Part shown: positions 1 through 64,000 of the stretch, piece after piece | Layout of the letters: each line of letters starts with the position of its first letter | Position numbering within the stretch: position 1 is the first letter of the stretch | Source of the DNA: Candidatus Thioglobus sp. NP1 | GTDB lineage: Bacteria; Pseudomonadota; Gammaproteobacteria; PS1; Pseudothioglobaceae | Reading direction: 5' to 3' | Length of the DNA stretch: 64,000 nt | NCBI RefSeq assembly: GCF_003326015.1 | Contig: NZ_CP023860.1 | Coordinates: forward strand, 992,001-1,056,000 | Program-made: the position numbers and the translations under genes | Notes under the pieces: model-generated | What the model saw: only the letters and a program-made list of their open reading frames with translations | The model's database searches: none | Told to the model about the DNA's origin: nothing

Positions 1-1273
1 CACGTTCAAATTCTCTAGCTAAAATAAGTTTTTGTTGGTTTCCACCGGAAAAGTTTGAAGACATAAGATTTGGATTATTTGGACGAACATCAAACGCTTC
101 CATTATTGATTCACAGTTGGCTTTAACTAATGATCTTTTGAGCCAGATTCCTTGATTAAGTTTTTTATCATTGTGATAACCCATTAGAGCAGTCTCGCTG
201 GCACTAAAATCTGCAATCATGCCCATTTTTTGACGATCTTCAGGAACATGAGCTACACCAAGATTACGTAATTGCTCAGGGTTTAATTGACTTTTAGGGG
301 TAATAGTTTCACCCATAATCTCAATAGAACCCTTTGATAATGGAAGTATTCCAGCTAAGGCTTTTAATAGTGTTCCCTGACCATTACCAGTTACCCCAGC
401 AATTCCAAGAATCTCACCAGAGCGAGCCTCAAAGCTAACTTCTGAAACTCTCTTCAAACCCTGTTCGTTATGAATTTCAAGGTTGTTTGCAACCAGAAGT
501 GGTTTACCAATCTTTGCACTTGACTTTTCAATATTCAATAATACTTTTCGGCCAATCATTAACTCAGCTAACTCTTCAGGATTTGTTTTACTTGTCTCAC
601 GGTGAGCAACCATCTTTCCTGCACGCATTACCGATACATGATCTGTAATGTTCATGATTTCGCGCAGTTTATGAGTGATTAATATAATAGTAACACCTTC
701 ATTTTTAAGGGCTTCAAATATTCGAAATAATTCATCAGACTCCTGAGGAGTTAGAACCCCTGTTGGCTCATCAAGTATTAATACTTTTGCGCCCTTATAA
801 AGACCCTTTAATATTTCAACTCGCTGCTGCATTCCAACTGATAATTCTTCTACCGCAATATCAAGCTCAACTTCTAAACCATATTCTTTTGCAAGTCTCG
901 TCAATTCAATTCGAGCATTTGCTAGGCTTTCAGTTATCAAAGCCCCACCTTCACTTCCCAAGATAACATTTTCAAGAACAGTAAAATTATCAACCAACAT
1001 GAAATGCTGATGAACCATGCCAATTCCAGCTTCAATTGATTGTTTAGAGCTGGTAGCTCTGAAATCTTTATTGAAGACTTTAATTTGCCCAGAATCAGCC
1101 TGATAAAAACCATATAAGATGCTCATTAAAGTAGATTTACCAGCACCATTCTCACCAACAATGCCATGAATTGATCCAGCTTCAACGCTCAGATTAACCT
1201 TATCATTTGCATGAACGGCACCAAAATGTTTATCAACATTTATAAGTTCAATAGCAATATTTGACTTAGCCAT
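1..1273 (-). CDS. BMP-family (nucleoside-type) ABC importer, ATP-binding protein, 3' end outside window
   Basis: Reading inward from an ATG at 1273 there are 424 open codons that run off the left edge, so the C-terminus is missing. It has the double-ATPase layout of the RbsA/NupA/YufO group. The first Walker A GENGAGKST is at residues 40-48, the first signature LSVGMQQRVEI near 140, and Walker B VLILDEPTG follows. A second, degenerate domain has GVTGNGQGT, and the second signature FSGGNQQKLILAREFER lies at the window edge. Its start is 165 bases beyond the end of a BMP-type binding protein gene on the same strand, the usual partner of this ATPase. By family it would energise import of a nucleoside, purine or related solute; the substrate is inferred from the purine genes next door. 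Confidence 0.93.
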   Translation of the reverse strand, partial: MAKSNIAIELINVDKHFGAVHANDKVNLSVEAGSIHGIVGENGAGKSTLMSILYGFYQADSGQIKVFNKDFRATSSKQSIEAGIGMVHQHFMLVDNFTVLENVILGSEGGALITESLANARIELTRLAKEYGLEVELDIAVEELSVGMQQRVEILKGLYKGAKVLILDEPTGVLTPQESDELFRIFEALKNEGVTIILITHKLREIMNITDHVSVMRAGKMVAHRETSKTNPEELAELMIGRKVLLNIEKSSAKIGKPLLVANNLEIHNEQGLKRVSEVSFEARSGEILGIAGVTGNGQGTLLKALAGILPLSKGSIEIMGETITPKSQLNPEQLRNLGVAHVPEDRQKMGMIADFSASETALMGYHNDKKLNQGIWLKRSLVKANCESIMEAFDVRPNNPNLMSSNFSGGNQQKLILAREFER

Positions 1274-1369
1274 AGAGAATATTAATATAAAAAATATGTA
1301 TTAATTATAGTTGTATGAATTTGTAACTTTAATATATAGTTTTATAAAAAACTCTATATTAAAGTTTAA

Positions 1370-1403
1370 AAAAAACATCCGACCCAAGAGCCGGATGTTT
1401 TTT
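1370..1403 (-). terminator. Rho-independent terminator after the BMP binding protein gene
   Basis: A GC-containing hairpin pairs CATCCG (1376-1381) with CGGATG (1392-1397), flanked by A and T runs that extend the stem. Read on the minus strand it ends in a run of T. It lies just beyond the stop codon of the binding protein gene and before the ATPase gene, so it should reduce read-through from the abundant binding protein into the transporter genes. Confidence 0.8.
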
Positions 1404-1421
1404 AAGAATAAAAACTACTTC

Positions 1422-2456
1422 TTATAAAGGACAGGTATTGTCACTCATGTAGTCATGAACTACAATAGAGCCATCAATAATTCCAGCTCTTGCAGCTTCT
1501 ACAGCAGCAAGCATATCAGCAGAAACTAGATCAGCATTGTACTCATCCATAGCAGCACCAACACCATCTTCAGCAACACCGTTTACTTTAAAGCCAGCTT
1601 CCCAAGTACCGTTCATAGCAGCTTCAAAGCTCTCATAAGCAGCTAATCCAACTTTCTTGTACATAGAAGTAAGCATTGTTCCTGGTTGAATGTAGTTTTG
1701 GTTTGAGTCAACACCAATTGCTAATACACCCATATCAGCAGCAGTTTGATAAACACCCATTCCAGTTCCACCTGCAGCAGCATAAACTACGTCAGCACCA
1801 TTTTCAACTTGGCTACGAGTAATTTCACCACCTTTAGTTGGGTTACCCCATGCAGCAGGAGTAGAACCAGTCATCTGAGCTAGAACATTCATAGAACTAT
1901 CGGCATGAGCAACACCTTGCTTATAACCACACTCGAAACGACTAATTAGTGGGATATCCATTCCACCTACAAATCCTACAGTACCAGAACTTGATGCCAT
2001 AGCTGCCATAATACCAACAAGGAATGATCCTTCTTGCTCTTTAAAGACAACATTTTGAACATTTGGAGCATCTACAACACCATCAATGATAGTGAATTGA
2101 GTATCAGGATACTCTGCAGCTGCAGCAGCAACAGCATTAGCCATTGTAAATCCTACAGCAACAACTGGGCTATAACCACGTTGAGCAAACTTCTTAAGAC
2201 TTTGCTCCATCATAGCTTCATTTGTAGGCTCTAGTTCAGTAACAGCGATACCAGTATCGTTACCAAACTTCATAATGCCGTTATAGACCGCCTCATTAAA
2301 AGACTTGTCATTTTTACCAGCAGTATCATAAACCACAGCAGGTTTAATATCAGCCGCTTGAGCAACTGATGCTGCCAATACAACAGTACTAGCAAAAATT
2401 GCTAAGCCTGTTTTTTTGATCAATCCACTGAAATGTGAATATTTCGCATTTTTCAT
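1422..2456 (-). CDS. BMP-family ABC transporter substrate-binding protein
   Basis: This is a periplasmic solute-binding protein of the BMP/PnrA/Med family (Bmp domain). It has an N-terminal signal peptide (basic start, hydrophobic segment around residues 17-33, AQA cleavage site before ADIKP). Family-like features include the opening AVVYDTAGKNDKSFNEA, the segment GFTMANAVAAAA and FVGGMDIPLI. Length 344 residues is normal. The ATG at 2456 has a strong upstream AGGAG on the minus strand. It is divergent from the GntR regulator and followed by a terminator and an ABC ATPase. Known family ligands are purine nucleosides, and the adjacent purine catabolic operon suggests a purine or nucleoside ligand here. 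A good sigma70 promoter lies at 2633-2605. Confidence 0.93.
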   Translation of the reverse strand: MKNAKYSHFSGLIKKTGLAIFASTVVLAASVAQAADIKPAVVYDTAGKNDKSFNEAVYNGIMKFGNDTGIAVTELEPTNEAMMEQSLKKFAQRGYSPVVAVGFTMANAVAAAAAEYPDTQFTIIDGVVDAPNVQNVVFKEQEGSFLVGIMAAMASSSGTVGFVGGMDIPLISRFECGYKQGVAHADSSMNVLAQMTGSTPAAWGNPTKGGEITRSQVENGADVVYAAAGGTGMGVYQTAADMGVLAIGVDSNQNYIQPGTMLTSMYKKVGLAAYESFEAAMNGTWEAGFKVNGVAEDGVGAAMDEYNADLVSADMLAAVEAARAGIIDGSIVVHDYMSDNTCPL

Positions 2457-2549
2457 TTTGTAATCTCCTTAGTTAGTAATATGAAATTTTATAAATAGTA
2501 CGAAAACCATCATTAAAAAAAAGATAGTTAAAACACCTTCTATTTTTTT

Positions 2550-2598
2550 AACTCAAGTTTTGGTTCTTTTAAGTATATAGAAATTAAATACTCGAGTT
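2550..2598 (-). promoter_or_regulatory. Stem-loop at the predicted 5' end of the BMP mRNA leader
   Basis: On the minus strand AACTCGAG (2598-2591) can pair with CTTGAGTT (2557-2550), eight pairs including one G-U, closing a loop of about 33 nt. The -10 box at 2610-2605 puts the transcription start at about 2598, so the stem would form the very 5' end of the transcript. It is followed by an A-rich stretch, so it is not a terminator. A role in RNA stability or translation is possible; no known riboswitch consensus was recognised. Confidence 0.35.
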
Positions 2599-2604
2599 GT
2601 GATT

Positions 2605-2633
2605 ATTCTATTCTTGAAGAGACCCTTTGTCAA
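2605..2633 (-). promoter_or_regulatory. Sigma70 promoter of the BMP binding protein gene
   Basis: On the minus strand TTGACA (2633-2628) is followed after exactly 17 bases by TAGAAT (2610-2605). The -35 box is perfect and the -10 box matches five of six. The leader to the ATG at 2456 would be about 140 nt. Confidence 0.7.
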
Positions 2634-2691
2634 AAATATTTCAACTTATTTATTAAATTTATTAATTCAAAATTAAATAAACTATTTACAT

Positions 2692-2716
2692 ATTGTTGAC
2701 AATAATTGTTAACAAT
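2692..2716. promoter_or_regulatory. Tandem palindromic operators, probably for the GntR/FCD regulator
   Basis: Two 12-base palindromes lie 13 bases apart centre to centre: ATTGTTGACAAT (2692-2703, one mismatch) and ATTGTTAACAAT (2705-2716, perfect). They have the GT..AC core typical of FadR-subfamily GntR operators. They sit directly upstream of the -35 box of the GntR gene and between two divergent transcription units, so they are well placed to control both the purine operon and the BMP importer. Confidence 0.6.
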
Positions 2717-2717
2717 A

Positions 2718-2746
2718 TTGACGTGTACTTCTAAAACACTTATACT
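2718..2746 (+). promoter_or_regulatory. Sigma70 promoter of the GntR-purine operon
   Basis: TTGACG (2718-2723) and TATACT (2741-2746) are separated by exactly 17 bases. The start of transcription would be near 2752-2754, only about 12 nt before the ATG at 2766, so the message would be nearly leaderless. The two palindromes at 2692-2716 abut the -35 box. Confidence 0.65.
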
Positions 2747-2765
2747 ATAGGAAAAAAAATAAATA

Positions 2766-3449
2766 ATGCCAACAATTACCCAAAAAAACCCAGATAAAGT
2801 TGTCGATCTTGTGTTTGAGTCAATCCTCAAAAATAGACTTAAACCTGGTATTAAGCTTTCAGAAATTTCTTTACAGGAAGAATTTGGATGGAGTCGGGCT
2901 GAGGTTAGACAGGGCTTTGATAAGTTGGTAGACTCAGGAGTGCTGATACATAAAAAAAATCAGAGTGTTCGAGTAGCTAAACCTACAGAAATTGAAACTA
3001 GACAAATATATGAGGCTCGTAAAGCTATTGAAAATAGTGTCATCATGATCCTCGTTCAGAAGCATCAAAATAATGAACTAGACCTTAGAGGCATTGACTC
3101 CTTAGTAAAAAAAGAGAAGTCTCTTCATCAGGATACTGATAATGCAAAGCTAGCAAGGTTGTCTTGTGATTTTCATTTATCTTTAGCAGAGCTTTGTGAT
3201 AATAAATTTATAGTTGAAAGCCTTAAACCTCTTATTCCTTTATCAGCTCTTGCTGCTTCAATTTATGCTGATAATGAGTCAAATTTTTGTTCTTTTACTG
3301 AGCATTTTGAATTAATAGATGCTATTAAAAGTAATGACCTTCTTAAGGCATCAAAGGCAATTAACTCTCATCTTGATCGTTGCGTTGAATCACTCAACTT
3401 TAATTTAAAGGCAACGAAAAATCATAACAATAGTCACTTATTTAATTAG
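2766..3449 (+). CDS. GntR-family transcriptional regulator (FCD domain)
   Basis: This is a 227-residue regulator with an N-terminal winged helix-turn-helix (about 10-70; KLSEISLQEEFGWSRAEVRQ is the recognition region) and a C-terminal FCD ligand-binding domain (about 85-215). The FCD domain shows the expected metal/ligand residues: DFHLSLAE, TEHFELIDAI and SHLDR. It is the first gene of the purine operon, eight bases before puuE, and divergent from a BMP binding protein. It probably senses a purine breakdown product such as allantoin or urate and represses through the tandem palindromes upstream. The ligand is inferred. Confidence 0.88.
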   Translation: MPTITQKNPDKVVDLVFESILKNRLKPGIKLSEISLQEEFGWSRAEVRQGFDKLVDSGVLIHKKNQSVRVAKPTEIETRQIYEARKAIENSVIMILVQKHQNNELDLRGIDSLVKKEKSLHQDTDNAKLARLSCDFHLSLAELCDNKFIVESLKPLIPLSALAASIYADNESNFCSFTEHFELIDAIKSNDLLKASKAINSHLDRCVESLNFNLKATKNHNNSHLFN

Positions 3450-3457
3450 CATTTATT

Positions 3458-4384
3458 ATGGATAAAAAAATTATTGAAAGTCTTAAAAATTACCCTCGAA
3501 ATATGACCGGTTATGGCAAGGAGTCAATTCATCCTCATTGGCCTAATGAGGCAAGAGTTGCCATACAGTTTGTCTTGAATTATGAGGAGGGAGGAGAGAA
3601 TAGTATTTTGCATGGTGATAAAGCTTCAGAATCTTTTCTTTCAGAAATAGTTGGTGCAAAACCATATGAGGGTGTAAGACATATGAGTATGGAGTCAATA
3701 TATGAGTATGGATCAAGAGCAGGTGTTTGGAGAATATTAAGATTATTTAAGGAATTTGATATTCCTATAACTATTTTTGCAGTAGCGCTTGCAATAGTTC
3801 GTAATAAAGAACTTGCAGATTACCTAGTTGAACATAATTATGATATTTGTGCCCATGGTTTGCGCTGGATTGATTATCAATATATAGATGAAAAGACTGA
3901 GCGAGAGCATATCAAAGATTGTATTGCACTTTTAACTGAGCACTTAGGTAGAAGACCATTAGGCTGGTATACGGGAAGAAATAGTCCTAATACGAGGCGA
4001 TTAGTTATGGAGGAGGGTGGTTTTCTATATGATAGTGATACTTATGATGATGACCTCCCATATTGGACTGAAGGGTCAAAATCTGATAATAGACACTTAA
4101 TTATTCCTTATACATTAGATGTCAATGATATGAGATTTGCTTCTCCTCAAGGCTTTAACTCTGGGGATCAGTTTTTTAATTACTTAAAGGATACTTTTGA
4201 TGCGCTTTATTTAGAGGGAGAGACACATCCTAAAATGATGTCAGTTGGTATGCATGCAAGAATTTTAGGTCGTCCTGGAAGGATAATGGCAATGAGGAGA
4301 TTCTTAGAGTATGTCAAAACTTTTGATGATGTTTGGCTTTGTACCCGAAACGAGATTGCTGATCATTGGTATAAAAATTTTTAA
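3458..4384 (+). CDS. puuE: Allantoinase, PuuE type (polysaccharide-deacetylase fold)
   Basis: This is a 308-residue protein of the NodB/polysaccharide-deacetylase superfamily in its purine-specific branch. The N-terminal signature includes MTGYGKESIHPHWPNEARVA, then VLNYEEGGENSI and RHMSMESIYEYGSRAGVWRI. By family it hydrolyses allantoin to allantoate and is unrelated to the amidohydrolase AllB. The segment CAHGLRWIDYQ is characteristic. It follows the GntR gene closely and precedes OHCU decarboxylase, the gene order expected for PuuE. No signal peptide is present, so it is cytoplasmic. Confidence 0.92.
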   Translation: MDKKIIESLKNYPRNMTGYGKESIHPHWPNEARVAIQFVLNYEEGGENSILHGDKASESFLSEIVGAKPYEGVRHMSMESIYEYGSRAGVWRILRLFKEFDIPITIFAVALAIVRNKELADYLVEHNYDICAHGLRWIDYQYIDEKTEREHIKDCIALLTEHLGRRPLGWYTGRNSPNTRRLVMEEGGFLYDSDTYDDDLPYWTEGSKSDNRHLIIPYTLDVNDMRFASPQGFNSGDQFFNYLKDTFDALYLEGETHPKMMSVGMHARILGRPGRIMAMRRFLEYVKTFDDVWLCTRNEIADHWYKNF

Positions 4385-4398
4385 AAAGGAAAGGTTTA

Positions 4399-4920
4399 AT
4401 GAAATCACCAACAGAACTTGCTAGAGCGTCTTCTGAAGAATACTTAAAGGTTTTTAGTAACCTATATGAACACTCTCCATGGTTCGTAGAGAAGTCTTTA
4501 GATGATGTTTTGGCAGATGAGAAATATAATGATTTAGAGAGCTTTCATCAATTATTGTCTTCAATTATGTTGCATTCAGATAATGATTTGCAAGATAGTT
4601 TGATTGTTGCTCATCCAACACTAGCAGGCAAAAAAGCTCAAACTAATCAACTTACTGATTTTTCAACAACCGAACAAAAATCTGCAGGGCTTAGTGATTG
4701 TAGTGACTCAGAAATTAGACTCTTTGAGAGTCTCAATGAAGAGTATTTTTCTAAATTTAACTTTCCTTTTATTATGGCAGTAAAAGAGAAAAATAAAACT
4801 GATATTATTGCAAGCTTCAAAATACGAATTGGAAACTCAATGGCTGATGAAAGATCAAACGCATTAAATGAGATTAATAAAATTGCTTGGTTGAGAATAA
4901 AGGAGATTTATGGAATATAA
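4399..4920 (+). CDS. uraD: OHCU decarboxylase (2-oxo-4-hydroxy-4-carboxy-5-ureidoimidazoline decarboxylase)
   Basis: This 173-residue protein matches the UraD/OHCU decarboxylase family: LYEHSPWFVEKS carries the conserved catalytic His, HPTLAGK follows at mid-length, and FESLNEEYFSKFNFPFIMAVK is the family block near 110-130. It converts OHCU, made by HIU hydrolase, into S-allantoin. The gene has a good AAAGGAAAGG upstream sequence, and its last 11 bases overlap the start of allantoicase, which indicates translational coupling. Confidence 0.95.
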   Translation: MKSPTELARASSEEYLKVFSNLYEHSPWFVEKSLDDVLADEKYNDLESFHQLLSSIMLHSDNDLQDSLIVAHPTLAGKKAQTNQLTDFSTTEQKSAGLSDCSDSEIRLFESLNEEYFSKFNFPFIMAVKEKNKTDIIASFKIRIGNSMADERSNALNEINKIAWLRIKEIYGI

Positions 4921-5908
4921 AGATCAAATTGATGTTGCAAATTCTGAACTTGGTACTAAGGTAGTTTATTGTAGTGATGAATTTTTTGCGGACTCTGGTC
5001 GTATGTTGCAACCCACTGAACCTGTCTATATTGAAGATAAGTATGATGCAAATGGTAAATGGATGGATGGCTGGGAGAGTAGAAGGCGTCGCGATGGGAA
5101 AAATGATTTTTGTTTTATTAGGCTTGGGTCTCCCTCAATTATTGAAAACTTTAATATCGATACCACGCACTTCACTGGAAATTTTGCTCCTGGAATATCA
5201 ATTCTAGGTTGTTATGTTCCAGGAGGGACTACTGATGATAGAGTTGTTGATGGATCAGCTGTATCAGAATGGTTTGACCTGCTGGATAAAAAAAACCTTG
5301 ATGGGGACTCCCATAATCTTTTCTCATGCAAATCAGATAAGCCCTTAACACACTTAAAATTAACACTTCATCCTGATGGAGGTATCGCTCGATTTAGGGC
5401 TTTTGGAAATAAATGGTTTGACCAAACTAAGTATGAGATCACTGGTACCAATGTAATTTCTAAAAAGAGTGGGGCAAGAGCAATCTATGCAAATGACGAG
5501 CATTTTGGTTGTTTGAGTAATGTCCTTGAAAAGCATGAGCCGCAAAGTATGGCAGATGGATGGGAAACTAGACGTCGACGTAAAGCAGGTAATGATTGGG
5601 GATTAATTGCTTTAGCACAACCTGCAAAAGTGCATGAAATCATTGTGGATACAAGTTTTTTTAAGGGTAATTTTCCAGATACTTTTTCTATTTCAACAGC
5701 TAATATTAGTAATATTGATGATAATACTTTGCTTGAAGTTAGTAAAACTTGGGATAAAATAATTGAAAGGAAAAAACTTGGAATGAATAAAATCAATATC
5801 TTTAAAAAGGAAGACTTGCTTCATGAGCAAGAAATTACTCACATTCGAATTGACATATTTCCAGACGGTGGAATTGCTCGATTAAAACTCATTGGAGATT
5901 TTATATAA
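4910..5908 (+). CDS. alc: Allantoicase
   Basis: This 332-residue protein consists of two allantoicase repeats, each with the same signature: WMDGWESRRRR near residues 51-61 and MADGWETRRRR near 213-223. Each repeat ends in a HPDGGIARFR / FPDGGIARLK motif. The family hydrolyses allantoate to ureidoglycolate and urea. The ATG at 4910 overlaps the end of uraD by 11 bases, and ureidoglycolate lyase begins two bases after the stop. The whole allantoin branch is thus translated as a coupled unit. Confidence 0.95.
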   Translation: MEYKDQIDVANSELGTKVVYCSDEFFADSGRMLQPTEPVYIEDKYDANGKWMDGWESRRRRDGKNDFCFIRLGSPSIIENFNIDTTHFTGNFAPGISILGCYVPGGTTDDRVVDGSAVSEWFDLLDKKNLDGDSHNLFSCKSDKPLTHLKLTLHPDGGIARFRAFGNKWFDQTKYEITGTNVISKKSGARAIYANDEHFGCLSNVLEKHEPQSMADGWETRRRRKAGNDWGLIALAQPAKVHEIIVDTSFFKGNFPDTFSISTANISNIDDNTLLEVSKTWDKIIERKKLGMNKINIFKKEDLLHEQEITHIRIDIFPDGGIARLKLIGDFI

Positions 5909-5909
5909 A

Positions 5910-6431
5910 ATGACCACTATAAACCTTACTCCAGAGCCATTAACAGCAGAAAATTTCAATCAATTTGGTGATGTACTTAGTATTGAAAATAAAGATTCAA
6001 TAACGATAAATGATGGTTTTGCTAATAAGTTTGCAGACTTAGCAAAAATTGATACCCAAGAAGAGTGCGGCGAGACAAGTGTTCATATTTTTGTAGCTAA
6101 AAAAAGACAATTCCCACTGCAAATCACAATGTTGGAAAAGCATCCTTTTTTTAGTCAAACATTTATACCTAAAGGAGAAACACCTTTTATTGTTGTTGTC
6201 TCTCCTCCTGCTGAGGATCCTATAATAGAAAATATAAAAGTTTTTATAAGTAATGGTGATCAAGGAATAAGTTATTCAAGAGGTGTTTGGCACTTTCCTT
6301 TAATTAGTTTAAAAGATAACGCGCAATTTGTTGTTATAGATAGAAAGCACAATATTGACCAAGACACTATAAAACAATGTACTGTTAGAAAGATTGAAGA
6401 TGTTGATATTAATGTAGAGTTAAGCTTATGA
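5910..6431 (+). CDS. allA: Ureidoglycolate lyase
   Basis: This belongs to the AllA ureidoglycolate lyase family, 173 residues from the ATG at 5910. The upstream in-frame TTG at 5892 would add six residues but lies inside allantoicase; the ATG has GGAG 12 bases before it and fits the family N-terminus (PEPLTAENFNQFGDVL). The block GISYSRGVWHFPLISL is the conserved active-site region. It splits ureidoglycolate into glyoxylate and urea, the last step of the pathway here. It overlaps the start of puuD by four bases. Confidence 0.93.
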   Translation: MTTINLTPEPLTAENFNQFGDVLSIENKDSITINDGFANKFADLAKIDTQEECGETSVHIFVAKKRQFPLQITMLEKHPFFSQTFIPKGETPFIVVVSPPAEDPIIENIKVFISNGDQGISYSRGVWHFPLISLKDNAQFVVIDRKHNIDQDTIKQCTVRKIEDVDINVELSL

Positions 6432-7603
6432 TGCAAATATATCTTATTGACTGGCTAAGTCTTGCTTTGAAGCTTCTTCATGTAATTGCTGGAATAGCAT
6501 GGATTGGAGCATCATTCTATTTTAATTGGCTGGAAAATAAACTCGATCGATTAAATAATAGGGACGAGATTGCGGGAAACCTTTGGGCGGTTCATGGCGG
6601 TGGCTTTTATCACTTAGAAAAATATAAAAAATATCCTCAGACTCTTCCAGAGCCTTTACATTGGTTTAAGTGGGAGGCATACGTTACTTGGCTTTCTGGA
6701 ATTTCACTGCTATCAGTTATATATTATTTTAATGCTAGCACTTATTTATTAGCTGCGAATAGTTCAATTTCTGCAGCATATGGCGTTGGTTTAAGTTTAG
6801 TAGGGTTGTTACTTTTTTGGCTCATCTATGATATTTTGTGTAAGTCAAAATTAGTTACAAAATCTGCAATTTTTATAGCAATCATTTTTATAGTAATTTC
6901 ATTTTTTGCATATTTCTATAGTAATATTTTTAATCCTAGAGCGGTTTATATGCAAATTGGTGCCATGGTTGGAACAGTCATGGTTGCTAATGTTTTCTTT
7001 GTCATTATTCCAGTTCAAAAAAAGTTAGTTGATGCATGTGAAAACTCCACAGAGGTAAGTTTAGAGCTTGGAAAAACAGGTTATCTTCGTTCTCGTCATA
7101 ATAATTACTTTACCTTGCCAGTTTTATTCATGATGATAAGTGGCCACTACCCAACAATATATAGTGGAGATTATGGCTGGCTAGTATTAATTGCTGTTAT
7201 TGGAATATTAGTAATGGTTCGTCATTACTTTAATTTAAGAGGCGTTGGCAAAGCTAAAAATAGTTTAATTGCCATAATAGTAATTTCAACATTAGCATTG
7301 ATTTATGCTCTAGCACCATCTCAAAGCAAATTACAAGTTCAAAATAAAGAGATCGTAACTATTGCTGAAGCTCAAGTTATTATTGAAAAACATTGCGTAA
7401 GTTGTCACGCTGCAGAGCCTTCAAACAAGGCATTTGCTATGGCACCAAATGGCATAATGCTTGATACTAAAGATAATATTATTGCCCATAAGAATCAGAT
7501 ATACAAGCAAGCAGTTTTATCTAAAGCTATGCCAATAATTAACACTACAAATATGACCGATGAAGAGAGAGCGAAATTAGGGATTTGGATTGAGGCAAAT
7601 TAA
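6428..7603 (+). CDS. puuD: Membrane urate hydroxylase with C-terminal cytochrome c domain (PuuD)
   Basis: This 391-residue membrane protein begins with a hydrophobic helix followed by HVIAGIAWIGASFYFNWLEN and VHGGGFYHLEKYK, both typical of PuuD. Six to eight membrane helices are apparent up to about residue 295. The C-terminal soluble part has a single haem c site CVSCH near residue 323 and the downstream Met candidates expected of a cytochrome c. PuuD proteins oxidise urate to 5-hydroxyisourate and pass electrons through the haem, so urate oxidation would feed the respiratory chain and avoid peroxide release. No soluble uricase or HpxO is present in the window, so this enzyme fills that step. 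Confidence 0.93.
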   Translation: MMQIYLIDWLSLALKLLHVIAGIAWIGASFYFNWLENKLDRLNNRDEIAGNLWAVHGGGFYHLEKYKKYPQTLPEPLHWFKWEAYVTWLSGISLLSVIYYFNASTYLLAANSSISAAYGVGLSLVGLLLFWLIYDILCKSKLVTKSAIFIAIIFIVISFFAYFYSNIFNPRAVYMQIGAMVGTVMVANVFFVIIPVQKKLVDACENSTEVSLELGKTGYLRSRHNNYFTLPVLFMMISGHYPTIYSGDYGWLVLIAVIGILVMVRHYFNLRGVGKAKNSLIAIIVISTLALIYALAPSQSKLQVQNKEIVTIAEAQVIIEKHCVSCHAAEPSNKAFAMAPNGIMLDTKDNIIAHKNQIYKQAVLSKAMPIINTTNMTDEERAKLGIWIEAN

Positions 7604-8925
7604 TGAGTGGATACAATCACTATCGAGGTTCAATTTACCACTGTATAGAGAGTGGGTCAGAGATAGAACCAATCTATATTGAGGATGGTTTAATGGTTGT
7701 TGATGTTGATTTGGGAACTATTATTGAAGTTGGAAGCTTTAATGAGCTTTTTCCAAAATGGCCAAAGGCTAATTCATCAACTCATTTTAAGGATAGTTTA
7801 ATGATGCCTGGCTTCATTGATACTCATGTGCATTATCCTCAGTACAAAGTTATAGCTTCATATGGAACGAGTCTTCTGGACTGGCTAAATAAGTACACTT
7901 TTATAGAAGAACAAAAATTTTCTGATGAGGCATATGCGGAAAAAGTTGCCAATTTATTTCTTGATGAACTCATCAAAAATGGTACTACTACAGCGATGAC
8001 CTTTTGCACTTCTCACAAAGAATCTGTAGACATTTTTTTTACTGCTGCGCAAAAGAGAAACCTCAGAATGGTAGCTGGTAAAGTGATGATGGATAGAAAT
8101 GCCCCTGAAGGACTATGTGACAATTCAGATGATAGTTATGCTGATTCAAAAGAGCTTATTGAAAAATGGCATAATAAGGGAAGAATGACTTATGCAGTTA
8201 CCCCTAGATTTGCTCCAACATCTTCCTCTGAACAACTCAAGCAGGCAGCTAAGTTGTTAGATGAATATTCAGAGGATAATGGAAGTAAAGGGGTGCTCTT
8301 GCAAACCCATCTAAATGAAAGTATTGATGAAATTGACTTGGTAAAAGAACTTTTCCCAGACTCAAAAAACTACTTTGATGTCTACGATAAGTTTAATTTA
8401 TCTGGCACTAATTCAGTTTTTGGCCACTGTATTCATAATACTGATGAGGAGTATCAGCGCCTTGCTGATTCGGGCTCTAAAGTATCACTATGTCCAAGAT
8501 CCAATTTATTTCTTGGAAGTGGTTTATTTGAGATTGATAAATTAGAGGCTTTTGGAATAGGTGTCGCCCTTGCATCAGATGTTGGCGGGGGTGATAGCTT
8601 TTCAATGTTCCAAGTTATGAATGAAGCTTACAAAATATGCCGGCTAAATGACTACAATTTAGATCCTGTCAAAGCTTTTTATCTGACAACATTAGCTGCA
8701 GCTAAAGTACTCAATATGGACGATCGTATTGGTAATTTTGATTCTAATAAAGAGGCAGATTTTATTGTCATTGATTTAAAAGCCACAGAATTGATAAAGA
8801 ATAAACTTGAAACCTCAAATAATATTAGCGATATATTGTTTAATTTGATGACGCTTGGAGATGATAGACTAATAAAAGAGGTCTATATTCTTGGTCAAAA
8901 TATTTACCAGAAAAAGGAAGCATAA
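7603..8925 (+). CDS. guaD: Guanine deaminase
   Basis: This 440-residue amidohydrolase has the family motifs in order: MPGFIDTHVHYPQY (metal ligands, about residues 67-80), LQTHLNES, FGHCIHNTDEE and the late metal Asp in ASDVGGGDSFSMF. The combination HVHYPQ plus DVGGGDS identifies guanine deaminase within COG0402. It converts guanine to xanthine and ammonia, feeding the xanthine dehydrogenase encoded just downstream. Its ATG overlaps the puuD stop by one base, and it overlaps hiuH by one base. Confidence 0.95.
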   Translation: MSGYNHYRGSIYHCIESGSEIEPIYIEDGLMVVDVDLGTIIEVGSFNELFPKWPKANSSTHFKDSLMMPGFIDTHVHYPQYKVIASYGTSLLDWLNKYTFIEEQKFSDEAYAEKVANLFLDELIKNGTTTAMTFCTSHKESVDIFFTAAQKRNLRMVAGKVMMDRNAPEGLCDNSDDSYADSKELIEKWHNKGRMTYAVTPRFAPTSSSEQLKQAAKLLDEYSEDNGSKGVLLQTHLNESIDEIDLVKELFPDSKNYFDVYDKFNLSGTNSVFGHCIHNTDEEYQRLADSGSKVSLCPRSNLFLGSGLFEIDKLEAFGIGVALASDVGGGDSFSMFQVMNEAYKICRLNDYNLDPVKAFYLTTLAAAKVLNMDDRIGNFDSNKEADFIVIDLKATELIKNKLETSNNISDILFNLMTLGDDRLIKEVYILGQNIYQKKEA

Positions 8926-9269
8926 TGGGACAACTAACAACTCATATATTGGACACTTCTGCAGGAGTTCCTGCAAGTGAAGTGGTTATAAATTTATATC
9001 GAAGAGAGGGTACAAACTCAACACATATTAAATCAACAAAAACTAATTTAGATGGTCGATGTGATAAACCTTTGTTGTCAGAAGAAGAGTTTGATGAAGG
9101 TTGTTACGAGCTTGAATTTATAGTTAATGATTATTATGAAGCAAAAAACATAAATTGCCCTTTTTTAAAAGATGTCATTATTCGCTTTAATATTAGTGAA
9201 AAAAGTGAAAATTACCATGTGCCACTTTTAATTTCTCCATATAGTTATTCAACATACCGAGGAAGCTAG
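8925..9269 (+). CDS. uraH: 5-hydroxyisourate hydrolase (transthyretin-like)
   Basis: This 114-residue transthyretin-related protein starts with LTTHILDTSAGVPA, which carries the conserved catalytic His, and ends with the hallmark YRGS tetrapeptide. HVPLLISPYSYSTYRGS is the diagnostic C-terminus. It hydrolyses 5-hydroxyisourate made by PuuD into OHCU for UraD. No signal peptide is present. It is coupled by one-base overlaps to guaD and xdhA. Confidence 0.96.
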   Translation: MGQLTTHILDTSAGVPASEVVINLYRREGTNSTHIKSTKTNLDGRCDKPLLSEEEFDEGCYELEFIVNDYYEAKNINCPFLKDVIIRFNISEKSENYHVPLLISPYSYSTYRGS

Positions 9270-10747
9270 TGTATTTCTTGCTAAATCAAAATTCTTCACC
9301 AACTGATCTTGGTGTAATTAATCCAAATACTACTGTTCTAGAGTGGTTAAGAAATAATCAGCTTGTAGGTACAAAGGAGGGTTGCGGTTCTGGAGATTGT
9401 GGAGCTTGTACGGCCGTTATTGGTGAAATTATTACAAAAAATAAGATTAGCAAGATTGAATACAAAAGTATAAATACATGTATGGCACTTGCTTGTGGTT
9501 TGGTTGGTAAGCATTTAGTAACTGTTGAGGGTTTAACTGAGGGTGATAAGCTTCACCCCTCTCAAAAAGCTATGGTGTTAGAAAATGGTTCACAGTGTGG
9601 CTTTTGTACACCAGGATTTGTTATGTCCTTATTTGCTTTGTATCAAAATAAAAATTCCGTAAATCTGCATCAAATAAACGAGGCACTATCAGGCAATTTA
9701 TGCAGATGCACAGGCTATAAGCCAATAATTGCAGCAGCATTTTCAATGTTTGATGACAAAAGTGATGAGAACTTAGATTACTATAAAAAAAATCAGCAGC
9801 AAATTACTGATATTTTAGGAAAATTAAATAATCCTGAACACGTAAGTTTAAGTTATAAAAAAAATAATAAAACAATTAAATTTGATGCCCCTTCCACAAT
9901 AGATGAGCTCTCTAATATTCTTATCAATAATACTTCAACTAATATTATTGCTGCTGGAACTGACCTGAGCTTAGAAATTACCCAGTCAATGAAAGAATTC
10001 TCGCATATTGTAAGTGTTAACCAGGTTATTGAATTAAAAGAGGTTAAAGAGGGTGCTAAAGAGATTGAGATTGGGGCTGCAGTTAGCTATGAAGATGCTG
10101 CCTCTTGTCTCATAAATAATTGGCCTGACTTAGGGGCTTTTTTGCAACGTTTTGCCTCTTTGCCTATAAAAAATTGGGCTACTATTGGAGGGAATATAGC
10201 TAATGCTTCACCTATTGGTGATATGGCTCCAGTTTTAATTGCTTTAGATGCTAAATTAAAGCTTCGAAAAGGCAATGATAGTCGAATAATTAATTTAGAA
10301 GATTTTTTTATTACTTATAAAAAAACAGTTATTCAGCAAGGTGAATTTATTGAAAGTATTATTATTCCTAAGCCAAAAGATAATCAGCGACTCATAACTC
10401 ATAAAATGTCAAAAAGATATGAAGATGATATTTCAGCTGTATGTATGGCAATTAATATTTCATCTAAGAACAATAAACCAGAGTCATTTAAAATCGCCTT
10501 TGGCGGGATGTCAGGCATCCCTCAAAGGTCCCAAAAACTTGAACATTTTTTATTAAAGAATTGGCAGAATGAAGATATAGCCTCTTTAGCTTATAAGGTT
10601 TTAAATGAAGAATTTTCACCCTTTACTGATGTAAGGGCAACTTCAGAATATCGATTGCAAGTTTCTGCAAACTTAGTTAAAAAAACTATTTTGATGTATC
10701 AAGATGAGCCAATTGAGAATCTTGCTGAATTTTCTCAGTTAAATTAA
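9269..10747 (+). CDS. xdhA: Xanthine dehydrogenase, iron-sulfur/FAD subunit XdhA
   Basis: This 492-residue subunit has an N-terminal plant-type ferredoxin domain (KEGCGSGDCGACTAV near residues 35-50) and a second [2Fe-2S] domain (GSQCGFCTPGF near 110 and GNLCRCTGYKP near 148). An FAD-binding domain from about 205 shows IIAAGTDLSLEI and ATIGGNIANASPIGDMAPVL. This is the XdhA organisation of two-subunit bacterial enzymes. The start is GTG at 9269, overlapping the hiuH stop, with GAGGAAG just upstream. It carries electrons from the Mo subunit to NAD+. Confidence 0.95.
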   Translation: MYFLLNQNSSPTDLGVINPNTTVLEWLRNNQLVGTKEGCGSGDCGACTAVIGEIITKNKISKIEYKSINTCMALACGLVGKHLVTVEGLTEGDKLHPSQKAMVLENGSQCGFCTPGFVMSLFALYQNKNSVNLHQINEALSGNLCRCTGYKPIIAAAFSMFDDKSDENLDYYKKNQQQITDILGKLNNPEHVSLSYKKNNKTIKFDAPSTIDELSNILINNTSTNIIAAGTDLSLEITQSMKEFSHIVSVNQVIELKEVKEGAKEIEIGAAVSYEDAASCLINNWPDLGAFLQRFASLPIKNWATIGGNIANASPIGDMAPVLIALDAKLKLRKGNDSRIINLEDFFITYKKTVIQQGEFIESIIIPKPKDNQRLITHKMSKRYEDDISAVCMAINISSKNNKPESFKIAFGGMSGIPQRSQKLEHFLLKNWQNEDIASLAYKVLNEEFSPFTDVRATSEYRLQVSANLVKKTILMYQDEPIENLAEFSQLN

Positions 10748-10765
10748 TTTAGGGAGTGATGAAAA

Positions 10766-13084
10766 ATTAATAAAAGCACAAAAAAATCTTCTCAGCTAAA
10801 AGGCTCAGTAATTGGTGACTCTATTGTTCATGATAGTGCTCATATGCATGTTCAGGGGAGTGCAGCCTATATTGATGACATGCCTGTTCCAAAAGGTACT
10901 CTTCATGTTGCGTTTGCGTTGAGTGATGTTGCTTATGGAAAAATTAATAAGATAGATATTACAGTTGCCAAGAAAGCTGATGGTGTTCATAGTATTCTCT
11001 TGGCAAAAGATATTGAAAATTTATATATAGGTGCGATTAAACATGATGAGCCTATATTGGCTGATAAAGAGGTTTTATTTTATGGCCAAGCAATTGCTGC
11101 TGTCCTAGCCGATAGTCATGACAATGCAAGGAAAGCAGCACTCCTAGTTACCTCAGATGTAACAGAGCTTGAGGCAGTTGTGACTATTGATCAGGCAATG
11201 GCTAAAAAAAGCTTTCTTGATGAGCCACTAATAGTCTCTATTGGAGATTCAAATAAAGCAATTGATTCATCAAAAAATAAACTTAATGGTAGTATTTCGA
11301 TTGGAGGTCAAGAGCATTATTATCTTGAGGGGCAGGTTGCACTTGCAATTCCAACAGAGGATAATGAAATGGTAGTTCATTCTTCTACTCAAAATCCAAC
11401 TGAAGTCCAACATTTAGTAGCACATGTTTTAGATGTCCCACAGAATGCAATTGAAGTAGTTACTCGAAGAATGGGCGGTGGCTTTGGTGGTAAAGAGACA
11501 GATTCATCACAGCTAGCTTGTGTTTGTGCAATTTTCGCACAACAGACTAAGCTCTCAATAAAGGCCAGACTTTCAAGAAAAGATGATATTTTGATGACTG
11601 GAAAGAGACATGATTTCAAAGCAGACTATAAGGTTGGCTATGCTGATGATGGTAAGATTTTAGGAATCGAAATTGATCTTGCTGCAAGATGTGGATATTC
11701 ACTTGATCTTTCAAAAGCAATAGTCTCTAGAGCTCTATTCCATGCTGATAACGCTTATTTTATGCCAAATGCTACTTTTAGAGGCTTCTTATGCAAAACA
11801 AATACCGCTTCAAATACCGCATTTAGAGGATTTGGTGGGCCACAAGGTATGCTCGTTATAGAAAATATAATTGAAGAAATAGCTATGAATATTGGTGTTG
11901 ATCCTCTTGAGATTCGTAAATTAAACTATTATCAAAAGGAAACCAATAATGTAACTCCTTATGATCAAGTTGTTGAAGATAATATTATTAATGAGCTTTC
12001 AAGCGAGCTTGTAGAGGATAGTAAGTATTTAGCTAGAAGGCAGAGTATTGAGGATTTTAATAAGAATAATAAGTACCTCAAAAAAGGATTGGCTCTCTCT
12101 CCCGTGAAATTTGGCATTTCTTTTACTACTCAGTTATTAAATCAAGCGGGTGCATTGGTAAATGTCTATAAAGATGGCAGTATATACATAAACCATGGTG
12201 GAACTGAAATGGGTCAGGGACTATTTATTAAAGTTGCTCAGGTTGTTGCTAACGAGTTTGGAGTAAATTTAGAGCGCGTAAAAGTTTCCGCAACATCTAC
12301 CTCTAAGGTTCCAAATACATCCCCAACTGCAGCCTCTTCTGGCTCAGATTTAAATGGAATGGCAGCAAGAGAGGCATGCTTAAGAATTAAGAAAAATTTA
12401 ACTATTTTTGCTCAAAATTTTTATGGTGAAGATAATGATATTATTGAGTTTAAAGATTCATATGTTCATGTGGGTAAGAAAAAGATAGCATTTGATGAAT
12501 TTGTTTCAACAGCATATTTAAATAGAGTTGAGCTTTTTAGTAATGGCTTTTATAAAACTCCAAAGATTTATTTTGATGCTATTAAGCAAAAGGGTCGTCC
12601 TTTTTATTATTATTCATATGGCGCATGTGTAAGTGAGGTTATAGTCGATTGCTTGACTGGTGAATACAAGCTTTTAGCAGTGGATATTTTGCATGATGTT
12701 GGTGCCTCGCTGAACCCAGCAATTGATATGGGGCAAATAGTTGGAGGATATATCCAAGGTATGGGTTGGCTTTGCTCTGAGGAACTTAAATGGAATGATT
12801 CTGGAGCATTACTAACGATGGGTGCTTCAACTTATAAAATTCCTGCGATAGGAGATACTCCCGAACACTTTGAGGTCAAAATTAAACCAAATATTTCAAA
12901 TCACGAAAATACAATTCATAAATCAAAAGCAGTTGGGGAGCCCCCACTTATGCTTGCTATTTCAACTTGGCTGGCCATTAAGAATGCTATCTATAATGCT
13001 GATAATAATAATAAAACTGGGCTCAATGCTCCAGCAAATTTTGAGCAAGTCTTTTTCAGCCTTAATAAGAATTTAAATTCATAG
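10766..13084 (+). CDS. xdhB: Xanthine dehydrogenase, molybdopterin subunit XdhB (start codon abnormal)
   Basis: This is the Mo-binding subunit, with RRMGGGFGGKE, AFRGFGGPQG, HGGTEMGQGL and the catalytic-Glu block KAVGEPPLMLA near the C-terminus. It oxidises hypoxanthine/xanthine to urate. The first in-frame ATG is at 10844, but coding similarity clearly begins earlier: the codons before it read GDSIVHDSAH, the normal XdhB N-terminus. The frame is open from 10763 and contains no ATG, GTG or TTG, so translation would have to use ATT at 10766 (AGGGAG nine bases upstream). Alternatively the ATG at 10759 is the true start and the A-run 10762-10766 carries one extra base. I place the start at 10766 on the first reading. 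Confidence 0.9.
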   Translation: MNKSTKKSSQLKGSVIGDSIVHDSAHMHVQGSAAYIDDMPVPKGTLHVAFALSDVAYGKINKIDITVAKKADGVHSILLAKDIENLYIGAIKHDEPILADKEVLFYGQAIAAVLADSHDNARKAALLVTSDVTELEAVVTIDQAMAKKSFLDEPLIVSIGDSNKAIDSSKNKLNGSISIGGQEHYYLEGQVALAIPTEDNEMVVHSSTQNPTEVQHLVAHVLDVPQNAIEVVTRRMGGGFGGKETDSSQLACVCAIFAQQTKLSIKARLSRKDDILMTGKRHDFKADYKVGYADDGKILGIEIDLAARCGYSLDLSKAIVSRALFHADNAYFMPNATFRGFLCKTNTASNTAFRGFGGPQGMLVIENIIEEIAMNIGVDPLEIRKLNYYQKETNNVTPYDQVVEDNIINELSSELVEDSKYLARRQSIEDFNKNNKYLKKGLALSPVKFGISFTTQLLNQAGALVNVYKDGSIYINHGGTEMGQGLFIKVAQVVANEFGVNLERVKVSATSTSKVPNTSPTAASSGSDLNGMAAREACLRIKKNLTIFAQNFYGEDNDIIEFKDSYVHVGKKKIAFDEFVSTAYLNRVELFSNGFYKTPKIYFDAIKQKGRPFYYYSYGACVSEVIVDCLTGEYKLLAVDILHDVGASLNPAIDMGQIVGGYIQGMGWLCSEELKWNDSGALLTMGASTYKIPAIGDTPEHFEVKIKPNISNHENTIHKSKAVGEPPLMLAISTWLAIKNAIYNADNNNKTGLNAPANFEQVFFSLNKNLNS

Positions 13085-13087
13085 ATT

Positions 13088-14173
13088 ATGCAGGCTTGGC
13101 TTAAGTCAGTAAATGACGCAATTTCTTTAAAAAATGACTTTGTGTTAATGACCGTTATAGATACTAAGGGATCAACACCTTGCATAAATGGCGACAAAAT
13201 TGTCGTTGCTTCTGATCAATCTATTTTTGGCAGTATTGGTGGTGGCAACTTAGAGTTTAAAGCCCTAGCATTTGCTGCAGATTTATTGAGTCTTGATAAA
13301 AATAATGTTCATTTAGAAAAATTTCCTCTTGGAGCTTCCCTTGGCCAATGTTGTGGGGGATATGTCAAGGTTATGTTTGAAAGTTTTTTGCATTCAAATT
13401 CTTCTATTAATAATAATTCTTGGATTAATGTCGTATCAGAACTATTTGATCAAAATGAGGATTTTGTGGTTGCAACTATTGTTAATAACAATTCTGAATT
13501 CGAAGATAATAAGTTGGTTTATTCTGTTAATAATAACAATCATCTAATAAATGAGAAAGGGATATCAAGTTTTGTTGCACTTAGTGCAAAAGAACTATTA
13601 ACAAAAACTGGAAGCCCTACTGTTATTCAATATACTAATAACTCTAATTCTGTAATTGAAATTTGCCTTGAAAAAAATACTCCTACCAAAGTTCAGTCAC
13701 TAGCTGTATTTGGAGCAGGGCATATTTCTAGAGCATTAATGCCAATTCTTACAGATTTACCAGTAAATATTTATTGGATTGATGATAGGGTTGAGCAGTT
13801 TAATAAATACCAAGGGGATACTTCAAAAATAAATATTATCTGTGATGATTTCCTAAATGGGCTTATAGATCTACCTGATGATATTTATTGTTTAGTAATC
13901 ACATATAGTCATCAAATAGATTATGAAATTTGTGAAAAAATTATTTCTAAAAACAAGTTTAGCTATTTGGGTATGATAGGTTCAGCTATAAAAGGAAAGA
14001 AATTTAGAGATAGATTTATTAATAAAGGATATCAGCAGGAAGTGGTCGAAAAATTCACATGTCCAATTGGAGAGAAACAAAAATTCTTAAAATCACCTAC
14101 ATCGATTGCTGTCACTATAGCCATGGATTTAATAAATTTTATTGAAGATAAAAGACAATCTGAGATTATATGA
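13088..14173 (+). CDS. xdhC: XdhC, xanthine dehydrogenase maturation factor
   Basis: This 361-residue protein has the two XdhC/CoxI domains. The N-terminal part contains VIDTKGSTPCINGDKIVV, GSIGGGNLEFKAL and GASLGQCCGGYVKVMFE. The C-terminal Rossmann-like part contains VFGAGHISRALMPIL, ending in YLGMIGSAIKGKKFRDR and CPIG. It binds molybdenum cofactor and loads its sulfurated form into XdhB. It starts three bases after xdhB and overlaps the next ABC ATPase by four bases, so the importer is part of the same operon. Confidence 0.94.
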   Translation: MQAWLKSVNDAISLKNDFVLMTVIDTKGSTPCINGDKIVVASDQSIFGSIGGGNLEFKALAFAADLLSLDKNNVHLEKFPLGASLGQCCGGYVKVMFESFLHSNSSINNNSWINVVSELFDQNEDFVVATIVNNNSEFEDNKLVYSVNNNNHLINEKGISSFVALSAKELLTKTGSPTVIQYTNNSNSVIEICLEKNTPTKVQSLAVFGAGHISRALMPILTDLPVNIYWIDDRVEQFNKYQGDTSKINIICDDFLNGLIDLPDDIYCLVITYSHQIDYEICEKIISKNKFSYLGMIGSAIKGKKFRDRFINKGYQQEVVEKFTCPIGEKQKFLKSPTSIAVTIAMDLINFIEDKRQSEII

Positions 14174-15669
14174 AATACCAATTAGAAGTATCAAATATTA
14201 CAAAGTCTTATGGAGATTTAAAGGCAAATGATAATGTTTCTCTTAATATAAAGGGTTCAAGTATTCATGCTTTACTTGGTGAAAATGGAGCTGGTAAATC
14301 TACTCTTGTAAAAATTATATATGGCTCATTGGCACCAGACAGTGGTGAAATGAAGTGGGCAGATAATAAATATAGTCCAAAAAGTCCTTTTGAAGCTAGA
14401 GAAAATGGCATAGCAATGGTTTTTCAGCACTTTTCATTATTTGAATCACTTACTGTAGAAGAAAATATTATTCTTGGACTTGATTCTGTTGGTCTTAATG
14501 AAAACTTTTCAGATGAGATATCGAAATATTCTAAACAATATGGCTTGGATGTTAATCCACAGCAAGTTGTTGGTGACTTATCTGTTGGCGCACGTCAGCG
14601 TGTTGAAATAATTCGTTGTTTAATTCAAAATCCAAAGCTATTAATTATGGATGAGCCAACTTCGGTTCTGACTCCTCAAGAAGTTTCTGACTTATTTATT
14701 ACTCTTAAGAGACTTGCTAAAGATGGATGTGCAATCTTATATATTTCTCATAAGCTAGAGGAGGTAATTGAAATATGCAGTGAAGCTACTATTTTAAGAG
14801 ATGGTAAGTTAGTGCAAAGTTGTATTCCTCAGGATCATAGTCAAAAAGAACTTGCTGAAATGATGATTGGAAAAAAACTAACTGAACTTGCAAGAAAAAA
14901 TATAACTATAGGTGAAGATATTTTTTCAATAAATAATTTAAGTAAAAAAAGTAATGATATGTATGGGGTTGAGCTTAAAAATATAGCCTTAAAAATGAAA
15001 AAAGGAAGTATTGTTGGTATAGCTGGTGTTGCTGGTAATGGTCAGGATGAGTTAATGGAATTATTAATTGGCGAGGTAACCTCACCAGTTGGAACTTTAG
15101 ATTTTAATGGTAAAGATATTGGTCATCTAAATTCACACCAACGAAGACAGCTTTCAATTTTCTTTGTTCCTGAAGAGCGACTTGGTCATGGAGCAGTTCC
15201 AGATATGTCGCTTAATGAAAACATGTTGTTAAGTCGGCCAGATGAAACTGAAATGACAAAGAATGGTGTTATTGATTGGAAGAAGGTTGGTATGCATTCA
15301 AAAGATGTTATTGAAAAATTTGATGTGCAAACACCTTCTAGTAATATGTTGGCAAAATCTCTCTCTGGTGGAAATCTACAAAAATTTATGGTTGGTAGGG
15401 AGCTTATTCAAAATCCTGAGTTATTAATTGTTGCTCAACCAACTTGGGGAGTAGATGCAGGCTCTGCAAATAATATTCATCAAGCACTTATTGCTTTGGC
15501 AGACCAGGGTTCAGCTATATTGATTATTTCTCAAGATTTAGATGAGATATTAAGTTTATGTGAGCAAATTCATGTCCTTTCTGAGGGGGTTCTTTCAGAA
15601 GCAGTTGACATGAAAAAGAATGGGTTAGAAAAAATTTCTCAGCTAATGGTTGGAGGAGAAAACAAATGA
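14170..15669 (+). CDS. BMP-type ABC importer ATP-binding protein
   Basis: This 499-residue double ATPase matches the NupA/YufO class. The first domain has LLGENGAGKST near residues 36-46, LSVGARQRVEI near 137 and LLIMDEPTSVL near 157. The second has GIAGVAGNGQDELME, FFVPEERLGHG and LSGGNLQKFMVGREL, with AQPTWGVDAGSA in place of a canonical second Walker B, as usual in this class. It overlaps xdhC by four bases and the first permease by four bases. It probably imports the purines or nucleosides consumed by the upstream enzymes. Confidence 0.94.
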   Translation: MKYQLEVSNITKSYGDLKANDNVSLNIKGSSIHALLGENGAGKSTLVKIIYGSLAPDSGEMKWADNKYSPKSPFEARENGIAMVFQHFSLFESLTVEENIILGLDSVGLNENFSDEISKYSKQYGLDVNPQQVVGDLSVGARQRVEIIRCLIQNPKLLIMDEPTSVLTPQEVSDLFITLKRLAKDGCAILYISHKLEEVIEICSEATILRDGKLVQSCIPQDHSQKELAEMMIGKKLTELARKNITIGEDIFSINNLSKKSNDMYGVELKNIALKMKKGSIVGIAGVAGNGQDELMELLIGEVTSPVGTLDFNGKDIGHLNSHQRRQLSIFFVPEERLGHGAVPDMSLNENMLLSRPDETEMTKNGVIDWKKVGMHSKDVIEKFDVQTPSSNMLAKSLSGGNLQKFMVGRELIQNPELLIVAQPTWGVDAGSANNIHQALIALADQGSAILIISQDLDEILSLCEQIHVLSEGVLSEAVDMKKNGLEKISQLMVGGENK

Positions 15670-16736
15670 TTAAGCTAGTTCCAAGAGTTGAAAACTCAAC
15701 TTTAATGATTCTTCTTTCTCCCTTGTTAGCTATGACGTTGACAGCTATATCAGCTTATCTCATATTTGTTTATATATTGGTTGATATTGACGTTTCAAGT
15801 GTTTTTTATACTCTATTTGTAGAGCCATTGAGAGACTCCTACTATTTTTCAGAACTATTGGTTAAGGCGGCACCCTTGATGATTATTGGGCTTGGCTTGT
15901 CAATTGGCTTTAGAGCTGGTATTTGGAATATTGGAGCAGAAGGTCAGTTTGTAATAGGCGGTATTGCAGGAAGTGCTGTAGGATTGTATTTTTATAATGT
16001 TGAGGCTTTTTGGATACTCCCTTTAATGACTATAGCGGGTATTTTAGGAGGTATGTTTTATGCTGGTATTGCTGCATTTCTGCGAGTCAAATATCAGGTC
16101 AACGAGATTTTAGTAACATTAATGTTGACTTATGTTGCAGTCTTATTTTTAAGTGCCATGCTTCAGGGGCCACTTCGAAACCCATCTGGATTTAATTTTC
16201 CAGAGAGTCGACTATTTCATGATAGCGCATTACTTCCAATAATTTGGGAGGGCACCCGACTACATATTGGTTTAATTGTCGCAATTATTCTATCACTTAT
16301 TGCTTGGTTTGGTATCAAAAAGCATATGTTTGGTATGCAAATAAAAATATCAGGTAGTGCCCCTCGAGCTGCAAAATTTGCTGGATTTGATGATAACAAA
16401 ACGGTCTGGTACTCCCTTTTAATATCAGGCGGACTTGCTGGTCTTGCAGGAATCTTTGAGGCAGCAGGGCCTGCTGGGCAACTTACTCCAGGTTTGCCCC
16501 AATTTTATGGTTTTACTGCAATCATTGTTGCTTTCTTGGCAAGACTCCATCCAGTGGGTGTTTTATTCTCAGCGTTGCTAATTGCTCTAAGCTATGTTGG
16601 TGGTGAGAATGTGCAAATTGAATACAATTTACCAAGTTCAATAACTCAAATTTTTCAAGGTATGCTTTTATTTTATTTTCTAGCATGCGATATATTAATT
16701 AAATATAAAGTAGTACTTTTTAAAACTAAAAACTAA
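15666..16736 (+). CDS. BMP-type ABC importer permease 1
   Basis: This 356-residue integral membrane protein of the BPD_transp_2 group has about nine hydrophobic segments. Characteristic blocks are LGLSIGFRAGIWNIGAEGQF and KYQVNEILVTLMLTYVAVL, with ISGGLAGLAGIFEAAGPAGQ near 255-275. It pairs with the permease directly downstream to form the heterodimeric channel of a nucleoside-type importer. Coupled by overlap to the ATPase gene. Confidence 0.93.
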   Translation: MIKLVPRVENSTLMILLSPLLAMTLTAISAYLIFVYILVDIDVSSVFYTLFVEPLRDSYYFSELLVKAAPLMIIGLGLSIGFRAGIWNIGAEGQFVIGGIAGSAVGLYFYNVEAFWILPLMTIAGILGGMFYAGIAAFLRVKYQVNEILVTLMLTYVAVLFLSAMLQGPLRNPSGFNFPESRLFHDSALLPIIWEGTRLHIGLIVAIILSLIAWFGIKKHMFGMQIKISGSAPRAAKFAGFDDNKTVWYSLLISGGLAGLAGIFEAAGPAGQLTPGLPQFYGFTAIIVAFLARLHPVGVLFSALLIALSYVGGENVQIEYNLPSSITQIFQGMLLFYFLACDILIKYKVVLFKTKN

Positions 16737-16748
16737 AAATTAAATATT

Positions 16749-17678
16749 ATGAATGAAAGTCTTTTTATTAGCATTATTATTGGAATAAGTATTGCATCAG
16801 TTCCGCTTATTTTTGCCGCTATTGGTGAATTATTAGTAGAGCGCTCAGGTGTTCTAAATCTAGGAGTTGAAGGCATGATGATTGTTGGAGCACTACTTGG
16901 TTTTGTAGTTATGTCCCATACTGGAAATCCCTATTTAGCAGTACTTTCTGCAATGCTTGGTGGGATGGCCATAGCATCTATTTTTGCTTTTTTGACTCAA
17001 TTTCTGCTTACAAATCAAGTTGCAACTGGACTTGCTTTAACTCTTTTTGGTTTGGGTTTTGCTGCTTTTGCAGGTAGAGGATATACAGAAGAAACCATTC
17101 AGTTAATCACTGCAGTTCCAATTCCATATTTATCTGATATTCCTTATTTAGGCCCTTTGCTTTTCTCATTTAATCCTCTTGTCTATTTGGCATTTTTTAT
17201 GGTTTACTTAGTTTGGTGGTTTTTATTCAAAACTAAGCAAGGTTTAATCTTGCGCGCTATTGGAGATAATCATGATGCGGCGCATGCAATTGGTCATAAT
17301 GTTGTGCGATACCGAGTAATGGCAATTTTATTTGGTGGCGCCATGGCTGGAATTGGAGGTGCGTTTTTATCACTTGTTCAAGTTCCTATATGGGGAGAAG
17401 GTATGACTGCTGGAAGAGGGTGGATTGCTTTAGGTCTTGTTGTTTTTGCCTCATGGCAACCTTTTAGAATTATATTTGGAGCGATTTTATTTGGAGGAAT
17501 TACTATTCTTCAGATTCATGCACAAGGATTAAATATTAATGTAAGTGCTCAATATCTATCTATGCTTCCTTACTTAGCAACAATTATTATTCTTGTTAGT
17601 CTGAGGATGAGATTAAAAAATAAAACAAATCGCACAGTCCCTAATTGTTTGGGTAGAATATTTCATTCAACAACTTAG
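16749..17678 (+). CDS. BMP-type ABC importer permease 2
   Basis: This 309-residue permease is the second, shorter partner of the BPD_transp_2 pair. Family blocks are AAIGELLVERSGVLNLGVEG and FGGAMAGIGGAFLSLVQVPI, with GMTAGRGWIALGLVVFASW near 220. It follows permease 1 by 12 bases and is followed by two binding protein genes. About eight membrane helices are predicted by eye. Confidence 0.93.
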   Translation: MNESLFISIIIGISIASVPLIFAAIGELLVERSGVLNLGVEGMMIVGALLGFVVMSHTGNPYLAVLSAMLGGMAIASIFAFLTQFLLTNQVATGLALTLFGLGFAAFAGRGYTEETIQLITAVPIPYLSDIPYLGPLLFSFNPLVYLAFFMVYLVWWFLFKTKQGLILRAIGDNHDAAHAIGHNVVRYRVMAILFGGAMAGIGGAFLSLVQVPIWGEGMTAGRGWIALGLVVFASWQPFRIIFGAILFGGITILQIHAQGLNINVSAQYLSMLPYLATIIILVSLRMRLKNKTNRTVPNCLGRIFHSTT

Positions 17679-17751
17679 TTTGCTGAATAAAGTTTTTTGT
17701 AAAAAGTAAGAAAGTAAGAAAAATTGTTAAATAATTAAAAGGAGAATAAGT

Positions 17752-18834
17752 ATGTCTAATCGAAGTTTGTCGAGTGTTTTGAAGCTCTCGATATTAAGCG
17801 CAGTTTTAGCATTTACGAGTAATGTTTATGCTGATCCTGTTAAAGCTGCTTTCGTATACATTGGACCAACAGGAGATCATGGTTGGACTTTTGCACATGA
17901 CCAAGGTGCAAAATATGTGAAAGAGCAAATGGGTGATGACGTAATCATAACTACTGTAGAGAGTGTTGAAGAAAACTCAGACTCAGAGCGTGTTATTACG
18001 AGTCTTGCTCGTAAAAATGACATTATTTTTACAACGTCATTTGGCTATATGAACCCAACTATTAAGGTTGCAAAGCGTTACCCAGATGTGAAATTTGAGC
18101 ATGCTACTGGCTATATGCTAGAAGATAATGTGTCTGTATATTCAGCCAGATTTTATGAGGGAAGACACGTTATTGGTAAGATTGCGGGAAGAATGACAGA
18201 GACTAATGTTATTGGTTATATTGCATCATTCCCAATTCCTGAAGTAATCCGTGGAATTAACTCTGCTTATCTAGCTGCCAAGTCGGTAAATCCTGATATT
18301 GAAATCAAGATCGTATGGGTTTATTCTTGGTACGATCCAGGTAAAGAGGCTGATGCTGCAAATGCTCTAATTGCTCAAGGTGCTGACATTCTAATGCAAC
18401 ATACTGATTCAACTGCTCCAATGACGGTCGCTGAAGAAAAAGGTATATATGCATTTGGCCAGGCATCTGACATGCGTGAGTGGGGTAAAAATGCTCAATT
18501 AACTGGAATTATTGATGATTGGGGTCCTTATTACTTAGAGCGTGTTCAGGCTGTAGCAGATGGAACTTGGACTTCAACTGATGTTTTCCATGGAGTTGAT
18601 TCAGGAATGGTTAAGTTTGCTCCTATGAATAATTCAATGCCTTTTGAAGTTAGAAATGAAGCTTCAAAAGCAATTATTGATTTGTCAATGGGCGCTATTC
18701 ATCCATTTACTGGGCCAATTAACAAGCAAGATGGCTCACCATGGTTAGCTGAGGGTGAAACACCTCCAAACTATCCTGATCTTCTTACAATGGATTTCTA
18801 TGTAGAAGGTATTGAGGCTAAGTACCCTAACTAA
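17752..18834 (+). CDS. BMP-family substrate-binding protein, copy 1 of a tandem pair
   Basis: This 360-residue periplasmic protein has a signal peptide (hydrophobic core around residues 10-24, cleavage after NVYA before DPVK). The mature part opens with AAFVYIGPTGDHGWTFAHD, a BMP-domain start. Other blocks are VITSLARKNDIIFTTSFGYM and SDMREWGKNAQLTGIIDDWG. A strong AAGGAG precedes the ATG. It is the cognate receptor for the permease/ATPase set upstream. It is nearly the same as the next gene and different from the 1422-2456 protein, so this operon carries two versions of its receptor. Confidence 0.93.
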   Translation: MSNRSLSSVLKLSILSAVLAFTSNVYADPVKAAFVYIGPTGDHGWTFAHDQGAKYVKEQMGDDVIITTVESVEENSDSERVITSLARKNDIIFTTSFGYMNPTIKVAKRYPDVKFEHATGYMLEDNVSVYSARFYEGRHVIGKIAGRMTETNVIGYIASFPIPEVIRGINSAYLAAKSVNPDIEIKIVWVYSWYDPGKEADAANALIAQGADILMQHTDSTAPMTVAEEKGIYAFGQASDMREWGKNAQLTGIIDDWGPYYLERVQAVADGTWTSTDVFHGVDSGMVKFAPMNNSMPFEVRNEASKAIIDLSMGAIHPFTGPINKQDGSPWLAEGETPPNYPDLLTMDFYVEGIEAKYPN

Positions 18835-18855
18835 TAATTTAATTAGTTAAATAAT

Positions 18856-18895
18856 AATCGCATCCTGAGTTAATCTCAGGGCGCGATTTTTTTTG
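18856..18895 (+). terminator. Intergenic terminator between the two BMP copies
   Basis: A hairpin with inner stem CCTGAG (18864-18869) and CTCAGG (18875-18880), and outer pairing of AATCGC with GCGATT, is followed by a run of eight T (18887-18894). It would limit read-through to the second copy. Confidence 0.8.
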
Positions 18896-18938
18896 TTTGA
18901 AATTAAAATTTATTCTCTTATTTAAAAGGAAAGTTAGT

Positions 18939-20021
18939 ATGTCCAATCGTAGTTTTTTGAGTATTTTGAAACTTTTAATTTTAAGTGTAGTTTTAGCATT
19001 TACTAGTAATGTCTATGCTGACCCTATTAAAGCTGCTTTTGTATATATTGGTCCAACAGGAGATCATGGCTGGACTTATGCACATCATCAAGGAGCCCAA
19101 TATGTTAAGAAAATGATGGGTGATGACGTTATGATTACGGAAATTGAATCTGTTCCTGAAAATTCCGACTCAGAGCGTGTTATTACGAGTCTTGCTCGTA
19201 AAAATGACATTATTTTTACAACGTCATTTGGCTATATGAACCCAACTATTAAGGTTGCAAAGCAATATCCTGATGTGAAATTTGAGCATGCTACTGGCTA
19301 CATGTTAGAAGATAACATTTCAGTCTACTCTGCAAGATTTTATGAGGGAAGGCACGTTATTGGTAAGATTGCGGGAAGAATGACTAAAAGTAACATTATT
19401 GGTTATATTGCCTCGTTTCCAATTCCTGAAGTAATCCGTGGCATTAACTCTGCGTATTTAGCGGCTAAGTCGGTTAATCCTGACGTTTCAATAAAGATTG
19501 TTTGGGTATACACATGGGAAGATCCGGGTAAAGAAGCAGATGCTGCCCGCGCTTTAATTGCCCAAGGTGCTGATATTTTAATGCAACATACTGCCTCTAC
19601 ATCACCAATGACGGTCGCTGAAGAGAAAGGTATATATGCATTTGGTCAGTCATCTGATATGCGTGAATGGGGTCAAAATGCACAGTTAAGTGGAATCATT
19701 AATGACTGGGGGCCATACTACCTTGAGAGAGTTCAAGCTGTTGCGAATGGAACGTGGGCATCAGCTAATGTTTTTGACGGCGTTCAACAAGGTATGGTTA
19801 AATTTGCTCCAATGAACCAAAATATGCCTACTGATGTTAAAAATGAAGCTATGAAGGCAATTATTGACTTATCTATGGGTGCAATCCATCCATTCACTGG
19901 GCCAATTAACAAGCAAGATGGCTCTCCGTGGTTAGTGGAGGGTGAAACACCTCCAAACTATCCTGATCTTCTTACTATGGATTTCTACGTAGAAGGAATT
20001 GATAGTAAATATCCTAACTAA
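18939..20021 (+). CDS. BMP-family substrate-binding protein, copy 2 of a tandem pair
   Basis: This is a 360-residue paralogue of the preceding gene with the same signal peptide design and domain. The ATG at 18939 (AAAGGAAAG upstream, protein starting MSNRSFLS) matches the start of copy 1; an in-frame TTG at 18897 lies inside the terminator region and is unlikely. A 97-base block, 19167-19263, is identical to 17980-18076 in copy 1, while the surroundings differ at many third positions. Differences cluster in loops such as GWTYAHHQGAQ, so ligand preference may have shifted. It ends four bases before a convergent gene. Confidence 0.93.
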   Translation: MSNRSFLSILKLLILSVVLAFTSNVYADPIKAAFVYIGPTGDHGWTYAHHQGAQYVKKMMGDDVMITEIESVPENSDSERVITSLARKNDIIFTTSFGYMNPTIKVAKQYPDVKFEHATGYMLEDNISVYSARFYEGRHVIGKIAGRMTKSNIIGYIASFPIPEVIRGINSAYLAAKSVNPDVSIKIVWVYTWEDPGKEADAARALIAQGADILMQHTASTSPMTVAEEKGIYAFGQSSDMREWGQNAQLSGIINDWGPYYLERVQAVANGTWASANVFDGVQQGMVKFAPMNQNMPTDVKNEAMKAIIDLSMGAIHPFTGPINKQDGSPWLVEGETPPNYPDLLTMDFYVEGIDSKYPN

Positions 20022-20025
20022 GGTT

Positions 20026-21663
20026 TTAAATTTTTTGCTTCCAACCTGACTCTAAAATTTCACCTGAAGCAATTAAAATTGGATATGCAACAGAAGATAA
20101 TAGACTATTTATTTTTTTATAATCACGAATTACATCTATATGCATAGAGCTGGTTTCAAGACTATCAGCCATTCCTTTTCCAATTCGTTGAAGATGCTTT
20201 GAAACAGATCTTTTCTCAAGTTTATGTAGTTCTTGTTTTTTTTCATAGAGAACTTTTGCAAGTTCACAGTCATCAGAAACAAAGGTATTAATAGCAAGAT
20301 CATAATTAGAGCATACGACCTCATGAATAGAGATAATCTCATTTAATCCTTCTTTTGAAAAATGTATATGCTTGTCAATTTTTTTCCCAGAAATTTCCAT
20401 TAAGCTACTATTGACAATATCACCAATATGCTCCATATTAGTTGTAAAGTTAAGAATATTTAAAGCTTTTTGTGTTTCTAAAGGAGTTAGTTCTTCTTGT
20501 AAGATTCTTGCAATATATAGTTTGATTGAATCAAATAGAGAGTCAACTATATCTTCATTTCTTATGATTTCATCACGCAATGAAATATTATCATCTTGTA
20601 AAACTGTTAGAGAAGATAGAACCATTTTTTGTGAAATTTCAGCCATATGGATTGCCTCTCTTTTGGCACTTGCAAGAGAGATAGCTGGCATCGAAAAATC
20701 TTTTAATTCTAAAAACCTTGGAAAATCTAGTTTCTTTTCTTCTCGAGATGAAAATAGTTTTTTTGCTAAGGTAATAAGATTTTTAGAAAAAATAATTCCA
20801 ATGAATGCAACTATTAAATTTAGAGATAAGTGATATATAGCTGGAAATAATTCGATAGAAATATACTTCAAGGCGAAAATAGAAACAAAATCAACAAATG
20901 GGTAGAAGGCAGCAATGCAAATAACCCTAACAATAAGATTTGCCAATATAGGTGTTAACTCTAATATAGAAGCTTTCCAATTAGAAATAAGAGGTAATAA
21001 GCCACTACCTAAGTTTGCACCTAATACCAAATATAAACCCTCATTTAAGCCAATAACACCAGTAGCAAGGAAGCTAACTGATAATAGGACAATTGCTAAG
21101 CTTGAATATGAAAGATAGGTAAGTATCAAAGCTAGAAGAACAAAAAATACTGGTTGATTTTCAAAGATTAAAAGAAGCTCTGTAAATTGTTTAAATTCTG
21201 ATAATCCACCAGCCGTTTTAGTAATTAAAGAAAGTGCAAAAAGAATTAATCCAAGACCACTTATTGCCCTGAAAACATTTTGCCATTTATTTATTTTAGA
21301 ACCAATAAAACCAAAAACACCAACTGCCAATAGAAATGGTGCAAGAGTTGTAAATTTTTGCGATGCTATAAGAACTGCTACTGATGTTCCGACATCAGCT
21401 CCAAGCATAGTAATAAATGCGCTACTGACACTAATAAGACCTTGCCCAGTGAATGATGCTGAAATTAAAATAGCTGCAGTGCTGCTTTGCAATAAGGCGG
21501 CAACTAATAATCCAGATGTGAATGCTGGTAAAACTTTTCCTTCTGAGCGTCGTGCTAATCTCTTCAAACTATTACCATAAGAGCGCATAACTCCTGTTCG
21601 GACCATTCTTAAACCCCATAATAATAAAGCTATAGATCCTAAGAGCTCAATTAAAAGAGTCAT
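20026..21663 (-). CDS. Na/Pi cotransporter family protein with PhoU-like C-terminal domain (NptA/YjbB type)
   Basis: This 545-residue protein has an N-terminal PNaS domain of about eight membrane segments (to roughly 300) containing the hallmark AALLQSSTAAILISASF. The matching motif of the second repeat is degenerate (YLSYSSLAIVLLSV). The C-terminal 200 residues are helical and PhoU-like (MEHIGDIVNSSLMEI). E. coli YjbB, of the same design, can export phosphate. Its start overlaps the end of glpD by four bases, so it is co-expressed with G3P oxidation; disposal of phosphate released from G3P is a plausible role, uptake the alternative. Confidence 0.87.
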   Translation of the reverse strand: MTLLIELLGSIALLLWGLRMVRTGVMRSYGNSLKRLARRSEGKVLPAFTSGLLVAALLQSSTAAILISASFTGQGLISVSSAFITMLGADVGTSVAVLIASQKFTTLAPFLLAVGVFGFIGSKINKWQNVFRAISGLGLILFALSLITKTAGGLSEFKQFTELLLIFENQPVFFVLLALILTYLSYSSLAIVLLSVSFLATGVIGLNEGLYLVLGANLGSGLLPLISNWKASILELTPILANLIVRVICIAAFYPFVDFVSIFALKYISIELFPAIYHLSLNLIVAFIGIIFSKNLITLAKKLFSSREEKKLDFPRFLELKDFSMPAISLASAKREAIHMAEISQKMVLSSLTVLQDDNISLRDEIIRNEDIVDSLFDSIKLYIARILQEELTPLETQKALNILNFTTNMEHIGDIVNSSLMEISGKKIDKHIHFSKEGLNEIISIHEVVCSNYDLAINTFVSDDCELAKVLYEKKQELHKLEKRSVSKHLQRIGKGMADSLETSSMHIDVIRDYKKINSLLSSVAYPILIASGEILESGWKQKI

Positions 21664-23234
21664 GCTACATCCACCTCTTTTTTAGCTGAGGTATTATTTA
21701 CCTTTACAGATTCTTCTTCATTGTATTTTTTTATAAATAAATCAAGTTTCTTTAATCCTTTATCAGAAATTGATAATCCAAGTTTTGAGCGTCTAAATAA
21801 AATATCATTAGATGATTTTGCCCATTCTTTTTCGAGTAAATAAATTACTTCAATTTCGTATAATCCGGCTCCAAAATGCTCACCTAATGATTGAGTATCT
21901 TGACAATCTCCAAAAATATCAAATGAAATTTGTCCATAGGACCTAATAAGTCTTTTAATAATTTCATTTGAAAGAAAGTTATATTTTTTCTGAAGATTTG
22001 ATTCTAAATTAGATAACATTGAGATCTTAAATTCACCTCCAGGTAGGCTTGAAGTTTCTGTCCATGGATTGCCCTGTTTACCTAAAAAGCCCTCAATATG
22101 CTCTAAAATTGCTTCTGATAATTTACGATAGGTAGTTATTTTTCCACCAAATATATTAATCATTAAAGAGTAATCATATTCTTTTGCCGTAATAACGTAA
22201 TCTCTTGTTACCTCCTGAGCTTTACTGGCTCCATCATCATAGAGAGGCCTAACACCAGAGTAGCTCCATACTATATCTTCAGTACTAATAGACTTTTTTA
22301 GATAACTACTTGCCGATTCACATATATATTTTTTTTCTTCCTCAGTAATCTGAACTTTGCCAGCTGAACCTTTATGCTCAATATCTGTAGTTCCAATCAT
22401 TGTAAAACTATCTTCGTATGGAATTATGAAGAAAATGCGCCCATCTTTATTTTGACAAATATAAGATTTATCATGATCATATAGCTTATTAACTACAATA
22501 TGACTTCCCCTTATAAGCCTTACATTTTTTGAATTTTTAACTTTAAATGAATCCTTAAGAACTTCATCAATCCAAGGACCAGAGGCATTAACAAATGTTT
22601 TTGATTTAACTCTATTTACTTCACCAGTTAATGAATCTTCAGTGGTAATAATCCATAAACCATTGTCGCTTTCTACATTTATAACTTTTGTATAATTTTT
22701 TAATTGAGCTCCTTTTAATCTTGCATCAACAGCATTTAATATAACAAGTCTTGAGTCATCGACCCAACAATCTGAATACTCAAATCCAGAATTAAAAGAA
22801 TCTTTTAGTGGAGATGGTTTTTGCTGATTTAAAAGGTTTACATTTTTTGTCCCTGGCAAAATTTTCCTAAAACCTAGATGGTCGTATAATGCAAGACCTA
22901 GTCTAAGAAACCACTTAGGCCTCATTCCTTTTGAATGAGGAAGAATAAATCGCATTGGCCAAATTATATGAGGCGCCATATTTAATAAAATTTCTCGTTC
23001 CTTAAGTGATTCTTGAACTAATCGAAATTTATAATGTTCAAGATAACGGAGTCCTCCATGAATTAATTTAGTCGAAGCTGATGAAGTCCCTGAGGCAAAG
23101 TCATTCATTTCACATAAACAGACTGAATAGCCCCTTCCTGCTGCATCACGAGCTACACCTGTTCCATTTACGCCACCTCCAGCTATAAAAACATCATAAA
23201 TTCTTTCAGTTTTTTTGGATATTGATTCAGACAT
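21660..23234 (-). CDS. glpD: Aerobic glycerol-3-phosphate dehydrogenase
   Basis: This 524-residue FAD enzyme opens with the dinucleotide-binding motif FIAGGGVNGTGVARDAAGRG (about 15-34), followed by FASGTSSASTKLIHGGLRYL, typical of GlpD. Later blocks include VNASGPWIDEVL, GTTDIEHKG and YSGVRPLYDDG, then a C-terminal DAO_C helical domain. It oxidises G3P to dihydroxyacetone phosphate at the membrane and reduces quinone. It lies after a HAD gene and before a PNaS transporter on the same strand, divergent from a GlpR-like repressor and Ugp-type importer. Confidence 0.95.
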   Translation of the reverse strand: MSESISKKTERIYDVFIAGGGVNGTGVARDAAGRGYSVCLCEMNDFASGTSSASTKLIHGGLRYLEHYKFRLVQESLKEREILLNMAPHIIWPMRFILPHSKGMRPKWFLRLGLALYDHLGFRKILPGTKNVNLLNQQKPSPLKDSFNSGFEYSDCWVDDSRLVILNAVDARLKGAQLKNYTKVINVESDNGLWIITTEDSLTGEVNRVKSKTFVNASGPWIDEVLKDSFKVKNSKNVRLIRGSHIVVNKLYDHDKSYICQNKDGRIFFIIPYEDSFTMIGTTDIEHKGSAGKVQITEEEKKYICESASSYLKKSISTEDIVWSYSGVRPLYDDGASKAQEVTRDYVITAKEYDYSLMINIFGGKITTYRKLSEAILEHIEGFLGKQGNPWTETSSLPGGEFKISMLSNLESNLQKKYNFLSNEIIKRLIRSYGQISFDIFGDCQDTQSLGEHFGAGLYEIEVIYLLEKEWAKSSNDILFRRSKLGLSISDKGLKKLDLFIKKYNEEESVKVNNTSAKKEVDVA

Positions 23235-23255
23235 AAATTTTGAGTGAAAACCAAA

Positions 23256-24047
23256 CTATTTATCTAATAAATAGTTTGCAAGTTCGACAAACCCCTCCCC
23301 AGAATGATGTGATGTTATATATTTTGGAAGTTCATCAATTTCATCCATAAAGTCTCTTACATTTGCTACTCCAACTGATTGATCAAAATATCCAAACATC
23401 ATAGAGTCATTTGGTGAGTCACCAATAAAGAGAACTTTTTTTTGTAAATCTGAATCAATCATTCCAAAATTTTGTTGAAGGGTCTTTATAGTTGTATTAA
23501 GTTTATTGTGATTACCAATCCAACAATTTACATGGATTGAACTTACTTTTGCAGTTGCACCAGCCTTTATTGCAATATTAACAATTTCTTTAATATTACT
23601 AGTTGAAAGCCTAGGTACATCCTCAGCAAAATCAATTGCTAAATCTGTTTTTCTATAGTCTTGATCAGAGGCTAGGGCAGATCCAGGAATCGTATCAAGA
23701 ACAATTTTTTTGATTTTTTGAAGGGTTTTTTTATTATTAGTTCGCTCTTTTTCACTCTGGCTATAAGTGTGTAGCATTTTTTTAGATTGATGGTTGTAGC
23801 TAAAGAAAAAGGCACCATTTTCTCCAACAACTCCATTTACTGGCCACATTCTTGCAATATGATCACACCAACCCGCACATCTCCCAGTAACTGGAATAAC
23901 AATATATCCAGCATCAGATAATCTTTCTAGTGCACTATATGAACTACTTTTTAAGCTTCCATCAGTAGTTATAGTGTCATCTATGTCAGTAAGAATGATT
24001 TTAATTTCATCCATTTGTTGTCTAGACATAATTGAAAGTTTATGCAT
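23256..24047 (-). CDS. HAD-superfamily (Cof/IIB type) phosphatase
   Basis: This 263-residue protein has HAD motif I in ILTDIDDTITTDG (about 18-30), the threonine motif II in IPVTGRCAGWC, and the C-terminal motif FIGDSPNDSMMF. The cap between them is of the IIB type, as in sucrose/mannosyl-3-phosphoglycerate phosphatases and Cof proteins. A good AGGAG precedes the ATG at 24047. It is the first gene of the operon with glpD, so a phosphorylated glycerol derivative is a reasonable substrate guess, but the substrate cannot be read from the sequence. Confidence 0.85.
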   Translation of the reverse strand: MHKLSIMSRQQMDEIKIILTDIDDTITTDGSLKSSSYSALERLSDAGYIVIPVTGRCAGWCDHIARMWPVNGVVGENGAFFFSYNHQSKKMLHTYSQSEKERTNNKKTLQKIKKIVLDTIPGSALASDQDYRKTDLAIDFAEDVPRLSTSNIKEIVNIAIKAGATAKVSSIHVNCWIGNHNKLNTTIKTLQQNFGMIDSDLQKKVLFIGDSPNDSMMFGYFDQSVGVANVRDFMDEIDELPKYITSHHSGEGFVELANYLLDK

Positions 24048-24122
24048 TTATAACTCCTAGCTTAAAGAATTGTTCAGTTTTTATTTTTTTCTAAGTAAGA
24101 AAAGTAGTATTCCAACATATAT

Positions 24123-24138
24123 ATGTTCATATGAACAT
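24123..24138. promoter_or_regulatory. GlpR-like operator, perfect 16-base palindrome
   Basis: ATGTTCATATGAACAT is a perfect palindrome closely resembling the known GlpR operator pattern (TGTTCG..CGAACA). It lies 76 bases upstream of the HAD/glpD operon start. A TATAAT on the minus strand (24142-24137) overlaps its edge, so bound repressor would block that operon. Confidence 0.65.
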
Positions 24139-24247
24139 TATATTTAAATATTCTATCATTATAAGGCTTTATTGAGCTATATTTTGATATTTTTATTCAT
24201 TTGATAAAAATTAATCTTCATTTTTATATAAATATGGTAGAATCTTT

Positions 24248-24259
24248 GTTCAAGTGAAC
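24248..24259. promoter_or_regulatory. Second GlpR-like site at the repressor gene start
   Basis: GTTCAAGTGAAC has GTTCA/TGAAC arms matching the core of the palindrome at 24123. It lies just downstream of a possible -10 box TAGAAT (24238-24243) and 17 bases before the repressor ATG, which suggests autoregulation of the repressor-ugp operon. Confidence 0.5.
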
Positions 24260-24275
24260 TATAAATATTTAATAA

Positions 24276-25049
24276 ATGGACTTAACTGCCCGTCAAGCTG
24301 AAATTTCAGACCTTCTTCGTCAAGAAGAATTTATTGCTGTTGAAAGTCTAGCCGAAAGATTTGATGTAACAACTCAAACTGTTAGAAGAGACATCAATGC
24401 ATTATGTGATTTTGGTCAAGCTAGAAGAAGGCATGGTGGAGTTGAGCCTTTATCAACTGAGGGTAATCTTGCATATGGAACAAGACAAGTTCTCAATAGG
24501 GTAGCAAAAAGAGCAATTGCTAAAAACGTTGCTCGCTCAATTCCTGATGGAAGCTCTATATCACTTGGGATTGGAACAACTCCTGAAATGGTTATGAGGG
24601 CTTTATTAAGCCATAAGGATTTGAAAATATACACTAATAATATAATTATTGCTCAAACTGCTAGTGCCAATGCAAGTTTTGAAGTTTATTGCTCTGGTGG
24701 CCGAATTAGAAGTGGTGATTTTGATATGCTTGGAAGCCCTGTTGAAAGTTTTTTTAATTCCTATAAAACAGACTTTGGTGTTTTTGGAGTTGCTGGTGTA
24801 GATATGGATGGAGTTCTTTTAGATTTTTATGACGAAGAAGTAAAGATCAGAAGGGTTATTGTTGAAAATTGTAGAGAAGGTCTCCTAGTATTGGACCATG
24901 AAAAATTTGGAAGAACTGCACATGTAAGAGGAGGACAAATACAAGACGTAGCAAAAGTTTTCTGTGATCAATTACCTCCTAAAGAAATACAACAACTGAT
25001 TAATGATTCTGATTCACAATTAATCATTTGTGAGGAGGAAGAGCTTTGA
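24276..25049 (+). CDS. glpR: DeoR/GlpR-family transcriptional repressor
   Basis: This 257-residue protein has an N-terminal DeoR helix-turn-helix (DLTARQAEISDLLRQ, then ERFDVTTQTVRRDINALC near 26-45) with ARRRHGG after it. The C-terminal DeoR sensor domain includes SISLGIGTTPEMV and VFGVAGVDMDGVLLDFYDEE. These are features of the GlpR subgroup, which responds to G3P. It is divergent from glpD, has GlpR-like palindromes in front, and overlaps the Ugp-type ATPase gene by four bases. Together these strongly support glycerol-3-phosphate control. Confidence 0.88.
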   Translation: MDLTARQAEISDLLRQEEFIAVESLAERFDVTTQTVRRDINALCDFGQARRRHGGVEPLSTEGNLAYGTRQVLNRVAKRAIAKNVARSIPDGSSISLGIGTTPEMVMRALLSHKDLKIYTNNIIIAQTASANASFEVYCSGGRIRSGDFDMLGSPVESFFNSYKTDFGVFGVAGVDMDGVLLDFYDEEVKIRRVIVENCREGLLVLDHEKFGRTAHVRGGQIQDVAKVFCDQLPPKEIQQLINDSDSQLIICEEEEL

Positions 25050-26083
25050 GTGCAATAGAAGTCAAAAATCTATCAAAAAGCTGGGCAGAAATTGATGCAG
25101 TTAAAAATGTATCTTTTAAAGTCCCAGAGAAATCCTTTACAGTTTTATTAGGCCCATCAGGATGTGGTAAGTCAACAATTCTTAAAATGTTATCAGGCCT
25201 TGAAAATGTAACCTCAGGAAATATTAAAATTAAAAACCATGATGTAACCGATCTTGAGGCCTCTAAAAGAGGAGTCTCTATGGTATTTCAATCATATGCT
25301 CTATTCCCTCACTTAAATGTCAAAGAAAATATCCAGTTTGGTTTAAAAGTAAGAAAAGTGCCTCTTAATGAACGTGAAAAACGTGTGGCAGAGGCGGCTA
25401 AAGCGGTTGGGCTATCTGATTTACTAGATAGAAAGCCTGCAAATTTATCAGGTGGACAGCGCCAAAGGGTTGCCTTGGCTCGTTCAATCGTTTCTGATCA
25501 ATCAGTTTGTTTAATGGATGAGCCATTATCAAATCTGGATTCCAAATTACGTGCAGAGATGAGAGATGAAATTCGTGACCTTCAGCAAAGATTGGGTTTA
25601 ACTGTTGTTTATGTCACACATGATCAGGTGGAGGCAATGTCTATGGCTGATCAAATTATTTTGCTTAATGCTGGTGAAATTATTCAAAAAGGTGCGCCTG
25701 AGGAGATATATAACAATCCTAATAGTATTTTTAGCGCTCAATTTATTGGACTTCCTCCAATGAATATTTTAAAACTAAAAAATATTGATGAGGCAGCTCT
25801 TAGTAAAGAAAATAATAACAAAATTAAAGCTTGTAAAGATCCTATTAATCTTGGCATAAGACCTGAGCATATTACTTTCTCAGAAAAAGGATTACCCGTT
25901 ATTGTCAAAGGCATAGATTACTTTGGTGGAGAGACTGTTTTTAAAATCAGTCATCTAGACCAAGTTTTCTTTCTACGTGAGCCTAGACAGCCAAAAATTA
26001 ATCTGAATGATAAGCTAAATATTAGCTGGAATTCAGATGATATGCATTTGTTTAAAAAAAATAATCAACGTATAACTTCGTAG
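25046..26083 (+). CDS. ugpC: Ugp-type ABC importer ATP-binding protein
   Basis: This is a 345-residue MalK/UgpC-class ATPase: LLGPSGCGKST (Walker A, near 33-43), MVFQSYALFPHL, LSGGQRQRVALARSI (signature) and VCLMDEPLSNLD (Walker B), then a shorter C-terminal TOBE region. The start is TTG at 25046, overlapping the repressor stop; GAGGAGGAAG directly upstream supports it. It would energise the G3P-type importer encoded downstream. Confidence 0.92.
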   Translation: MSAIEVKNLSKSWAEIDAVKNVSFKVPEKSFTVLLGPSGCGKSTILKMLSGLENVTSGNIKIKNHDVTDLEASKRGVSMVFQSYALFPHLNVKENIQFGLKVRKVPLNEREKRVAEAAKAVGLSDLLDRKPANLSGGQRQRVALARSIVSDQSVCLMDEPLSNLDSKLRAEMRDEIRDLQQRLGLTVVYVTHDQVEAMSMADQIILLNAGEIIQKGAPEEIYNNPNSIFSAQFIGLPPMNILKLKNIDEAALSKENNNKIKACKDPINLGIRPEHITFSEKGLPVIVKGIDYFGGETVFKISHLDQVFFLREPRQPKINLNDKLNISWNSDDMHLFKKNNQRITS

Positions 26084-26139
26084 GTATGTTGATAATTGCA
26101 AATGAAAAAAACTACGATTATTAATAACGAGGAGAAAAT

Positions 26140-27417
26140 ATGAATAAGTTCTTTGGAAAACTTTCGTATAGCCTATCTGTTGCTCTTGGTATTTCTATGA
26201 TATCCAGTGCAGCAATAGCTAAAACGGAATTGACAATGTACTATCCAGTTGCTGTGGGTGGTGCTCTAACACAAACGGTTGATGCAATTGTTGCAGACTT
26301 TATGTCAGAAAATCCTGACATTGAAGTAAATGCAATTTATTCAGGCAACTATGATGATACGAGAATCAAAGCACTCGCTGCTCTAGAGAGTGGAAAGCCA
26401 GCTCAGCTGTCAGTTATGTTCTCAATTGATGTTCATGAGTTACGTGAGCTTGATGCAATTATACCTTTTGACGATGTTGTTTCAACGAGTGAAGATAAGG
26501 CTTGGTTAAACTCATTCTATCCGTCACTAATGGAAAATGGAATTACAGCAGGTAAGACTTGGGGTATTCCTTTCCAACGTTCAACTATTGTAATGTACTA
26601 CAACAAAGATGCTTTCCGTGAAGCTGGTTTAGATCCAGAAACACCTCCAGCAACTTGGGGTGGTCTTGTTGCAGCTGCAAAAGCATTAACTAAAGATGAT
26701 GGCTCTCAATGGGGTCTTATGATTCCATCTACAGGTTATCCTTATTGGATGTTTGGTGCGCTTGCTATGCAAAATGGTCAAACATTAATGACAGGTGGTG
26801 ATAAAACTAACTTTGATCATCCAGATGTCGTTGCTGCTCTTGAGCTTTGGAAGGCCTTTGGAAGTGAGCATAAAATCATGCCTGAAGGAACAATTGAATG
26901 GGGCACGCTTCGTCAAAACTTCTTAGAAGGTAAGACAGCTATGATGTGGCATTCAACTGGTAACTTAACTACAGTTAAAAAGAATGCTAAATTTGATTTT
27001 GGTGTAGCAATGCTTCCAGCAGGAAAGCGTCGTGGAACTCCAACAGGTGGCGGAAACTTCTATATGTTTAAGGACACTACTGCTGCAGAACGTGAAGCAT
27101 CAATGAAGCTAATTAAGTTTATGACTGCTCCTGAAAATTCTGCTAAATGGTCTGTAGCTACTGGATATATGGGTGTTAGTGCTGATGCATATGAGACAAA
27201 TACTTTAAAGTCATATGTTGCAGATTTTCCACCAGCAGCAGTTGCAAGAGATCAACTTAAATATGCAACAGCTGAATTTTCAACTTACCAAACGAGTCGT
27301 GTGAAAAAAGGATTGAATGATGCAATCCAAGCAGCACTTGTAGGTAGTAAAACTCCTAAAGAAGCTCTTGCAGAGGCACAAGCCGCTGCTGAGCGTATTT
27401 TAAAACCTTACCGTTAA
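26140..27417 (+). CDS. ugpB: Glycerol-3-phosphate-type ABC transporter binding protein
   Basis: This is a 425-residue extracellular solute-binding protein (family 1) with a signal peptide (cleavage after AAIA, near residue 28). The mature part resembles UgpB: TELTMYYPVAVGGALTQTVD, then GIPFQRSTIVMYYNKDAF and MMWHSTGNLTTVKKN. UgpB proteins bind sn-glycerol-3-phosphate or its diesters. A strong GAGGAG precedes the ATG, and a stable terminator follows, consistent with high expression relative to the permeases. Confidence 0.9.
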   Translation: MNKFFGKLSYSLSVALGISMISSAAIAKTELTMYYPVAVGGALTQTVDAIVADFMSENPDIEVNAIYSGNYDDTRIKALAALESGKPAQLSVMFSIDVHELRELDAIIPFDDVVSTSEDKAWLNSFYPSLMENGITAGKTWGIPFQRSTIVMYYNKDAFREAGLDPETPPATWGGLVAAAKALTKDDGSQWGLMIPSTGYPYWMFGALAMQNGQTLMTGGDKTNFDHPDVVAALELWKAFGSEHKIMPEGTIEWGTLRQNFLEGKTAMMWHSTGNLTTVKKNAKFDFGVAMLPAGKRRGTPTGGGNFYMFKDTTAAEREASMKLIKFMTAPENSAKWSVATGYMGVSADAYETNTLKSYVADFPPAAVARDQLKYATAEFSTYQTSRVKKGLNDAIQAALVGSKTPKEALAEAQAAAERILKPYR

Positions 27418-27426
27418 ATTGGTAAT

Positions 27427-27465
27427 TTGGCGGACGTTTTAATGGCGTCCGCCAATTAATTTTTT
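27427..27465 (+). terminator. Terminator between ugpB and ugpA
   Basis: TTGGCGGACG (27427-27436) pairs perfectly with CGTCCGCCAA (27446-27455), ten pairs with a nine-base loop, followed by TTAATTTTTT. It sits between the binding protein and first permease, an attenuating terminator that favours binding protein mRNA. Confidence 0.88.
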
Positions 27466-27485
27466 AAAATAATAAAGTAATAGAT

Positions 27486-28361
27486 ATGAAAGATAGCGTT
27501 CGTAATTTTCAAGGTTGGCTTTTATTTGCTCCTGCAGCAATATTACTTTTAGCGTTCACTCACTATCCGACTGTAACAACATTCATTCACAGTCTTTATA
27601 CAAATAAGTCATTTATACGACCAAAAAGATTCTCTGGAATTGAGAGTTATGAGAGTATGTTAAGTGATCCAATTTTTTTCAAAGTTTTTGTAAATAATAT
27701 GTGGCTAGCTCTTGGCACTATTCCTACATCAATTGCTCTAGCAATTATCATGGCTTTGATTGTTAATAAGGCTATCCCAGGAAGAGGATTGCTTCGTATG
27801 GCCTATTTTACTCCAACTATGCTTCCGATGATTGCTGTGGCAAATATATGGTTGTTTTTTTATGCACCAGAAATTGGATTAATTGATAAGACTATGGCTA
27901 TTTTTGGCTTTGAAAGTACAAACTGGCTAGGAAGTCCAACAACGGTTCTTCCATCTATTATGGTAATGACTATTTGGAAAGAGGCTGGTTTTTTTATGGT
28001 TTTTTATCTTGCAGGTTTACAAACTATTTCACCAGAGCTCGAAGAGGCTTCAAAACTTGAAGGCTCAAGTCGTTGGAATTACTTTTGGCGTATTCAATTC
28101 CCATTACTTCTTCCTACTACCTTATTTGTTCTTATTAATGCTTTTTTAAATTCTTTTAAACTTGTAGATCATTTATTTGTCTTAACTAAGGGTGGGCCAG
28201 ATAATGCGAGCAATTTAATCTTATATTATATTTATGAAACTGCTTTTGCATTCTTAGATATATCTTATGCATCTGCATTAACTATATTTTTATTATTATT
28301 ACTTGCGCTCACAGCTTTAGCACAATTTTTGTTTATTGAAAAACGAGTCCACTACAGATGA
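27486..28361 (+). CDS. ugpA: Ugp-type ABC importer permease UgpA
   Basis: This 291-residue MalF-like permease has six membrane segments and the cytoplasmic EAA loop LEEASKLEGSSRWNYFWRIQ (about 187-206), plus KLVDHLFVLTKGGPDNASN, which is typical of UgpA. It overlaps ugpE by four bases. It forms half the membrane channel of the G3P-type importer. Confidence 0.92.
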   Translation: MKDSVRNFQGWLLFAPAAILLLAFTHYPTVTTFIHSLYTNKSFIRPKRFSGIESYESMLSDPIFFKVFVNNMWLALGTIPTSIALAIIMALIVNKAIPGRGLLRMAYFTPTMLPMIAVANIWLFFYAPEIGLIDKTMAIFGFESTNWLGSPTTVLPSIMVMTIWKEAGFFMVFYLAGLQTISPELEEASKLEGSSRWNYFWRIQFPLLLPTTLFVLINAFLNSFKLVDHLFVLTKGGPDNASNLILYYIYETAFAFLDISYASALTIFLLLLLALTALAQFLFIEKRVHYR

Positions 28362-29176
28362 CATATAAAAAAAGAATATCTACAAGCATAGAGTTGATGG
28401 GCGCCTATATTCTTGCAGCTTTTTGGGTGCTTCCCCTCCTTTATGCTTTTTGGGCGGCGTTCCATTACAGTGGTGATGCTATTCATTTTGACCTTCTAGC
28501 ACCCCTTACTTTAGATAACTTTCGTGAGGCTTGGAGTCAGGCACCATTTATGAGATATGGTTTGAATACATTCCTACTGGTCTCATTCATACTTCCATTA
28601 CAGCTGTTAATTTCAACTTTGGCAGCATACGCTTTTGTTCGTTTTAAATTTACTGGTGCAAATGTTGCATTTGCATTGGTTCTGGTGCAATTGATGATTA
28701 CGCCAGAAATCTTAATTGTTCAAAACTATGTGACACTTTCTAAGCTTGGGTTGGTTGACACAATAACGGGTATGGGCCTACCTTATGTTGCAAGTGCTTT
28801 TTGTATTTTTTTATTGCGCCAAACATTCAAATCAATTCCAAAGGAGCTAGAAGATGCAGCTCAACTAGAAGGCTGCAGTACAATGGGAATTTTATGGAAG
28901 GTTTATGTGCCACTAGCAACCCCTACATTTATTGCTTTTTCTTTAGTTTCTGTAAGCCACCATTGGAATAATTTCCTATGGCCACTTATTATTTCTAATT
29001 CTGTTGAAACAAGACCTTTGACAGTTGGTTTAGGTATTTTTGCAGCCCCTGAAACTGGAGTAGATTGGTCTGTTATGTCAGCAGCAACTTTAATTTCGGT
29101 AGCACCTCTATTAATTGCTTTCTTAATATTTCAGAAGCAATTCGTTCAATCATTCATGCAGGCTGGGATTAAGTGA
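28358..29176 (+). CDS. ugpE: Ugp-type ABC importer permease UgpE
   Basis: This 272-residue MalG-like permease has six membrane segments and the EAA loop LEDAAQLEGCSTMGILWKVY (about 166-185). HHWNNFLWPLIISNSVETRP follows, a block common to UgpE. It overlaps ugpA and the following phosphodiesterase-like gene by four bases each, making one coupled unit. Confidence 0.92.
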   Translation: MTYKKRISTSIELMGAYILAAFWVLPLLYAFWAAFHYSGDAIHFDLLAPLTLDNFREAWSQAPFMRYGLNTFLLVSFILPLQLLISTLAAYAFVRFKFTGANVAFALVLVQLMITPEILIVQNYVTLSKLGLVDTITGMGLPYVASAFCIFLLRQTFKSIPKELEDAAQLEGCSTMGILWKVYVPLATPTFIAFSLVSVSHHWNNFLWPLIISNSVETRPLTVGLGIFAAPETGVDWSVMSAATLISVAPLLIAFLIFQKQFVQSFMQAGIK

Positions 29177-30021
29177 TAACGATTCTAACTTGGAATATTC
29201 AGAATGGAAAAGGTATTGATGAGAAAATATCATTAAATCGCATTGCAGAGTCTATTCTTAATATTTGTGACCCAGATATTATTTGCCTTCAAGAGGTTTC
29301 AATAAACTGCCAACTCGTCGATGGTTCAAGGCCAGATCAAGTGAAAGAATTATCAAATATTTTTAGTGATTACTTGCCTTCGTATGGTCCAGCATATAAT
29401 ATTAAATGTAAAGATAGCAATGACAGAGAGCAATATGGAAATCTAATACTTTCTCGACTACCAGTTCTATCAAGTTTTAATCATATGTTGCCTCAAACAG
29501 TCGATAGTTCTTTTCGTCAAATGCCAAGACAACTTAGCGAAATAACTGTTCAAACAGCTTTATATCCTCTTCGCGTTATGACGACTCATCTTGAGTTTCA
29601 TTCTGAGTTGCAAAGATGTGAACAAGTTAAGAGAATTAAGTCTATTGATAAAGAAATTAATGATCTTATACTAATGCCTCCTGAGCAAATTATTAATAGT
29701 CCATATAGAGAGTTTGCAAGAGCTAGTAGGGCGCTAATTTGTGGAGACTTTAACTTTGTTCCTAATTCAATCGAATATGATCTAATGATTGGAGAAGAAG
29801 ATAGTGCAGAGTCAATGGTTGATGCTTGGAGTTATTTAAACCCAAATTCAATACATGGACCTACATGTGGTATTTTTGACGCAGATCAATGGCCTCAGGG
29901 ACCCCATTGCAGAGATTATGGTTTTGTAAGTTCTAATATAGCTGAGAATCTTCAAAATATTGTTGTAAACGAAAAAATAGATGCTTCAGATCATCAGCCA
30001 GTTATCTTTACTTTATCTTAG
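29173..30021 (+). CDS. Endonuclease/exonuclease/phosphatase-fold hydrolase in the ugp operon
   Basis: This 282-residue protein shows the EEP superfamily motifs in order: TWNIQNGKG, CLQEVS (metal Glu), YGNLILSRLP, MTTHLEF, ALICGDFNF and SDHQPVIF at the end. It has no signal peptide, so it acts in the cytoplasm. The start is GTG at 29173, overlapping ugpE. Being coupled to a G3P importer, it may hydrolyse imported glycerophosphodiesters to G3P plus alcohol, a job otherwise done by GlpQ/UgpQ, which is absent here. That assignment is inference; the fold also covers nucleases and sphingomyelinases. Confidence 0.82.
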   Translation: MITILTWNIQNGKGIDEKISLNRIAESILNICDPDIICLQEVSINCQLVDGSRPDQVKELSNIFSDYLPSYGPAYNIKCKDSNDREQYGNLILSRLPVLSSFNHMLPQTVDSSFRQMPRQLSEITVQTALYPLRVMTTHLEFHSELQRCEQVKRIKSIDKEINDLILMPPEQIINSPYREFARASRALICGDFNFVPNSIEYDLMIGEEDSAESMVDAWSYLNPNSIHGPTCGIFDADQWPQGPHCRDYGFVSSNIAENLQNIVVNEKIDASDHQPVIFTLS

Positions 30022-30031
30022 ATTTTTAAAA

Positions 30032-30889
30032 TTATAAGTTATTTTCTTTTCCTTTAAGAACAGCATCTTCATACATTTCAGTTTCAATTTCATCCATCAT
30101 TTTGTTATGAGATTTACTATTCCAATCATTTGATTCTTTTATATTAGAAGAGTGTTTATGACGAATTTTAAAAAAGGTTGAAAAAAATAACCCAGCTTCA
30201 AATAATATCCAAATAGGAATTGCAATAAGAAACTGTGAAATAACATCGGGAGGAGTTAACAGCATTCCAAGAACAAATGAGCCAATAATAATATAAGCTC
30301 GATTTTTCTTTAATTTTTCAGTGGTAGTCACTCCAAATATAATTAGGAGGATAGTTGCAATAGGAACCTCAAAGGCGACACCAAATGCAAACGAGACTTT
30401 TATAATGAAGTCAAGATAATATTGAATGTCTGGTGCGAAATCTACAGAAGATGGGCCAACATTTGCAAGGAAATTAAAAATTACAGGAAAAACAACATAA
30501 AAAGAGAATAGGAGGCCACTATAAAAAAGGGTTGTTGAAGACAATACTAGCGGTAAGATTATTATTTTTTCATTACGATATAGTGCCGGTGCAACAAATT
30601 TCCATAGCTGATAGAGAAGGTAAGGCATTGCGATATAGACTGCGAGAATTAAAGACATTTTTAATGGGGTCAGAAATGGTGAAATTACACCGATTGCAAT
30701 TAAATTAGATCCTGGTATTGCTTTAACAATTGGCGCTGCAATAAAGGTATAAATTTGATCAGCAAAAGGAAATAATAAGAGAAAGAGAACTATAATTGCT
30801 AATGCAGATTTAAGAAGGGCTAGTCTAAGTTCAATAAGATAATGAACTAATGACAATTTGTTTACAGATTGAGATTTATTAGTCATCAT
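30032..30889 (-). CDS. tatC: Twin-arginine translocase subunit TatC
   Basis: This is a six-span membrane protein of about 285 residues with the TatC opening LVHYLIELRLALLKSALAI and the block FELPLSLVL-like FGVAFEVPIATILLIIFGV. It ends in a long charged tail rich in Asp, Glu and Lys, longer than usual. The start lies in a run of ATG codons overlapping the tatB stop; I chose 30889. The canonical LxxHLxELRxR motif is changed to VHYLIELR. It forms the receptor complex with TatB. Confidence 0.94.
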   Translation of the reverse strand: MMTNKSQSVNKLSLVHYLIELRLALLKSALAIIVLFLLLFPFADQIYTFIAAPIVKAIPGSNLIAIGVISPFLTPLKMSLILAVYIAMPYLLYQLWKFVAPALYRNEKIIILPLVLSSTTLFYSGLLFSFYVVFPVIFNFLANVGPSSVDFAPDIQYYLDFIIKVSFAFGVAFEVPIATILLIIFGVTTTEKLKKNRAYIIIGSFVLGMLLTPPDVISQFLIAIPIWILFEAGLFFSTFFKIRHKHSSNIKESNDWNSKSHNKMMDEIETEMYEDAVLKGKENNL

Positions 30890-31118
30890 CAAGTATTTTA
30901 GATTTGTCTATTTTTGATTCTTTATGAGTAAAGGTTTCCCTAAGCTCATCAGCCTTAAGCTCATCATTAATATCATTTTTAATTTTATTAATAAAATTAT
31001 TAAATTTACCAAAATAGAGGCCAGCTTTTCTCGCAAGTCCAGGCATTCTTGTTGGCCCTACAACAATCAATGTAATAATGCCAATAATGGCAATCTCCCA
31101 GAAACCAAAATCAAACAT
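30879..31118 (-). CDS. tatB: Sec-independent translocase subunit TatB
   Basis: This 79-residue protein has an N-terminal membrane helix with MFDFGFWEIAIIGIITLIVV and then GPTRMPGLARKAG, the typical TatB hinge and amphipathic helix. The tail is short and charged. TatB is short compared with E. coli (171 residues), as in many reduced marine genomes. It overlaps tatC. Confidence 0.93.
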   Translation of the reverse strand: MFDFGFWEIAIIGIITLIVVGPTRMPGLARKAGLYFGKFNNFINKIKNDINDELKADELRETFTHKESKIDKSKILDDD

Positions 31119-31151
31119 AATTATTTTTTAATATGAAGAAAGAAAGGTTCT

Positions 31152-31361
31152 TTATTTAGAGTCTGAATGATCATCCTTAGCTTCAACTTTAGCTTCAATG
31201 ATGTCATCTTTGTCTTTAGATTCAGTTTCTTTAACTGATGATTTAAAGCCTTTGATTGCTCCACCAAGTTCACTACCAATATTTTTGAGGCGTTTCCCAC
31301 CAAAAATAAGTAGCACAATTACTAAAATAATAATCAGTTCCATAAGGGATGGCATGCCCAT
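31152..31361 (-). CDS. tatA: Sec-independent translocase subunit TatA
   Basis: This 69-residue protein has one N-terminal membrane helix (MELIIILVIVLLIFGGKRLK), followed by NIGSELGGAIKGFKSSV, the conserved amphipathic helix with FGGKRL at the hinge. AAGGAG lies just upstream on the minus strand. It is first in the tatABC order and would form the translocation pore. Confidence 0.94.
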   Translation of the reverse strand: MGMPSLMELIIILVIVLLIFGGKRLKNIGSELGGAIKGFKSSVKETESKDKDDIIEAKVEAKDDHSDSK

Positions 31362-31389
31362 ATATATTCTCCTTAATTAATCTCATTGT

Positions 31390-31417
31390 ATTTTACACTT
31401 TAAAATTTTTAATTCAA
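31390..31417 (-). promoter_or_regulatory. Candidate promoter of tatABC
   Basis: On the minus strand TTGAAT (31417-31412) and TAAAAT (31395-31390) are 16 bases apart, about 29 bases before the tatA ATG at 31361. Five of six bases match at each box. Confidence 0.5.
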
Positions 31418-31470
31418 TAATAAGCTTTTATAACCCTTTAATAATCATTTTTTTGATGGGTCTCACATAG

Positions 31471-31496
31471 TGGAACAAAGTGTTATTATATGGAAA
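31471..31496. promoter_or_regulatory. Candidate IclR operator of the galactoside operon
   Basis: Half-site TGGAAC (31471-31476) is followed by GTGTTATTATATGGAAA (31480-31496). It matches the site at 45525-45549 in 21 of 25 positions and shares the GTTTCA-N5-TGRAAM layout with 52452-52468. A TATACT that could be a -10 box is at 31527-31532, and the binding protein ATG is at 31622. Confidence 0.55.
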
Positions 31497-31621
31497 AAAA
31501 ATTATAATTATGAATTGATATGTATGTATACTAAATGGCGATTCCTCATATTTAATGTCTCAACGGCTAACAAATATGTAATCACGACAGATTTATTTTT
31601 TAATAAAAGGAGATTAATATA

Positions 31622-32854
31622 ATGAAAAAAATCTTTAAAACCCAAATAGCACTTGCTTTAGCCACTATCTTGGCTGGAACTTCTGCTATTGCTGGAACGC
31701 TTGTCATCAATGGTGACACGTCTGATCCAGCGCCAAAGGCGGCATTTCAAGCTGTTATTGATGGCTTTGAAGCTGAGAATCCAGACGTAAACGTTGTTTA
31801 CAATCTTTTTGATCATGAAGGCTATAAGGCAGCTATCCGTAACTTTTTAACTGCTGACGCTCCAGATATAGCTTTCTGGTATGCAGGTAACAGAATGGCT
31901 CCATATGTTGATGCTGGGCTTTTTGCTCCAATTGATGATGTTTGGGCTGAGCAAGGTCTTTATACTCTAATGAAATCATCAGCTGCAGGTATGACTATGG
32001 ATGGTAAGAAATGGGGTATTCCATTTTCATACTACCAGGTAGGAATGTACTATCGTCAAGATATCTTTGAAGATTTAGGTATTGCTGTTCCTAAAACTTG
32101 GGATCAGTTCATGTCAGCTAGTGCCACACTTAAAGCAAATGATATTACTCCAATAACAATTGGTACTAAATATTTATGGACTACTGGTTGTATCTTTGAT
32201 TACTTAAATCTTAGAACAAATGGCTATGATTTCCATATGGATCTTGCAAATGGAAACGTTGCTTGGACCGATGACAGAGTGCGCGCTACTATGGCTAAAT
32301 ATAAAGAGCTTGTAGATAAGGAATACTTTGATGAAAATCATGCTTCATACACTTGGCAAGAAGCCTTAGGTCCTCTTGCTTCTGGTGAGGGTGCAATGGT
32401 TTGTATGGGTAACTTTGCAGTAGCTCCATTACGTGAATTAGGTTTGGATGATTCTCAGTTAGGTTTCTTCCAGTTTCCAGAAATTACTCCAGGAATTCCT
32501 ATGGCAGAAGAAGCTCCAAGTGATACACTTCACTTAACTGCGAATGCTAAAAACCCTACTGATGCTAAGCGTTTTCTAGCTTATGCTGCGCGTGCTGATG
32601 TTCAAACATCATGGAATGCAGCGCTTGGTCAGTTGCCTACTAATTCAGGTGCTGAAGTTGCTGATGATAAGTTTATTAAAGCTGGATTTGAACAGCTAAA
32701 TAATGCGTCAGCTCTTTCTCAGTATTTTGATCGTGATATTCCTGCTGAAATGGCTGCATTAGGTATGGAGTCTTTACAAGAGTTCATGGTTAAACCTGAG
32801 CGTCTAGAGAAGATTCTAGAGCGTTTAGAAAAAGCTCGTCAAAAACTTTATTAA
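31622..32854 (+). CDS. Sugar ABC transporter binding protein, galactoside operon
   Basis: This 410-residue family-1 solute-binding protein has a signal peptide (MKKIFKTQIALALATILAG, cleavage after AIA). The mature part includes APDIAFWYAGNRMAPYVDAG, KKWGIPFSYYQVGMYYRQDI and a late EAPSDTLHLTANAKNPTDA. These are typical of CUT1 sugar receptors. It heads an operon with two permeases, alpha- and beta-galactosidase and galactose-oxidising enzymes, so its ligand is probably a galactoside such as galactosylglycerol or an oligosaccharide. AAAAGGAG precedes the ATG, and a strong terminator follows the gene. Confidence 0.9.
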   Translation: MKKIFKTQIALALATILAGTSAIAGTLVINGDTSDPAPKAAFQAVIDGFEAENPDVNVVYNLFDHEGYKAAIRNFLTADAPDIAFWYAGNRMAPYVDAGLFAPIDDVWAEQGLYTLMKSSAAGMTMDGKKWGIPFSYYQVGMYYRQDIFEDLGIAVPKTWDQFMSASATLKANDITPITIGTKYLWTTGCIFDYLNLRTNGYDFHMDLANGNVAWTDDRVRATMAKYKELVDKEYFDENHASYTWQEALGPLASGEGAMVCMGNFAVAPLRELGLDDSQLGFFQFPEITPGIPMAEEAPSDTLHLTANAKNPTDAKRFLAYAARADVQTSWNAALGQLPTNSGAEVADDKFIKAGFEQLNNASALSQYFDRDIPAEMAALGMESLQEFMVKPERLEKILERLEKARQKLY

Positions 32855-32872
32855 GCAATAAAGTTTTACTAT

Positions 32873-32912
32873 GTCCCGTGTTCAAGTATTCTTGGCACGG
32901 GACTTTTTTTTA
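32873..32912 (+). terminator. Terminator between binding protein and permease genes
   Basis: GTCCCGTG (32873-32880) pairs perfectly with CACGGGAC (32896-32903), with an inner CAAG/CTTG stem, followed by nine T. It is another internal terminator after a binding protein gene. Confidence 0.88.
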
Positions 32913-32934
32913 ATATTTTTAATATTAAATAGTT

Positions 32935-33822
32935 ATGTATTCTTATTGGAAAAATAATCAATTAAAGTTAACACCTTGGATTTTTCTAGCTCCTGGCATT
33001 TTTATGTTTTGCCTGTATGTTATTTTTCCAATTTTTCAATCTATAAGTCTAAGTTTTTATGATTGGGACGGGCTTGGTGAAAAGACTTATATTGGTGTTG
33101 AAAACTATATAGAACTTCTCGATGATGAGGATTTTTATACATCTTTAAAAAATAATTTAATATGGTTGATTCTAACCTTTGTTGCAATCCCAGCAGGCTT
33201 ATTTTCAGCGCTATTTTTAAACCAAACAGTAAGAGGCATAAGATTTTATAAGTCTCTATTTTTCTTTCCATTTGTAATTTCTCAAGTTGTTGTTGGCATG
33301 GTTTTTAGTTGGTTTTATGATCCTACAAATGGACTTTTGAATCAAATGCTTGAAGGAATGGGATTTAATCCAGTGGCGATATTGGCAGACGAGGATTATG
33401 CTACTTATGGAATTATTGCTGCTAGTTTATGGCCCCAAACTGCATATTGTATGATTTTGTTTTTAACAGGACTTAATTCTGTAGATCCAGAACAAATTGA
33501 AGCAGGCCGAATAGATAATGCAAGAGGCTGGAGAATGTTGTGGTACGTAATCTTGCCCCAATTAAAGCCTGCAACTTTTATTGCTGTGGTTGTTACAGTA
33601 ATTGGAGCACTAAGATCATTTGATTTGATTTCAGTTATGACTAGGGGTGGTCCATGGGGATCAACACGTGTTTTAGCTTATTTTATGTACGAAAAAGCTT
33701 TTTCAGAGTATGGATATCGAATGGGCTATGCGGCTGCAATTGCTGTTATTTTGCTTGCTATAATGATGGTTTACATTGCAATAATTCTTTATAGAATGTA
33801 CCGCACTGAGAAAGGAGTTTAG
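32935..33822 (+). CDS. Sugar ABC transporter permease (MalF-type), galactoside operon
   Basis: This 295-residue permease has six membrane helices and begins after a short basic segment (LTPWIFLAPGIFMFCLYVIF). The EAA loop is QIEAGRIDNARGWRMLWYVI (about 186-205), followed by DLISVMTRGGPWGSTR. It pairs with the next gene. No ATPase gene is adjacent; the MalK-class ATPase at 43547-44605 is the likely partner. Confidence 0.92.
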   Translation: MYSYWKNNQLKLTPWIFLAPGIFMFCLYVIFPIFQSISLSFYDWDGLGEKTYIGVENYIELLDDEDFYTSLKNNLIWLILTFVAIPAGLFSALFLNQTVRGIRFYKSLFFFPFVISQVVVGMVFSWFYDPTNGLLNQMLEGMGFNPVAILADEDYATYGIIAASLWPQTAYCMILFLTGLNSVDPEQIEAGRIDNARGWRMLWYVILPQLKPATFIAVVVTVIGALRSFDLISVMTRGGPWGSTRVLAYFMYEKAFSEYGYRMGYAAAIAVILLAIMMVYIAIILYRMYRTEKGV

Positions 33823-33824
33823 CA

Positions 33825-34673
33825 ATGTTTCCAACCCCAATTGAAAGAACAAAACCATTAACACGAAGACTCTATAAAATTGCATTACCTATTTCAATTA
33901 TTATTTGGCTGCTTCCACTTATTGCAGTTGCTTTAACTTCAATTCGATCTGGGGCAGATATTAATTCTGGCAATTATTGGGGAATGCCAACTTCCTTTAA
34001 TTTAATTGAAAACTATACTTTTATATTTACTGACTCCCCAATTGCATACTACATTCTAAATAGTTTTAAAGTTACTATTCCAACTGTTATTGGTGCTTTA
34101 GCTATTTCAAGCCTTACAGGTTTTGCGCTAGGTGTTTATAAATTTAAACTTAATTTATTAGTATTTTTTATGTTTGTAGCAGGAAACTTTATTCCTTTTC
34201 AAATACTGATGGTGCCAGTTAGAGACTTGTCACTCTCCCTCGGGCTTTACAACACAATATCTGGTCTTGTGGCTTTTCATATTGCCTTTCAATCTGGCTT
34301 TTGTACTTTTTTTATGCGTAACTTTATACGTGCACTTCCTTTTGAGTTAATTGAGGCTGCAAGAGTTGAAGGTGTGTCGGAGTTTAAAATTTTCTGGTAC
34401 ATCGTATTGCCATTAATGCGCCCTGCATTAGCTGCTTTATCAGTACTAATTTTTACTTTTGTGTGGAATGATTTTTTCTGGGCATTAGTTTTAACTCAAG
34501 GTGCAGACACTATGCCAGTTACTGCTGGCATAAATTCTCTTAATGGGCAATGGATTACCAATAACCATTATGTTGCAGCTGGTTCAATAATTGCTGCACT
34601 TCCACCAGTTGTGATGTTCTTTTTGATGCAAAAACACTTTATAGCTGGACTAACGCTTGGATCTGTTAAGTGA
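33825..34673 (+). CDS. Sugar ABC transporter permease (MalG-type), galactoside operon
   Basis: This 282-residue MalG-class permease has the EAA loop LIEAARVEGVSEFKIFWYIV (about 175-194) and WNDFFWALVLTQG after it. It starts two bases after the MalF-type partner, and its stop overlaps the GTG start of the alpha-galactosidase gene by four bases. Confidence 0.92.
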   Translation: MFPTPIERTKPLTRRLYKIALPISIIIWLLPLIAVALTSIRSGADINSGNYWGMPTSFNLIENYTFIFTDSPIAYYILNSFKVTIPTVIGALAISSLTGFALGVYKFKLNLLVFFMFVAGNFIPFQILMVPVRDLSLSLGLYNTISGLVAFHIAFQSGFCTFFMRNFIRALPFELIEAARVEGVSEFKIFWYIVLPLMRPALAALSVLIFTFVWNDFFWALVLTQGADTMPVTAGINSLNGQWITNNHYVAAGSIIAALPPVVMFFLMQKHFIAGLTLGSVK

Positions 34674-36754
34674 CTAATCAATGGCGCCTTGATACTCTTG
34701 ATCAAACTTTGGTTTTATTATCTTTGAATAATAGGCTTCCATGCCTTATATATTGGGGTCGTCGTTTACCTGACAATGAAAATCTTAACTCCTTATCTAC
34801 TGCAGTGGCTAAAGATTGGGGGGACAACTTGCTGGATAAAGTTCCAGAGTTATCTGTCTTACCTGAGCAGTCTGCAAATTTTCCAGGACAGCTTGGATGC
34901 AAAATGAGAGGCCTTGATGGAATGATTCTCTCTAGTAACTTTGTTTTTCTAAAAGATGAAGCAAAAGACAACTCATTGTCCTTAGTTTTTTTGGACAAAG
35001 CCATAGAGCAAACATATACATTGACAATCATTTCCTTTGAAGAAAGTAATATGTATAGCCTTAGTGCCAAAATTGACAGCAAAAAGCCAATATTTATGGA
35101 CTGGTTTTCTGCTCCAGTAATTCTAGCACCTCAAAATAGTAATGAAATGATTGACTATGGAGGTCAATGGGGTGGTGAATTCAGAAGCCAAATAACTCCA
35201 TGGGTAACTGGTACTCATCTGCGTGAGTCAAGGTCTGGAACAACAAGTCATGCAAATTTCCCTGGCCTTCTTATTCCAACCATTGAAAGCTCAGAGAATT
35301 CAGGGTCTTGTTATGGTTTTCACTACGGCTGGTCTGGAGGTCATCGTATGATTGCAGAGCAACTTCCAGATGGTCGTAGGCAAGTTCAATTTGGCAATAC
35401 TGAAAATAGTGATTTAATTTCTGGAAATAGCTTCGAAACAGCAAAGCTATATATTAGCCATTCTAGTAACGGAATTAGCGGGGTTGGTAAGTCATTTCGA
35501 TCTCACGTAGCTAATTCAATTATTAAGGCACCTAAGGACAATGTTAGGCCTGTTCATTACAATTGCTGGGAGGCTATATATTTTGATCATAATATTGACC
35601 AATTAAAAGAAATAGCTAGCCTTGCTTCTGAAATTGGTGCTGAAAGGTTTGTGCTGGATGACGGCTGGTTTAAAGGACGTGATAGTGCTAACTCTAGTCT
35701 TGGTGACTGGGATGTTGACAAGAATAAATATCCTTCAGGATTGCAACCATTAATTAGCCATATCCATTCTCTTAAAATGTCTTTTGGTTTGTGGTTTGAG
35801 CCTGAGATGGTTAGCCCTAATAGTAATCTTTATCGACAGCATCCTGAATGGATAATGGGCCACAAAGATCAAACTCTTGGACGAGATCAGTTGGTTCTTA
35901 ATATTGCCATTAAAGATGTTGAGGATTACCTTTTTAAGAAAATTTCAGCATTGTTAACTGAGTATCCAATTGAGTATATTAAGTGGGACCATAATCGAGT
36001 TCTGCCTTATCCCGATGCTTCGCAAACAAAAAGCCTGTATGTTCTTCTAAAGCGAATTAGATTGGCGTATCCAAAAGTTGAGATTGAATCCTGCTCATCA
36101 GGAGGTGGACGAATAGATTATGGCATTCTAGAAAATACACAAAGAGTTTGGCTTTCAGATAGTAATGATGCAATTGAAAGGTTACGTATTCAGCATGAGG
36201 CAATTTTATGGTTGCCTACTTCGATAACGGGCAGTCATGTTGGGCCAAAGGTTTGTCACACCTCTGGGCGTGAACTTCCACTAGCATTCAGAGCATGGGT
36301 GGCAGCTCAAAGGCATATGGGATTTGAGATGGATCCGCGTGCACTGTCACCTTCAGATAAAGCACTGCTTAAAGCCGTTACTAATTGGTGGAAGGAGAAT
36401 CGTCAGTGGATGAAAGATGCAAATATTTTACGATTACCTTGTGTCGATAAAAGCATAACTGCTGAAATTCAAATTAATTCAAGTGAGAATCACTTTGTTG
36501 TTTTCGCTGGCCAAAATGCCTTATCAGAATTTAGCTCACCAGTTCCATTGGTCCTATCTGGGCTAGACTCAATGGCAATGTATAATGTCTCGTTATACAA
36601 CAAAAATCATATCAACTCTCTTGGTAAATCAGATGGTGGTCTTTTGCAAAAAACATTGAAGCTTAGTGGGCAATTTTTAATGAACCATGGACTGCAGTTA
36701 CCTAAAGCTTTTCCAGCTAGCATGATGGTAATAGAAGGGGATAAAGCTGCATGA
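34670..36754 (+). CDS. Alpha-galactosidase (GH36)
   Basis: This 694-residue glycoside hydrolase matches GH36: PVHYNCWEAIYFDHN, RFVLDDGWFKGRD, LWFEPEMVSP, then YIKWDHNR (nucleophile Asp near 440), ESCSSGGGRIDYG and WLSDSNDA (acid/base Asp near 497). It has no signal peptide, so it acts on imported alpha-galactosides in the cytoplasm. The start is GTG, and it overlaps both neighbours. Galactose released would enter the oxidative route encoded next. Alpha-galactosylglycerol or digalactosylglycerol are candidate substrates in a marine setting (inference). Confidence 0.94.
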   Translation: MTNQWRLDTLDQTLVLLSLNNRLPCLIYWGRRLPDNENLNSLSTAVAKDWGDNLLDKVPELSVLPEQSANFPGQLGCKMRGLDGMILSSNFVFLKDEAKDNSLSLVFLDKAIEQTYTLTIISFEESNMYSLSAKIDSKKPIFMDWFSAPVILAPQNSNEMIDYGGQWGGEFRSQITPWVTGTHLRESRSGTTSHANFPGLLIPTIESSENSGSCYGFHYGWSGGHRMIAEQLPDGRRQVQFGNTENSDLISGNSFETAKLYISHSSNGISGVGKSFRSHVANSIIKAPKDNVRPVHYNCWEAIYFDHNIDQLKEIASLASEIGAERFVLDDGWFKGRDSANSSLGDWDVDKNKYPSGLQPLISHIHSLKMSFGLWFEPEMVSPNSNLYRQHPEWIMGHKDQTLGRDQLVLNIAIKDVEDYLFKKISALLTEYPIEYIKWDHNRVLPYPDASQTKSLYVLLKRIRLAYPKVEIESCSSGGGRIDYGILENTQRVWLSDSNDAIERLRIQHEAILWLPTSITGSHVGPKVCHTSGRELPLAFRAWVAAQRHMGFEMDPRALSPSDKALLKAVTNWWKENRQWMKDANILRLPCVDKSITAEIQINSSENHFVVFAGQNALSEFSSPVPLVLSGLDSMAMYNVSLYNKNHINSLGKSDGGLLQKTLKLSGQFLMNHGLQLPKAFPASMMVIEGDKAA

Positions 36755-38466
36755 GTAAAGCTAACAAGCGTCGATCATCGAATTGGTATGGAAAAATGGA
36801 TAAAGATGGTTTTATCCATCGAAGCTGGATGAAAAGCCAAGGATTCCCAGACCATGCTTTCGATGGACGCCCAATAATTGGTATATGCAATACTTGGTCT
36901 GAGTTAACCCCATGTAATGCAGGTTTAAGAACTTTAGCTGAAGGCGTTAAGAGGGGTGTTTGGGAGTCAGGAGGCCTACCACTTGAGTTCCCTGTAATGT
37001 CATTAGGTGAAACCCAAATGAAACCAACCGCAATGCTTTTTCGAAATCTTTTATCTATGGATGTCGAGGAAAGTATTCGCGCTTATGGAATTGATGGCGT
37101 TGTTTTACTAGGCGGCTGTGATAAAACTACCCCAGGACAATTAATGGGTGCAGCAAGTGTCGATTTGCCGACAATTGTTGTTTCTTCTGGCCCAATGCTT
37201 AATGGTAAATATAAAGGCCAAGATATTGGTTCTGGAACTGATGTTTGGCGCTTTTCTGAAGACGTTAGAGCTGGTGATATGTCTTTACAAGATTTTATGT
37301 CTGCTGAGACAGGAATGAGCCGCTCATCTGGGGTTTGCATGACAATGGGGACTGCATCCACAATGGCAAGCTTGGTTGAAGGGATGGGCTTAAGTTTACC
37401 AACGAATGCGGCTATTCCAGCCGTTGATGCAAGGAGAATGGCTCTTGCGCATATGACAGGAAAGCGCATCGTAGAAATGGTGGAAGAGGGTTTGAACTTA
37501 TCCAAAGTTTTAACAAAAGAGAGCTTTCAAAATGCGATTACACTGAACAGCGCAGTTGGCGGTTCAACTAATTCAGTAATTCACTTGTTGGCTTTAGCGG
37601 GAAGAGCTGAAATTGAACTTACTTTGGAGGACTTTGAGAAAGCGGCAGATATACCGCTTCTTGTTAATTGTATGCCTTCAGGTAAGTACCTAATGGAAGA
37701 TTTTTGTTATGCAGGAGGAGTTCCAGCAGTATTAGATCAAATTAAGAATCATATTAAGCCAGCTAATACGGTTCTAAACAAAGATATAACCAGCTACTTT
37801 AAAGGTGCTGAAACATTCAATGAGGACGTCATTCGGCCAATAAATAACCCACTAAAGCCTGCTGCAGGTTTAAAAGTATTGAGAGGGAATTTGGCTCCAA
37901 ATGGAGCAATTATTAAGCCTGCTGCTGCAACACAAGAGCTATTAAAGCATGAAGGCTTGGCTTATGTATTTGAAGACATTGAAGATCTAAAGGCTAATAT
38001 TGATAGACCTGACCTTCCAGTAACAAAAGACTCTATTCTAGTTTTAAAGGGGTGTGGACCGAAGGGCTATCCAGGAATGCCTGAGGTTGGTAATATGCCA
38101 ATACCAAAGGTATTAATTGAGCAAGGTGTTCGAGATATGATACGTATTTCAGATGCTCGAATGTCAGGCACTGCCTTTGGAACTATAGTGCTTCATGTGT
38201 CTCCTGAGGCAAATGTAGGTGGCCCTATTTCAATAGTTGAGACTGGTGACCTTATTCGACTTGATGCTTTTAATGGAGTGCTTGAGCTTTTAGTTGCAGA
38301 GTCTGAAATTGACAAACGTCTTAAGGCAAGGAAAGAGCCAAAAGTAAATTACACCCGTGGATACGCAAAACTTTATATTGAACATGTCATGCAAGCTGAC
38401 AAAGGTGCAGACTTAGACTTCCTAGTAGGCAAAGATACTCGCCTTCCAACACGAGAATCTCATTAA
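36751..38466 (+). CDS. IlvD/Edd-family sugar-acid dehydratase, probably galactonate dehydratase
   Basis: This 571-residue protein is of the IlvD/Edd family in the branch of L-arabinonate and related aldonate dehydratases (GKMDKDGFIHRSWMKSQGFP at the N-terminus). Three Cys expected to hold the Fe-S cluster are C55 or C46 (GICNTWSELTPC), C123 (GGCDKTTPGQ) and C196 (SSGVCMTMGTAS). It is followed by SDR dehydrogenase, KDGal kinase and KDPGal aldolase, so its substrate should be D-galactonate, giving 2-keto-3-deoxygalactonate. This replaces the enolase-superfamily DgoD used by E. coli. Confidence 0.88.
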   Translation: MSKANKRRSSNWYGKMDKDGFIHRSWMKSQGFPDHAFDGRPIIGICNTWSELTPCNAGLRTLAEGVKRGVWESGGLPLEFPVMSLGETQMKPTAMLFRNLLSMDVEESIRAYGIDGVVLLGGCDKTTPGQLMGAASVDLPTIVVSSGPMLNGKYKGQDIGSGTDVWRFSEDVRAGDMSLQDFMSAETGMSRSSGVCMTMGTASTMASLVEGMGLSLPTNAAIPAVDARRMALAHMTGKRIVEMVEEGLNLSKVLTKESFQNAITLNSAVGGSTNSVIHLLALAGRAEIELTLEDFEKAADIPLLVNCMPSGKYLMEDFCYAGGVPAVLDQIKNHIKPANTVLNKDITSYFKGAETFNEDVIRPINNPLKPAAGLKVLRGNLAPNGAIIKPAAATQELLKHEGLAYVFEDIEDLKANIDRPDLPVTKDSILVLKGCGPKGYPGMPEVGNMPIPKVLIEQGVRDMIRISDARMSGTAFGTIVLHVSPEANVGGPISIVETGDLIRLDAFNGVLELLVAESEIDKRLKARKEPKVNYTRGYAKLYIEHVMQADKGADLDFLVGKDTRLPTRESH

Positions 38467-39236
38467 TGAATAATTACGCAATTTTTAAAGATTTAGAGGA
38501 TGCTTCAGTTTTTATAACTGGAGGTGGCTCAGGAATAGGGGCTTCATTGACAGAGGGCTTTTTAGCTCAAGGCGCTAAAGTTGCCTTTGTGCAGAGATCA
38601 GATTGTGATGAATTTCTAGATGAAATTTCCTCAAAATATAAATATAATCCCTTATTTATTAAATGTGATATTACTGATATTGATGCTCTAAAGTCTGCAA
38701 TTTCAGATGCTAGCAAGGCTAATGGTGGAATTAATGTGCTTATAAATAATGCCGCTAATGACACACGCCACACACTTGCTGCAATGACTACAGAAGAATG
38801 GGATCAGTCAATTAATATCAATCTAAGGCCTCATTTCTTTACAGCACAGGCTGTGGCTCCTTTTATGAAAACTCAAGGTGGCGGCAGTATTATTAATTTT
38901 TCATCAAACTCTTACATGATGGGCAATGCAGGCTTGCCTGCTTATGTTACTTCTAAAGCTGGAATTACAGGTCTAACAAGAAGTTTAGCGAGAGAGCTTG
39001 GCGCTGATGGCATTAGAGTGAACACACTAATCCCAGGTTGGGTTTTAACTGAAAGACAGCTAAAGCTGTGGGCAAATGAAAAAGATTTAGCAATTCACAT
39101 GGATAAACAATGCATTAAGGAACACTTATTGCCTAACGATTTAATTGACTCCACTTTATTTTTAGCTTCGAATGCATCACGAATGATGACTGGCCAAGCT
39201 TTAGTGATTGATGGTGGCGTAGTAGTTACAGGATAA
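38466..39236 (+). CDS. SDR-family sugar dehydrogenase, probably galactose 1-dehydrogenase
   Basis: This 256-residue short-chain dehydrogenase has the cofactor motif TGGGSGIGASL (about 18-28), NNAANDTRH, and the catalytic Tyr/Lys in AYVTSKAGITGL. The end IDGGVVVTG is standard. It overlaps the dehydratase by one base. In the De Ley-Doudoroff route a NAD(P)-dependent aldose 1-dehydrogenase makes galactonolactone; this is the only candidate in the operon. Aldose specificity cannot be read directly. Confidence 0.85.
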   Translation: MNNYAIFKDLEDASVFITGGGSGIGASLTEGFLAQGAKVAFVQRSDCDEFLDEISSKYKYNPLFIKCDITDIDALKSAISDASKANGGINVLINNAANDTRHTLAAMTTEEWDQSININLRPHFFTAQAVAPFMKTQGGGSIINFSSNSYMMGNAGLPAYVTSKAGITGLTRSLARELGADGIRVNTLIPGWVLTERQLKLWANEKDLAIHMDKQCIKEHLLPNDLIDSTLFLASNASRMMTGQALVIDGGVVVTG

Positions 39237-39243
39237 AAAAATA

Positions 39244-40155
39244 ATGAGAGATATTAAAGCTAAATGGATTGCTGCAGATTGGGGGACAACCCATATGCGC
39301 GCTTGGGCTATTGACGAAAAAGGCGAAGTTCTTGCTTATAGTGAGTCGAATGAAGGCATGAAAGATCTCCAGCAGAATGAGTTTGAGCCAGTATTATTGC
39401 GTCTTATTGAAAGCTGGCTTGATAGCGAAAAAGTAACATCTGTTATGGCTTGTGGAATGGTTGGTGCTCGTCAAGGGTGGGTTGAAACGCCGTATTTAAA
39501 GACCCCATGCGTGCCTATCGATAAAATTCAAATTACAGTTGCCAGTACCAAGGATTCAAGGATTCAAGTCAACCTAGTTCCGGGAGTAATGCAGCATAAG
39601 CCTGCAGATATTATGAGGGGTGAGGAAACCCAAATTGCTGGATTTATTAAAGAAAATCCAAGCTTTGATGGTATTGTTTGCCTTCCTGGTACCCATACAA
39701 AATGGGTAAATGTAAGGGCAGGTCAAATAGAAAATTTTAGAACTTTTATGACGGGTGAGCTTTTTGGCGTAATTTCTAACAACACTTTAATTAAGCACTC
39801 AATTGAGTCGGAAGGGTGGGATCAAGTTAGTTTTGATAACGGAGTTATCAAGGGTTTTGACAACCCAGGTCTAATTGCTTCGGATCTTTTTTCATTACGA
39901 TCTGAATCAATAGTTAATGATTTAGATTCTAATTCTGCAAGAGCAACTCTTTCTGGATTGCTATTGGGAGTTGAGCTTAACGGAGCAATAAGCTACTGGA
40001 AAGATAAAAATGTCATCCTTATTGGCTCTGAGCTTCTAACTAATAATTATCAAGAAGGATTAAAAATACTTGGTGGTGAAAGTCATGCTTTCAGCCTTGA
40101 GGCTGCTACTTTATCAGGACTGACCTCTGCTTATATGGAGTTGCACTCTGAATAA
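39244..40155 (+). CDS. dgoK: 2-dehydro-3-deoxygalactonokinase
   Basis: This 303-residue protein matches DgoK: WIAADWGTTHMRAWAIDEKG at the start, ACGMVGARQGWVETPYLKTP, LPGTHTKWVNV and FRTFMTGELFGVISNN. It phosphorylates 2-keto-3-deoxy-D-galactonate to KDPGal. It starts seven bases after the SDR gene and is followed by the aldolase that uses its product. Confidence 0.95.
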   Translation: MRDIKAKWIAADWGTTHMRAWAIDEKGEVLAYSESNEGMKDLQQNEFEPVLLRLIESWLDSEKVTSVMACGMVGARQGWVETPYLKTPCVPIDKIQITVASTKDSRIQVNLVPGVMQHKPADIMRGEETQIAGFIKENPSFDGIVCLPGTHTKWVNVRAGQIENFRTFMTGELFGVISNNTLIKHSIESEGWDQVSFDNGVIKGFDNPGLIASDLFSLRSESIVNDLDSNSARATLSGLLLGVELNGAISYWKDKNVILIGSELLTNNYQEGLKILGGESHAFSLEAATLSGLTSAYMELHSE

Positions 40156-40165
40156 GAGTAAGAAT

Positions 40166-40768
40166 ATGAATAGAAATATAATTGCTATATTACGAGGTGT
40201 TAAACCAAAAGAGGTTCTTGATATAGCTCATGTTATTGTTAAAGCCGGAATAAGCCAAGTCGAAGTGCCTCTTAATTCACCTAGTGCTTTTGAAAGTATT
40301 GAGCTGCTTCGTGATGAATTTGAAGGATCAATTCAATTTGGTGCTGGAACAGTAACAGATATAAAGCAGGTTGAAGTCCTTGCTAAAATTGGTGTAAATT
40401 TTATTGTTTCGCCTAATTTTAATCCTGATGTTGTTAAAGCAACTAAAGAGGCAAATATATTGAGCTATCCAGGAGTTATAACTCCAACAGAGTGCTTCTC
40501 TGCAATACATTGTGGAGCTGATGGTTTGAAGTTTTTTCCAGCCTCTCTTATTGGAGAAGACAATTTAATCGCATTAAAGGCTGTTTTGCCATCAGATATG
40601 CCTCTTTTCATGGTTGGCGGTGTTGGTCCAAAAAACTTTTCATCTTGGATCAAAGCCGGTGCTACTGGTTTTGGAATAGGCTCAGGGTTATACAAGGCTG
40701 GCGAATCCCTAAACATAGTTTCTAAGAAGGCTGAGTCGATTGTTTTGGCTTATGATGAAGCGCAATAA
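40166..40768 (+). CDS. dgoA: 2-dehydro-3-deoxy-6-phosphogalactonate aldolase
   Basis: This 200-residue class I aldolase of the KDPG/KDPGal group contains EVPLNSPSAFESIELL, FGAGTVTDIKQVE, VSPNFNPDVVKATKEA, and the Schiff-base Lys in GLKFFPASLIG (near 125-135). MVGGVGPKNFSSWI closes the barrel. It cleaves KDPGal to pyruvate and glyceraldehyde-3-phosphate. SPNFN and the DgoK neighbour favour KDPGal over KDPG. It overlaps the next gene by one base. Confidence 0.94.
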   Translation: MNRNIIAILRGVKPKEVLDIAHVIVKAGISQVEVPLNSPSAFESIELLRDEFEGSIQFGAGTVTDIKQVEVLAKIGVNFIVSPNFNPDVVKATKEANILSYPGVITPTECFSAIHCGADGLKFFPASLIGEDNLIALKAVLPSDMPLFMVGGVGPKNFSSWIKAGATGFGIGSGLYKAGESLNIVSKKAESIVLAYDEAQ

Positions 40769-41631
40769 TGATAAGTGACTATCTTCCCTTAGATTCGTCT
40801 GATTTGGGTGAAGGCCCATTATGGCATCCAAAACTAAAGTCTCTATTCTGGTTTGATATAAATTCCTTTAAGATGCATAACTGGAATAACTCTAAACTTA
40901 AAACTTGGGTATTTTCTGAGCCAGTTTCGGCTGCAGGATGGATTGATGAGGAGCATTTAATGGTTGCGACTGCATCCTCATTAAGTAAACTTACCTTAGC
41001 AACTGATGAAAGAGAAGTGATCGTTGATTTAGAGGCTGATATGGTTCACACCCGATCAAATGATGGGCGCGCTGATCCATGGGGCGGTTTTTGGATTAGT
41101 ACAATGGGACTTAATGCGCAAGCAGATGCTGGTTCTATTTATCGCTTCTATAAAGGTGAGCTAAGACAGTTACACCAGAATATTACAATCCCTAATAGCA
41201 TTTGCTTTTCCCCAGATAAAAAGTTTGGATATTTTGCAGATACACGTAAACAGAAAATTTGGAAGCAGAAATTAGATGAATCTAATGGCTGGCCTGCTCA
41301 TGAACCAGTTATTTTTGTTGATCTGGAGCCTCAAGGTCTTCGTCCTGATGGCTCAGTATGTGATAGTGAGGGATTTCTATGGAATGCGCAGTATGGCGCC
41401 TCTAGGCTGGCAAGATATAGTTCTAATGGTCAATTAGATCAAGTAGTTAACTTTCCAGTTTCTCAGGTTACTTGTCCTGCTTTTGGCGGCGACTCATTAA
41501 ATACTATTTATACTACTTCGGCCTATCAGAATTTAAATAATGAAAATTTAAAAGTTGAGCCTTTAGCTGGTAAAGTATTTTATTTTCAATCAGAGATAAC
41601 TGGTTTAGCTGAATATCAAGTTAAATTATGA
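40768..41631 (+). CDS. SMP-30/gluconolactonase-family lactonase, probably galactonolactonase
   Basis: This 287-residue beta-propeller begins with DSSDLGEGPLWHP, which has the metal Glu. It contains RSNDGRADPWGGFWISTMG, IPNSICFSPD and RPDGSVCDSEGFLWNA, which carry the remaining metal ligands of SMP-30 lactonases. In this operon it would open galactonolactone to galactonate between the SDR and the dehydratase. Confidence 0.9.
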   Translation: MISDYLPLDSSDLGEGPLWHPKLKSLFWFDINSFKMHNWNNSKLKTWVFSEPVSAAGWIDEEHLMVATASSLSKLTLATDEREVIVDLEADMVHTRSNDGRADPWGGFWISTMGLNAQADAGSIYRFYKGELRQLHQNITIPNSICFSPDKKFGYFADTRKQKIWKQKLDESNGWPAHEPVIFVDLEPQGLRPDGSVCDSEGFLWNAQYGASRLARYSSNGQLDQVVNFPVSQVTCPAFGGDSLNTIYTTSAYQNLNNENLKVEPLAGKVFYFQSEITGLAEYQVKL

Positions 41632-41638
41632 GAATACT

Positions 41639-43540
41639 ATGATTCCAAAACTAGGTAGTTGTTATTATCCAGAACATTGGTCAGAGACTCAATGGGAAAA
41701 AGATGCTAAGGATATGATAGAGTCAGGCTTAACTTGGGTTCGAATAGGTGAATTTGCCTGGAGTCGATTAGAGCCTGAAGAGGGTGCTCAAAATTTTAAA
41801 TGGCTTGACCAAGCTATTAAAGTATTAGGAAATGCTGGATTGAATGTGGTTATGAGCACTCCAACTGCAGCTCCTCCAAGGTGGGTTGTAGATAAATGGC
41901 CGGATATGCTACTAGTTGATTCTGATGGACGTTCTCGTAAATTTGGCTCAAGGAGACATTACTGTTTTTCTCATCAAGGCTATCTCCAGGAGTCTTCAAG
42001 GATTACAAGGCTTGTTGCAAAGCGATATGGAAAAAACCCTTATATTAAAGCATGGCAATTAGATAATGAATATGGATGTCACAACACTACGTTGTCTTTT
42101 AGTGCTTCATCAGAAAGCTCGTTTAAACTTTGGTTATCTAATAAATATAAGACGATTGAAAATCTTAATGAGTCTTGGAGTAATGTTTTCTGGTCGATGG
42201 AATATAATAGTTTTGAGCAAATTGATTTACCAAATTTAACCGTTACTGATGCGAATCCAATTCATGAATTAGACTTCAGAAGGTTTAGCTCTGAGCAAGT
42301 AGTTAAGTTTAACCGCGCCCAAGTTTTAATAATGCGCGAACATACAAAAATGCCACTTATTCATAACTATATGGGAAAAATTACAGATTTTGATCATTAT
42401 GAAGTAGGTAATGATTTAGATATTGCTAGTTGGGATAGCTATCCTTTGGGCTTTTTAGAAGATCGATCGACTCAAAATGAAGACTTTAAACTTAAATTTA
42501 TGCGCTTTGGAGATCCTGATTTTCAGGCATTTCATCATGACCTATACAGGACTGTTGGGTGCGGCCGTTGGTGGGTAATGGAGCAGCAACCAGGACCTGT
42601 GAATTGGGCTCCTTACAACCCTGAACCTGCTCGTGGAGCGGTTAGGCTTTGGTCTTGGGAGGCCATTGCTCATGGCGCAGAAGTGGTAAGTTATTTTCGC
42701 TGGAGACAAGCTCCTTTTGCTCAGGAACAAATGCACGCTGGCCTGCAAAGACCTGATGGTGAAAGCGCACCCGGTTTAACTCAAGCTTCTCAAGTTAATT
42801 CTGAGTTAAAAGAATTTGATGGCATTCAGCAAGTTCAATCAAAGGTCGCTATAATTTTTGATTATGAAAGCTGTTGGGCATGGGAAATTCAGCCTCAAGG
42901 TAAAGACTTTAGTTATTTTGAATTAGTTTATGAATACTATAAGGCTCTTCGAAGCCTTGGTTTATCAGTTGATATACTCCCTCCAAATCAAAAAGATTTA
43001 ACTGGATATAAAATTGTACTTGCTCCTGGATTAATGCATTTCGATACAGATCTTAAGGTGGCAATTGAATCCTTTGAAGGCGTTTTAATTTCAGGTCCAA
43101 GATCTGGCTCAAAAACATTAGATATGGCTATTCCAAAAGACTTACCACCAGAAGTTCCTGGCGTTGTTGGTACCGTTGCTAGTGTTGAGTCTTTGAGGCC
43201 AAATGCCAGTATTTTAATTAAAGCTGGAGGTAGTTTTAATCGCTGGATGGAAACTTTAGTAGATTGTGATAATGTTATTGAGGAATGTGAGGATGGCCGT
43301 CCAGCACTCATTGGACAAACAAATAGACTATATTTAACGGGTTGGGGTAATCAGGAGGCGTTAACAAGAATATTTAGGGATGCTTGTTTATCTCAAAATA
43401 TTTCTACAATGGATCTGCCTGATTGCGTAAGAGTACGTGAAACACATAAACATCGATTTTGGTTCAACTACAGTGAGAAAGAAACGAATGTCAGTTCAGT
43501 TAGTCTTCCTCCTTCTGGGGTTTTCTGGGAACCTCTTTAA
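41639..43540 (+). CDS. Beta-galactosidase (GH42)
   Basis: This 633-residue GH42 enzyme starts LGSCYYPEHWSETQWEKDA and has the acid/base Glu in QLDNEYGCH (near 143) and the nucleophile Glu in WVMEQQPGPVNWAPYNP (near 314). The C-terminal half holds the trimerisation/beta domains. No signal peptide. It is the last gene of the galactoside operon and converges on an ABC ATPase gene six bases away. With the GH36 enzyme, both anomers of galactoside can be opened, as in digalactosylglycerol (alpha-Gal on beta-Gal-glycerol). Confidence 0.94.
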   Translation: MIPKLGSCYYPEHWSETQWEKDAKDMIESGLTWVRIGEFAWSRLEPEEGAQNFKWLDQAIKVLGNAGLNVVMSTPTAAPPRWVVDKWPDMLLVDSDGRSRKFGSRRHYCFSHQGYLQESSRITRLVAKRYGKNPYIKAWQLDNEYGCHNTTLSFSASSESSFKLWLSNKYKTIENLNESWSNVFWSMEYNSFEQIDLPNLTVTDANPIHELDFRRFSSEQVVKFNRAQVLIMREHTKMPLIHNYMGKITDFDHYEVGNDLDIASWDSYPLGFLEDRSTQNEDFKLKFMRFGDPDFQAFHHDLYRTVGCGRWWVMEQQPGPVNWAPYNPEPARGAVRLWSWEAIAHGAEVVSYFRWRQAPFAQEQMHAGLQRPDGESAPGLTQASQVNSELKEFDGIQQVQSKVAIIFDYESCWAWEIQPQGKDFSYFELVYEYYKALRSLGLSVDILPPNQKDLTGYKIVLAPGLMHFDTDLKVAIESFEGVLISGPRSGSKTLDMAIPKDLPPEVPGVVGTVASVESLRPNASILIKAGGSFNRWMETLVDCDNVIEECEDGRPALIGQTNRLYLTGWGNQEALTRIFRDACLSQNISTMDLPDCVRVRETHKHRFWFNYSEKETNVSSVSLPPSGVFWEPL

Positions 43541-43546
43541 GAAAGG

Positions 43547-44605
43547 TTATTTGACTCGAAGTTCGGTTTTAGGGTCAAAAAATAGGGCTGAAGTTGTGTT
43601 TGCTGCTATTCCAACTTTTGATCCTGTTAAGGGCAATTTTTCCTCTCTTGACTCTACAACAACTCTTTCACCACTCAAGGTTTTTAAGTAAACATACGAA
43701 ATGTCTCCAAGAGCTTCAGTGAATTCTACTTCAAGATCTCCTGACTTAGTGAGCTTTAATTGCTGAGGCCTTAATCCAACAATTAACTCTGACTTAGATG
43801 AGGCAACTGCTTTACTTACTTTGATTTTTGAGGACTTAAGATTAGGTATTGTTAACTTTGAATCAACAATATTTCCTTTTAAAAAATTGATTGTTGGTGA
43901 GCCAATAAAGCCTGCAACAAAAATATTTTGTGGATCTTCATATAACTCTAATGGTTTACCTACTTGCTGAATTAAACCCTCTTTTAGAACGACTATTTTA
44001 TCGGCGAGCGTCATTGCTTCTACTTGGTCATGGGTGACATAAATGATAGTTGTCCCTAGTTCACGATGAAGACGAGAGATTTCAACGCGCATTTCAACCC
44101 TAAGTTCCGCATCAAGATTTGATAAAGGCTCATCAAATAAAAATACTTCTGGACCCCTTACAATTGACCTTCCAATGGCAACTCTTTGTCTTTGTCCACC
44201 TGACAAGGTTTTAGGCTTTCTATCCATGTAATCTTCAAGGTGCAAAATACTCGCAGCATCATTAACTTTCTTGTTAATTTCATCAGTAGGAACTTTTGTC
44301 ATTTTAAGACCAAAGCCCATATTTTCTCTAACCGTCATATGTGGATATAAAGCGTAAGATTGAAAAACCATTGCAATGCCCCTGTCCGCTGGATGCATCT
44401 TAGTGACATCTTTATCACCAATATGAATCTCACCAGTGGTTACTTCTTCAAGGCCAGAGATCATTCTGAGTAATGTTGATTTTCCACAACCTGATGGCCC
44501 AACAAAAACACAAAAATCACCGTCCTCGATTTCTAAATCAATTCCATGGATAACTTGCAATTTATCGTATTTCTTTGTCGCTTTAGATATCTTTAATGAT
44601 GCCAT
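43547..44605 (-). CDS. MalK/UgpC-class ABC ATPase, probable partner of galactoside permeases
   Basis: This 352-residue ATPase has VGPSGCGKST (Walker A near 34-43), MVFQSYALYPHM, LSGGQRQRVAIGRSI and VFLFDEPLSNLD, and a C-terminal TOBE domain with LIVGLRPQQL. It lies in the IclR operon, facing the galactoside operon, whose permeases have no ATPase beside them, so it probably serves them. It may also serve other CUT1 systems, as MsmK-type ATPases do. Confidence 0.9.
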   Translation of the reverse strand: MASLKISKATKKYDKLQVIHGIDLEIEDGDFCVFVGPSGCGKSTLLRMISGLEEVTTGEIHIGDKDVTKMHPADRGIAMVFQSYALYPHMTVRENMGFGLKMTKVPTDEINKKVNDAASILHLEDYMDRKPKTLSGGQRQRVAIGRSIVRGPEVFLFDEPLSNLDAELRVEMRVEISRLHRELGTTIIYVTHDQVEAMTLADKIVVLKEGLIQQVGKPLELYEDPQNIFVAGFIGSPTINFLKGNIVDSKLTIPNLKSSKIKVSKAVASSKSELIVGLRPQQLKLTKSGDLEVEFTEALGDISYVYLKTLSGERVVVESREEKLPLTGSKVGIAANTTSALFFDPKTELRVK

Positions 44606-44623
44606 ATCAAAGGTGTCCTTATA

Positions 44624-45412
44624 TTAGTTGTTTTGTTCAGGAAAATTCCATGCACCAGCTTCTTTCCCAATTAGTTCTGAGGTCTTAAGTAGTTGAGGCT
44701 TGAATTCTTGAAGGCTCTCTAAGCTGTGAATGTCAATTGAGCTGGTGATTGATAAGCCACCAATCACTCTACCTTTTGAAGACAAAATAGGAGACGAAAT
44801 ACAAATAATTTTTACTTCATGCTCCTGTTTATCAAAGGCTATTCCTTGCTTTTTTATTATAGTTAGTTCTTTGCGAAGCGCTTTTTCTGAGGTAATTGTA
44901 AAGTCAGTATATTTAAAGAATGCTTGTTTAGAAATAACTCTACTTAGCGCATCTTCATCTAAAAATGCCATCATTGCCTTTCCTACTCCAGTGCAGTAGG
45001 CAGGGCCAACTTTGCCAGCTTGAGAGTACATTTCAATTGGTGAGCTAGGGTTTCGTTTGTCAACATAGAGTACCTGACCATTATCAAGCTGTGCAAGATG
45101 AACTGTTTCACCTACTTTCTCAGAAAGTTCATCAATAAATGGGAGTGCTATTGGGGCTAAAGAGCTTTGAAGCCATGCTGCATGAGCCATCCGAACTAGT
45201 TTTAAGCCTAACTTATAAGTCTGCTCTTCTTCATTGTAACTCAACATATTTTGGTTAAGTAAGGTTTGAAGCAATCTATAAAGAGTTGCTTTAGGATATT
45301 TGCTAGTTTTAAGAAGACTTGAAAAGCGCACAGGTGTTCCAAGTTCTGCAACTTCATTTAGAACATCTAAAGCTTTTCCTACTGTTCCATCACCCCTTAT
45401 ATCTACAGCCAT
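44624..45412 (-). CDS. IclR-family transcriptional regulator
   Basis: This is an IclR protein of about 262 residues, counted from the ATG at 45412; an in-frame TTG at 45424 would add four. The N-terminal winged helix-turn-helix contains VGKALDVLNEVAELG and YPKATLYRLLQTLL. The C-terminal effector domain has VHLAQLDNGQVLYVDKRN, AYCTGVGKAMMAFL and a GLSITSSI ending. It is upstream of the ABC ATPase gene and divergent from glpK. The pseudo-palindromes at 31471, 45525 and 52452 are its likely targets, linking galactoside, glycerol and the second sugar module. Confidence 0.9.
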   Translation of the reverse strand: MAVDIRGDGTVGKALDVLNEVAELGTPVRFSSLLKTSKYPKATLYRLLQTLLNQNMLSYNEEEQTYKLGLKLVRMAHAAWLQSSLAPIALPFIDELSEKVGETVHLAQLDNGQVLYVDKRNPSSPIEMYSQAGKVGPAYCTGVGKAMMAFLDEDALSRVISKQAFFKYTDFTITSEKALRKELTIIKKQGIAFDKQEHEVKIICISSPILSSKGRVIGGLSITSSIDIHSLESLQEFKPQLLKTSELIGKEAGAWNFPEQNN

Positions 45413-45524
45413 ATTCTCATACAAATATTATTGAATTTAAACTTCTTGTTGTTCACTATTAACAGTCTATTTAGGGTTATAATTTTAGCAGATTATGTAT
45501 ACTATTTTTATTAGTTTACAATAG

Positions 45525-45550
45525 TAGAACAAAGTTTCATTATTTGGAAA
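45525..45550. promoter_or_regulatory. Candidate IclR operator between iclR and glpK
   Basis: TAGAAC (45525-45530) is followed by GTTTCATTATTTGGAAA (45534-45550). It matches the 31471 site in 21 of 25 positions. It lies 15-40 bases before the glpK ATG and downstream of TATACT at 45498-45503, a repressor-like position for glpK; it also lies on the upstream side of iclR. Confidence 0.55.
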
Positions 45551-45564
45551 TAGTATTTATTATT

Positions 45565-47064
45565 ATGGTTAGTTCAGAAAAATATATTCTATCAATTGAT
45601 CAGGGCACAACCTCTTCTCGAGCAATTTTATTTGATATAAATTACCAAATTATTGCAGTAGGTCAAAAAGAATTTACGCAATTTTTCCCAGATTCTGGAT
45701 GGGTTGAGCATGATCCAGAAGAAATTTGGCTTTCCACATTAGAAAGTTGCAATAAAGCTATTAATGAGGCAGATATAAGGCCAAATCAAATTGCTTCAGT
45801 AGGAATTACTAATCAACGAGAAACAACCGTCGTTTGGGATAAAAAAACGGGAGAAGTAATTTACAATGCAATTGTATGGCAAGATAGAAGAACCTCTGAT
45901 AAATGCCTAAAGCTTCGAGAATTTGGCAATGAGGAAATGGTTACGCAAAAAACTGGACTTCTGCTTGATCCTTATTTTTGTGCTACTAAGATTGCCTGGA
46001 TTCTTGATAATGTCAATGGTGCTAGAAAAAAAGCAAATGCTGGCGAATTACTATTTGGAACTATAGATAGTTTTTTATTATGGCGATTAAGTAATCATGA
46101 GGTCCACTCCACAGATGCAACAAATGCTTGCAGAACTCTTTTGTATAACATTCATGATGGTTGCTGGGATGATGATTTACTAGAGCTATTTGATATACCT
46201 AAATCAATGCTCCCAAAAGTTTATGATAATGCTGCAAATTTTGGTAATATTCATGACAGTATATTTGGTGCTGAGATACCTATCTCTTGCTTAATTGGAG
46301 ATCAACCATCTGCCCTAGTTGGCCAAGCTTGCTTTAAACCTGGAATGGTTAAATCAACCTATGGGACTGGCTGTTTTGTTTTGATTAATACTGGAGATAA
46401 GCCAGTTAAATCTAATAATAAATTATTAACTACTTTTGCCTTTCAAATTAATGGAAAGCCATGCTTCGCACTAGAAGGTTCAATATTTGTAGCTGGTGCA
46501 GCCGTTCAGTGGCTTCGAGATGGACTAAAATTGATAGAGTCAGCTGAACAGTCAGAAGTTCTTGCTATGGAGGCTGATTCTAGTCAAGAGGTTTATTTAG
46601 TTCCAGCATTTGTTGGGCTTGGTGCGCCTTATTGGGATCCAGATTGTAGAGGTGCACTTTATGGCCTTACAAGAAATACAGGCCCCGCTGAAATTGCAAA
46701 AGCCACACTTGAGTCTGTGTGTTATCAAACATCTGATCTTTTGACAGCAATTTCAAAAGATTTGGGAGAAAATAAATTAAATGCTATCAGAGTAGATGGA
46801 GGGATGGCAGCCTCAAATTGGACAATGCAAACCCTTGCTAATTTAGTTCAACTGCCAGTAGATAGGCCAAAAAATTTAGAGACAACAGCTTTAGGTGCTG
46901 CGTATTTAGCCGGTATGCAGGTTGGTTTCTATCCTTCTATGGATGAGTTTGCAAAATCCTGGCAATCTGAGAATCAATTTAATTCAATAATAAATGATGA
47001 TCAAAGAGAGAAAAAACTCGCGGGCTGGAAGGATGCAGTTGAAAGAACACTTTCTAATAAGTAG
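45565..47064 (+). CDS. glpK: Glycerol kinase
   Basis: This is a 499-residue FGGY kinase with the GlpK pattern: [18 protein letters not shown] at the start, [48 protein letters not shown] and [15 protein letters not shown]. Length matches E. coli GlpK. The ATG at 45565 fits the family start; an in-frame TTG at 45544 would overlap the operator. It makes G3P for GlpD (21660-23234). It is not in the GlpR region but behind an IclR-type site, suggesting its glycerol comes from sugar-glycerol cleavage. Confidence 0.94.
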
Positions 47065-47100
47065 TTCAAACGACTAGCTAATTTCATTAAAATAAATTAT

Positions 47101-48018
47101 ATGATTACATGTGTTGGCCCTATTTTTCTCGACAGAGTTGTTAGAATCGATAGCTTTCCTGAAAAACCAATAAAACTAGTGGCAAATAGTCTAGAGAAAA
47201 GGCTTGGTGGGCCAGCTCCTGTAGCTAGTTTTGCTATTAAGTCTTTAGGTGGAGATGCTGAATTTATTGGTCGTTTTGGTGATGATGACGCAGCTAGTTT
47301 TTTAAAGTCTAAGTTTGATAAAGCTAATATTCAGATTAATAAGTCATTATTTATAAATGATGCACAAAGCTCTCAGAGTCATATTTTTGAAGATTTAGAG
47401 GGTGAAAGGATGCTTGCAGTCTTTAATGAGGAAAAACTTATTAATGTGAAATCTTTGCCAGCTTTTGATTTTTCATCTAAACAATCCTATTTGGTTGATA
47501 CTAATTGGGTTGAAGCCTCCCATTATGTTGCAATAAATTGTTATAAAAATAAAATTAACTGTGTGGTAGATCTGGATAATTTTATAAATAGTAAACTTAT
47601 TGAAGAGGTTGTTAATTCAGCATCTTTCCCAATTTTTTCTGAGATTGGTCTTAAGCGTTATACAAATAAGGAGTCTATTTCTGATTCATTAGAAAGCTTA
47701 TACACCTCAAATCCTAAGTTTTATGCAGTTACCATGGGCCCAAAAGGAGTTTATTGGATAAATAATGGAGAAATTTTTCATTGTGAATCACCTCAAGTTA
47801 AGGCTATAGAAACCAATGGTGCTGGTGATATTTTTCATGGAGCATTTATAAGATTTATTGAACTCAATAAAACCATCAAAGAGGCAATTGAGTTGGCAAC
47901 TGCATGTGCATCCTTAAAATGCACGAGAGTAGGTGGTATAGAGTCCCTTCCAAGTTTTGATGAAGTCATAGAGTTTTCAAAACATTTAAAATTATCTAAA
48001 AAAAATAATTCATTATGA
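47101..48018 (+). CDS. PfkB-family carbohydrate kinase
   Basis: This 305-residue ribokinase-fold kinase has the N-terminal pattern VGPIFLDRVVRIDSFPEKP and RLGGPAPVASFAIKSLGG. The C-terminal anion hole/catalytic base is in ETNGAGDIFHGAFIRF (near 240-255; Asp base). The substrate is not readable from the sequence. Sulfofructose kinase YihV and tagatose-6-phosphate kinases are in this family, which fits the LacD/YihT-like aldolase at 51399-52418. It overlaps the next gene by four bases. Confidence 0.85.
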   Translation: MITCVGPIFLDRVVRIDSFPEKPIKLVANSLEKRLGGPAPVASFAIKSLGGDAEFIGRFGDDDAASFLKSKFDKANIQINKSLFINDAQSSQSHIFEDLEGERMLAVFNEEKLINVKSLPAFDFSSKQSYLVDTNWVEASHYVAINCYKNKINCVVDLDNFINSKLIEEVVNSASFPIFSEIGLKRYTNKESISDSLESLYTSNPKFYAVTMGPKGVYWINNGEIFHCESPQVKAIETNGAGDIFHGAFIRFIELNKTIKEAIELATACASLKCTRVGGIESLPSFDEVIEFSKHLKLSKKNNSL

Positions 48019-48941
48019 AAAAAGTCCTAATAACAGAATTTATGGAGCAAGAGAGTGTTGATAAAATATCAGAGCTTTTTGATGTAAATTATGATCCAAG
48101 TCTGCATGAAAAACTTGAGATTTTAAGTTCTCAAATAGTTGATGTAGATGCCGTCATAGTAAGAAATAAAACTCAACTCAATGAAGAGCTATTAACTCAA
48201 GCAAAAAATCTTTGTTTTGTTGGAAGATTAGGCGTTGGTTTAGATAATATTAACACTGATTTCTGTTCTAGCAACAACATTAAAGTTCAACCTGCAACTG
48301 GAATGAATGCAGACTCTGTGGCTGAATATGTTATTAGTTGTGCACTCTCCTTATTAAAGAATATCCCAATTTCACATAATGGAACTATCATCGGTAATTG
48401 GCCAAGAACAACTATTGAGTCAAGAGAACTTGGGGGTAAAACTTTAGGACTTCTTGGCTTTGGTGTAATTGGGAAAAAAGTATGTCGATTAGCGCAGGTT
48501 TTTGGAGCAAAGGTAATTGCTTATGATCCTTTTGTTCCGGACTCTGATGCTAAAAAATATAATGTCTCGTTGGTTAGTCAAAATGATATTTTTGTTAATT
48601 CTGATGTAATATCGATCCACCTTCCTCTTACAGATGAAACTAAAGATTTAATTAATAAAAGCTCATTTAGCTTAATGAAAAGGGCTCCAATTGTTATAAA
48701 TTCATCAAGAGGATCAATTGTTAATGAGAAAGACTTATTAAAAGCTTATAGTGATAATTTGATTAAAGGTTTTGCGCTAGATGTTTACAGCTCTGAGCCT
48801 GTAAACGAAAACTTCTATAAACAGGTAAATGGTTCAATGAATTGTATTCTAACGCCTCATACTTCAGGAGTTACAGTTGAGTCAAATATTAGAGTGAGTC
48901 AGTTTATTGCTGACAAAACAATTCAGTTTTTAGGTAACTAG
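48015..48941 (+). CDS. D-isomer-specific 2-hydroxyacid dehydrogenase (SerA/SlcC-like)
   Basis: This 308-residue dehydrogenase has a NAD motif LGLLGFGVIGKKVCRLAQ (about 148-165) and catalytic regions VGRLGVGLDNIN (Arg 75 region), NSSRGSIVNEKDLL (Arg) and LTPHTSGVT (His, preceded by Glu in SSEP). It resembles SerA catalytic domains without the ACT domain. (S)-sulfolactate dehydrogenase is in the same family; hydroxypyruvate/glyoxylate reductase is an alternative. It converges with the next gene with a three- to four-base overlap. Confidence 0.85.
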   Translation: MKKVLITEFMEQESVDKISELFDVNYDPSLHEKLEILSSQIVDVDAVIVRNKTQLNEELLTQAKNLCFVGRLGVGLDNINTDFCSSNNIKVQPATGMNADSVAEYVISCALSLLKNIPISHNGTIIGNWPRTTIESRELGGKTLGLLGFGVIGKKVCRLAQVFGAKVIAYDPFVPDSDAKKYNVSLVSQNDIFVNSDVISIHLPLTDETKDLINKSSFSLMKRAPIVINSSRGSIVNEKDLLKAYSDNLIKGFALDVYSSEPVNENFYKQVNGSMNCILTPHTSGVTVESNIRVSQFIADKTIQFLGN

Positions 48942-50026
48942 AGATTAAACTCACTCATTTGAACGATTCTTCCTTCTTTAATTGACTTTTCAGCAGCCTC
49001 ACCAATTGCTACCGCAATAAGGCCATCTTTAAGTGATACTTCTGGTTTAGTATTATTTTGAATAGCCTTAATAAAGGAAGTGTGTTCATAATATGTAGAT
49101 CCATGGTGATGACCTACCTCATGAATTTTTGCATCAACCTCAATATTTTCCTTTAACGCAGTATTATCTTCTCTAAGACCAATTCGAATATCTGAGTTGG
49201 TGATTCCAGATTTATTAGAGGGTACTTCAGTTTCTATTTTTCCAATTGAGCCAACAGCACAAAGCTCTTCTTGATATTCTGAATTCTCAGCAAACATACA
49301 TAAGTCAAGGAATGCTCTAACGCCATTATCAAAGTCAACAATAACAAAAGCATTATCAAGGATGTCTGGAGTCATTCCATCATAAGTCTCATTTAAATGA
49401 TTTACATCTTGATTGCCACTGGCATAAACTTTTAATGGCTCACTTTGAGCAATGAGCCTCATTAGGTCAAAGAAATGACAGCACTTTTCAACTAAAGTAC
49501 CACCAGTTTTTATTGCAAATCTATTCCAGTCATCAACTTTATGAAGAAAGGGAAAGCGGTGCTCCCTTATCGAGAGCATCTTTAAATCACCAATAGTGCC
49601 ATTATGTATCTCTTGAATCATCCTTTGTACAGGAGGCATATAGCGATACTCCATTGCAGTCCAAATTACTCCAGAATAATTTTTTGCCATTTCTTCAAAT
49701 TCTTGGCAGTCTTTTACTGTCGTACAAAGTGGTTTTTCAATTAAGAGATGCGCTCCTGATCTCATAACATCTTTTAAAACGTCAATATGAGAAAAATTAG
49801 GCGTTGCAATTATAAATGCATTTGCAATATTAGCCTCAATAAGGTCATTGTAATCTTCAAAAATAGCTACTTCATTGTTAAGTAAGTCAAGACATTCATT
49901 TATCGATTTTTGGCTCGTATCGCACAATGCAACTACCTCAGCATCTTCAATAATCTCAATATTAAGTATGTGCTCTTGACCCATACAGCCGCCACCGATA
50001 ATAGCGTATTTAATTTTTTTAATCAC
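48938..50026 (-). CDS. Gfo/Idh/MocA-family oxidoreductase
   Basis: This 362-residue protein has a Rossmann motif YAIIGGGCMGQEHILNIE (about 7-24), FIIATPNFSHID, LLIEKPLCTT with the EKP motif, and GGTLVEKCCHFFDLMRL carrying the catalytic-region His and Asp. Members oxidise or epimerise sugars or, in NAD-dependent glycosidase families, cleave glycosides. It is translationally coupled to the isomerase-like gene (four-base overlap). A role as glycosidase or sugar dehydrogenase for the same sugar is inferred. Confidence 0.85.
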   Translation of the reverse strand: MIKKIKYAIIGGGCMGQEHILNIEIIEDAEVVALCDTSQKSINECLDLLNNEVAIFEDYNDLIEANIANAFIIATPNFSHIDVLKDVMRSGAHLLIEKPLCTTVKDCQEFEEMAKNYSGVIWTAMEYRYMPPVQRMIQEIHNGTIGDLKMLSIREHRFPFLHKVDDWNRFAIKTGGTLVEKCCHFFDLMRLIAQSEPLKVYASGNQDVNHLNETYDGMTPDILDNAFVIVDFDNGVRAFLDLCMFAENSEYQEELCAVGSIGKIETEVPSNKSGITNSDIRIGLREDNTALKENIEVDAKIHEVGHHHGSTYYEHTSFIKAIQNNTKPEVSLKDGLIAVAIGEAAEKSIKEGRIVQMSEFNL

Positions 50027-51399
50027 AGTGTATAGGTAGGTATGTTCATTTTTTTGCCAAAATGAATAAGCTTGTCAGATATATCACCATAAGTAAAAGC
50101 AACATGATGCTCTAGACCCCCCTTAAACATTTGTTCTAATTTATCGGGACTATCATCACCAAGACTTATTACTCCTGAGGTTCCAGAGAAAGAGTTTGGT
50201 CTATCTATAACATGACCTTTCATAATAAAGAATTGAAGTTTGTTTCTTGCTTTTGAAACTCTGAAGATTGTTATTTGTCCCTGCTTTAAACTGAAATCAT
50301 GAAGAAGAGGTTTTTTTCTATTTGAGTGGATACCTGATTTAGCGGTACCTTCTTTTGCCATACTAATTGGAGCAAGTCCACAATGCCAAAAAACTAGAGA
50401 ATTATCGGACTTATCAACATCAACAATATCTACCAAAAGTGAAGGGCTGTCATTCATCTGATTAAGTATATTACAGCTAATCCCTCCTAAAACGTCAGCT
50501 TCACAAGCACAGCTAACTTTTTTCTCATTCATCATAGCCATTGGACCACAAGAAGCACAACCATACTCAGTAAAAGTTTCTGGCCAACATCTAATAGCAA
50601 AGGCATCGAGATTATGCTTATCTTTTAGATTTTCAAGACCATGATAGATTGAAAGACTTTTATCAAACTCCTCCTGAACAAGCTCCTCAGTCCCTTGTAG
50701 ATAGCTTGAAACTGTATTTTTAGTTTCAGTAATAGTGGCAGCTGCAACATCTTTTGCCTCATCAAATAAGTCATCTAAATCAAGATCAACTAGTGAAACG
50801 TTAAGCTTGGTTGTTACCTCATTTGAGTCATAATCACAGGTGTCAAAACCCTCAGGCCTAGTTCCAATAATTCCAATTGTCTGCTTGTCAATGGTGTAAT
50901 TAAAATCTACTTCATTGCCACTCAAGGTAGCTTTATTCCATAATAGGGGTTGATTATCATTACTACCATTAATAAAATTTAAAAATAAAGACTTATTAAC
51001 ACTATCATCACTTTCAATAATTACAAACTCAGGAGTAATATTGTTCTTGATTAAAGAATGCATTCCAAGATTGAGTCCACAAATAGAGTTTAATCTTAAT
51101 CTTCCACCAGTCCTTGGTTCTGGGAATGAGACAATACATAGTGGTTTATTAATTGATTGAGCGAAGTTTAGAAGAAATTTTGCATCAGTAAATGTCGTTT
51201 GAAAAAGAAAAATTTTCTCACACTCATGGCTTTTAAAAAATGATAAAGCCTTATCAGCATCTTCATCATTTGTAACAAGTTTATCAAAGCCAATTGCATT
51301 AGGTGACAGGGATAACAGAATTGATTTAGCTTTACTAAATTTTGATTCAGCAAACTCAACATCAAATGTTTCTCTAGCTAGTGCTAAATATCCAATCAT
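50023..51399 (-). CDS. L-fucose-isomerase-like protein (COG2407 type)
   Basis: This 458-residue protein fits the FucI/AraA-like isomerase fold. AIRCWPETFTEYGCASCGPM (near 280-300) and SCACEADVLGGIS (metal Glu) are typical. GLEHHVAFTYGDI near the C-terminus supplies the metal His. Ketol isomerase activity on an aldose is the expected reaction, and it would precede the PfkB kinase and LacD-like aldolase. It is not a canonical FucI (about 590 residues). The substrate is unknown. Confidence 0.75.
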   Translation of the reverse strand: MIGYLALARETFDVEFAESKFSKAKSILLSLSPNAIGFDKLVTNDEDADKALSFFKSHECEKIFLFQTTFTDAKFLLNFAQSINKPLCIVSFPEPRTGGRLRLNSICGLNLGMHSLIKNNITPEFVIIESDDSVNKSLFLNFINGSNDNQPLLWNKATLSGNEVDFNYTIDKQTIGIIGTRPEGFDTCDYDSNEVTTKLNVSLVDLDLDDLFDEAKDVAAATITETKNTVSSYLQGTEELVQEEFDKSLSIYHGLENLKDKHNLDAFAIRCWPETFTEYGCASCGPMAMMNEKKVSCACEADVLGGISCNILNQMNDSPSLLVDIVDVDKSDNSLVFWHCGLAPISMAKEGTAKSGIHSNRKKPLLHDFSLKQGQITIFRVSKARNKLQFFIMKGHVIDRPNSFSGTSGVISLGDDSPDKLEQMFKGGLEHHVAFTYGDISDKLIHFGKKMNIPTYTL

Positions 51400-52418
51400 T
51401 AAAAACCTCCGAAGTTCTTAGTAAATTTTTCAGGTTCTTGAATTTTAAAGCCATTTATAAAAAATGTTTCAAGAGATTGAGCTTTTTTAGCTGTCAAATC
51501 ATTAAGTTTTTTAATATAAGTTACAGAGTCATTTTTTAAACCTTTTTCAACTAGGCTAATATCTGGATAGTTATTAAAAGCATCAAGCCAAATCGTTCTT
51601 CCAGCAAGGTAACCTGAGGCACCATTTTTATAAGCAAGTTCAAGACATTTATAAAAGGAGTCTTTACCCATTCCAGATGATAAGACAACCCAAGGCTTAT
51701 CATTGGTCGCTTCAGAGAGCTCTTTAAAAGCTAGTTCAGTCTTCCCACTAATCTCATTTTCAAGTTGATCACTATCAACAGGACTTTCTAACTTAAAAAT
51801 ATCAACTTTGTATTCATCTTTGGCGAACTCTTTGACACTATCAATTACATGACGTGACTTTTTTTGTTTTTGTTCTTGATATTCTTTTGTATGGTTTTCA
51901 TCGTCTTGAAAAGGGTAAACGAGAAGTTCTAATAGAAAAGGAATATTATATTTTTCACACTCTAGACCAACTTGTTTGACATATTTTTTTTGATGCTCAA
52001 TTGACTTTGCCTCAGCATCAGGTCGATACCAAGCTAAAACTTTGACTGCGTCTCCACCTGCTTTTTTAATTTTCTCTACACTCCAGTTATCAATATTTTC
52101 TGAGAATCGACCTTGTGCTGTTTCAACGAAACTATGTTCTTCAAGAGTTATAACAAGTCCTTTAGAGTTATTATATTGAAGAATATTTGATAATGAATAA
52201 TGAGGATCCATTAGAATGGCTGTAGCTAAATGAGATAAGTTTGTGGTAATTAATTTTTTACATTCAACTACTTCAGCATAGTTATGCTTTCTGCCTTTTG
52301 CCTTAGATATGATATTAAAGATGGGAGGTCTCTGGTCTACAGCAAGCATTTGAAAATGATTATTATCTGTACAAAGTTTTTTTAAATGTATTAACTTTCC
52401 AATATTTTTCGTTGGCAT
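51399..52418 (-). CDS. LacD/YihT-like class I aldolase
   Basis: This 339-residue TIM-barrel aldolase has FQMLAVDQRPP at the N-terminus, AILMDPHYSL, GGDAVKVLAWYRPDAEA (Schiff-base Lys region), VDIFKLESPVD, VVLSSGMGKDSF and ASGYLAGRTIW. This order fits tagatose-1,6-bisphosphate aldolase LacD and sulfofructose-1-phosphate aldolase YihT. Cleavage of a ketose-1-phosphate to DHAP and a C3 aldehyde is expected. It is first in the three-gene minus-strand operon, coupled to the isomerase by a one-base overlap. Confidence 0.83.
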   Translation of the reverse strand: MPTKNIGKLIHLKKLCTDNNHFQMLAVDQRPPIFNIISKAKGRKHNYAEVVECKKLITTNLSHLATAILMDPHYSLSNILQYNNSKGLVITLEEHSFVETAQGRFSENIDNWSVEKIKKAGGDAVKVLAWYRPDAEAKSIEHQKKYVKQVGLECEKYNIPFLLELLVYPFQDDENHTKEYQEQKQKKSRHVIDSVKEFAKDEYKVDIFKLESPVDSDQLENEISGKTELAFKELSEATNDKPWVVLSSGMGKDSFYKCLELAYKNGASGYLAGRTIWLDAFNNYPDISLVEKGLKNDSVTYIKKLNDLTAKKAQSLETFFINGFKIQEPEKFTKNFGGF

Positions 52419-52451
52419 TTTTTAATGATCTCTAGTTAGAATAATTATGAG

Positions 52452-52468
52452 GTTTCATATACTGAAAC
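52452..52468. promoter_or_regulatory. Candidate IclR operator between aldolase operon and sugar importer
   Basis: GTTTCATATACTGAAAC is a near-perfect palindrome with six-base arms and a five-base spacer, the same layout as at 31480 and 45534. On the minus strand a GAAC half-site precedes it at about the same distance as at the other two. It is 34 bases from the aldolase ATG and about 150 from the binding protein ATG. Confidence 0.5.
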
Positions 52469-52615
52469 TTGGGTTCATATTTCTGTTTATTATTTTACTG
52501 ATATATATCAATTCATGTATACTCGAATTTCATTAAATTTAAATATTTTGCTTTTAACTAGGTTTTTGAATTTAATAGAAAAAACAATTTAAAACAATAA
52601 CTATTGGAGAAAGAA

Positions 52616-53866
52616 ATGAAAAAAAGTATTTTATTGGCATCTATTCTTGCCGTCTCCTCGTTTGGTGTCAATGCAGCAGAAATTAAATTTGTTTGCTATC
52701 AAGATGCTAATGAGTGTGATGTTTTGCAACAGATGTCTTCTATATGGGAAGGTTCAACTGGAAATACAGTTAACTTTGAGATAGTTGGTTATGATGTCGT
52801 TAGAGATCAGCTTGAAAACCAACTTGAGGCAGGTTCTGCTCCAGACGTCGCCCGTGTTACAAATTTAGGTGGACTTAATCAATATTATCTTGATTTAACT
52901 CCTTATGTAGATGTTGCAAAATGGGAAGCAAATTATGGTGCTACATTGCCATGGTATAGAAAACCATCTGGCGATAATGGTATTTATGGCTGGCAAGCTC
53001 AGCTCACGGTTACGGGTCCATATGTAAACGTGACTATGTTTGAAGATGCTGGTGTTGATATGCCTGAGGAAGGAGCTTCATGGGATGATTGGGCTGATGC
53101 CTTAAGAGTTGTTAAATCAGAGCTTGGCTTAACTGCTGGTCTTGCTATGGATAGAACAGCTCACAGATGGGCTGGTCCTGCATTCTCATATGGTGCTAAA
53201 TTCCATGAAAATGGTGTTCCTATTCTAGTTGATGACGGCTTCAAAGCTTTTGCTGAAAAGTTTGTTGGGTGGCATGAAGAGGGCTTAATGCCTGCTGAAG
53301 GTTGGCCTGCTGGTGGGGGAACTGCTTATAAAAATGCAGCACCTCTTTTCCTTGATGGAACAGTAGCTATGCATATGTCAGGCTCTTGGATGCTTGGTAA
53401 CTATGATGCAAATATCACTGATTTTGAATGGAAAGTTGTTCCAATTCCATGTGGAACAGGTGGTTGTGGAGCAATGCCAGGAGGTTCTGGAGTTGTTGCG
53501 TTTAATTCAACTAAACACCCTGAAGTTTCTGCTTCTTTCATTGACTTCTTGTCACAAGCTGGAAGAGCTGGTTATTTTGCAGCTAATACTTCAAACATTA
53601 CTGCACACCAAGGTCTTCAGAAAAAAGGAATTGATTATGATGGTGTAAGCCAAAGAGTTTCTGCTGGACTTTCAACTTTTGCAGCTAATGCTGGTAAAGC
53701 AGCGGAATCTACACCACAAGCATACTGGTTCCAAGGCTACAATAAGAACTTTGCCATTTATGGTATTGTTCCTGATTACATAACCAAAGCTATTACGGGT
53801 GAAATGAGCCTTGATGACGCTTTGGCAGCAATTGATGCTGACGTAGCAGCAAAGATAGCTGAGTAA
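52616..53866 (+). CDS. Sugar ABC transporter binding protein (CUT1)
   Basis: This 416-residue family-1 binding protein starts at ATG 52616 (GGAGAAAG upstream; the in-frame TTG at 52604 contains the ribosome site). Signal peptide MKKSILLASILAVSSF with cleavage after VNA. The mature protein has an unusual Cys pair near the N-terminus (FVCYQDANECD) and another at PCGTGGCG. VARVTNLGGLNQYYLDLTPY and MHMSGSWMLGNYD are typical for alpha-glucoside/sugar receptors. It is divergent from the aldolase operon across an IclR-type site, so it probably delivers the sugar or glycoside for that module. Confidence 0.9.
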   Translation: MKKSILLASILAVSSFGVNAAEIKFVCYQDANECDVLQQMSSIWEGSTGNTVNFEIVGYDVVRDQLENQLEAGSAPDVARVTNLGGLNQYYLDLTPYVDVAKWEANYGATLPWYRKPSGDNGIYGWQAQLTVTGPYVNVTMFEDAGVDMPEEGASWDDWADALRVVKSELGLTAGLAMDRTAHRWAGPAFSYGAKFHENGVPILVDDGFKAFAEKFVGWHEEGLMPAEGWPAGGGTAYKNAAPLFLDGTVAMHMSGSWMLGNYDANITDFEWKVVPIPCGTGGCGAMPGGSGVVAFNSTKHPEVSASFIDFLSQAGRAGYFAANTSNITAHQGLQKKGIDYDGVSQRVSAGLSTFAANAGKAAESTPQAYWFQGYNKNFAIYGIVPDYITKAITGEMSLDDALAAIDADVAAKIAE

Positions 53867-53898
53867 TTAATTATTCAGTTATACTAAAGTTCTAAACT

Positions 53899-53934
53899 TT
53901 AAGGCCGTCTTTTATGGCGGCCTTAATTTATTTT
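53899..53934 (+). terminator. Terminator between binding protein and permease genes
   Basis: TTAAGGCCG (53899-53907) pairs perfectly with CGGCCTTAA (53918-53926) across a ten-base loop, followed by TTTATTTT. Same placement as the hairpins at 27427 and 32873. Confidence 0.85.
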
Positions 53935-53951
53935 AAAACCCAATTCTAATA

Positions 53952-55007
53952 ATGTTTGACGCTGTTCTAAATCTTAATAACTGGCTTTTATTTTTCGTTT
54001 TATATCTTTTGACTGGCTTTATATTGGCAAAGGATGTCTACGGCTTTGTTCCAAAACTTATGTCAAGTATTGGCTGGCCAATTGAATTTACTCAGAAGCT
54101 ATTTGGAACAAAATCACTGCCTTATCTTTTCTTATTTCCAAATATATTAATTTTTGGACTCTTTACTTTTCTTCCATTATTTATGAACTTTGGTTTTTCT
54201 GTAACCGATGGAACAAGTATTAACTTTGAAAATAGAGCCTTCTCAGGTCTGGATAACTTGGCAAGGATTACTCAGGAAATTCAAATTGATACTGGTGGTA
54301 TCAATGTTGAAAATGCTAAATTTAAGTCAGCTCTTTACGATACCTTTGTTTTTGTAATTCTTCAGGTGCCAATAATGATTCTTATTGCACTTTTTACTGC
54401 AATAGTTCTTAATAGAGAGGTTATAGGAAGAGGTTTTTGGAGAGCTGTATTTTTCTATCCAGTCATGCTAAGCCCTGTGGTTGTTGCATTTCTATGGACT
54501 CTTATATTGAAGAGGCAAGGTATGCTGTCTCAAACGCTAATGGATTGGAACTGGATTAGTGAACCAATCCAGTGGTTAATGGATCCAAGTTGGACTATGT
54601 TCTGGTCAATTTTTGTCTATACATGGGCTCATATGGGTTTTTATATGCTCATCTTACTCGCTGGCCTGCAGTCCATTCCAAGGGATCTTTATGAGGCGGC
54701 ACAAATGGATGGTACCTCTGAAAGGCGAGTTTTTTGGCGAATAACATTACCCTTACTTATGCCAATCTTGCTTGTTGTAACAGTGCTCTCATTAATTAAA
54801 GCAGTGCAAGCATTTGAAGAGCTGTATGCTCTTCAAGTTGGGTGGATTTCTCTTGTTTCTTATATTGTAGAAAATGCTGGAATTAGAGGTCAAAAAACTT
54901 TTTTTGGTCTTGGAATAGCGGCAATGGCATCGCTAATTGTTGCACTGATACTAATTGTTCTTTCGCTGCTTCAATTCTATTTAACTCGAAGGCAGATTAA
55001 GCTATGA
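53952..55007 (+). CDS. Sugar ABC transporter permease (MalF-type) with extra N-terminal helix
   Basis: This 351-residue permease has an additional membrane helix at about 10-28 before the standard six. The EAA loop is DLYEAAQMDGTSERRVFWRI (about 248-267), followed by AVQAFEELYALQVGWISLVS. Its periplasmic loop around 85-115 is slightly longer than usual. It overlaps the MalG-type gene by four bases. Confidence 0.91.
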   Translation: MFDAVLNLNNWLLFFVLYLLTGFILAKDVYGFVPKLMSSIGWPIEFTQKLFGTKSLPYLFLFPNILIFGLFTFLPLFMNFGFSVTDGTSINFENRAFSGLDNLARITQEIQIDTGGINVENAKFKSALYDTFVFVILQVPIMILIALFTAIVLNREVIGRGFWRAVFFYPVMLSPVVVAFLWTLILKRQGMLSQTLMDWNWISEPIQWLMDPSWTMFWSIFVYTWAHMGFYMLILLAGLQSIPRDLYEAAQMDGTSERRVFWRITLPLLMPILLVVTVLSLIKAVQAFEELYALQVGWISLVSYIVENAGIRGQKTFFGLGIAAMASLIVALILIVLSLLQFYLTRRQIKL

Positions 55008-56437
55008 ATGATGTTATAAAGTTTTTTACTCGCAGGCAGGGTAGAAAACAAGCAAGCTTGACTGACTGGATTTCATATGGTTTTTTATTCCTTGGGTTTT
55101 TAATTATCTTTTTGCCAGTTCTGTGGCTGGTTATGAACTCAGTTAAATCGCAGTTTTTACTTCAAAAATACGATACCAATTTTCTACCAATGGATTATGA
55201 GCGAATCGCCAGAGCAACAATCTACGGCCCTGATGGTAAAAATATATTGATTATGAAAGACCTAGATCCTTGGGTCATGTTCTGGAAAAATTTAGATGAC
55301 GATGAACGGGCTGAAAAGGATGTTATAAACTATATTAAGAACTTTAGTGGTAATGAATACTATGCATTAAGATCTCACTTTGGTTTAGTTTCAGTTTTAG
55401 CCAAAGAGTTAATTGTTGATCAAGACTTACCAGATTGGCTGATTAAGTATCCGAGTATGTTTCCTAGTGCGAAGAAAGATTATGATCCTCAGTCCATAGT
55501 TGATAGTTTAAATCAAGAGGACGCTAGATTATTGTCAGAATTTTTAGGACTCAAGCCCTATAAACCCAATGGGTTTACTGCTCAAATTCTAATCTCCATG
55601 GCTGATCCTCAAACGGGTGAGGTAGTTGAGTATTCAGTTAGTCGAATTAACCCAACTAAAGACACTGTTAATGCAAGGCTTGTATCTAACCCTGAAGCAG
55701 GTATAGCTAAACTTCCTCAGAATGAGATTATTATCAATAAAAGCTTAAAACCTTCATGGATAAACTATACAGACCCTTTGACTAAAAAAGCTCTGGGGAG
55801 TTTTGATGCTGTTAGGTGTCTCAATAACTCTGTATTTGTAACTATTGTGGCAACCTTGATAACTCTATTGATTAATTCTATGGCGGCTTTTGCTTTGTCT
55901 AAGTATCGATTTAATGGACAAGTAGTCTTTTTTGTAATAATTCTTGCAACACTTATGGTGCCAGCATCAGTATTAATTGTTGGTATTTTTAAGATGGTCA
56001 CAATGACTGGTCTTTCAGGCTCTCTATGGGGGGTCATAATTCCTGGGGCTGCAACGCCAACTGGAGTTTTTATGCTAAGACAGTATATGCTTACTATTCC
56101 AGATGAACTTTTAGAGGCTGCCAGAATGGATGCTGCGAGTGAGTGGACTATTTATTGGAGAATCATTTTTCCATTGGCTCTCCCAGCTATAGCCGTTCTA
56201 GGTATTCTTTCAATTATATGGCGATGGAATGATTTAATTCTGCCAATGATAGCTGTTTCAACAACAAAAGCTGCTTATACTATTCAGCTCTGTTTGCTTG
56301 ACTTTAACGGAGAGTACCTTGCAAGAGAGCACTATGCTTTAGCCATGACTGTGGTTAGTCTGGTTCCAACAACACTTGTATTTGTTTTCCTGCAAAAATA
56401 TATTACAACTGGCATTGCATCAACAGGGATGAAATAA
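55004..56437 (+). CDS. Sugar ABC transporter permease (MalG-type) with large periplasmic insert
   Basis: At 477 residues this MalG-class permease is about 200 longer than usual. After a first membrane helix (about 24-46) a hydrophilic stretch of some 210 residues (about 50-265) precedes helix two. The rest is standard, with EAA loop LLEAARMDAASEWTIYWRII (about 368-387) and WRWNDLILPMIAV. The insert should face the periplasm and might contact the binding protein or substrate. The frame is intact throughout. Confidence 0.9.
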   Translation: MNDVIKFFTRRQGRKQASLTDWISYGFLFLGFLIIFLPVLWLVMNSVKSQFLLQKYDTNFLPMDYERIARATIYGPDGKNILIMKDLDPWVMFWKNLDDDERAEKDVINYIKNFSGNEYYALRSHFGLVSVLAKELIVDQDLPDWLIKYPSMFPSAKKDYDPQSIVDSLNQEDARLLSEFLGLKPYKPNGFTAQILISMADPQTGEVVEYSVSRINPTKDTVNARLVSNPEAGIAKLPQNEIIINKSLKPSWINYTDPLTKKALGSFDAVRCLNNSVFVTIVATLITLLINSMAAFALSKYRFNGQVVFFVIILATLMVPASVLIVGIFKMVTMTGLSGSLWGVIIPGAATPTGVFMLRQYMLTIPDELLEAARMDAASEWTIYWRIIFPLALPAIAVLGILSIIWRWNDLILPMIAVSTTKAAYTIQLCLLDFNGEYLAREHYALAMTVVSLVPTTLVFVFLQKYITTGIASTGMK

Positions 56438-56441
56438 AATT

Positions 56442-57458
56442 ATGGCAAATCTTAAACTCATTGATATTAAAAAATCTTATGGCAAAACAGAGGTCATTCA
56501 TGGGCTTGAATTAGAGGTTTTAGACGGTGAATTTTGTGTGCTAGTTGGGCCATCTGGTTGCGGCAAATCAACCCTTTTGAGGATGATCGCTGGACTTGAG
56601 GCAATTACTGAGGGTTCTATCTTTATTAATGATGAAAGAGTAAATGATGTTTCTGCAGCAAAAAGGGGGTTAGCAATGGTTTTTCAGTCCTATGCTCTTT
56701 ACCCTCATATGACAGTTAGACAAAACCTAGCATTTGGCCTGGAAAATTTAAAGTTAGATAAAGAAGATATTGATCAGAGAATTACTAAAGCCGCTACTCA
56801 GCTTAGAATGGAGGAGTACTTAAAAAGACGCCCTGGGCAATTATCTGGTGGCCAAAGACAACGAGTTGCAATTGGAAGAGCTATTGTTAGGGAGCCATCA
56901 ATCTATCTATTTGATGAGCCACTATCAAATTTAGATGCAGAACTCCGAGTTGCTACTCGTGTTGAATTAAAAGCTCTACATGCAAGACTTGGAAACACCA
57001 TGGTTTATGTTACTCATGACCAAGTTGAAGCAATGACAATGGCAGATAAGATTGTTGTTATGCATGATGGAATTATTGAACAGACAGGAACCCCTCTAGA
57101 TTTATATAATAAACCTGCTAATTTATTTGTTGCTGGGTTTATTGGCTCACCAAAAATGAATTTTTTAAATTGCTCATCACTCCCAGAGAAGATCAAAAAA
57201 CTTGCTCCTAAGGGAGCCATCACCTTTGGTATAAGGCCAGAACATTTAACAATCACAGAAGAAAACTCATTACCTTTAAAGGTAGTAAATGTTGAGCAAC
57301 TAGGTTCTGATAGTTATCTCTATGGCGATACGATTGGTGATCAAGAGATCTCTATCAAATTAAACAATCAAACTGATATTAAATCTAATCAATCTGTTAA
57401 TGTTGGATTTAATTCAAGCAATACCCACTGGTTTGATTCAAATGGAATATCTCTGTAA
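56442..57458 (+). CDS. MalK/UgpC-class ABC ATPase of the CUT1 importer
   Basis: This 338-residue ATPase has LVGPSGCGKST (about 33-43), MVFQSYALYPHM, LSGGQRQRVAIGRAI and IYLFDEPLSNLD, then a TOBE-type C-terminus with FGIRPEHLTI. It follows the large permease by four bases and completes a binding protein-permease-permease-ATPase importer set. Confidence 0.93.
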   Translation: MANLKLIDIKKSYGKTEVIHGLELEVLDGEFCVLVGPSGCGKSTLLRMIAGLEAITEGSIFINDERVNDVSAAKRGLAMVFQSYALYPHMTVRQNLAFGLENLKLDKEDIDQRITKAATQLRMEEYLKRRPGQLSGGQRQRVAIGRAIVREPSIYLFDEPLSNLDAELRVATRVELKALHARLGNTMVYVTHDQVEAMTMADKIVVMHDGIIEQTGTPLDLYNKPANLFVAGFIGSPKMNFLNCSSLPEKIKKLAPKGAITFGIRPEHLTITEENSLPLKVVNVEQLGSDSYLYGDTIGDQEISIKLNNQTDIKSNQSVNVGFNSSNTHWFDSNGISL

Positions 57459-57503
57459 TTTTCATTGTGTATTATCAAGTTATTCTTAATAAATTAATTT
57501 TGT

Positions 57504-58868
57504 ATGTTGGATACTGATCAGTCAGCAGTTTGGATTAAGAACCCTTTAGCTGTATATGCAGATAATAGCGATAGTGGTGTCGTTATTAGTGGCAATAAAA
57601 TTATTGAATTAGTGCCCTTAGGTAGGTTGCCTAAAGCTGATATTAATGAGGTCTATGATGCTAGTAATAGTGTTCTTCTTCCAGGACTAATTAATACCCA
57701 TCACCACTTTTATCAAACTTTAACGAGAGCTTATCCTGAGGCACTAAATAAGGATCTTTTTCCCTGGTTGAAGAGCCTTTATAAGGTCTGGGCAAATATT
57801 GAACCTGAGATGCTTGCAGTTTCTACAGAATTAGCACTTTCTGAGCTTTTACTCTCTGGATGCACTACTGCAAGTGATCATCATTATTTATTTCCCAGCC
57901 AGCTTGAAAATGCTATAGATATCCAAGTTGAGGAGGCTCAAAAAATTGGTATGCGAGTTACTTTAACTAGGGGTTCAATGAGTCTAGGAGAAAAAGATGG
58001 TGGTTTGCCACCACAGTCGGTTGTTCAAACTAAGCGAGATATACTGCTTGATAGTGAGCGACTAATTAAGAAATACCATAATAACAAAGAGGGTGCAATG
58101 ACACAAATTGCTTTAGCACCATGTTCGCCATTCTCTGTAACTAAGGATTTAATGATAGAAACTGCAGGTCTTGCGCAGCAATATGATGTTCGTTTGCATA
58201 CTCACCTGGCTGAGACAATAGATGAAGAGAAATTCTGTCTAGAAAAGTTTGGTTTAAGGACTGTAGATTATCTTGAGAGTGTTGGCTGGCTATCTAATAA
58301 GACTTGGCTTGCTCACGGTATACACTTTAATAAACAAGAAATCCAAAAGCTGGGTGAATCTGGTGTTGGTATTTGTCACTGCCCCAGCTCGAATATGATG
58401 CTAGCTTCAGGTATTTGTCATAGTCTTGAGCTTGAGGAGTCTGGGTCCACTATAGGTCTTGGTGTTGACGGCTCAGCCTCAAATGATGGCTCTAATATGA
58501 TAGCTGAGCTTAGGCAAGCAATGTACTTGCAGCGTTTACGTTATGGCGCCTCAAGGGTTACTCATCAAAAAGCCTATGATTGGGCTACTAAAGGTTCAGC
58601 TGCGCTTTTAGGAAGGTCTGATATTGGAGAGATTGCGATTGGTAAGCAGGCAGATCTAGCTTTATTTAAGCTTGATGAACTCAGATTCTCTGGTAGCCAT
58701 GACTCTTTGGCTGCCTTACTTCTTTGTGGAGCACAAAAAGCTGATAGGGTTATGATAGCTGGGAAGTGGAAGGTTGTTGATGGAAAAATTGATGGTCAGG
58801 ATGAGGCTGAATTAATAAGTCGTCACAGTAATGCAGCAATAAAATTACGTCAATTAGCTAACGTTTAG
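57504..58868 (+). CDS. 8-oxoguanine deaminase-like amidohydrolase
   Basis: This 454-residue COG0402 amidohydrolase has LPGLINTHHHFYQTLTRAYP (metal His pair near 63-65), RLHTHLAETIDE, TWLAHGIHF, GICHCPSSNMMLASG and GLGVDGSASNDGSNM. This set, in particular THHHFYQTLTR, is typical of the 8-oxoguanine/isoguanine deaminase group formerly annotated as hydroxydechloroatrazine ethylaminohydrolase. It would deaminate oxidised purines to products that can join urate catabolism. The gene follows the sugar ATPase by 46 bases; whether it is in that operon is unclear. Confidence 0.85.
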   Translation: MLDTDQSAVWIKNPLAVYADNSDSGVVISGNKIIELVPLGRLPKADINEVYDASNSVLLPGLINTHHHFYQTLTRAYPEALNKDLFPWLKSLYKVWANIEPEMLAVSTELALSELLLSGCTTASDHHYLFPSQLENAIDIQVEEAQKIGMRVTLTRGSMSLGEKDGGLPPQSVVQTKRDILLDSERLIKKYHNNKEGAMTQIALAPCSPFSVTKDLMIETAGLAQQYDVRLHTHLAETIDEEKFCLEKFGLRTVDYLESVGWLSNKTWLAHGIHFNKQEIQKLGESGVGICHCPSSNMMLASGICHSLELEESGSTIGLGVDGSASNDGSNMIAELRQAMYLQRLRYGASRVTHQKAYDWATKGSAALLGRSDIGEIAIGKQADLALFKLDELRFSGSHDSLAALLLCGAQKADRVMIAGKWKVVDGKIDGQDEAELISRHSNAAIKLRQLANV

Positions 58869-58886
58869 TTTTTCTTATTATTACCA

Positions 58887-58915
58887 TTGACTCTCTATAT
58901 TAGTTAACCTATAAT
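58887..58915 (+). promoter_or_regulatory. Promoter of the umuDC-like operon
   Basis: TTGACT (58887-58892) and TATAAT (58910-58915) are separated by exactly 17 bases, a near-consensus sigma70 promoter. Transcription would begin near 58921, inside the inverted repeat 58919-58947. Such a strong promoter in front of a mutagenic polymerase calls for a repressor. Confidence 0.7.
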
Positions 58916-58918
58916 CCT

Positions 58919-58947
58919 AACTTGAATAATGTTACAAATTTCAAGTT
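58919..58947. promoter_or_regulatory. Inverted repeat over the umuDC start of transcription
   Basis: AACTTGAA (58919-58926) and TTCAAGTT (58940-58947) are perfect eight-base inverted arms, 13 bases apart. They cover the predicted transcription start. No CTGT-N8-ACAG LexA box was found between 58869 and 58951, so this may be the operator actually used. Confidence 0.5.
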
Positions 58948-58951
58948 AGTT

Positions 58952-59533
58952 ATGAATATACACAATCATGGTGGTGCCAGAAAGGGTGCTGGTCGTAAAA
59001 AAAACTCAGGCAACTTTAAAGAACAAACTAAGGTTATTAGAGTTCCAATTAGTCTTGTCGACTCCATTACTCCTAGTATTGAGATATACAAATCTCAAGT
59101 TAAGTCAGGTATAGAAGTTCTTAGGGTTAATGAGGATCCAGTTAAGCAACTAATTCCAATCTTTACTTCGCGTGTACAGGCAGGATTTCCTTCTCCAGCA
59201 GACGACCATTTGGAAGATACGCTTGATTTAAATACTCACCTTATTCATCATAAGGAGGCAACCTTCTTTGTTAAGGCGCAGGGTGAGTCGATGATAGGTG
59301 CTGGTATTCATCAAGGCGATATACTGATAGTTGATAAATCACTATCTCCTAAAAGTGGAAAGATTGTCATTGCTGTTGTTGATGGCGAGTTTACTGTTAA
59401 GCGTTTGCATAAATACAAGGGAAATATAACTCTTAAGGCTGAAAATTCTGAATTTGAAGACATCAAGATTAAAGGGACTGATGAACTCATCATATGGGGT
59501 GTTGTGACCTCGGTGATACATCAGTATGATTAA
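58952..59533 (+). CDS. umuD: UmuD-like S24 peptidase with extended N-terminal domain
   Basis: This 193-residue protein, counted from ATG 58952 (an in-frame TTG at 58922 would start inside the inverted repeat), is longer than the usual 139. The C-terminal part is a UmuD/LexA self-cleaving peptidase: cleavage site QAGFPSPADD near 74-84, catalytic Ser in AQGESMIGAGI, and Lys in FTVKRLHKYK. The extra N-terminal ~70 residues begin with HGGARKGAGRKK, basic and Gly-rich, followed by TKVIRVPISLVDSI, which resembles a ribbon-helix-helix DNA-binding unit. It overlaps umuC by eight bases. It may act as both polymerase accessory and self-cleaved repressor. Confidence 0.85.
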   Translation: MNIHNHGGARKGAGRKKNSGNFKEQTKVIRVPISLVDSITPSIEIYKSQVKSGIEVLRVNEDPVKQLIPIFTSRVQAGFPSPADDHLEDTLDLNTHLIHHKEATFFVKAQGESMIGAGIHQGDILIVDKSLSPKSGKIVIAVVDGEFTVKRLHKYKGNITLKAENSEFEDIKIKGTDELIIWGVVTSVIHQYD

Positions 59534-60806
59534 TAAAACTAAATTTGCATTAGTAGACTGTAATAACTTCTACGCCTCTTGTGAAAGAGTTTTTGAGCCC
59601 AAGCTAGAGGGTAGGCCGATTATTGTTCTTTCTAATAACGATGGTTGTATTATTGCCCGTTCTAATGAAGCTAAGGCACTGGGTGTTAAGATGGGCGTAC
59701 CTTATTTTAAAGTAAGAGACATGATTATTAAAAATGGCATTGTAGTCAAATCTTCTAACTACCCCTTGTATGGAGATATGTCTTCTAGAGTAATGAAAAT
59801 TATTGGTCAGTATTCTCCTATTCAAGAAGTTTATTCTATAGATGAAAGTTTTATAGACTTGGTAGGATTGCCGTTTCACTTAATAAATCATATGCAGTCT
59901 TTAAGGCAAAATGTTAAGAGTTGGACGGGGGTTCCAGTATGTGTCGGTATGGGCAGCACCAAGGTCTTGGCAAAGCTTGCTAATCGAATTGCCAAAAAAT
60001 ACACAAGGTTTAATGGTGTTTTTGATATAGATGAGCTGCCCTATGAAAGATACTGCAAACTACTACAATCCGTTGAGGTAGGCGACTTATGGGGAATAGG
60101 AAGGCAGAGTGCTAAAAAACTTAATCGAATTGGTATTATTTCTAGTAATGATTTTTATCAGGCAGATATTGGTGTCATTGAAACCCTTTTAGGGGTTAAT
60201 GGTAAGAAAGTTTATCAAGAGCTTTATGGTAACTCGTGTATTCCTATTGAAGCCATTCCTCCAACAAGGCAGCAAATTGTATCTTCTCGTTCTTTTGGCT
60301 CTGATTTAACCGACTTTCATGAGTTGAATCAAGCCTTGACTAACCTTACTAGAAAAGCTGTTTATAAGCTAAATAATCATAAATTAGCAACAACAACTAT
60401 TACTGTCTTTATTTATACCAATCCCCATAAAAAAAATAAAGCCTGTGTCCACTTATCAAAAACTATAGGTATGACAACAGCGATTAAGAATGAATCTCAA
60501 ATTATTCCATTAATATCTAAGATACTTAGGCTTATTTATAAGCCAGGACACTCATTTTATAAGGGTGGTATAGTACTAAGTAATCTGGTTAAAAATTACC
60601 CGCAACAAGATCTATTTTTGACTAATGAGGATAATCAAAGAAACATAGATAGCTCTAATAAATCTAATGCTATAAGGTTGGTTAATAAGCGCTTTAATGA
60701 ATCACTCAAATATGCTAGCGAAATAGGTAATGATAAATGGAGACCAAAGGCTGATTTTAAGTCAAAAAGATACACCACAAGTTGGACTGAATTATTGGTA
60801 ATTTAG
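59526..60806 (+). CDS. umuC: Translesion DNA polymerase V catalytic subunit UmuC
   Basis: This 426-residue Y-family polymerase has FALVDCNNFYASCERVFEP (about 7-25), the palm acidic motif YSIDESFIDL (near 100-110), VCVGMGSTKVLAKLANRIAK and LWGIGRQSAKKLNRIGI (helix-hairpin-helix thumb region). SSRSFGSDL begins the little-finger domain. The DUF4113-like C-terminus RWRPKADFKSKRYTTSW appears as KWRPKADF near the end. It copies damaged DNA with UmuD'. Translation is coupled to umuD. Confidence 0.95.
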   Translation: MINKTKFALVDCNNFYASCERVFEPKLEGRPIIVLSNNDGCIIARSNEAKALGVKMGVPYFKVRDMIIKNGIVVKSSNYPLYGDMSSRVMKIIGQYSPIQEVYSIDESFIDLVGLPFHLINHMQSLRQNVKSWTGVPVCVGMGSTKVLAKLANRIAKKYTRFNGVFDIDELPYERYCKLLQSVEVGDLWGIGRQSAKKLNRIGIISSNDFYQADIGVIETLLGVNGKKVYQELYGNSCIPIEAIPPTRQQIVSSRSFGSDLTDFHELNQALTNLTRKAVYKLNNHKLATTTITVFIYTNPHKKNKACVHLSKTIGMTTAIKNESQIIPLISKILRLIYKPGHSFYKGGIVLSNLVKNYPQQDLFLTNEDNQRNIDSSNKSNAIRLVNKRFNESLKYASEIGNDKWRPKADFKSKRYTTSWTELLVI

Positions 60807-60898
60807 GTGCATAAATAAACCATTAATAAATTGTGATGAAAGAGTTAAATTTATAGATTAGAATGTTATTACTATTTAATAAATAAGGAGAAAGTAGC

Positions 60899-61183
60899 AT
60901 GGTGAGAATGTTAATGACAATTAATATTTCTAAGGGCTGGGAGACATGGTCAAAAATGGCAAAAGGTCTTGAGCCTCAGATGAATGAACAAGGTGCAAAG
61001 ATAATTTGGGCAGGAGCAAATCCGGATGAAACAGCAGTCTATGTGCTGGCGGAAATGAAAGACCCATCATATGTAAAATCATTTGGTGAACGCCCTGATA
61101 TAGTAGCAATACGTGAAGCAGGAGGCGCGGATGTTTCATCAACAACTCCTTTGGCACAAATTGATGAGTACTTTATGGGATAG
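60899..61183 (+). CDS. Small protein of unknown function (94 residues, ferredoxin-like fold likely)
   Basis: This 94-residue reading frame has a strong ribosome site (AAGGAGAAAG) nine bases before its ATG. The pattern is beta-alpha-beta-like: MLMTINISKGWETWSKMAKGLE, IIWAGANPDETAVYVLAEM, DPSYVKSFGERPDIVAIREAG. It looks like a dimeric alpha/beta-barrel or DUF3764-like protein. No catalytic motif, signal peptide or membrane segment is visible. It stands alone between umuC and a truncated secreted peptide gene. Confidence 0.65.
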   Translation: MVRMLMTINISKGWETWSKMAKGLEPQMNEQGAKIIWAGANPDETAVYVLAEMKDPSYVKSFGERPDIVAIREAGGADVSSTTPLAQIDEYFMG

Positions 61184-61324
61184 AGCCACTAACAGTTTAT
61201 GTGATCTATGTAAGTAGAGAGTGAATGCCTGAAAAGCTTCGAGTATTTTTAAAATATTTAAAAGAGCTTGACCAAAATTTATTGAAATAATTAGCTCTCA
61301 TTAAATCAATTATTTCAATAAATT

Positions 61325-61468
61325 ATGAAAAAAACACTCCTACTTTTACTCTCATTATTCTTTCTTAATTCTCCTGCAGTCTTTGCAGACCATTTTGCAA
61401 ATTTCAAAGTTGTAGATATAAGACTTGGGGATAGTTTGCTAGAATTTGGAGTTATTGATGCGCCTTAA
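61325..61468 (+). CDS. Short secreted peptide, possibly a truncated gene remnant
   Basis: An ATG at 61325 opens a 47-codon frame ending at TAA 61466-61468. The first 21 residues are a clear signal peptide (MKKTLLLLLSLFFLNSPAVF, cleavage after FA before DHFA). Only about 26 mature residues follow (FKVVDIRLGDSLLEFG). It ends within the first codons of the EamA gene, whose base composition is different. It could be the 5' remnant of a longer periplasmic protein gene interrupted when the transporter arrived. Confidence 0.45.
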   Translation: MKKTLLLLLSLFFLNSPAVFADHFANFKVVDIRLGDSLLEFGVIDAP

Positions 61469-62342
61469 CAGCAATATGAAAGGCGCCGCTCTGATGACGG
61501 CCTGTGTATCTGCATATGTTATCAATGATGCTTTTATGAAGCTTCTATTTTCTGAGATTGCTTTATTTCAGGCAGTATTTCTACGAAGTATAATTACTAT
61601 TCCACCAATTTTGATCATGGTGTGGATTACCAAAGTGGCGATACGCAATCTTTCAAAACAGGATAAGCGTCTCATATTGGTGCGTGTGGGTGCTGAGATT
61701 TTTGTAACAATCACTTTCCTGACAGCCCTCAAGCATATGCCGTTAGCCAATGTCACCGCAATTCTACAGGCTTTACCGCTTGCTATAACAATGGCTGCTG
61801 CACTTTTCCTTGCAGAACCTGTTGGGTGGCGACGCTGGAGTGCCATACTTGTTGGCTTTGTTGGTGTTCTAATTGTTGTCCGGCCCGGTCTGGAGGGTTT
61901 TAATATCTATTCGCTTTCAGCTTTTATGGCGATTATTTTTCTTACTGTAAGAGAAATTGCCACCCGTAAACTAACAAGCCAAGTCCCGACCATCACCGTG
62001 GTTCTATCAACGGCTGTTGGCAGTACCTTGTTTGCTGGAATTATGATGATTGGTTCAGAGTGGGATACTGTTAGCACAGTGTCATGGTTGCTCATTCTTG
62101 GTGCGGCTGTTGCCATTTTGATCGCTACTTTATTGAGTGTCATGGCTATGCGAATTGGCGACATTGGTTTCGTTTCTCCTTTTCGATATACCTCTATGCT
62201 TGGAGCAATTGGGTTGGGTATTTTGATGTTTGGCGATTGGCCTGACCAACCGACTTTAGTTGGAACCGTTATTATAGTCAGTACAGGCATTTATACTTTT
62301 CATCGAGAACAAAAGGTTAGTAGAAAAGCAACAACACAATAA
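61458..62342 (+). CDS. EamA/DMT-superfamily transporter, likely horizontally acquired
   Basis: This protein of about 294 residues has ten predicted membrane helices in two EamA repeats (first about 10-135, second about 150-290). The repeat signature FLTALKHMPLANVTAILQAL is typical of DMT exporters, and WRRWSAILVGFVGVLIVVRP begins the link to the second half. The ATG at 61458 has GGAG five bases upstream; TTG at 61446 is an alternative. Two 60-base lines inside (61681-61740 and 61801-61860) hold 28 and 32 G+C, clearly higher than neighbouring genes. Substrate unknown. Confidence 0.88.
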   Translation: MRLNSNMKGAALMTACVSAYVINDAFMKLLFSEIALFQAVFLRSIITIPPILIMVWITKVAIRNLSKQDKRLILVRVGAEIFVTITFLTALKHMPLANVTAILQALPLAITMAAALFLAEPVGWRRWSAILVGFVGVLIVVRPGLEGFNIYSLSAFMAIIFLTVREIATRKLTSQVPTITVVLSTAVGSTLFAGIMMIGSEWDTVSTVSWLLILGAAVAILIATLLSVMAMRIGDIGFVSPFRYTSMLGAIGLGILMFGDWPDQPTLVGTVIIVSTGIYTFHREQKVSRKATTQ

Positions 62343-62407
62343 ATTACTTTCCAGGTTTTGAAATATAAATGAATATCATTTAATTAAACTATTATAATAA
62401 TTTATTG

Positions 62408-62431
62408 TTAACATCCAATGTTGGTTGTTAA
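62408..62431. repeat. 24-base imperfect palindrome in the glnK leader region
   Basis: Eleven-base arms with one mismatch flank a two-base centre: TTAACATCCAA (62408-62418) then TG then TTGGTTGTTAA (62421-62431). It has no T-run after it, so it is not a terminator. It may be an operator or a structured part of an RNA leader. Confidence 0.5.
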
Positions 62432-62444
62432 GCAAGAACAATGA

Positions 62445-62482
62445 CGTTTATTTGGGTTTATTCCTAGGTAAGCGTTTTTTTT
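62445..62482 (+). terminator. Terminator-like hairpin upstream of glnK (first)
   Basis: CGTTTA (62445-62450) pairs with TAAGCG (62469-62474), with further GGG/CC pairing inside, followed by eight T (62475-62482). It could end the EamA transcript or act as a leader attenuator. Confidence 0.55.
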
Positions 62483-62514
62483 CGTCAGCTTAAAGTTGAG
62501 TTCAACTGGTATAG

Positions 62515-62552
62515 AAGCCTACTATCTTTTTTTTAAGGTAGTGGGCTTTTTT
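62515..62552 (+). terminator. Attenuator-like hairpin just before glnK (second)
   Basis: AAGCCTACTA (62515-62524) pairs with TAGTGGGCTT (62539-62548), extended to 12 pairs by TC/GG, and is followed by a T run (62547-62552). It ends 25 bases before the glnK ATG. A terminator so close to the gene suggests transcription attenuation, or that the glnK promoter lies upstream and must read through it. Confidence 0.65.
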
Positions 62553-62576
62553 GTTTTTATTATATGGAGTATTAAT

Positions 62577-62921
62577 ATGAAAATGGTAACAGCGATTATT
62601 CAGCCAAAGAGGTTAAGTGGCGTTAGAGAAGCGCTTTCTGAGATTGAAGTAACTGGAATTACAGCAACTGAGGTTAAAGGTTTTGGCAGGCAAAAAGGAC
62701 ACACTGAGCTCTATCGTGGGGCAGAGTTTGTGGTTGAATTCTTACCCAAAGTAAAACTAGAGATTGCCATCACTGATGAGCAGCTTGAGCAGGTCATTGA
62801 GACCATCATTAAAGCATGCAAGATCAATGGTGGGAAGATTGGTGACGGTAAAATTTTTGTATCAAGTCTTGAGCAGGTCATCCGTATCCGTACGGGTGAA
62901 ACTGGTCCTGAAGCGGTATAG
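62577..62921 (+). CDS. glnK: Nitrogen regulatory protein P-II (GlnK/GlnB) lacking Tyr51
   Basis: This 114-residue PII protein from ATG 62577 (TGGAG upstream; an in-frame upstream extension to 62496 would run through the hairpin) has the T-loop TEVKGFGRQKGHTELYRGAE and C-terminal GDGKIFV and IRIRTGE. It binds ATP/ADP and 2-oxoglutarate and controls AmtB. Numbering from Met1 puts Phe at position 51, where E. coli GlnB and GlnK have the uridylylated Tyr; Tyr46 is kept, and position 49 is Ala. So control by GlnD-type uridylylation at the usual residue seems absent. It precedes amtB by 12 bases. Confidence 0.95.
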   Translation: MKMVTAIIQPKRLSGVREALSEIEVTGITATEVKGFGRQKGHTELYRGAEFVVEFLPKVKLEIAITDEQLEQVIETIIKACKINGGKIGDGKIFVSSLEQVIRIRTGETGPEAV

Positions 62922-62933
62922 GGGGAGGTAGCT

Positions 62934-64000
62934 ATGGAAAATCAAATATTAGAACTACAATATGCTATAGATACTTTTTATTTTTTAGTAATGGGTGCTC
63001 TTGTCATGTGGATGGCTGCAGGTTTCTCAATGCTTGAGGCTGGCCTGGTTAGGAGTAAAAATACAGCAGAGATCTTAACTAAGAATATTGGTTTGTTTGC
63101 CATTGCTTGCACCATGTATATGGTTTATGGTTATGACGTAATGTATGGCGGCGATGCATTCTTATCAGGGATTAGCGGGCAAGGTGAGTCTTACTCAAAC
63201 GCAGCAGATTTTTACTTTCAAGTAGTGTTTGTAGCTACGTCAATGTCAATCGTTTCTGGAGCAGTGGCAGAGAGAATGAAGTTGTTTACTTTCTTTGCTT
63301 TTGCAGTAATTTTTACAACAGTCATCTATCCATTAGAAGGTTCATGGACATGGGGCGGAGCAAGCGTTTTCGGTCTATATTCATTGAGTGACTTTGGATT
63401 TTACGACTTTGCCGGTTCTGGAATTGTACATATGGCAGGAGCTGCTGCTGCACTTGCAGGCGTTCTATTGCTTGGGGCGAGAAAAGGTAAGTATGACAAA
63501 GATGGAAAATCAATGCCAATTTTAGGTGCAAACCTACCTTTAGCAACTCTTGGAACATTTATTTTATGGATGGGTTGGTTTGGCTTTAATGGTGGCTCGG
63601 TACTAGCAATGGCGAGCAAGGAAAGTGCGGACGCTGTAGCAATGGTATTTGTAAATACCAATGCTGCTGCAGCTGGCGGGGTTATTGCAGCGCTTCTTTT
63701 AGCGAAAATGTGGTTTGGAAAAGCAGACTTAACTATGACGTTAAATGGAGCTTTAGCAGGGCTTGTAGCAATTACCGCCGGTCCAGATACGCCAAGCGTA
63801 TTAGTTGCCACTCTAATTGGGGCTGTTGGTGGAATTCTAGTAGTTCTTTCAATAGTTTGGTTAGATCGCAAGCTGAGAATTGATGATCCAGTTGGCGCAA
63901 TATCGGTCCATGGAGTTGTTGGTTTATGGGGTCTTTTGGCTGTACCACTAACAAATAGTGACGTTACATTTACTGGACAGTTAGTTGGTGCTGTTACTAT
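62934..64000 (+). CDS. amtB: Ammonium transporter AmtB, 3' end outside window
   Basis: From ATG 62934 (GGGGGAGGT just upstream) 355 codons are visible and the frame runs off the right edge. AmtB features: VMWMAAGFSMLEAGLVRSKN, FVATSMSIVSGAVAERMK, IYPLEGSWTWGG, twin-His channel residues in GIVHMAGAAAAL and VHGVVGLWG, and GWFGFNGGS. No cleavable signal peptide is obvious at the N-terminus. It imports ammonium and is gated by GlnK, whose gene is directly upstream. Confidence 0.96.
   Translation, partial: MENQILELQYAIDTFYFLVMGALVMWMAAGFSMLEAGLVRSKNTAEILTKNIGLFAIACTMYMVYGYDVMYGGDAFLSGISGQGESYSNAADFYFQVVFVATSMSIVSGAVAERMKLFTFFAFAVIFTTVIYPLEGSWTWGGASVFGLYSLSDFGFYDFAGSGIVHMAGAAAALAGVLLLGARKGKYDKDGKSMPILGANLPLATLGTFILWMGWFGFNGGSVLAMASKESADAVAMVFVNTNAAAAGGVIAALLLAKMWFGKADLTMTLNGALAGLVAITAGPDTPSVLVATLIGAVGGILVVLSIVWLDRKLRIDDPVGAISVHGVVGLWGLLAVPLTNSDVTFTGQLVGAVT

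Follow-up and report, generated by a model that had tools for sequence, protein, structure and literature searches.

An IclR-family regulator of Candidatus Thioglobus sp. NP1 (44624-45412, reverse strand) probably controls, through three predicted operator regions, genes for galactosyl-glycerol use, glpK together with iclR itself, and genes for sulfoquinovosyl-glycerol use (we give this reading a probability of about 0.8). All coordinates refer to the window, the whole stretch of 64,000 nucleotides that was analysed. An earlier note had proposed that one IclR regulon joins a galactoside operon, glpK and a second sugar module; the proposal is supported by the specificity of the tandem and composite motifs described below, and by their conservation at iclR, galactoside and 7 of 14 module promoters.

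The note had described three 17-base sites with the arms GTTTCA-N5-TGRAAM. Site 2 (GTTTCATTATTTGGAAA, 45534-45550) and site 3 (GTTTCATATACTGAAAC, 52452-52468), the latter a perfect palindrome, fit this pattern exactly; site 1 (GTGTTATTATATGGAAA, 31480-31496) fits it with two mismatches, so that the arm GTTTCA is absent there and had been misread. A count by eye confirmed the reported match of 21 out of 25 bases between 31471-31495 and 45525-45549. A further palindrome lies 20 bp ahead of site 1 at the galactoside promoter (GTCTCACATAGTGGAAC, 31460-31476), and another lies 20 bp ahead of site 2 between iclR and glpK (GTTTACAATAGTAGAAC, 45514-45530); the GAAC half-site noted at both is the right end of this upstream palindrome. 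The operator unit at sites 1 and 2 is therefore a 37-bp tandem of two 17-bp palindromes, approximately GTTYCA-N5-TGRAAC, with a pitch of 20 bp, and each original site is half of one. The predicted tandem operators thus occupy 31460-31496 and 45514-45550 (forward strand). At the sulfoquinovose module, the predicted operator (52452-52477, forward strand) consists of the site 3 palindrome and the half site GGTTCA, the second palindrome being without its right half.

The original 17-mer pattern, allowing one mismatch at most, had 59 and 57 matches on the two strands of the 1.69-Mb genome, versus 27 and 24 for a reversed control. The symmetric form GTTYCA-N5-TGRAAC was found at 38 places (8 in the control), and 13 of the 15 loci examined among these fell within ORFs 120 aa or longer. 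The third exact genome match to the original pattern, at genome position 1509412, is also within a gene. We thus rejected the 17-mer by itself as a marker of the regulon, since it is too frequent. Scanning the window with the tandem, in contrast, ranked the three sites first, second and third (4, 4 and 6 mismatches out of 24; 7 for the next best match), and the 37-mer with up to 3 mismatches occurred in the whole genome at sites 1 and 2 only (control, 0). The composite of operator and promoter was found in this genome solely at the galactoside and second-module promoters, and searches for the operator plus -10 composite gave 23 matches with fixed spacing and none in the control. Judged by genome frequency, then, the claim holds for the tandem and the composite, which are confined to these promoters, and fails for the short motif, which is too weak alone and occurs also inside genes.

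Each of the three promoters carries one copy of ATGTATACT on the forward strand, the only three in the window (expected 0.63; three were reached by 1 of 100 shuffles). These copies are the predicted -10 regions of the galactoside promoter (31524-31532; fixed spacing to the operator in the 23 composite matches), of glpK (45495-45503; kept in the iclR/glpK alignment) and of the importer promoter of the sulfoquinovose module (52515-52523; part of the operator plus -10 composite). We infer that ATGTATACT is a core-promoter element. It was also considered as the site of a second regulator and rejected: it occurs at 11 places genome-wide versus 14 for the reversed control, and therefore is not enriched. 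Among its 8 places outside the window, 4 are within ORFs and 4 precede the start of a same-strand ORF by 100-187 bp; two of the latter share the extended form ATATATAT-N-AATT-N-ATGTATACT with the promoter of site 3 and with one locus of the relative G007, where it lies 78 bp ahead of a binding-protein gene.

Palindromic operators are typical of the IclR family. The regulator of the window, whose start was taken at 45412, matches HTH_IclR (31.3 bits, cut-off 22) and IclR_C (138.9 bits, cut-off 24), and is followed on the same strand by a gene for an ABC ATPase (43547-44605; ABC_tran). It shares family and domains with the IclR proteins of known structure (1mkm, KdgR 1ysp, the Pca-regulon regulator 8eju and the E. 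coli acetate repressor 2o99), but differs from them in that it scores under the cut-off of every named NCBIfam equivalog searched (BhcR, KdgR, IclR, PcaR/PobR), the best being BhcR (147.5 of 350 bits), with KdgR at 120.8 of 275 and IclR at 93.5 of 380. Orthologues with 50-64% identity were found in 67 distant loci, mostly from Rhodobacterales, and the tandem was present upstream of iclR in 66 of them (all except L142), with no other occurrence at the same threshold in the 828,334 bases of these loci. The Rhodobacterales galactoside operon resembles that of the window in its orthologous regulator, importer, galactose genes and tandem operator, and an ABC ATPase gene adjoins iclR in most of the distant loci. 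It differs in that iclR is divergent from the galactoside binding-protein gene (65 of 67 loci), whereas in the window it is divergent from glpK; no match to the glpK or sulfoquinovose-module genes of the window was found in the 6-kb flanks of the distant iclR loci. Two positions of the protein differ between the groups: at residue 201 the 12 aligned genus sequences all have Lys and the distant ones Gly (64) or Asn (3), and at residue 206 the genus has Ser and 66 of the 67 distant sequences have Ala. We found no publication on an IclR-controlled galactoside operon of Rhodobacterales.

Within the genus (relatives titled Pseudothioglobus or Thioglobus, 29 genomes of which were scanned for 17-mers), the conservation anticipated for relatives with the same operons was borne out: the operator is kept at iclR in 15/15 genomes, at the galactoside promoter in 13/14 and at the sulfoquinovose promoter in 7/14. 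The galactoside exception, G029, has no detected iclR. Exact matches to GTTYCANATANTGRAAC numbered 17 across the 29 genomes, all of them in genomes with detected iclR: 11 at galactoside promoters, and two each at sulfoquinovose, ugp and pckA promoters. Allowing one mismatch, the 17-mer was found in 28 of the 29, including genomes without iclR. Two incomplete assemblies in which iclR was not found have an operator: G021 (70% complete) at the galactoside promoter, and G019 (65% complete, with a contig ending within glpK) at the sulfoquinovose promoter, with one mismatch. Three genomes with iclR (G005, G032 and G017) have a sulfoquinovose module without operator.

None of the seven operator-bearing sulfoquinovose promoters adjoins a DeoR-family gene, while the seven lacking the operator have such a gene beside the importer (six) or beside the galactoside genes (one). 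The state of the module changed at least three times on the tree. Comparison of the genomes thus shows the identity of the predicted operator, its link to iclR and the alternation of IclR and DeoR; and since the module lacks the operator and is DeoR-associated in half of the relatives, its link to IclR appears to be a lineage-variable recruitment. DeoR-family control of sulfoquinovose genes, which gene order suggests in six relatives, is described for E. coli CsqR (YihW), together with possible regulation by lactose (PMC10991401); unlike the regulator described there, the one predicted here is of the IclR type and common to sulfoquinovose and galactoside genes. The galactoside promoter of G029 has a 55-base identity with the importer promoter, running to the contig end. 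Since 55 is a usual assembler word length, an assembly effect is possible, and we keep this promoter as weak evidence and do not accept it as proof of DeoR rewiring. In two relatives, the promoter of a glycerol-3-phosphate importer (ugp) has an operator match, which would add it to the regulon; the importer of G010 scores over the cut-offs for UgpB (513.9 bits, cut-off 411) and UgpA (387.9 bits, cut-off 335). The pckA promoter has an exact single palindrome in G005 and G023 (proteins 99% identical). Upstream of pckA in G000, G007, G019, G021, G029 and G031, no site with fewer than two mismatches was found (a fragment in G026 was left out), and pckA was rejected as a member.

The galactoside operon (all forward strand) comprises a putative galactoside ABC importer (31622-34673) with a binding protein and two permeases (SBP_bac_1 and BPD_transp_1 for genes 1-2; gene 3 by position and ORF), a GH36 alpha-galactosidase family protein (34670-36754; Melibiase and Glyco_hydro_36N over cut-off), an oxidative galactose route identified by profile matches (36751-41631; IlvD/Edd dehydratase, SDR dehydrogenase, DGOK kinase, KDPGal aldolase and SGL lactonase), and a GH42 beta-galactosidase family protein (41639-43540; Glyco_hydro_42, 477.5 bits). 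Glycerol kinase (glpK, 45565-47064, forward) scores over the cut-off of TIGR01311 (692.7 bits, cut-off 590.35).

Sulfoquinovose catabolism is the most likely role of the second module. The LacD-like aldolase recognised by the earlier note is upheld by PRK12858, over cut-off; the sugar is now read as sulfoquinovose, a prediction based on the gene for a putative GH188-type NAD-dependent sulfoquinovosidase (48938-50026, reverse; 8qc2, E 1e-112; 8qc3, E 1.6e-109). All eight catalytic and SQ-binding residues taken from PMC10755693 (K107, Y136, R166, L170, K172, E189, H193 and H321 in ArSqgA numbering, mapped by hand as chain number minus 13) are identical in the alignment. The sulfo-EMP steps each have a candidate, none over a step-specific cut-off: a fucose-isomerase-type protein for SQ isomerase (50023-51399, reverse; NF048012 over full length, 302.5 bits, cut-off 700), a PfkB-family protein for SF kinase (47101-48018, forward; PfkB, with the specific role suggested by its neighbours) and a LacD/DeoC-type protein for SFP aldolase (51399-52418, reverse; 8tnf, 9e-86; YihT, 4e-16). 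A phosphoglycerate-dehydrogenase-like D-2-hydroxyacid dehydrogenase (48015-48941, forward; profile match) and an ABC importer, putatively for the same substrates (52616-57458, forward; SBP_bac_1 and, for the first permease, BPD_transp_1, with the ATPase and the other permease assigned from their ORFs and positions), complete the set. GH188 enzyme, isomerase-, kinase- and aldolase-type genes and ABC importer are common to the GH188 clusters described in PMC10755693 and PMC11465081, including the Tyr-variant actinobacterial one; the window enzyme differs from that variant in keeping Leu at 170, and the module differs from the clusters described there in bearing a predicted IclR galactoside operator.

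The isomerase score under the SftI cut-off, the generic kinase and an aldolase closest to PRK12858 and 8tnf would also suit breakdown of another sugar acid, sulfosugar or inositol-like compound, which we consider unlikely given a GH188 match over full length in which R166, L170 and K172, the residues contacting the sulfonate, are preserved, and the likeness of the gene set to the cluster of PMC11465081. A narrower IclR regulon, limited to the galactoside operon and glpK/iclR, with site 3 a relic or a product of chance and the module under some other control, is distinctly unlikely. The tandem at site 3 is incomplete (6 mismatches of 24), half of the relatives lack an operator there and single 17-mers are common in the genome; yet the site is palindromic without mismatch, has the spacing to the -10 that the galactoside promoter shows, was seen in seven genomes, and is missing in the six that have a DeoR regulator beside the importer. 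The genome does have a second IclR-family gene, as would suit palindromes belonging to another or global regulator with this IclR as a bystander. This we regard as very improbable: the tandem is directly upstream of this iclR in nearly all distant loci and nowhere else there, within the genus, exact 17-mers occur in no genome that lacks a detected iclR, and the iclR-less G029 lacks the 17-mer at its galactoside promoter.

In the single-regulon reading that we favour, two IclR dimers would bind the two palindromes of a tandem on one DNA face, 20 bp apart, in three promoter regions. The targets would be galactosyl-glycerol uptake and breakdown (importer, alpha- and beta-galactosidase, oxidative galactose route), glycerol kinase with iclR itself, and sulfoquinovosyl-glycerol uptake and breakdown (importer, GH188 sulfoquinovosidase, isomerase, kinase, aldolase). 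The presumed substrates would correspond to the head groups left when MGDG/DGDG and SQDG, the principal lipids of photosynthetic membranes in algae, are deacylated, and glpK would belong to the regulon because glycerol is the leaving group common to both pathways. The operators of the galactoside (about -79 to -43 from the predicted start) and sulfoquinovose (about -78 to -53) promoters lie upstream of the core promoter, as would suit activation, and that of glpK (about +5 to +41) would suit repression. The galactoside operon may be the ancestral target, the sulfoquinovose module having been recruited by operator gain where relatives have a DeoR-family regulator.

Yearly production of sulfoquinovose is estimated at 10 billion tons (PMC10755693), and galactolipids make up most of the lipid in thylakoids (PMC5897459). 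A literature search of titles and abstract starts, with most subscription journals outside its scope, recognised no description of a regulator linking galactosides and sulfoquinovose. More tentatively, this could be a regulon for the head groups of photosynthetic membrane lipids, in which one IclR might sense a shared or galactose-derived signal and switch uptake and breakdown for MGDG/DGDG, SQDG and, in two relatives, glycerol-phosphate (as from PG). Glycerol catabolism would be the hub, and the sulfoquinovose module would shuttle repeatedly between IclR and a dedicated DeoR. If so, sulfolipid catabolism would be switched on by galactolipid cues, and organosulfur cycling in this marine lineage would be coupled to the supply of galactolipids. 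The 37-bp tandem is a marker for locating the regulon elsewhere, and the repeated swap of IclR and DeoR on one module constitutes a natural experiment in regulatory rewiring. One regulator over both head-group pathways would mean that the bacterium treats photosynthetic-membrane debris as a single food, and the regulon would offer a testable rule for the timing of sulfoquinovose degradation at sea.

The earlier note had proposed one palindromic motif in three intergenic regions: before the galactoside operon (genes from 31622, plus strand), between iclR (44624-45412, minus strand) and glpK (45565-47064, plus strand), and between the aldolase operon and the importer in a second module (47101-57458). 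The motif is exact at the second and third sites, but the first, GTGTTATTATATGGAAA, has two mismatches. A better operator unit than the single motif is 37 bp long, two 17-bp palindromes in tandem across a 3-bp spacer, seen as GTCTCACATAGTGGAAC-AAA-GTGTTATTATATGGAAA at the galactoside promoter (31460-31496) and as GTTTACAATAGTAGAAC-AAA-GTTTCATTATTTGGAAA between iclR and glpK (45514-45550); the third site is one palindrome plus a half site, GTTTCATATACTGAAAC-TTG-GGTTCA. The short motif has low specificity: it occurs at 38 places genome-wide versus 8 for the control, and 13 of the 15 places examined lay within ORFs of at least 120 aa. The tandem has high specificity. When the whole window is scanned for it, the three sites take the top three ranks in order, and the 37-mer at up to three mismatches gave eight matches in 7 of the 29 genus genomes and none in controls; the two in the window's own genome are sites 1 and 2. 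The expectation that the motif would not be equally frequent elsewhere holds for the tandem; the short motif by itself is too weak. At up to one mismatch GTTYCANATANTGRAAC is present in 28/29 genus genomes, so this level is prone to background; every one of its 17 exact matches lies in a genome where iclR was detected, with 11 at galactoside promoters and 2 each at sulfoquinovose, ugp and pckA promoters. The exact palindrome directly before pckA was seen in G005 (locus L210:2131-2147) and G023 (L213:2694-2710), alone among the scanned genomes.

Contigs were searched with the IclR alignment, and the best 80 of 125 relatives were taken (13 from the window's group, 67 from elsewhere). Within this set, the 67 distant orthologues are mostly Rhodobacterales by their titles and 50-64% identical, and the orthologous galactoside binding-protein gene is divergent from iclR in 65 of their loci; L116 and L141 have other galactose genes in that position. 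The tandem, at the same pitch and with at most one mismatch in its right palindrome, lies within 450 bp upstream of iclR in 66/67 distant loci (it was not found there in L142), and no other tandem match at up to 5 mismatches of 24 was found on either strand of the 828,334 bases of these loci. At every position of PKATLYR, a segment of the DNA-binding domain, identity to the window exceeds 90%. Because the distant loci keep the tandem upstream of iclR, with galactose genes alongside, we conclude that the tandem is the predicted operator of this IclR and that the galactoside operon is its probable ancestral target. No glpK was matched within 6 kb of the distant iclR genes, which sit by galactose genes; on these grounds, and by analogy with KdgR, we cautiously guess that the effector may be a galactose-derived metabolite. 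Two genes of the window's genome, a single contig of 1,689,404 bases, match IclR_C: the iclR described above, with 139.9 bits, and a divergent gene near 1,197,000. This second gene (G000:C1:1196807-1197211) has two partial matches, and one-mismatch 17-mers lie near it at 1196541, 1197384 and 1197470.

In the second module, the 48938-50026 protein matches 8qc2 (1e-112) and 8qc3 (1.6e-109), the GH188 NAD-dependent sulfoquinovosidases FlSqgA and ArSqgA (PMC10755693), and all eight of the sulfoquinovose-contacting residues named in that paper are identical in an alignment mapped by hand. The 50023-51399 protein is a full-length match to the sulfoquinovose isomerase model, with a score under the cut-off. 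The rest comprises a PfkB kinase, a LacD/DeoC aldolase, a 2-hydroxyacid dehydrogenase and an ABC importer, a gene set similar to that beside GH188 in PMC11465081. The module is most likely to be read as a sulfo-EMP-like route. Elsewhere in the genome, L259:6812-11879 (G000:C1 about 72811-77878) holds altronate/galactarate-dehydratase-like, HisD-family, SDR, zinc dehydrogenase and GntR-like genes and a TRAP transporter; it resembles a DHPS/sulfolactate (hps/suy) cluster and is a possible outlet for the sulfoquinovose-derived C3 sulfonate. An 8-oxoguanine deaminase (57504-58868; 676.6 bits, cut-off 532) follows the importer genes, as in G005, G007 and G029, but adjoins glpK in G031 and G027.

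An iclR orthologue is present in 15/83 family genomes, all in the window's genus. Conservation beside the same operons was borne out at iclR (operator upstream in 15/15) and at the galactoside promoter (13 of the 14 genomes with the binding protein), but only in part at the second module. The galactoside exception, G029, has no operator at that promoter, and no iclR was found in it. The second-module importer protein was found in 15 genomes, and the promoter alignment comprises 14 sequences, G018 (start missing) and a second G017 fragment having been dropped. The operator is present in seven (G000, G007, G010, G011, G015, G019, G023) and was not found in the other seven (G005, G006, G009, G013, G017, G029, G032), of which G006 retains a half site and G005, G017 and G032 have iclR. 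In G005, G013, G017 and G032 a DeoR-family gene separates the aldolase from the importer; G006 and G009 have it adjoining the importer, and G029 has it next to the galactoside ATPase gene, the position held by iclR in other genomes. It adjoins none of the seven operator-bearing promoters; G019 has a homologue, 67% identical, elsewhere in its genome. Well-supported branches of the importer-protein tree require at least three changes of state. A candidate DeoR operator, TTTTGRTAT-N6-9-AAATATCGAA, precedes the module in G005, G006, G017, G029 and G032; the G013 stretch contains Ns and was not matched for it. G029 also has it upstream of the galactoside operon, where 55 bases are identical to the importer promoter (L204:16043-16097, L205:1780-1834); because this identity stops at a contig end, we treat that site as weak. 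The window's block at 24276-30021, which in G005 adjoins the sulfoquinovose cluster, encodes a regulator resembling DeoR/GlpR, a third ABC importer of the sugar type and a protein of the endonuclease/phosphatase family. Three frames of G023 appear broken, by decay or sequencing error: those of the galactoside binding protein, GH42 and glpD (L209:2950-4169, L209:12958-14857, L070:5088-5768).

Each of the three promoters has one copy of ATGTATACT (31524, 45495, 52515), in which we read TATACT as the -10 hexamer. The composite AGTATACAT-N42-50-GTTYCA has 23 matches in the 29 genus genomes and none in controls: 13 at galactoside, 6 at second-module (among them G006, where iclR was not detected) and 2 at ugp promoters, plus one before a binding-protein gene in G007 and one within an ORF in G013. 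With transcription assumed to start 7 bases past the hexamer, the predicted operators span about -79 to -43 for galactosides, -78 to -53 for sulfoquinovose and +5 to +41 for glpK. Judging from these positions, IclR would probably activate the galactoside and sulfoquinovose promoters and repress glpK. The longer pattern ATATATAT-N-AATT-N-ATGTATACT, found at the same three positions and in L238, L239 and L217, may be a strong core-promoter type; it stands before genes for binding proteins and one sat-like gene, as named by eye.

Regulators of the IclR family, operons for galactosides and clusters for sulfoquinovose each belong to a known kind; our literature search recognised neither the combination of the latter two under IclR nor the alternation with DeoR. 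PMC10504371 mentions both sulfoquinovose and Thioglobus, each a single time, and a search of partial text of PMC13372026 for Thioglob or regulat gave no match.

Pfam places GH36 and GH42 enzymes among the products of the galactoside genes; DGDG head groups carry alpha- and beta-linked galactoses, for which this pair is required. Glycerol, as the product common to galactosyl-glycerol and sulfoquinovosyl-glycerol breakdown, would account for glpK in the regulon; in G031, iclR diverges from a glpD-glpK pair. Two relatives, G010 and G011, carry the tandem and ATGTATACT, with the -10 spacing, before the UgpB-type gene of a ugp-type sn-glycerol-3-phosphate importer (L211:2846-2917 in G010:C1, L212:2642-2712 in G011:C22), and G010 UgpB and UgpA both score above their cut-offs. 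Since this importer bears the tandem and the thylakoid lipids are MGDG, DGDG, SQDG and PG (PMC5897459), the regulon could in these two genomes reach the head groups of all four. We infer that the substrates come from photosynthetic-membrane debris.

Follow-up and report, generated by a model that had tools for sequence, protein, structure and literature searches.

A putative sulfoquinovose degradation cluster of hybrid sulfo-EMP type in Candidatus Pseudothioglobus

Background

The full breakdown of sulfoquinovose (SQ), a sulfur-bearing sugar found in the membranes of plants and algae, is usually described as a two-tier process that is shared between organisms. Annual production of SQ is approximately 10 billion tons (PMC10755693). 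Several described systems for its degradation resemble the locus reported here. The sulfo-EMP pathway of Escherichia coli (yih genes) and Arthrobacter AK01 has the same intermediates that we propose below, together with a YihV-type kinase and a class I aldolase, and Arthrobacter AK01 also shares a GH188 sulfoquinovosidase; our locus, however, has a FucI-like isomerase rather than YihS, a LacD/8TNF-type aldolase rather than YihT, and an SlcC-like enzyme, with neither YihU nor a sulfolactaldehyde (SLA) dehydrogenase in the cluster. The SqvD isomerase of sulfo-EMP2 (Bacillus, Megamonas; PMC9594981) belongs to the same FucI-like family, but our locus has a PfkB rather than a PfkA-type kinase, a class I rather than a class II aldolase, and no SqvB in the cluster.

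Nearly the same gene set as ours occurs in the Y160/Y158 GH188 clusters of Actinobacteria IMCC26103 and Clavibacter (PMC11465081), which carry a fucose isomerase, sulfofructose kinase, sulfofructose-1-phosphate (SFP) aldolase (Y160), phosphoglycerate dehydrogenase (PGDH), SuyAB subunits, an ABC transporter and GH188, and which were flagged as possible new pathways, the PGDH being left without a role. These clusters have Tyr at the Leu170 position, where our protein has Leu, and hold suy genes (Y160 also an SLA dehydrogenase), whereas suyAB is unlinked in our genome. Finally, in Paracoccus strain Merri a tandem sulfofucolytic-sulfolactate sulfolyase pathway (PMC12421959) involves oxidation of S-SLA to S-sulfolactate (S-SL), an SlcC/ComC inversion and cleavage by SuyAB, as in our model, and both lack a classical SLA dehydrogenase, but entry is by an Entner-Doudoroff route from sulfofucose in strain Merri and would be by EMP from SQ here.

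Organisation and conservation of the locus

The window analysed is a stretch of 64,000 nucleotides from Candidatus Thioglobus sp. NP1 (contig NZ_CP023860.1). The host belongs to Candidatus Pseudothioglobus (Arctic96BD-19), a relative of SUP05. A preliminary description had picked out five genes between positions 47,101 and 52,418, and ORF and Pfam inspection found these genes and their families to be real, with all five ORFs intact and neighbouring core genes overlapping by 1-4 bases. The cluster reaches past the core on both sides, to glpK and an IclR regulator on one and to an ABC sugar importer on the other (Table 1).

Table 1 Features of the cluster, with predicted functions (positions are those of the window)
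Feature	Position	Strand	Evidence
IclR-family regulator	44624..45424	-	Pfam IclR_C and HTH_IclR
Glycerol kinase GlpK	45565..47064	+	NF000756, 743 bits (cut-off 498); TIGR01311, 693 bits (cut-off 590)
Predicted PfkB-family sulfofructose kinase, YihV type	47101..48018	+	Best PDB match YihV 7AG6
Probable SlcC-like (S)-sulfolactate dehydrogenase, SerA-like (2-hydroxyacid dehydrogenase)	48015..48941	+	Relatives linked to suyAB/comC/ComDE
GH188 NAD+-dependent sulfoquinovosidase SqgA (Gfo/Idh/MocA), activity predicted	48938..50026	-	8QC2 and 8QC3 matches, residues
Predicted SqvD/SftI-family SQ-sulfofructose isomerase	50023..51399	-	NF048012 match below cut-off; arabinose/fucose-isomerase fold
Predicted class I sulfohexulose-1-phosphate (SFP) aldolase, LacD-related, DeoC/LacD type	51399..52418	-	8TNF by sequence and structure
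Divergent control region between aldolase and ABC operons	52419..52615	.	197-base gap between divergent genes
ABC solute-binding protein of proposed SQ/SQ-glycerol importer	52616..53866	+	SBP_bac_1
ABC permease 1	53952..55007	+	Kept with SQ genes
ABC permease 2	55004..56437	+	Kept with SQ genes
ABC ATPase	56442..57458	+	Kept with SQ genes

The gene set is kept across Pseudothioglobus genomes despite flipping of the PfkB-SlcC pair and the aldolase-isomerase-SqgA block relative to each other. The isomerase is present in 15 of 29 Pseudothioglobus genomes, SqgA was found in none of the 48 other Pseudothioglobaceae genomes scanned, and the aldolase was undetected in two congeners (G426 and G434) whose assemblies are 77% and 82% complete. 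Around 66 isomerase-bearing loci from other lineages, a PfkB kinase lies nearby in 58, an aldolase in 54, a Gfo/Idh protein in 52 and a SerA-like protein in 32, and the PfkB-LacD-FucI-GH188-SlcC module has a wide distribution, with most occurrences in marine Alphaproteobacteria and others in Gammaproteobacteria and SAR324. The core gene set is no chance neighbourhood.

GlpK lies beside SQ genes in many congeners (in G426 it is accompanied by a DeoR-type regulator and by a GlpD-like oxidoreductase), and would capture glycerol freed from SQ-glycerol. The IclR gene is divergent from glpK and kept beside it in several congeners, and its product is a probable regulator of the neighbourhood. The solute-binding protein, which finds only a weak match (2W7Y) among solved structures, stays with the SQ genes where other neighbours are lost (G378, G426), and ABC permease 1 has a 64% identical counterpart in Thioalkalivibrio sp. 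HK1, beside SqgA, PfkB and the isomerase (locus L124). When the two control regions were compared for a common operator, the only promising word common to both was the 9-mer ATGTATACT, which may be a -10 element.

Assignment of the core enzymes

The Gfo/Idh/MocA protein matches the crystallised SqgA enzymes of Flavobacterium (8QC2; 380 bits, E 1e-112) and Arthrobacter (8QC3; 369 bits, E 1.6e-109), members of a family demonstrated on SQ glycosides (Kaur et al. 2023, PMC10755693). The catalytic residues K107/Y136/E189/H193/H321 of the Arthrobacter enzyme correspond to K98/Y127/E180/H184/H307 in our protein and the sulfonate-binding R166/L170/K172 to R157/L161/K163, and none of the eight varies across the 65 aligned copies; Glu189 contacts SQ O4 in crystal structures (PMC10755693). 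Our protein thus shares the family, all published residues and the common Leu170 form with these enzymes, but comes from Pseudothioglobus. The preliminary description had placed it in the fold that includes NAD-dependent glycosidases, but was wrong to see no sulfoquinovosidase in the locus, because by family and residues this protein is one, of GH188, with predicted activity.

The best PDB match of the kinase is YihV (7AG6, E 2e-41). A profile of 22 relatives scores 345 bits for YihV against 163 for ribokinase, and in a ribokinase/fructokinase test the single sequence scores 145 bits for YihV against 64 for the non-YihV comparison. We take the sulfonate pocket of YihV to comprise Lys27, Asn109 and Arg138; in an alignment to this presumed pocket the Lys is kept and invariant (K25) and Asn109 is unmatched, while the Arg of the YihV D-x-R-W motif is Asn in our kinase and Arg in most relatives. 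The best solved relative being a sulfofructose kinase, this protein is predicted to be a YihV-type sulfofructose kinase, and its Pfam family (PfkB) is not that of the PfkA-type SqiK.

For the isomerase, the only NCBIfam match is to NF048012 (sulfoquinovose isomerase), at 302 bits (E 4e-90) and short of the curated cut-off of 700. Six isomerases from Alpha- and Gammaproteobacteria, Chloroflexota, SAR324 and Zymomonas score 249-343, and the isomerase of L090, a locus described below, scores 275; all relatives tested fall under the cut-off, which therefore marks a narrower clade. Structure comparison recovers an AraA/FucI fold at 11-12% identity with poor global superposition. E300, D324 and H431 are invariant in 41 sequences, and the E-D spacing of 24 is that of E337/D361, which we take to be the FucI metal ligands. 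The protein would be a family-level relative of SqvD/SftI rather than an NF048012 equivalog. Pfam, NCBIfam and structure place it in the FucI family and not with YihS. The preliminary description had raised the FucI-like isomerase in place of YihS as a caveat, and the SqvD/SftI family, a known alternative to YihS, accounts for it.

The best solved relative of the aldolase is 8TNF (E 9e-86), deposited as a sulfohexulose-1-phosphate aldolase and also the top Foldseek hit of the protein, whose AF2 model has a pLDDT of 90.8. Lys209 of its F-K-L-E motif, presumably the Schiff-base Lys, is invariant in 31 sequences. By Pfam it is of the DeoC/LacD family and not a class II SqiA aldolase.

Sulfolactate metabolism

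The SerA-like protein shares 38-45% identity with 2-hydroxyacid dehydrogenases whose genes are linked to suyAB/comC, and 53% with a protein clustered with sulfopyruvate decarboxylase ComDE (above curated cut-offs) in L090, which is the closest relative cluster outside the genus and whose neighbourhood lacks the aldolase. In marine Alphaproteobacteria, among other groups, relatives of the SerA-like protein adjoin suyAB/comC or GabD, and in Paracoccus they adjoin Ldh/ComC, with suyAB also present in two of three records. A PGDH function was rejected, given a score of 247 bits against the PGDH equivalog cut-off of 454 and the sulfolactate-linked relatives. The protein, counterpart of the PGDH of the Y160/Y158 clusters, is probably SlcC, the (S)-sulfolactate dehydrogenase, an assignment drawn from relatives' neighbourhoods; these neighbourhoods agree with an initial guess that it belonged to the sulfolactate-dehydrogenase family.

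The preliminary description had proposed a search for suyAB or sulfolactate genes, and ComC, SuyAB and a DHPS (hps) locus are indeed present elsewhere in the genome. The latter, at 72.5-81 kb, comprises SuyA, SuyB, an HpsN-like protein, an SDR, an ADH and TRAP genes, the SuyB-type protein (GD_AH family) and a small SuyA-like ORF lying beside hps-like genes. No Suy model matched in the NCBIfam search, so that SuyAB are identified by the size, order and linkage of their genes. The ComC-like protein is 50-55% identical to Paracoccus Ldh proteins and is unlinked to the SQ cluster, and ComC adjoins SuyB in three congeners (G378, G426, G440). One genome thus holds SuyA, SuyB and the SlcC-like/ComC-like pair. 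Among 11 good congeners, all seven with the isomerase have SuyB and an intact ComC, and none of the four without it has an intact ComC; against this, SuyB and ComC occur without the SQ isomerase in G410 and G424 (89% complete).

The cluster holds no aldehyde dehydrogenase, SLA dehydrogenase or YihU, and no sulfonate exporter, as the preliminary description had noted of SLA reductase/dehydrogenase and exporter. None of six aldehyde dehydrogenases scanned in the genome carries a specific sulfolactaldehyde annotation. The best GabD candidate (G000:C1:1491701), which lies next to ABC genes of polyamine type, looks like a true SSADH: its scores against such enzymes exceed its score against 8C54, the SLA dehydrogenase of Rhizobium. 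HpsN is an unlikely SLA oxidiser because it prefers the R series, whereas sulfoglycolysis yields S-SLA and S-SL (PMC11382572); for the same reasons an SlcC/ComC inversion, as proposed for sulfofucose degradation (PMC12421959), would be needed.

Proposed pathway and alternatives

In the model that we regard as very likely, the locus is an SQ cluster with a hybrid sulfo-EMP pathway, and both tiers of SQ degradation would be encoded in one Pseudothioglobus cell. The ABC importer would bring in SQ-glycerol or SQ, SqgA would split SQ-glycerol through transient NAD+ oxidation at C3, and glycerol kinase would take the glycerol. The SqvD-type isomerase would convert SQ to sulfofructose, the YihV-type kinase would phosphorylate this to sulfofructose-1-phosphate, and the class I aldolase would release DHAP and S-sulfolactaldehyde, the families of these three enzymes being clear and their specificities presumed. 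S-sulfolactate would then be formed by an enzyme encoded outside the cluster, for which a GabD-type aldehyde dehydrogenase is the likeliest candidate; this is the weakest step. Gene linkage suggests that the SlcC-like enzyme would oxidise S-sulfolactate to sulfopyruvate and that the unlinked ComC would reduce it to R-sulfolactate, which SuyAB of the hps/DHPS locus would cleave to pyruvate and sulfite. Points that weigh against the model are the lack of an aldehyde dehydrogenase in the cluster, the low NF048012 score of the isomerase, the Asn in the kinase motif, the missing aldolase of G426, G434 and L090, and the two congeners that have SuyB and ComC but not the isomerase. We found no report of an SQ pathway in the Pseudothioglobus lineage, and the pathway would be a variant of the known sulfo-EMP kind in this lineage.

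The sulfosugar pathway that the preliminary description offered as a possibility is supported for every core protein, the best specific match being in each case a sulfosugar enzyme; that the substrate is SQ and not another 6-sulfo-hexose is what we infer. Its other suggestion, of a different sugar entirely, is unsupported by these matches. General Pfam and NCBIfam models do match tagatose-bisphosphate aldolase, ribokinase and inositol dehydrogenase, as expected of an ordinary tagatose, fucose or inositol pathway built from promiscuous families, but these matches lie below equivalog cut-offs or are superfamily-wide and relatives' neighbours are sulfolactate genes, so that this reading is extremely improbable and, on the best matches of every protein, rejected. 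A different sulfohexose, such as sulfofucose degraded via sulfotagatose, is distinctly improbable: the closest solved relative of the aldolase, 8TNF, was deposited from strain Merri, for which sulfofucose but not SQ is a growth substrate, FucI- and LacD-like families suit galacto sugars, and a galactoside island is adjacent, yet SqgA keeps the SQ-contacting residues, including the Glu189 that reaches O4, in a family shown to act on SQ glycosides, YihV is the nearest solved kinase, and strain Merri degrades sulfofucose by the ED route with its PF01791 aldolase uninduced.

Regarding the fate of the sulfonate, sulfoglycolysis may instead stop at exported sulfolactate or DHPS, with the SlcC-like enzyme serving external sulfolactate and the hps/suyAB/comC genes serving phytoplankton DHPS only. 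We think this unlikely, if far from negligible. In its favour, DHPS or SL is the excreted product of known sulfo-EMP organisms (PMC9594981, PMC8873060), the cluster has no SLA dehydrogenase, and suyAB lies with DHPS rather than SQ genes in this genome; against it, SlcC belongs to the SQ cluster across Pseudothioglobus and to 32 of the 66 loci from other lineages, several of which also carry suyAB and comC in the cluster, ComC co-occurs with SQ genes in well-assembled congeners, and the cluster has no exporter. Conversion of SlcC-made sulfopyruvate to sulfoacetaldehyde and cleavage by Xsc, instead of reduction to R-sulfolactate, is favoured by ComDE in L090 and by an Xsc in our genome (1013 bits; cut-off 676), but the absence of ComD from this 99.9%-complete genome, in which ComC and SuyAB are present, led us to reject this route as very improbable here.

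Implications

A broader and rather speculative view, which we consider unlikely, treats 31.6-57.5 kb as one island for all three thylakoid glycolipid head groups. The galactosyl-glycerols of MGDG and DGDG would go to GH36-/GH42-like galactosidases and a De Ley-Doudoroff-type galactose route, the SQ-glycerol of SQDG to the SQ module, and the shared glycerol to the glycerol kinase between them, with sulfite from SuyAB feeding sulfur oxidation. If true, photosynthetic membrane lipid would be a mixotrophic source of both carbon and energy.

More generally, our comparison gives a role to the recurring "phosphoglycerate dehydrogenase" of GH188 clusters, and the wide spread of the module makes in-situ SQ turnover by these lineages directly testable with marker genes. 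As predicted from its genes, the cluster should enable an open-ocean bacterium to import and degrade SQ, and genes elsewhere in the genome could release the sulfur, so that a single cell would probably recycle the compound. A small-genome marine relative of sulfur oxidisers apparently encodes both tiers of SQ degradation.

Predicted enzymes of a probable sulfoquinovose cluster

The Gfo/Idh/MocA protein is a predicted sulfoquinovosidase, SqgA (family GH188). Its best solved matches are the crystallised SqgA structures 8QC2 (380 bits) and 8QC3 (369 bits), followed by 8ZN9 (318 bits), named only 'oxidoreductase, putative', and all remaining solved matches fall below 90 bits. In ArSqgA, sulfoquinovose (SQ) is touched by Lys107, Tyr136, Glu189, His193 and His321, and its sulfonate by Arg166, the Leu170 backbone and Lys172 (Kaur et al., PMC10755693). 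In the alignment, where chain index and published numbering differ by 13 throughout, the window counterparts are K98, Y127, E180, H184 and H307, and R157, L161 and K163; all eight positions are invariant in 65/65 aligned copies, the window's included. The preliminary description had placed this protein in a fold including NAD-dependent glycosidases, and the main objection raised there, that no sulfoquinovosidase was visible, is removed by the SqgA match and the retained contact residues. Judged from sequence, SQ is the likely substrate, rather than another 6-sulfo-hexose.

The sole NCBIfam match of the isomerase is NF048012 (sulfoquinovose isomerase), at 302 bits against a cut-off of 700. Because six further non-Firmicutes isomerases likewise score 249-343 (and that of L090, the nearest cluster outside the genus, 275), the window isomerase is best read as belonging to a sister group of NF048012, not to the narrow equivalog. 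It had been described as fucose-isomerase-like and as standing in place of YihS. Its AlphaFold model (pLDDT 93.4) matches arabinose and fucose isomerases; a FucI-like SQ isomerase, SqvD, is established (PMC9594981). YihV is the solved structure nearest to the kinase in single-sequence comparison, and a profile of 22 cluster kinases gives it 345 bits versus 163 for ribokinase, but the window kinase has Asn where the D-x-R-W motif has Arg, a putative pocket residue. The aldolase, by sequence and by model (pLDDT 90.8), best matches 8TNF, deposited as a sulfohexulose-1-phosphate aldolase of Paracoccus onubensis strain Merri, with tagatose-bisphosphate aldolases and then YihT ranked behind. In the divergent Pseudothioglobus clusters L076 and L070 (genomes G426 and G434) the operon lacks an aldolase gene, and none was found in the remainder of these incomplete assemblies; a different aldolase may substitute.

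The SerA-like protein, which scores under the PGDH cut-off (247 vs 454), is a predicted SlcC, since conversion of sulfolactate to sulfopyruvate is probably the chemistry common to the linked genes of its relatives. The earlier assignment to the sulfolactate-dehydrogenase family is supported by the gene linkage of its relatives. In three annotated records of Paracoccus plasmid homologues, an Ldh-family (ComC) gene is adjacent in every case, with suyA/suyB-type genes near in 2/3 and hpsN-type genes near in 2/3. Among named genomes, the SerA-like gene comes after that for SqgA or GabD where the operon has the form PfkB-Ald-Iso-SqgA (e.g. loci L096, L099, L127, L141), and is grouped with SuyA, SuyB and ComC in L093, L113, L123, L125, L126, L131 and L154. 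In L090, whose SerA-like protein is 53% identical to the window's, genes for sulfopyruvate decarboxylase alpha and beta, each above its curated cut-off, adjoin PfkB. With a mutarotase-like gene, this decarboxylase pair (ComD/ComE; L090:14294-15360) lies inside the SQ cluster of the single-cell alphaproteobacterium AG-891-K05, where no aldolase was found within 10 kb; the cluster is an apparent SQ to sulfoacetaldehyde variant.

From sulfolactaldehyde to sulfolactate and beyond

As the preliminary description had remarked of the window, no clear gene for oxidising sulfolactaldehyde to sulfolactate was found, here in the whole genome. A GabD-like dehydrogenase at 1,491.7 kb is SSADH-like and adjoins polyamine-type ABC transporter genes; a GabD-type gene lies in the neighbourhood of 20 of the 66 loci from other lineages.

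Candidates for the sulfolactate genes that had been suggested as a check lie elsewhere in the genome: a SuyA-like small ORF and SuyB, in a gene order that is the layout of a DHPS locus, and a ComC-like protein. Xsc is present and ComD absent. ComC directly adjoins SuyB in three congeners (G378:C70, G440:C6, G426:C35). Of the 11 congeners whose completeness reaches 90% or more, all 7 bearing the SQ isomerase have SuyB and intact ComC, versus SuyB in 1/4 and intact ComC in 0/4 of those lacking it; the exceptions, G410 and G424, both 89% complete, carry SuyB and ComC but lack the isomerase. Counted among related genomes, this co-occurrence is no more than supportive. In G396, which lacks the isomerase and keeps SuyB, a ComC match (C32:16367-17206) is broken by a TAA codon. 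Sulfoglycolysis gives S-sulfolactate, whereas the HpsN product is the R form (PMC11382572), so an SlcC/ComC inversion of S-sulfolactate ahead of SuyAB would make sense, as proposed for sulfofucose degradation (PMC12421959).

Gene layout and distribution

The genome is a single contig of 1,689,404 bases, 99.94% complete, and the five ORFs named previously are all intact. They form convergent blocks, (glpK)-pfkB-slcC and aldolase-isomerase-sqgA, meeting at 48938-48941; genes within blocks overlap by 1-4 bases, except that glpK and pfkB stand 36 bases apart.

Coordinates of the cluster and associated features (window positions unless stated)
Feature	Position	Strand	Remarks
PfkB kinase	47101-48018	+	
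SerA-like protein (predicted SlcC)	48015-48941	+	
Gfo/Idh/MocA protein (predicted SqgA)	48938-50026	-	
Isomerase	50023-51399	-	
Aldolase	51399-52418	-	
ABC importer	52616-57458		Divergent from aldolase block
Stem-loop, strong, then T-rich stretch	53899-53926		Between solute-binding-protein gene and first permease gene
UmuD/UmuC-type error-prone polymerase pair-like genes	58922-60806		By sequence reading only; downstream of ABC operon and an amidohydrolase-like gene
Galactoside island	31622-43540		Directly upstream; ABC importer, GH36-like protein (34670-36754), IlvD/EDD-type dehydratase, SDR, DgoK-like kinase, KDPGal aldolase, SMP-30-like protein, GH42-like protein (GH, DgoK and SMP-30 names from sequence reading, not family match)
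SuyA-like small ORF, SuyB, HpsN-like histidinol-dehydrogenase homologue, SDR, zinc ADH, GntR regulator, TRAP transporter	G000:C1:72.5-81.2 kb (window's genome)		
ComC-like Ldh protein	358.9 kb (window's genome)		Alone; 50-55% identical to Paracoccus counterparts

Stem-loops such as that within the ABC operon often accompany overproduction of binding proteins. In some congeners the space separating the aldolase gene from the ABC operon holds a regulator of DeoR type, so named by sequence reading (L078:8110-8934), which the window lacks there; CsqR, the SQ regulator of E. coli, is likewise of the DeoR family.

The same cluster occurs in relatives named Candidatus Pseudothioglobus aerophilus, Candidatus Thioglobus sp. 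and SUP05 cluster bacterium (isomerase identity 76-88%), names that place the organism in Pseudothioglobus, the Arctic96BD-19 clade. SqgA was found in 6/60 family genomes, all Pseudothioglobus (6/12 congeners drawn, 0/48 others), and the isomerase in 15/29 genus genomes and in 2/369 drawn across the class. A scan of named genomes gave 436 isomerase relatives, the best of whose loci outside the genus are mainly from Alphaproteobacteria, many marine by name, with SAR324, Woeseiaceae, a SAR116 cell and Thioalkalivibrio sp. HK1 as further hosts. Zymomonas mobilis plasmid pZZM402 (L028, 128-11361) carries genes for a class II aldolase, an SqvD-type isomerase and an SSADH-like dehydrogenase, a mutarotase-like gene, and a GH188 protein that shares 46% identity with that of the window, with no evident kinase nearby: an apparent SQ cluster in an organism of the ethanol industry.

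Relation to known pathways

The window cluster differs from yih-type sulfo-EMP in lacking YihS and from sulfo-EMP2 in lacking SqiK/SqiA, and combines features of both with a predicted SlcC. Since nearly the same gene set is known from Actinobacteria, where it was put forward as possibly a new pathway (Backlund and Higgins, PMC11465081), and hybrid clusters were described by Wei et al. (PMC9594981), it is a variation on gene sets already described and not a new kind. In the main text of open-licence papers we found no report of SQ catabolism in Thioglobus or Pseudothioglobus, save an incidental co-mention, and no paper joining Pseudothioglobus and sulfolactate, which is weak evidence that no such report exists. 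Together, the galactoside island, the glycerol kinase and the SQ module could serve the head groups of all thylakoid glycolipids.
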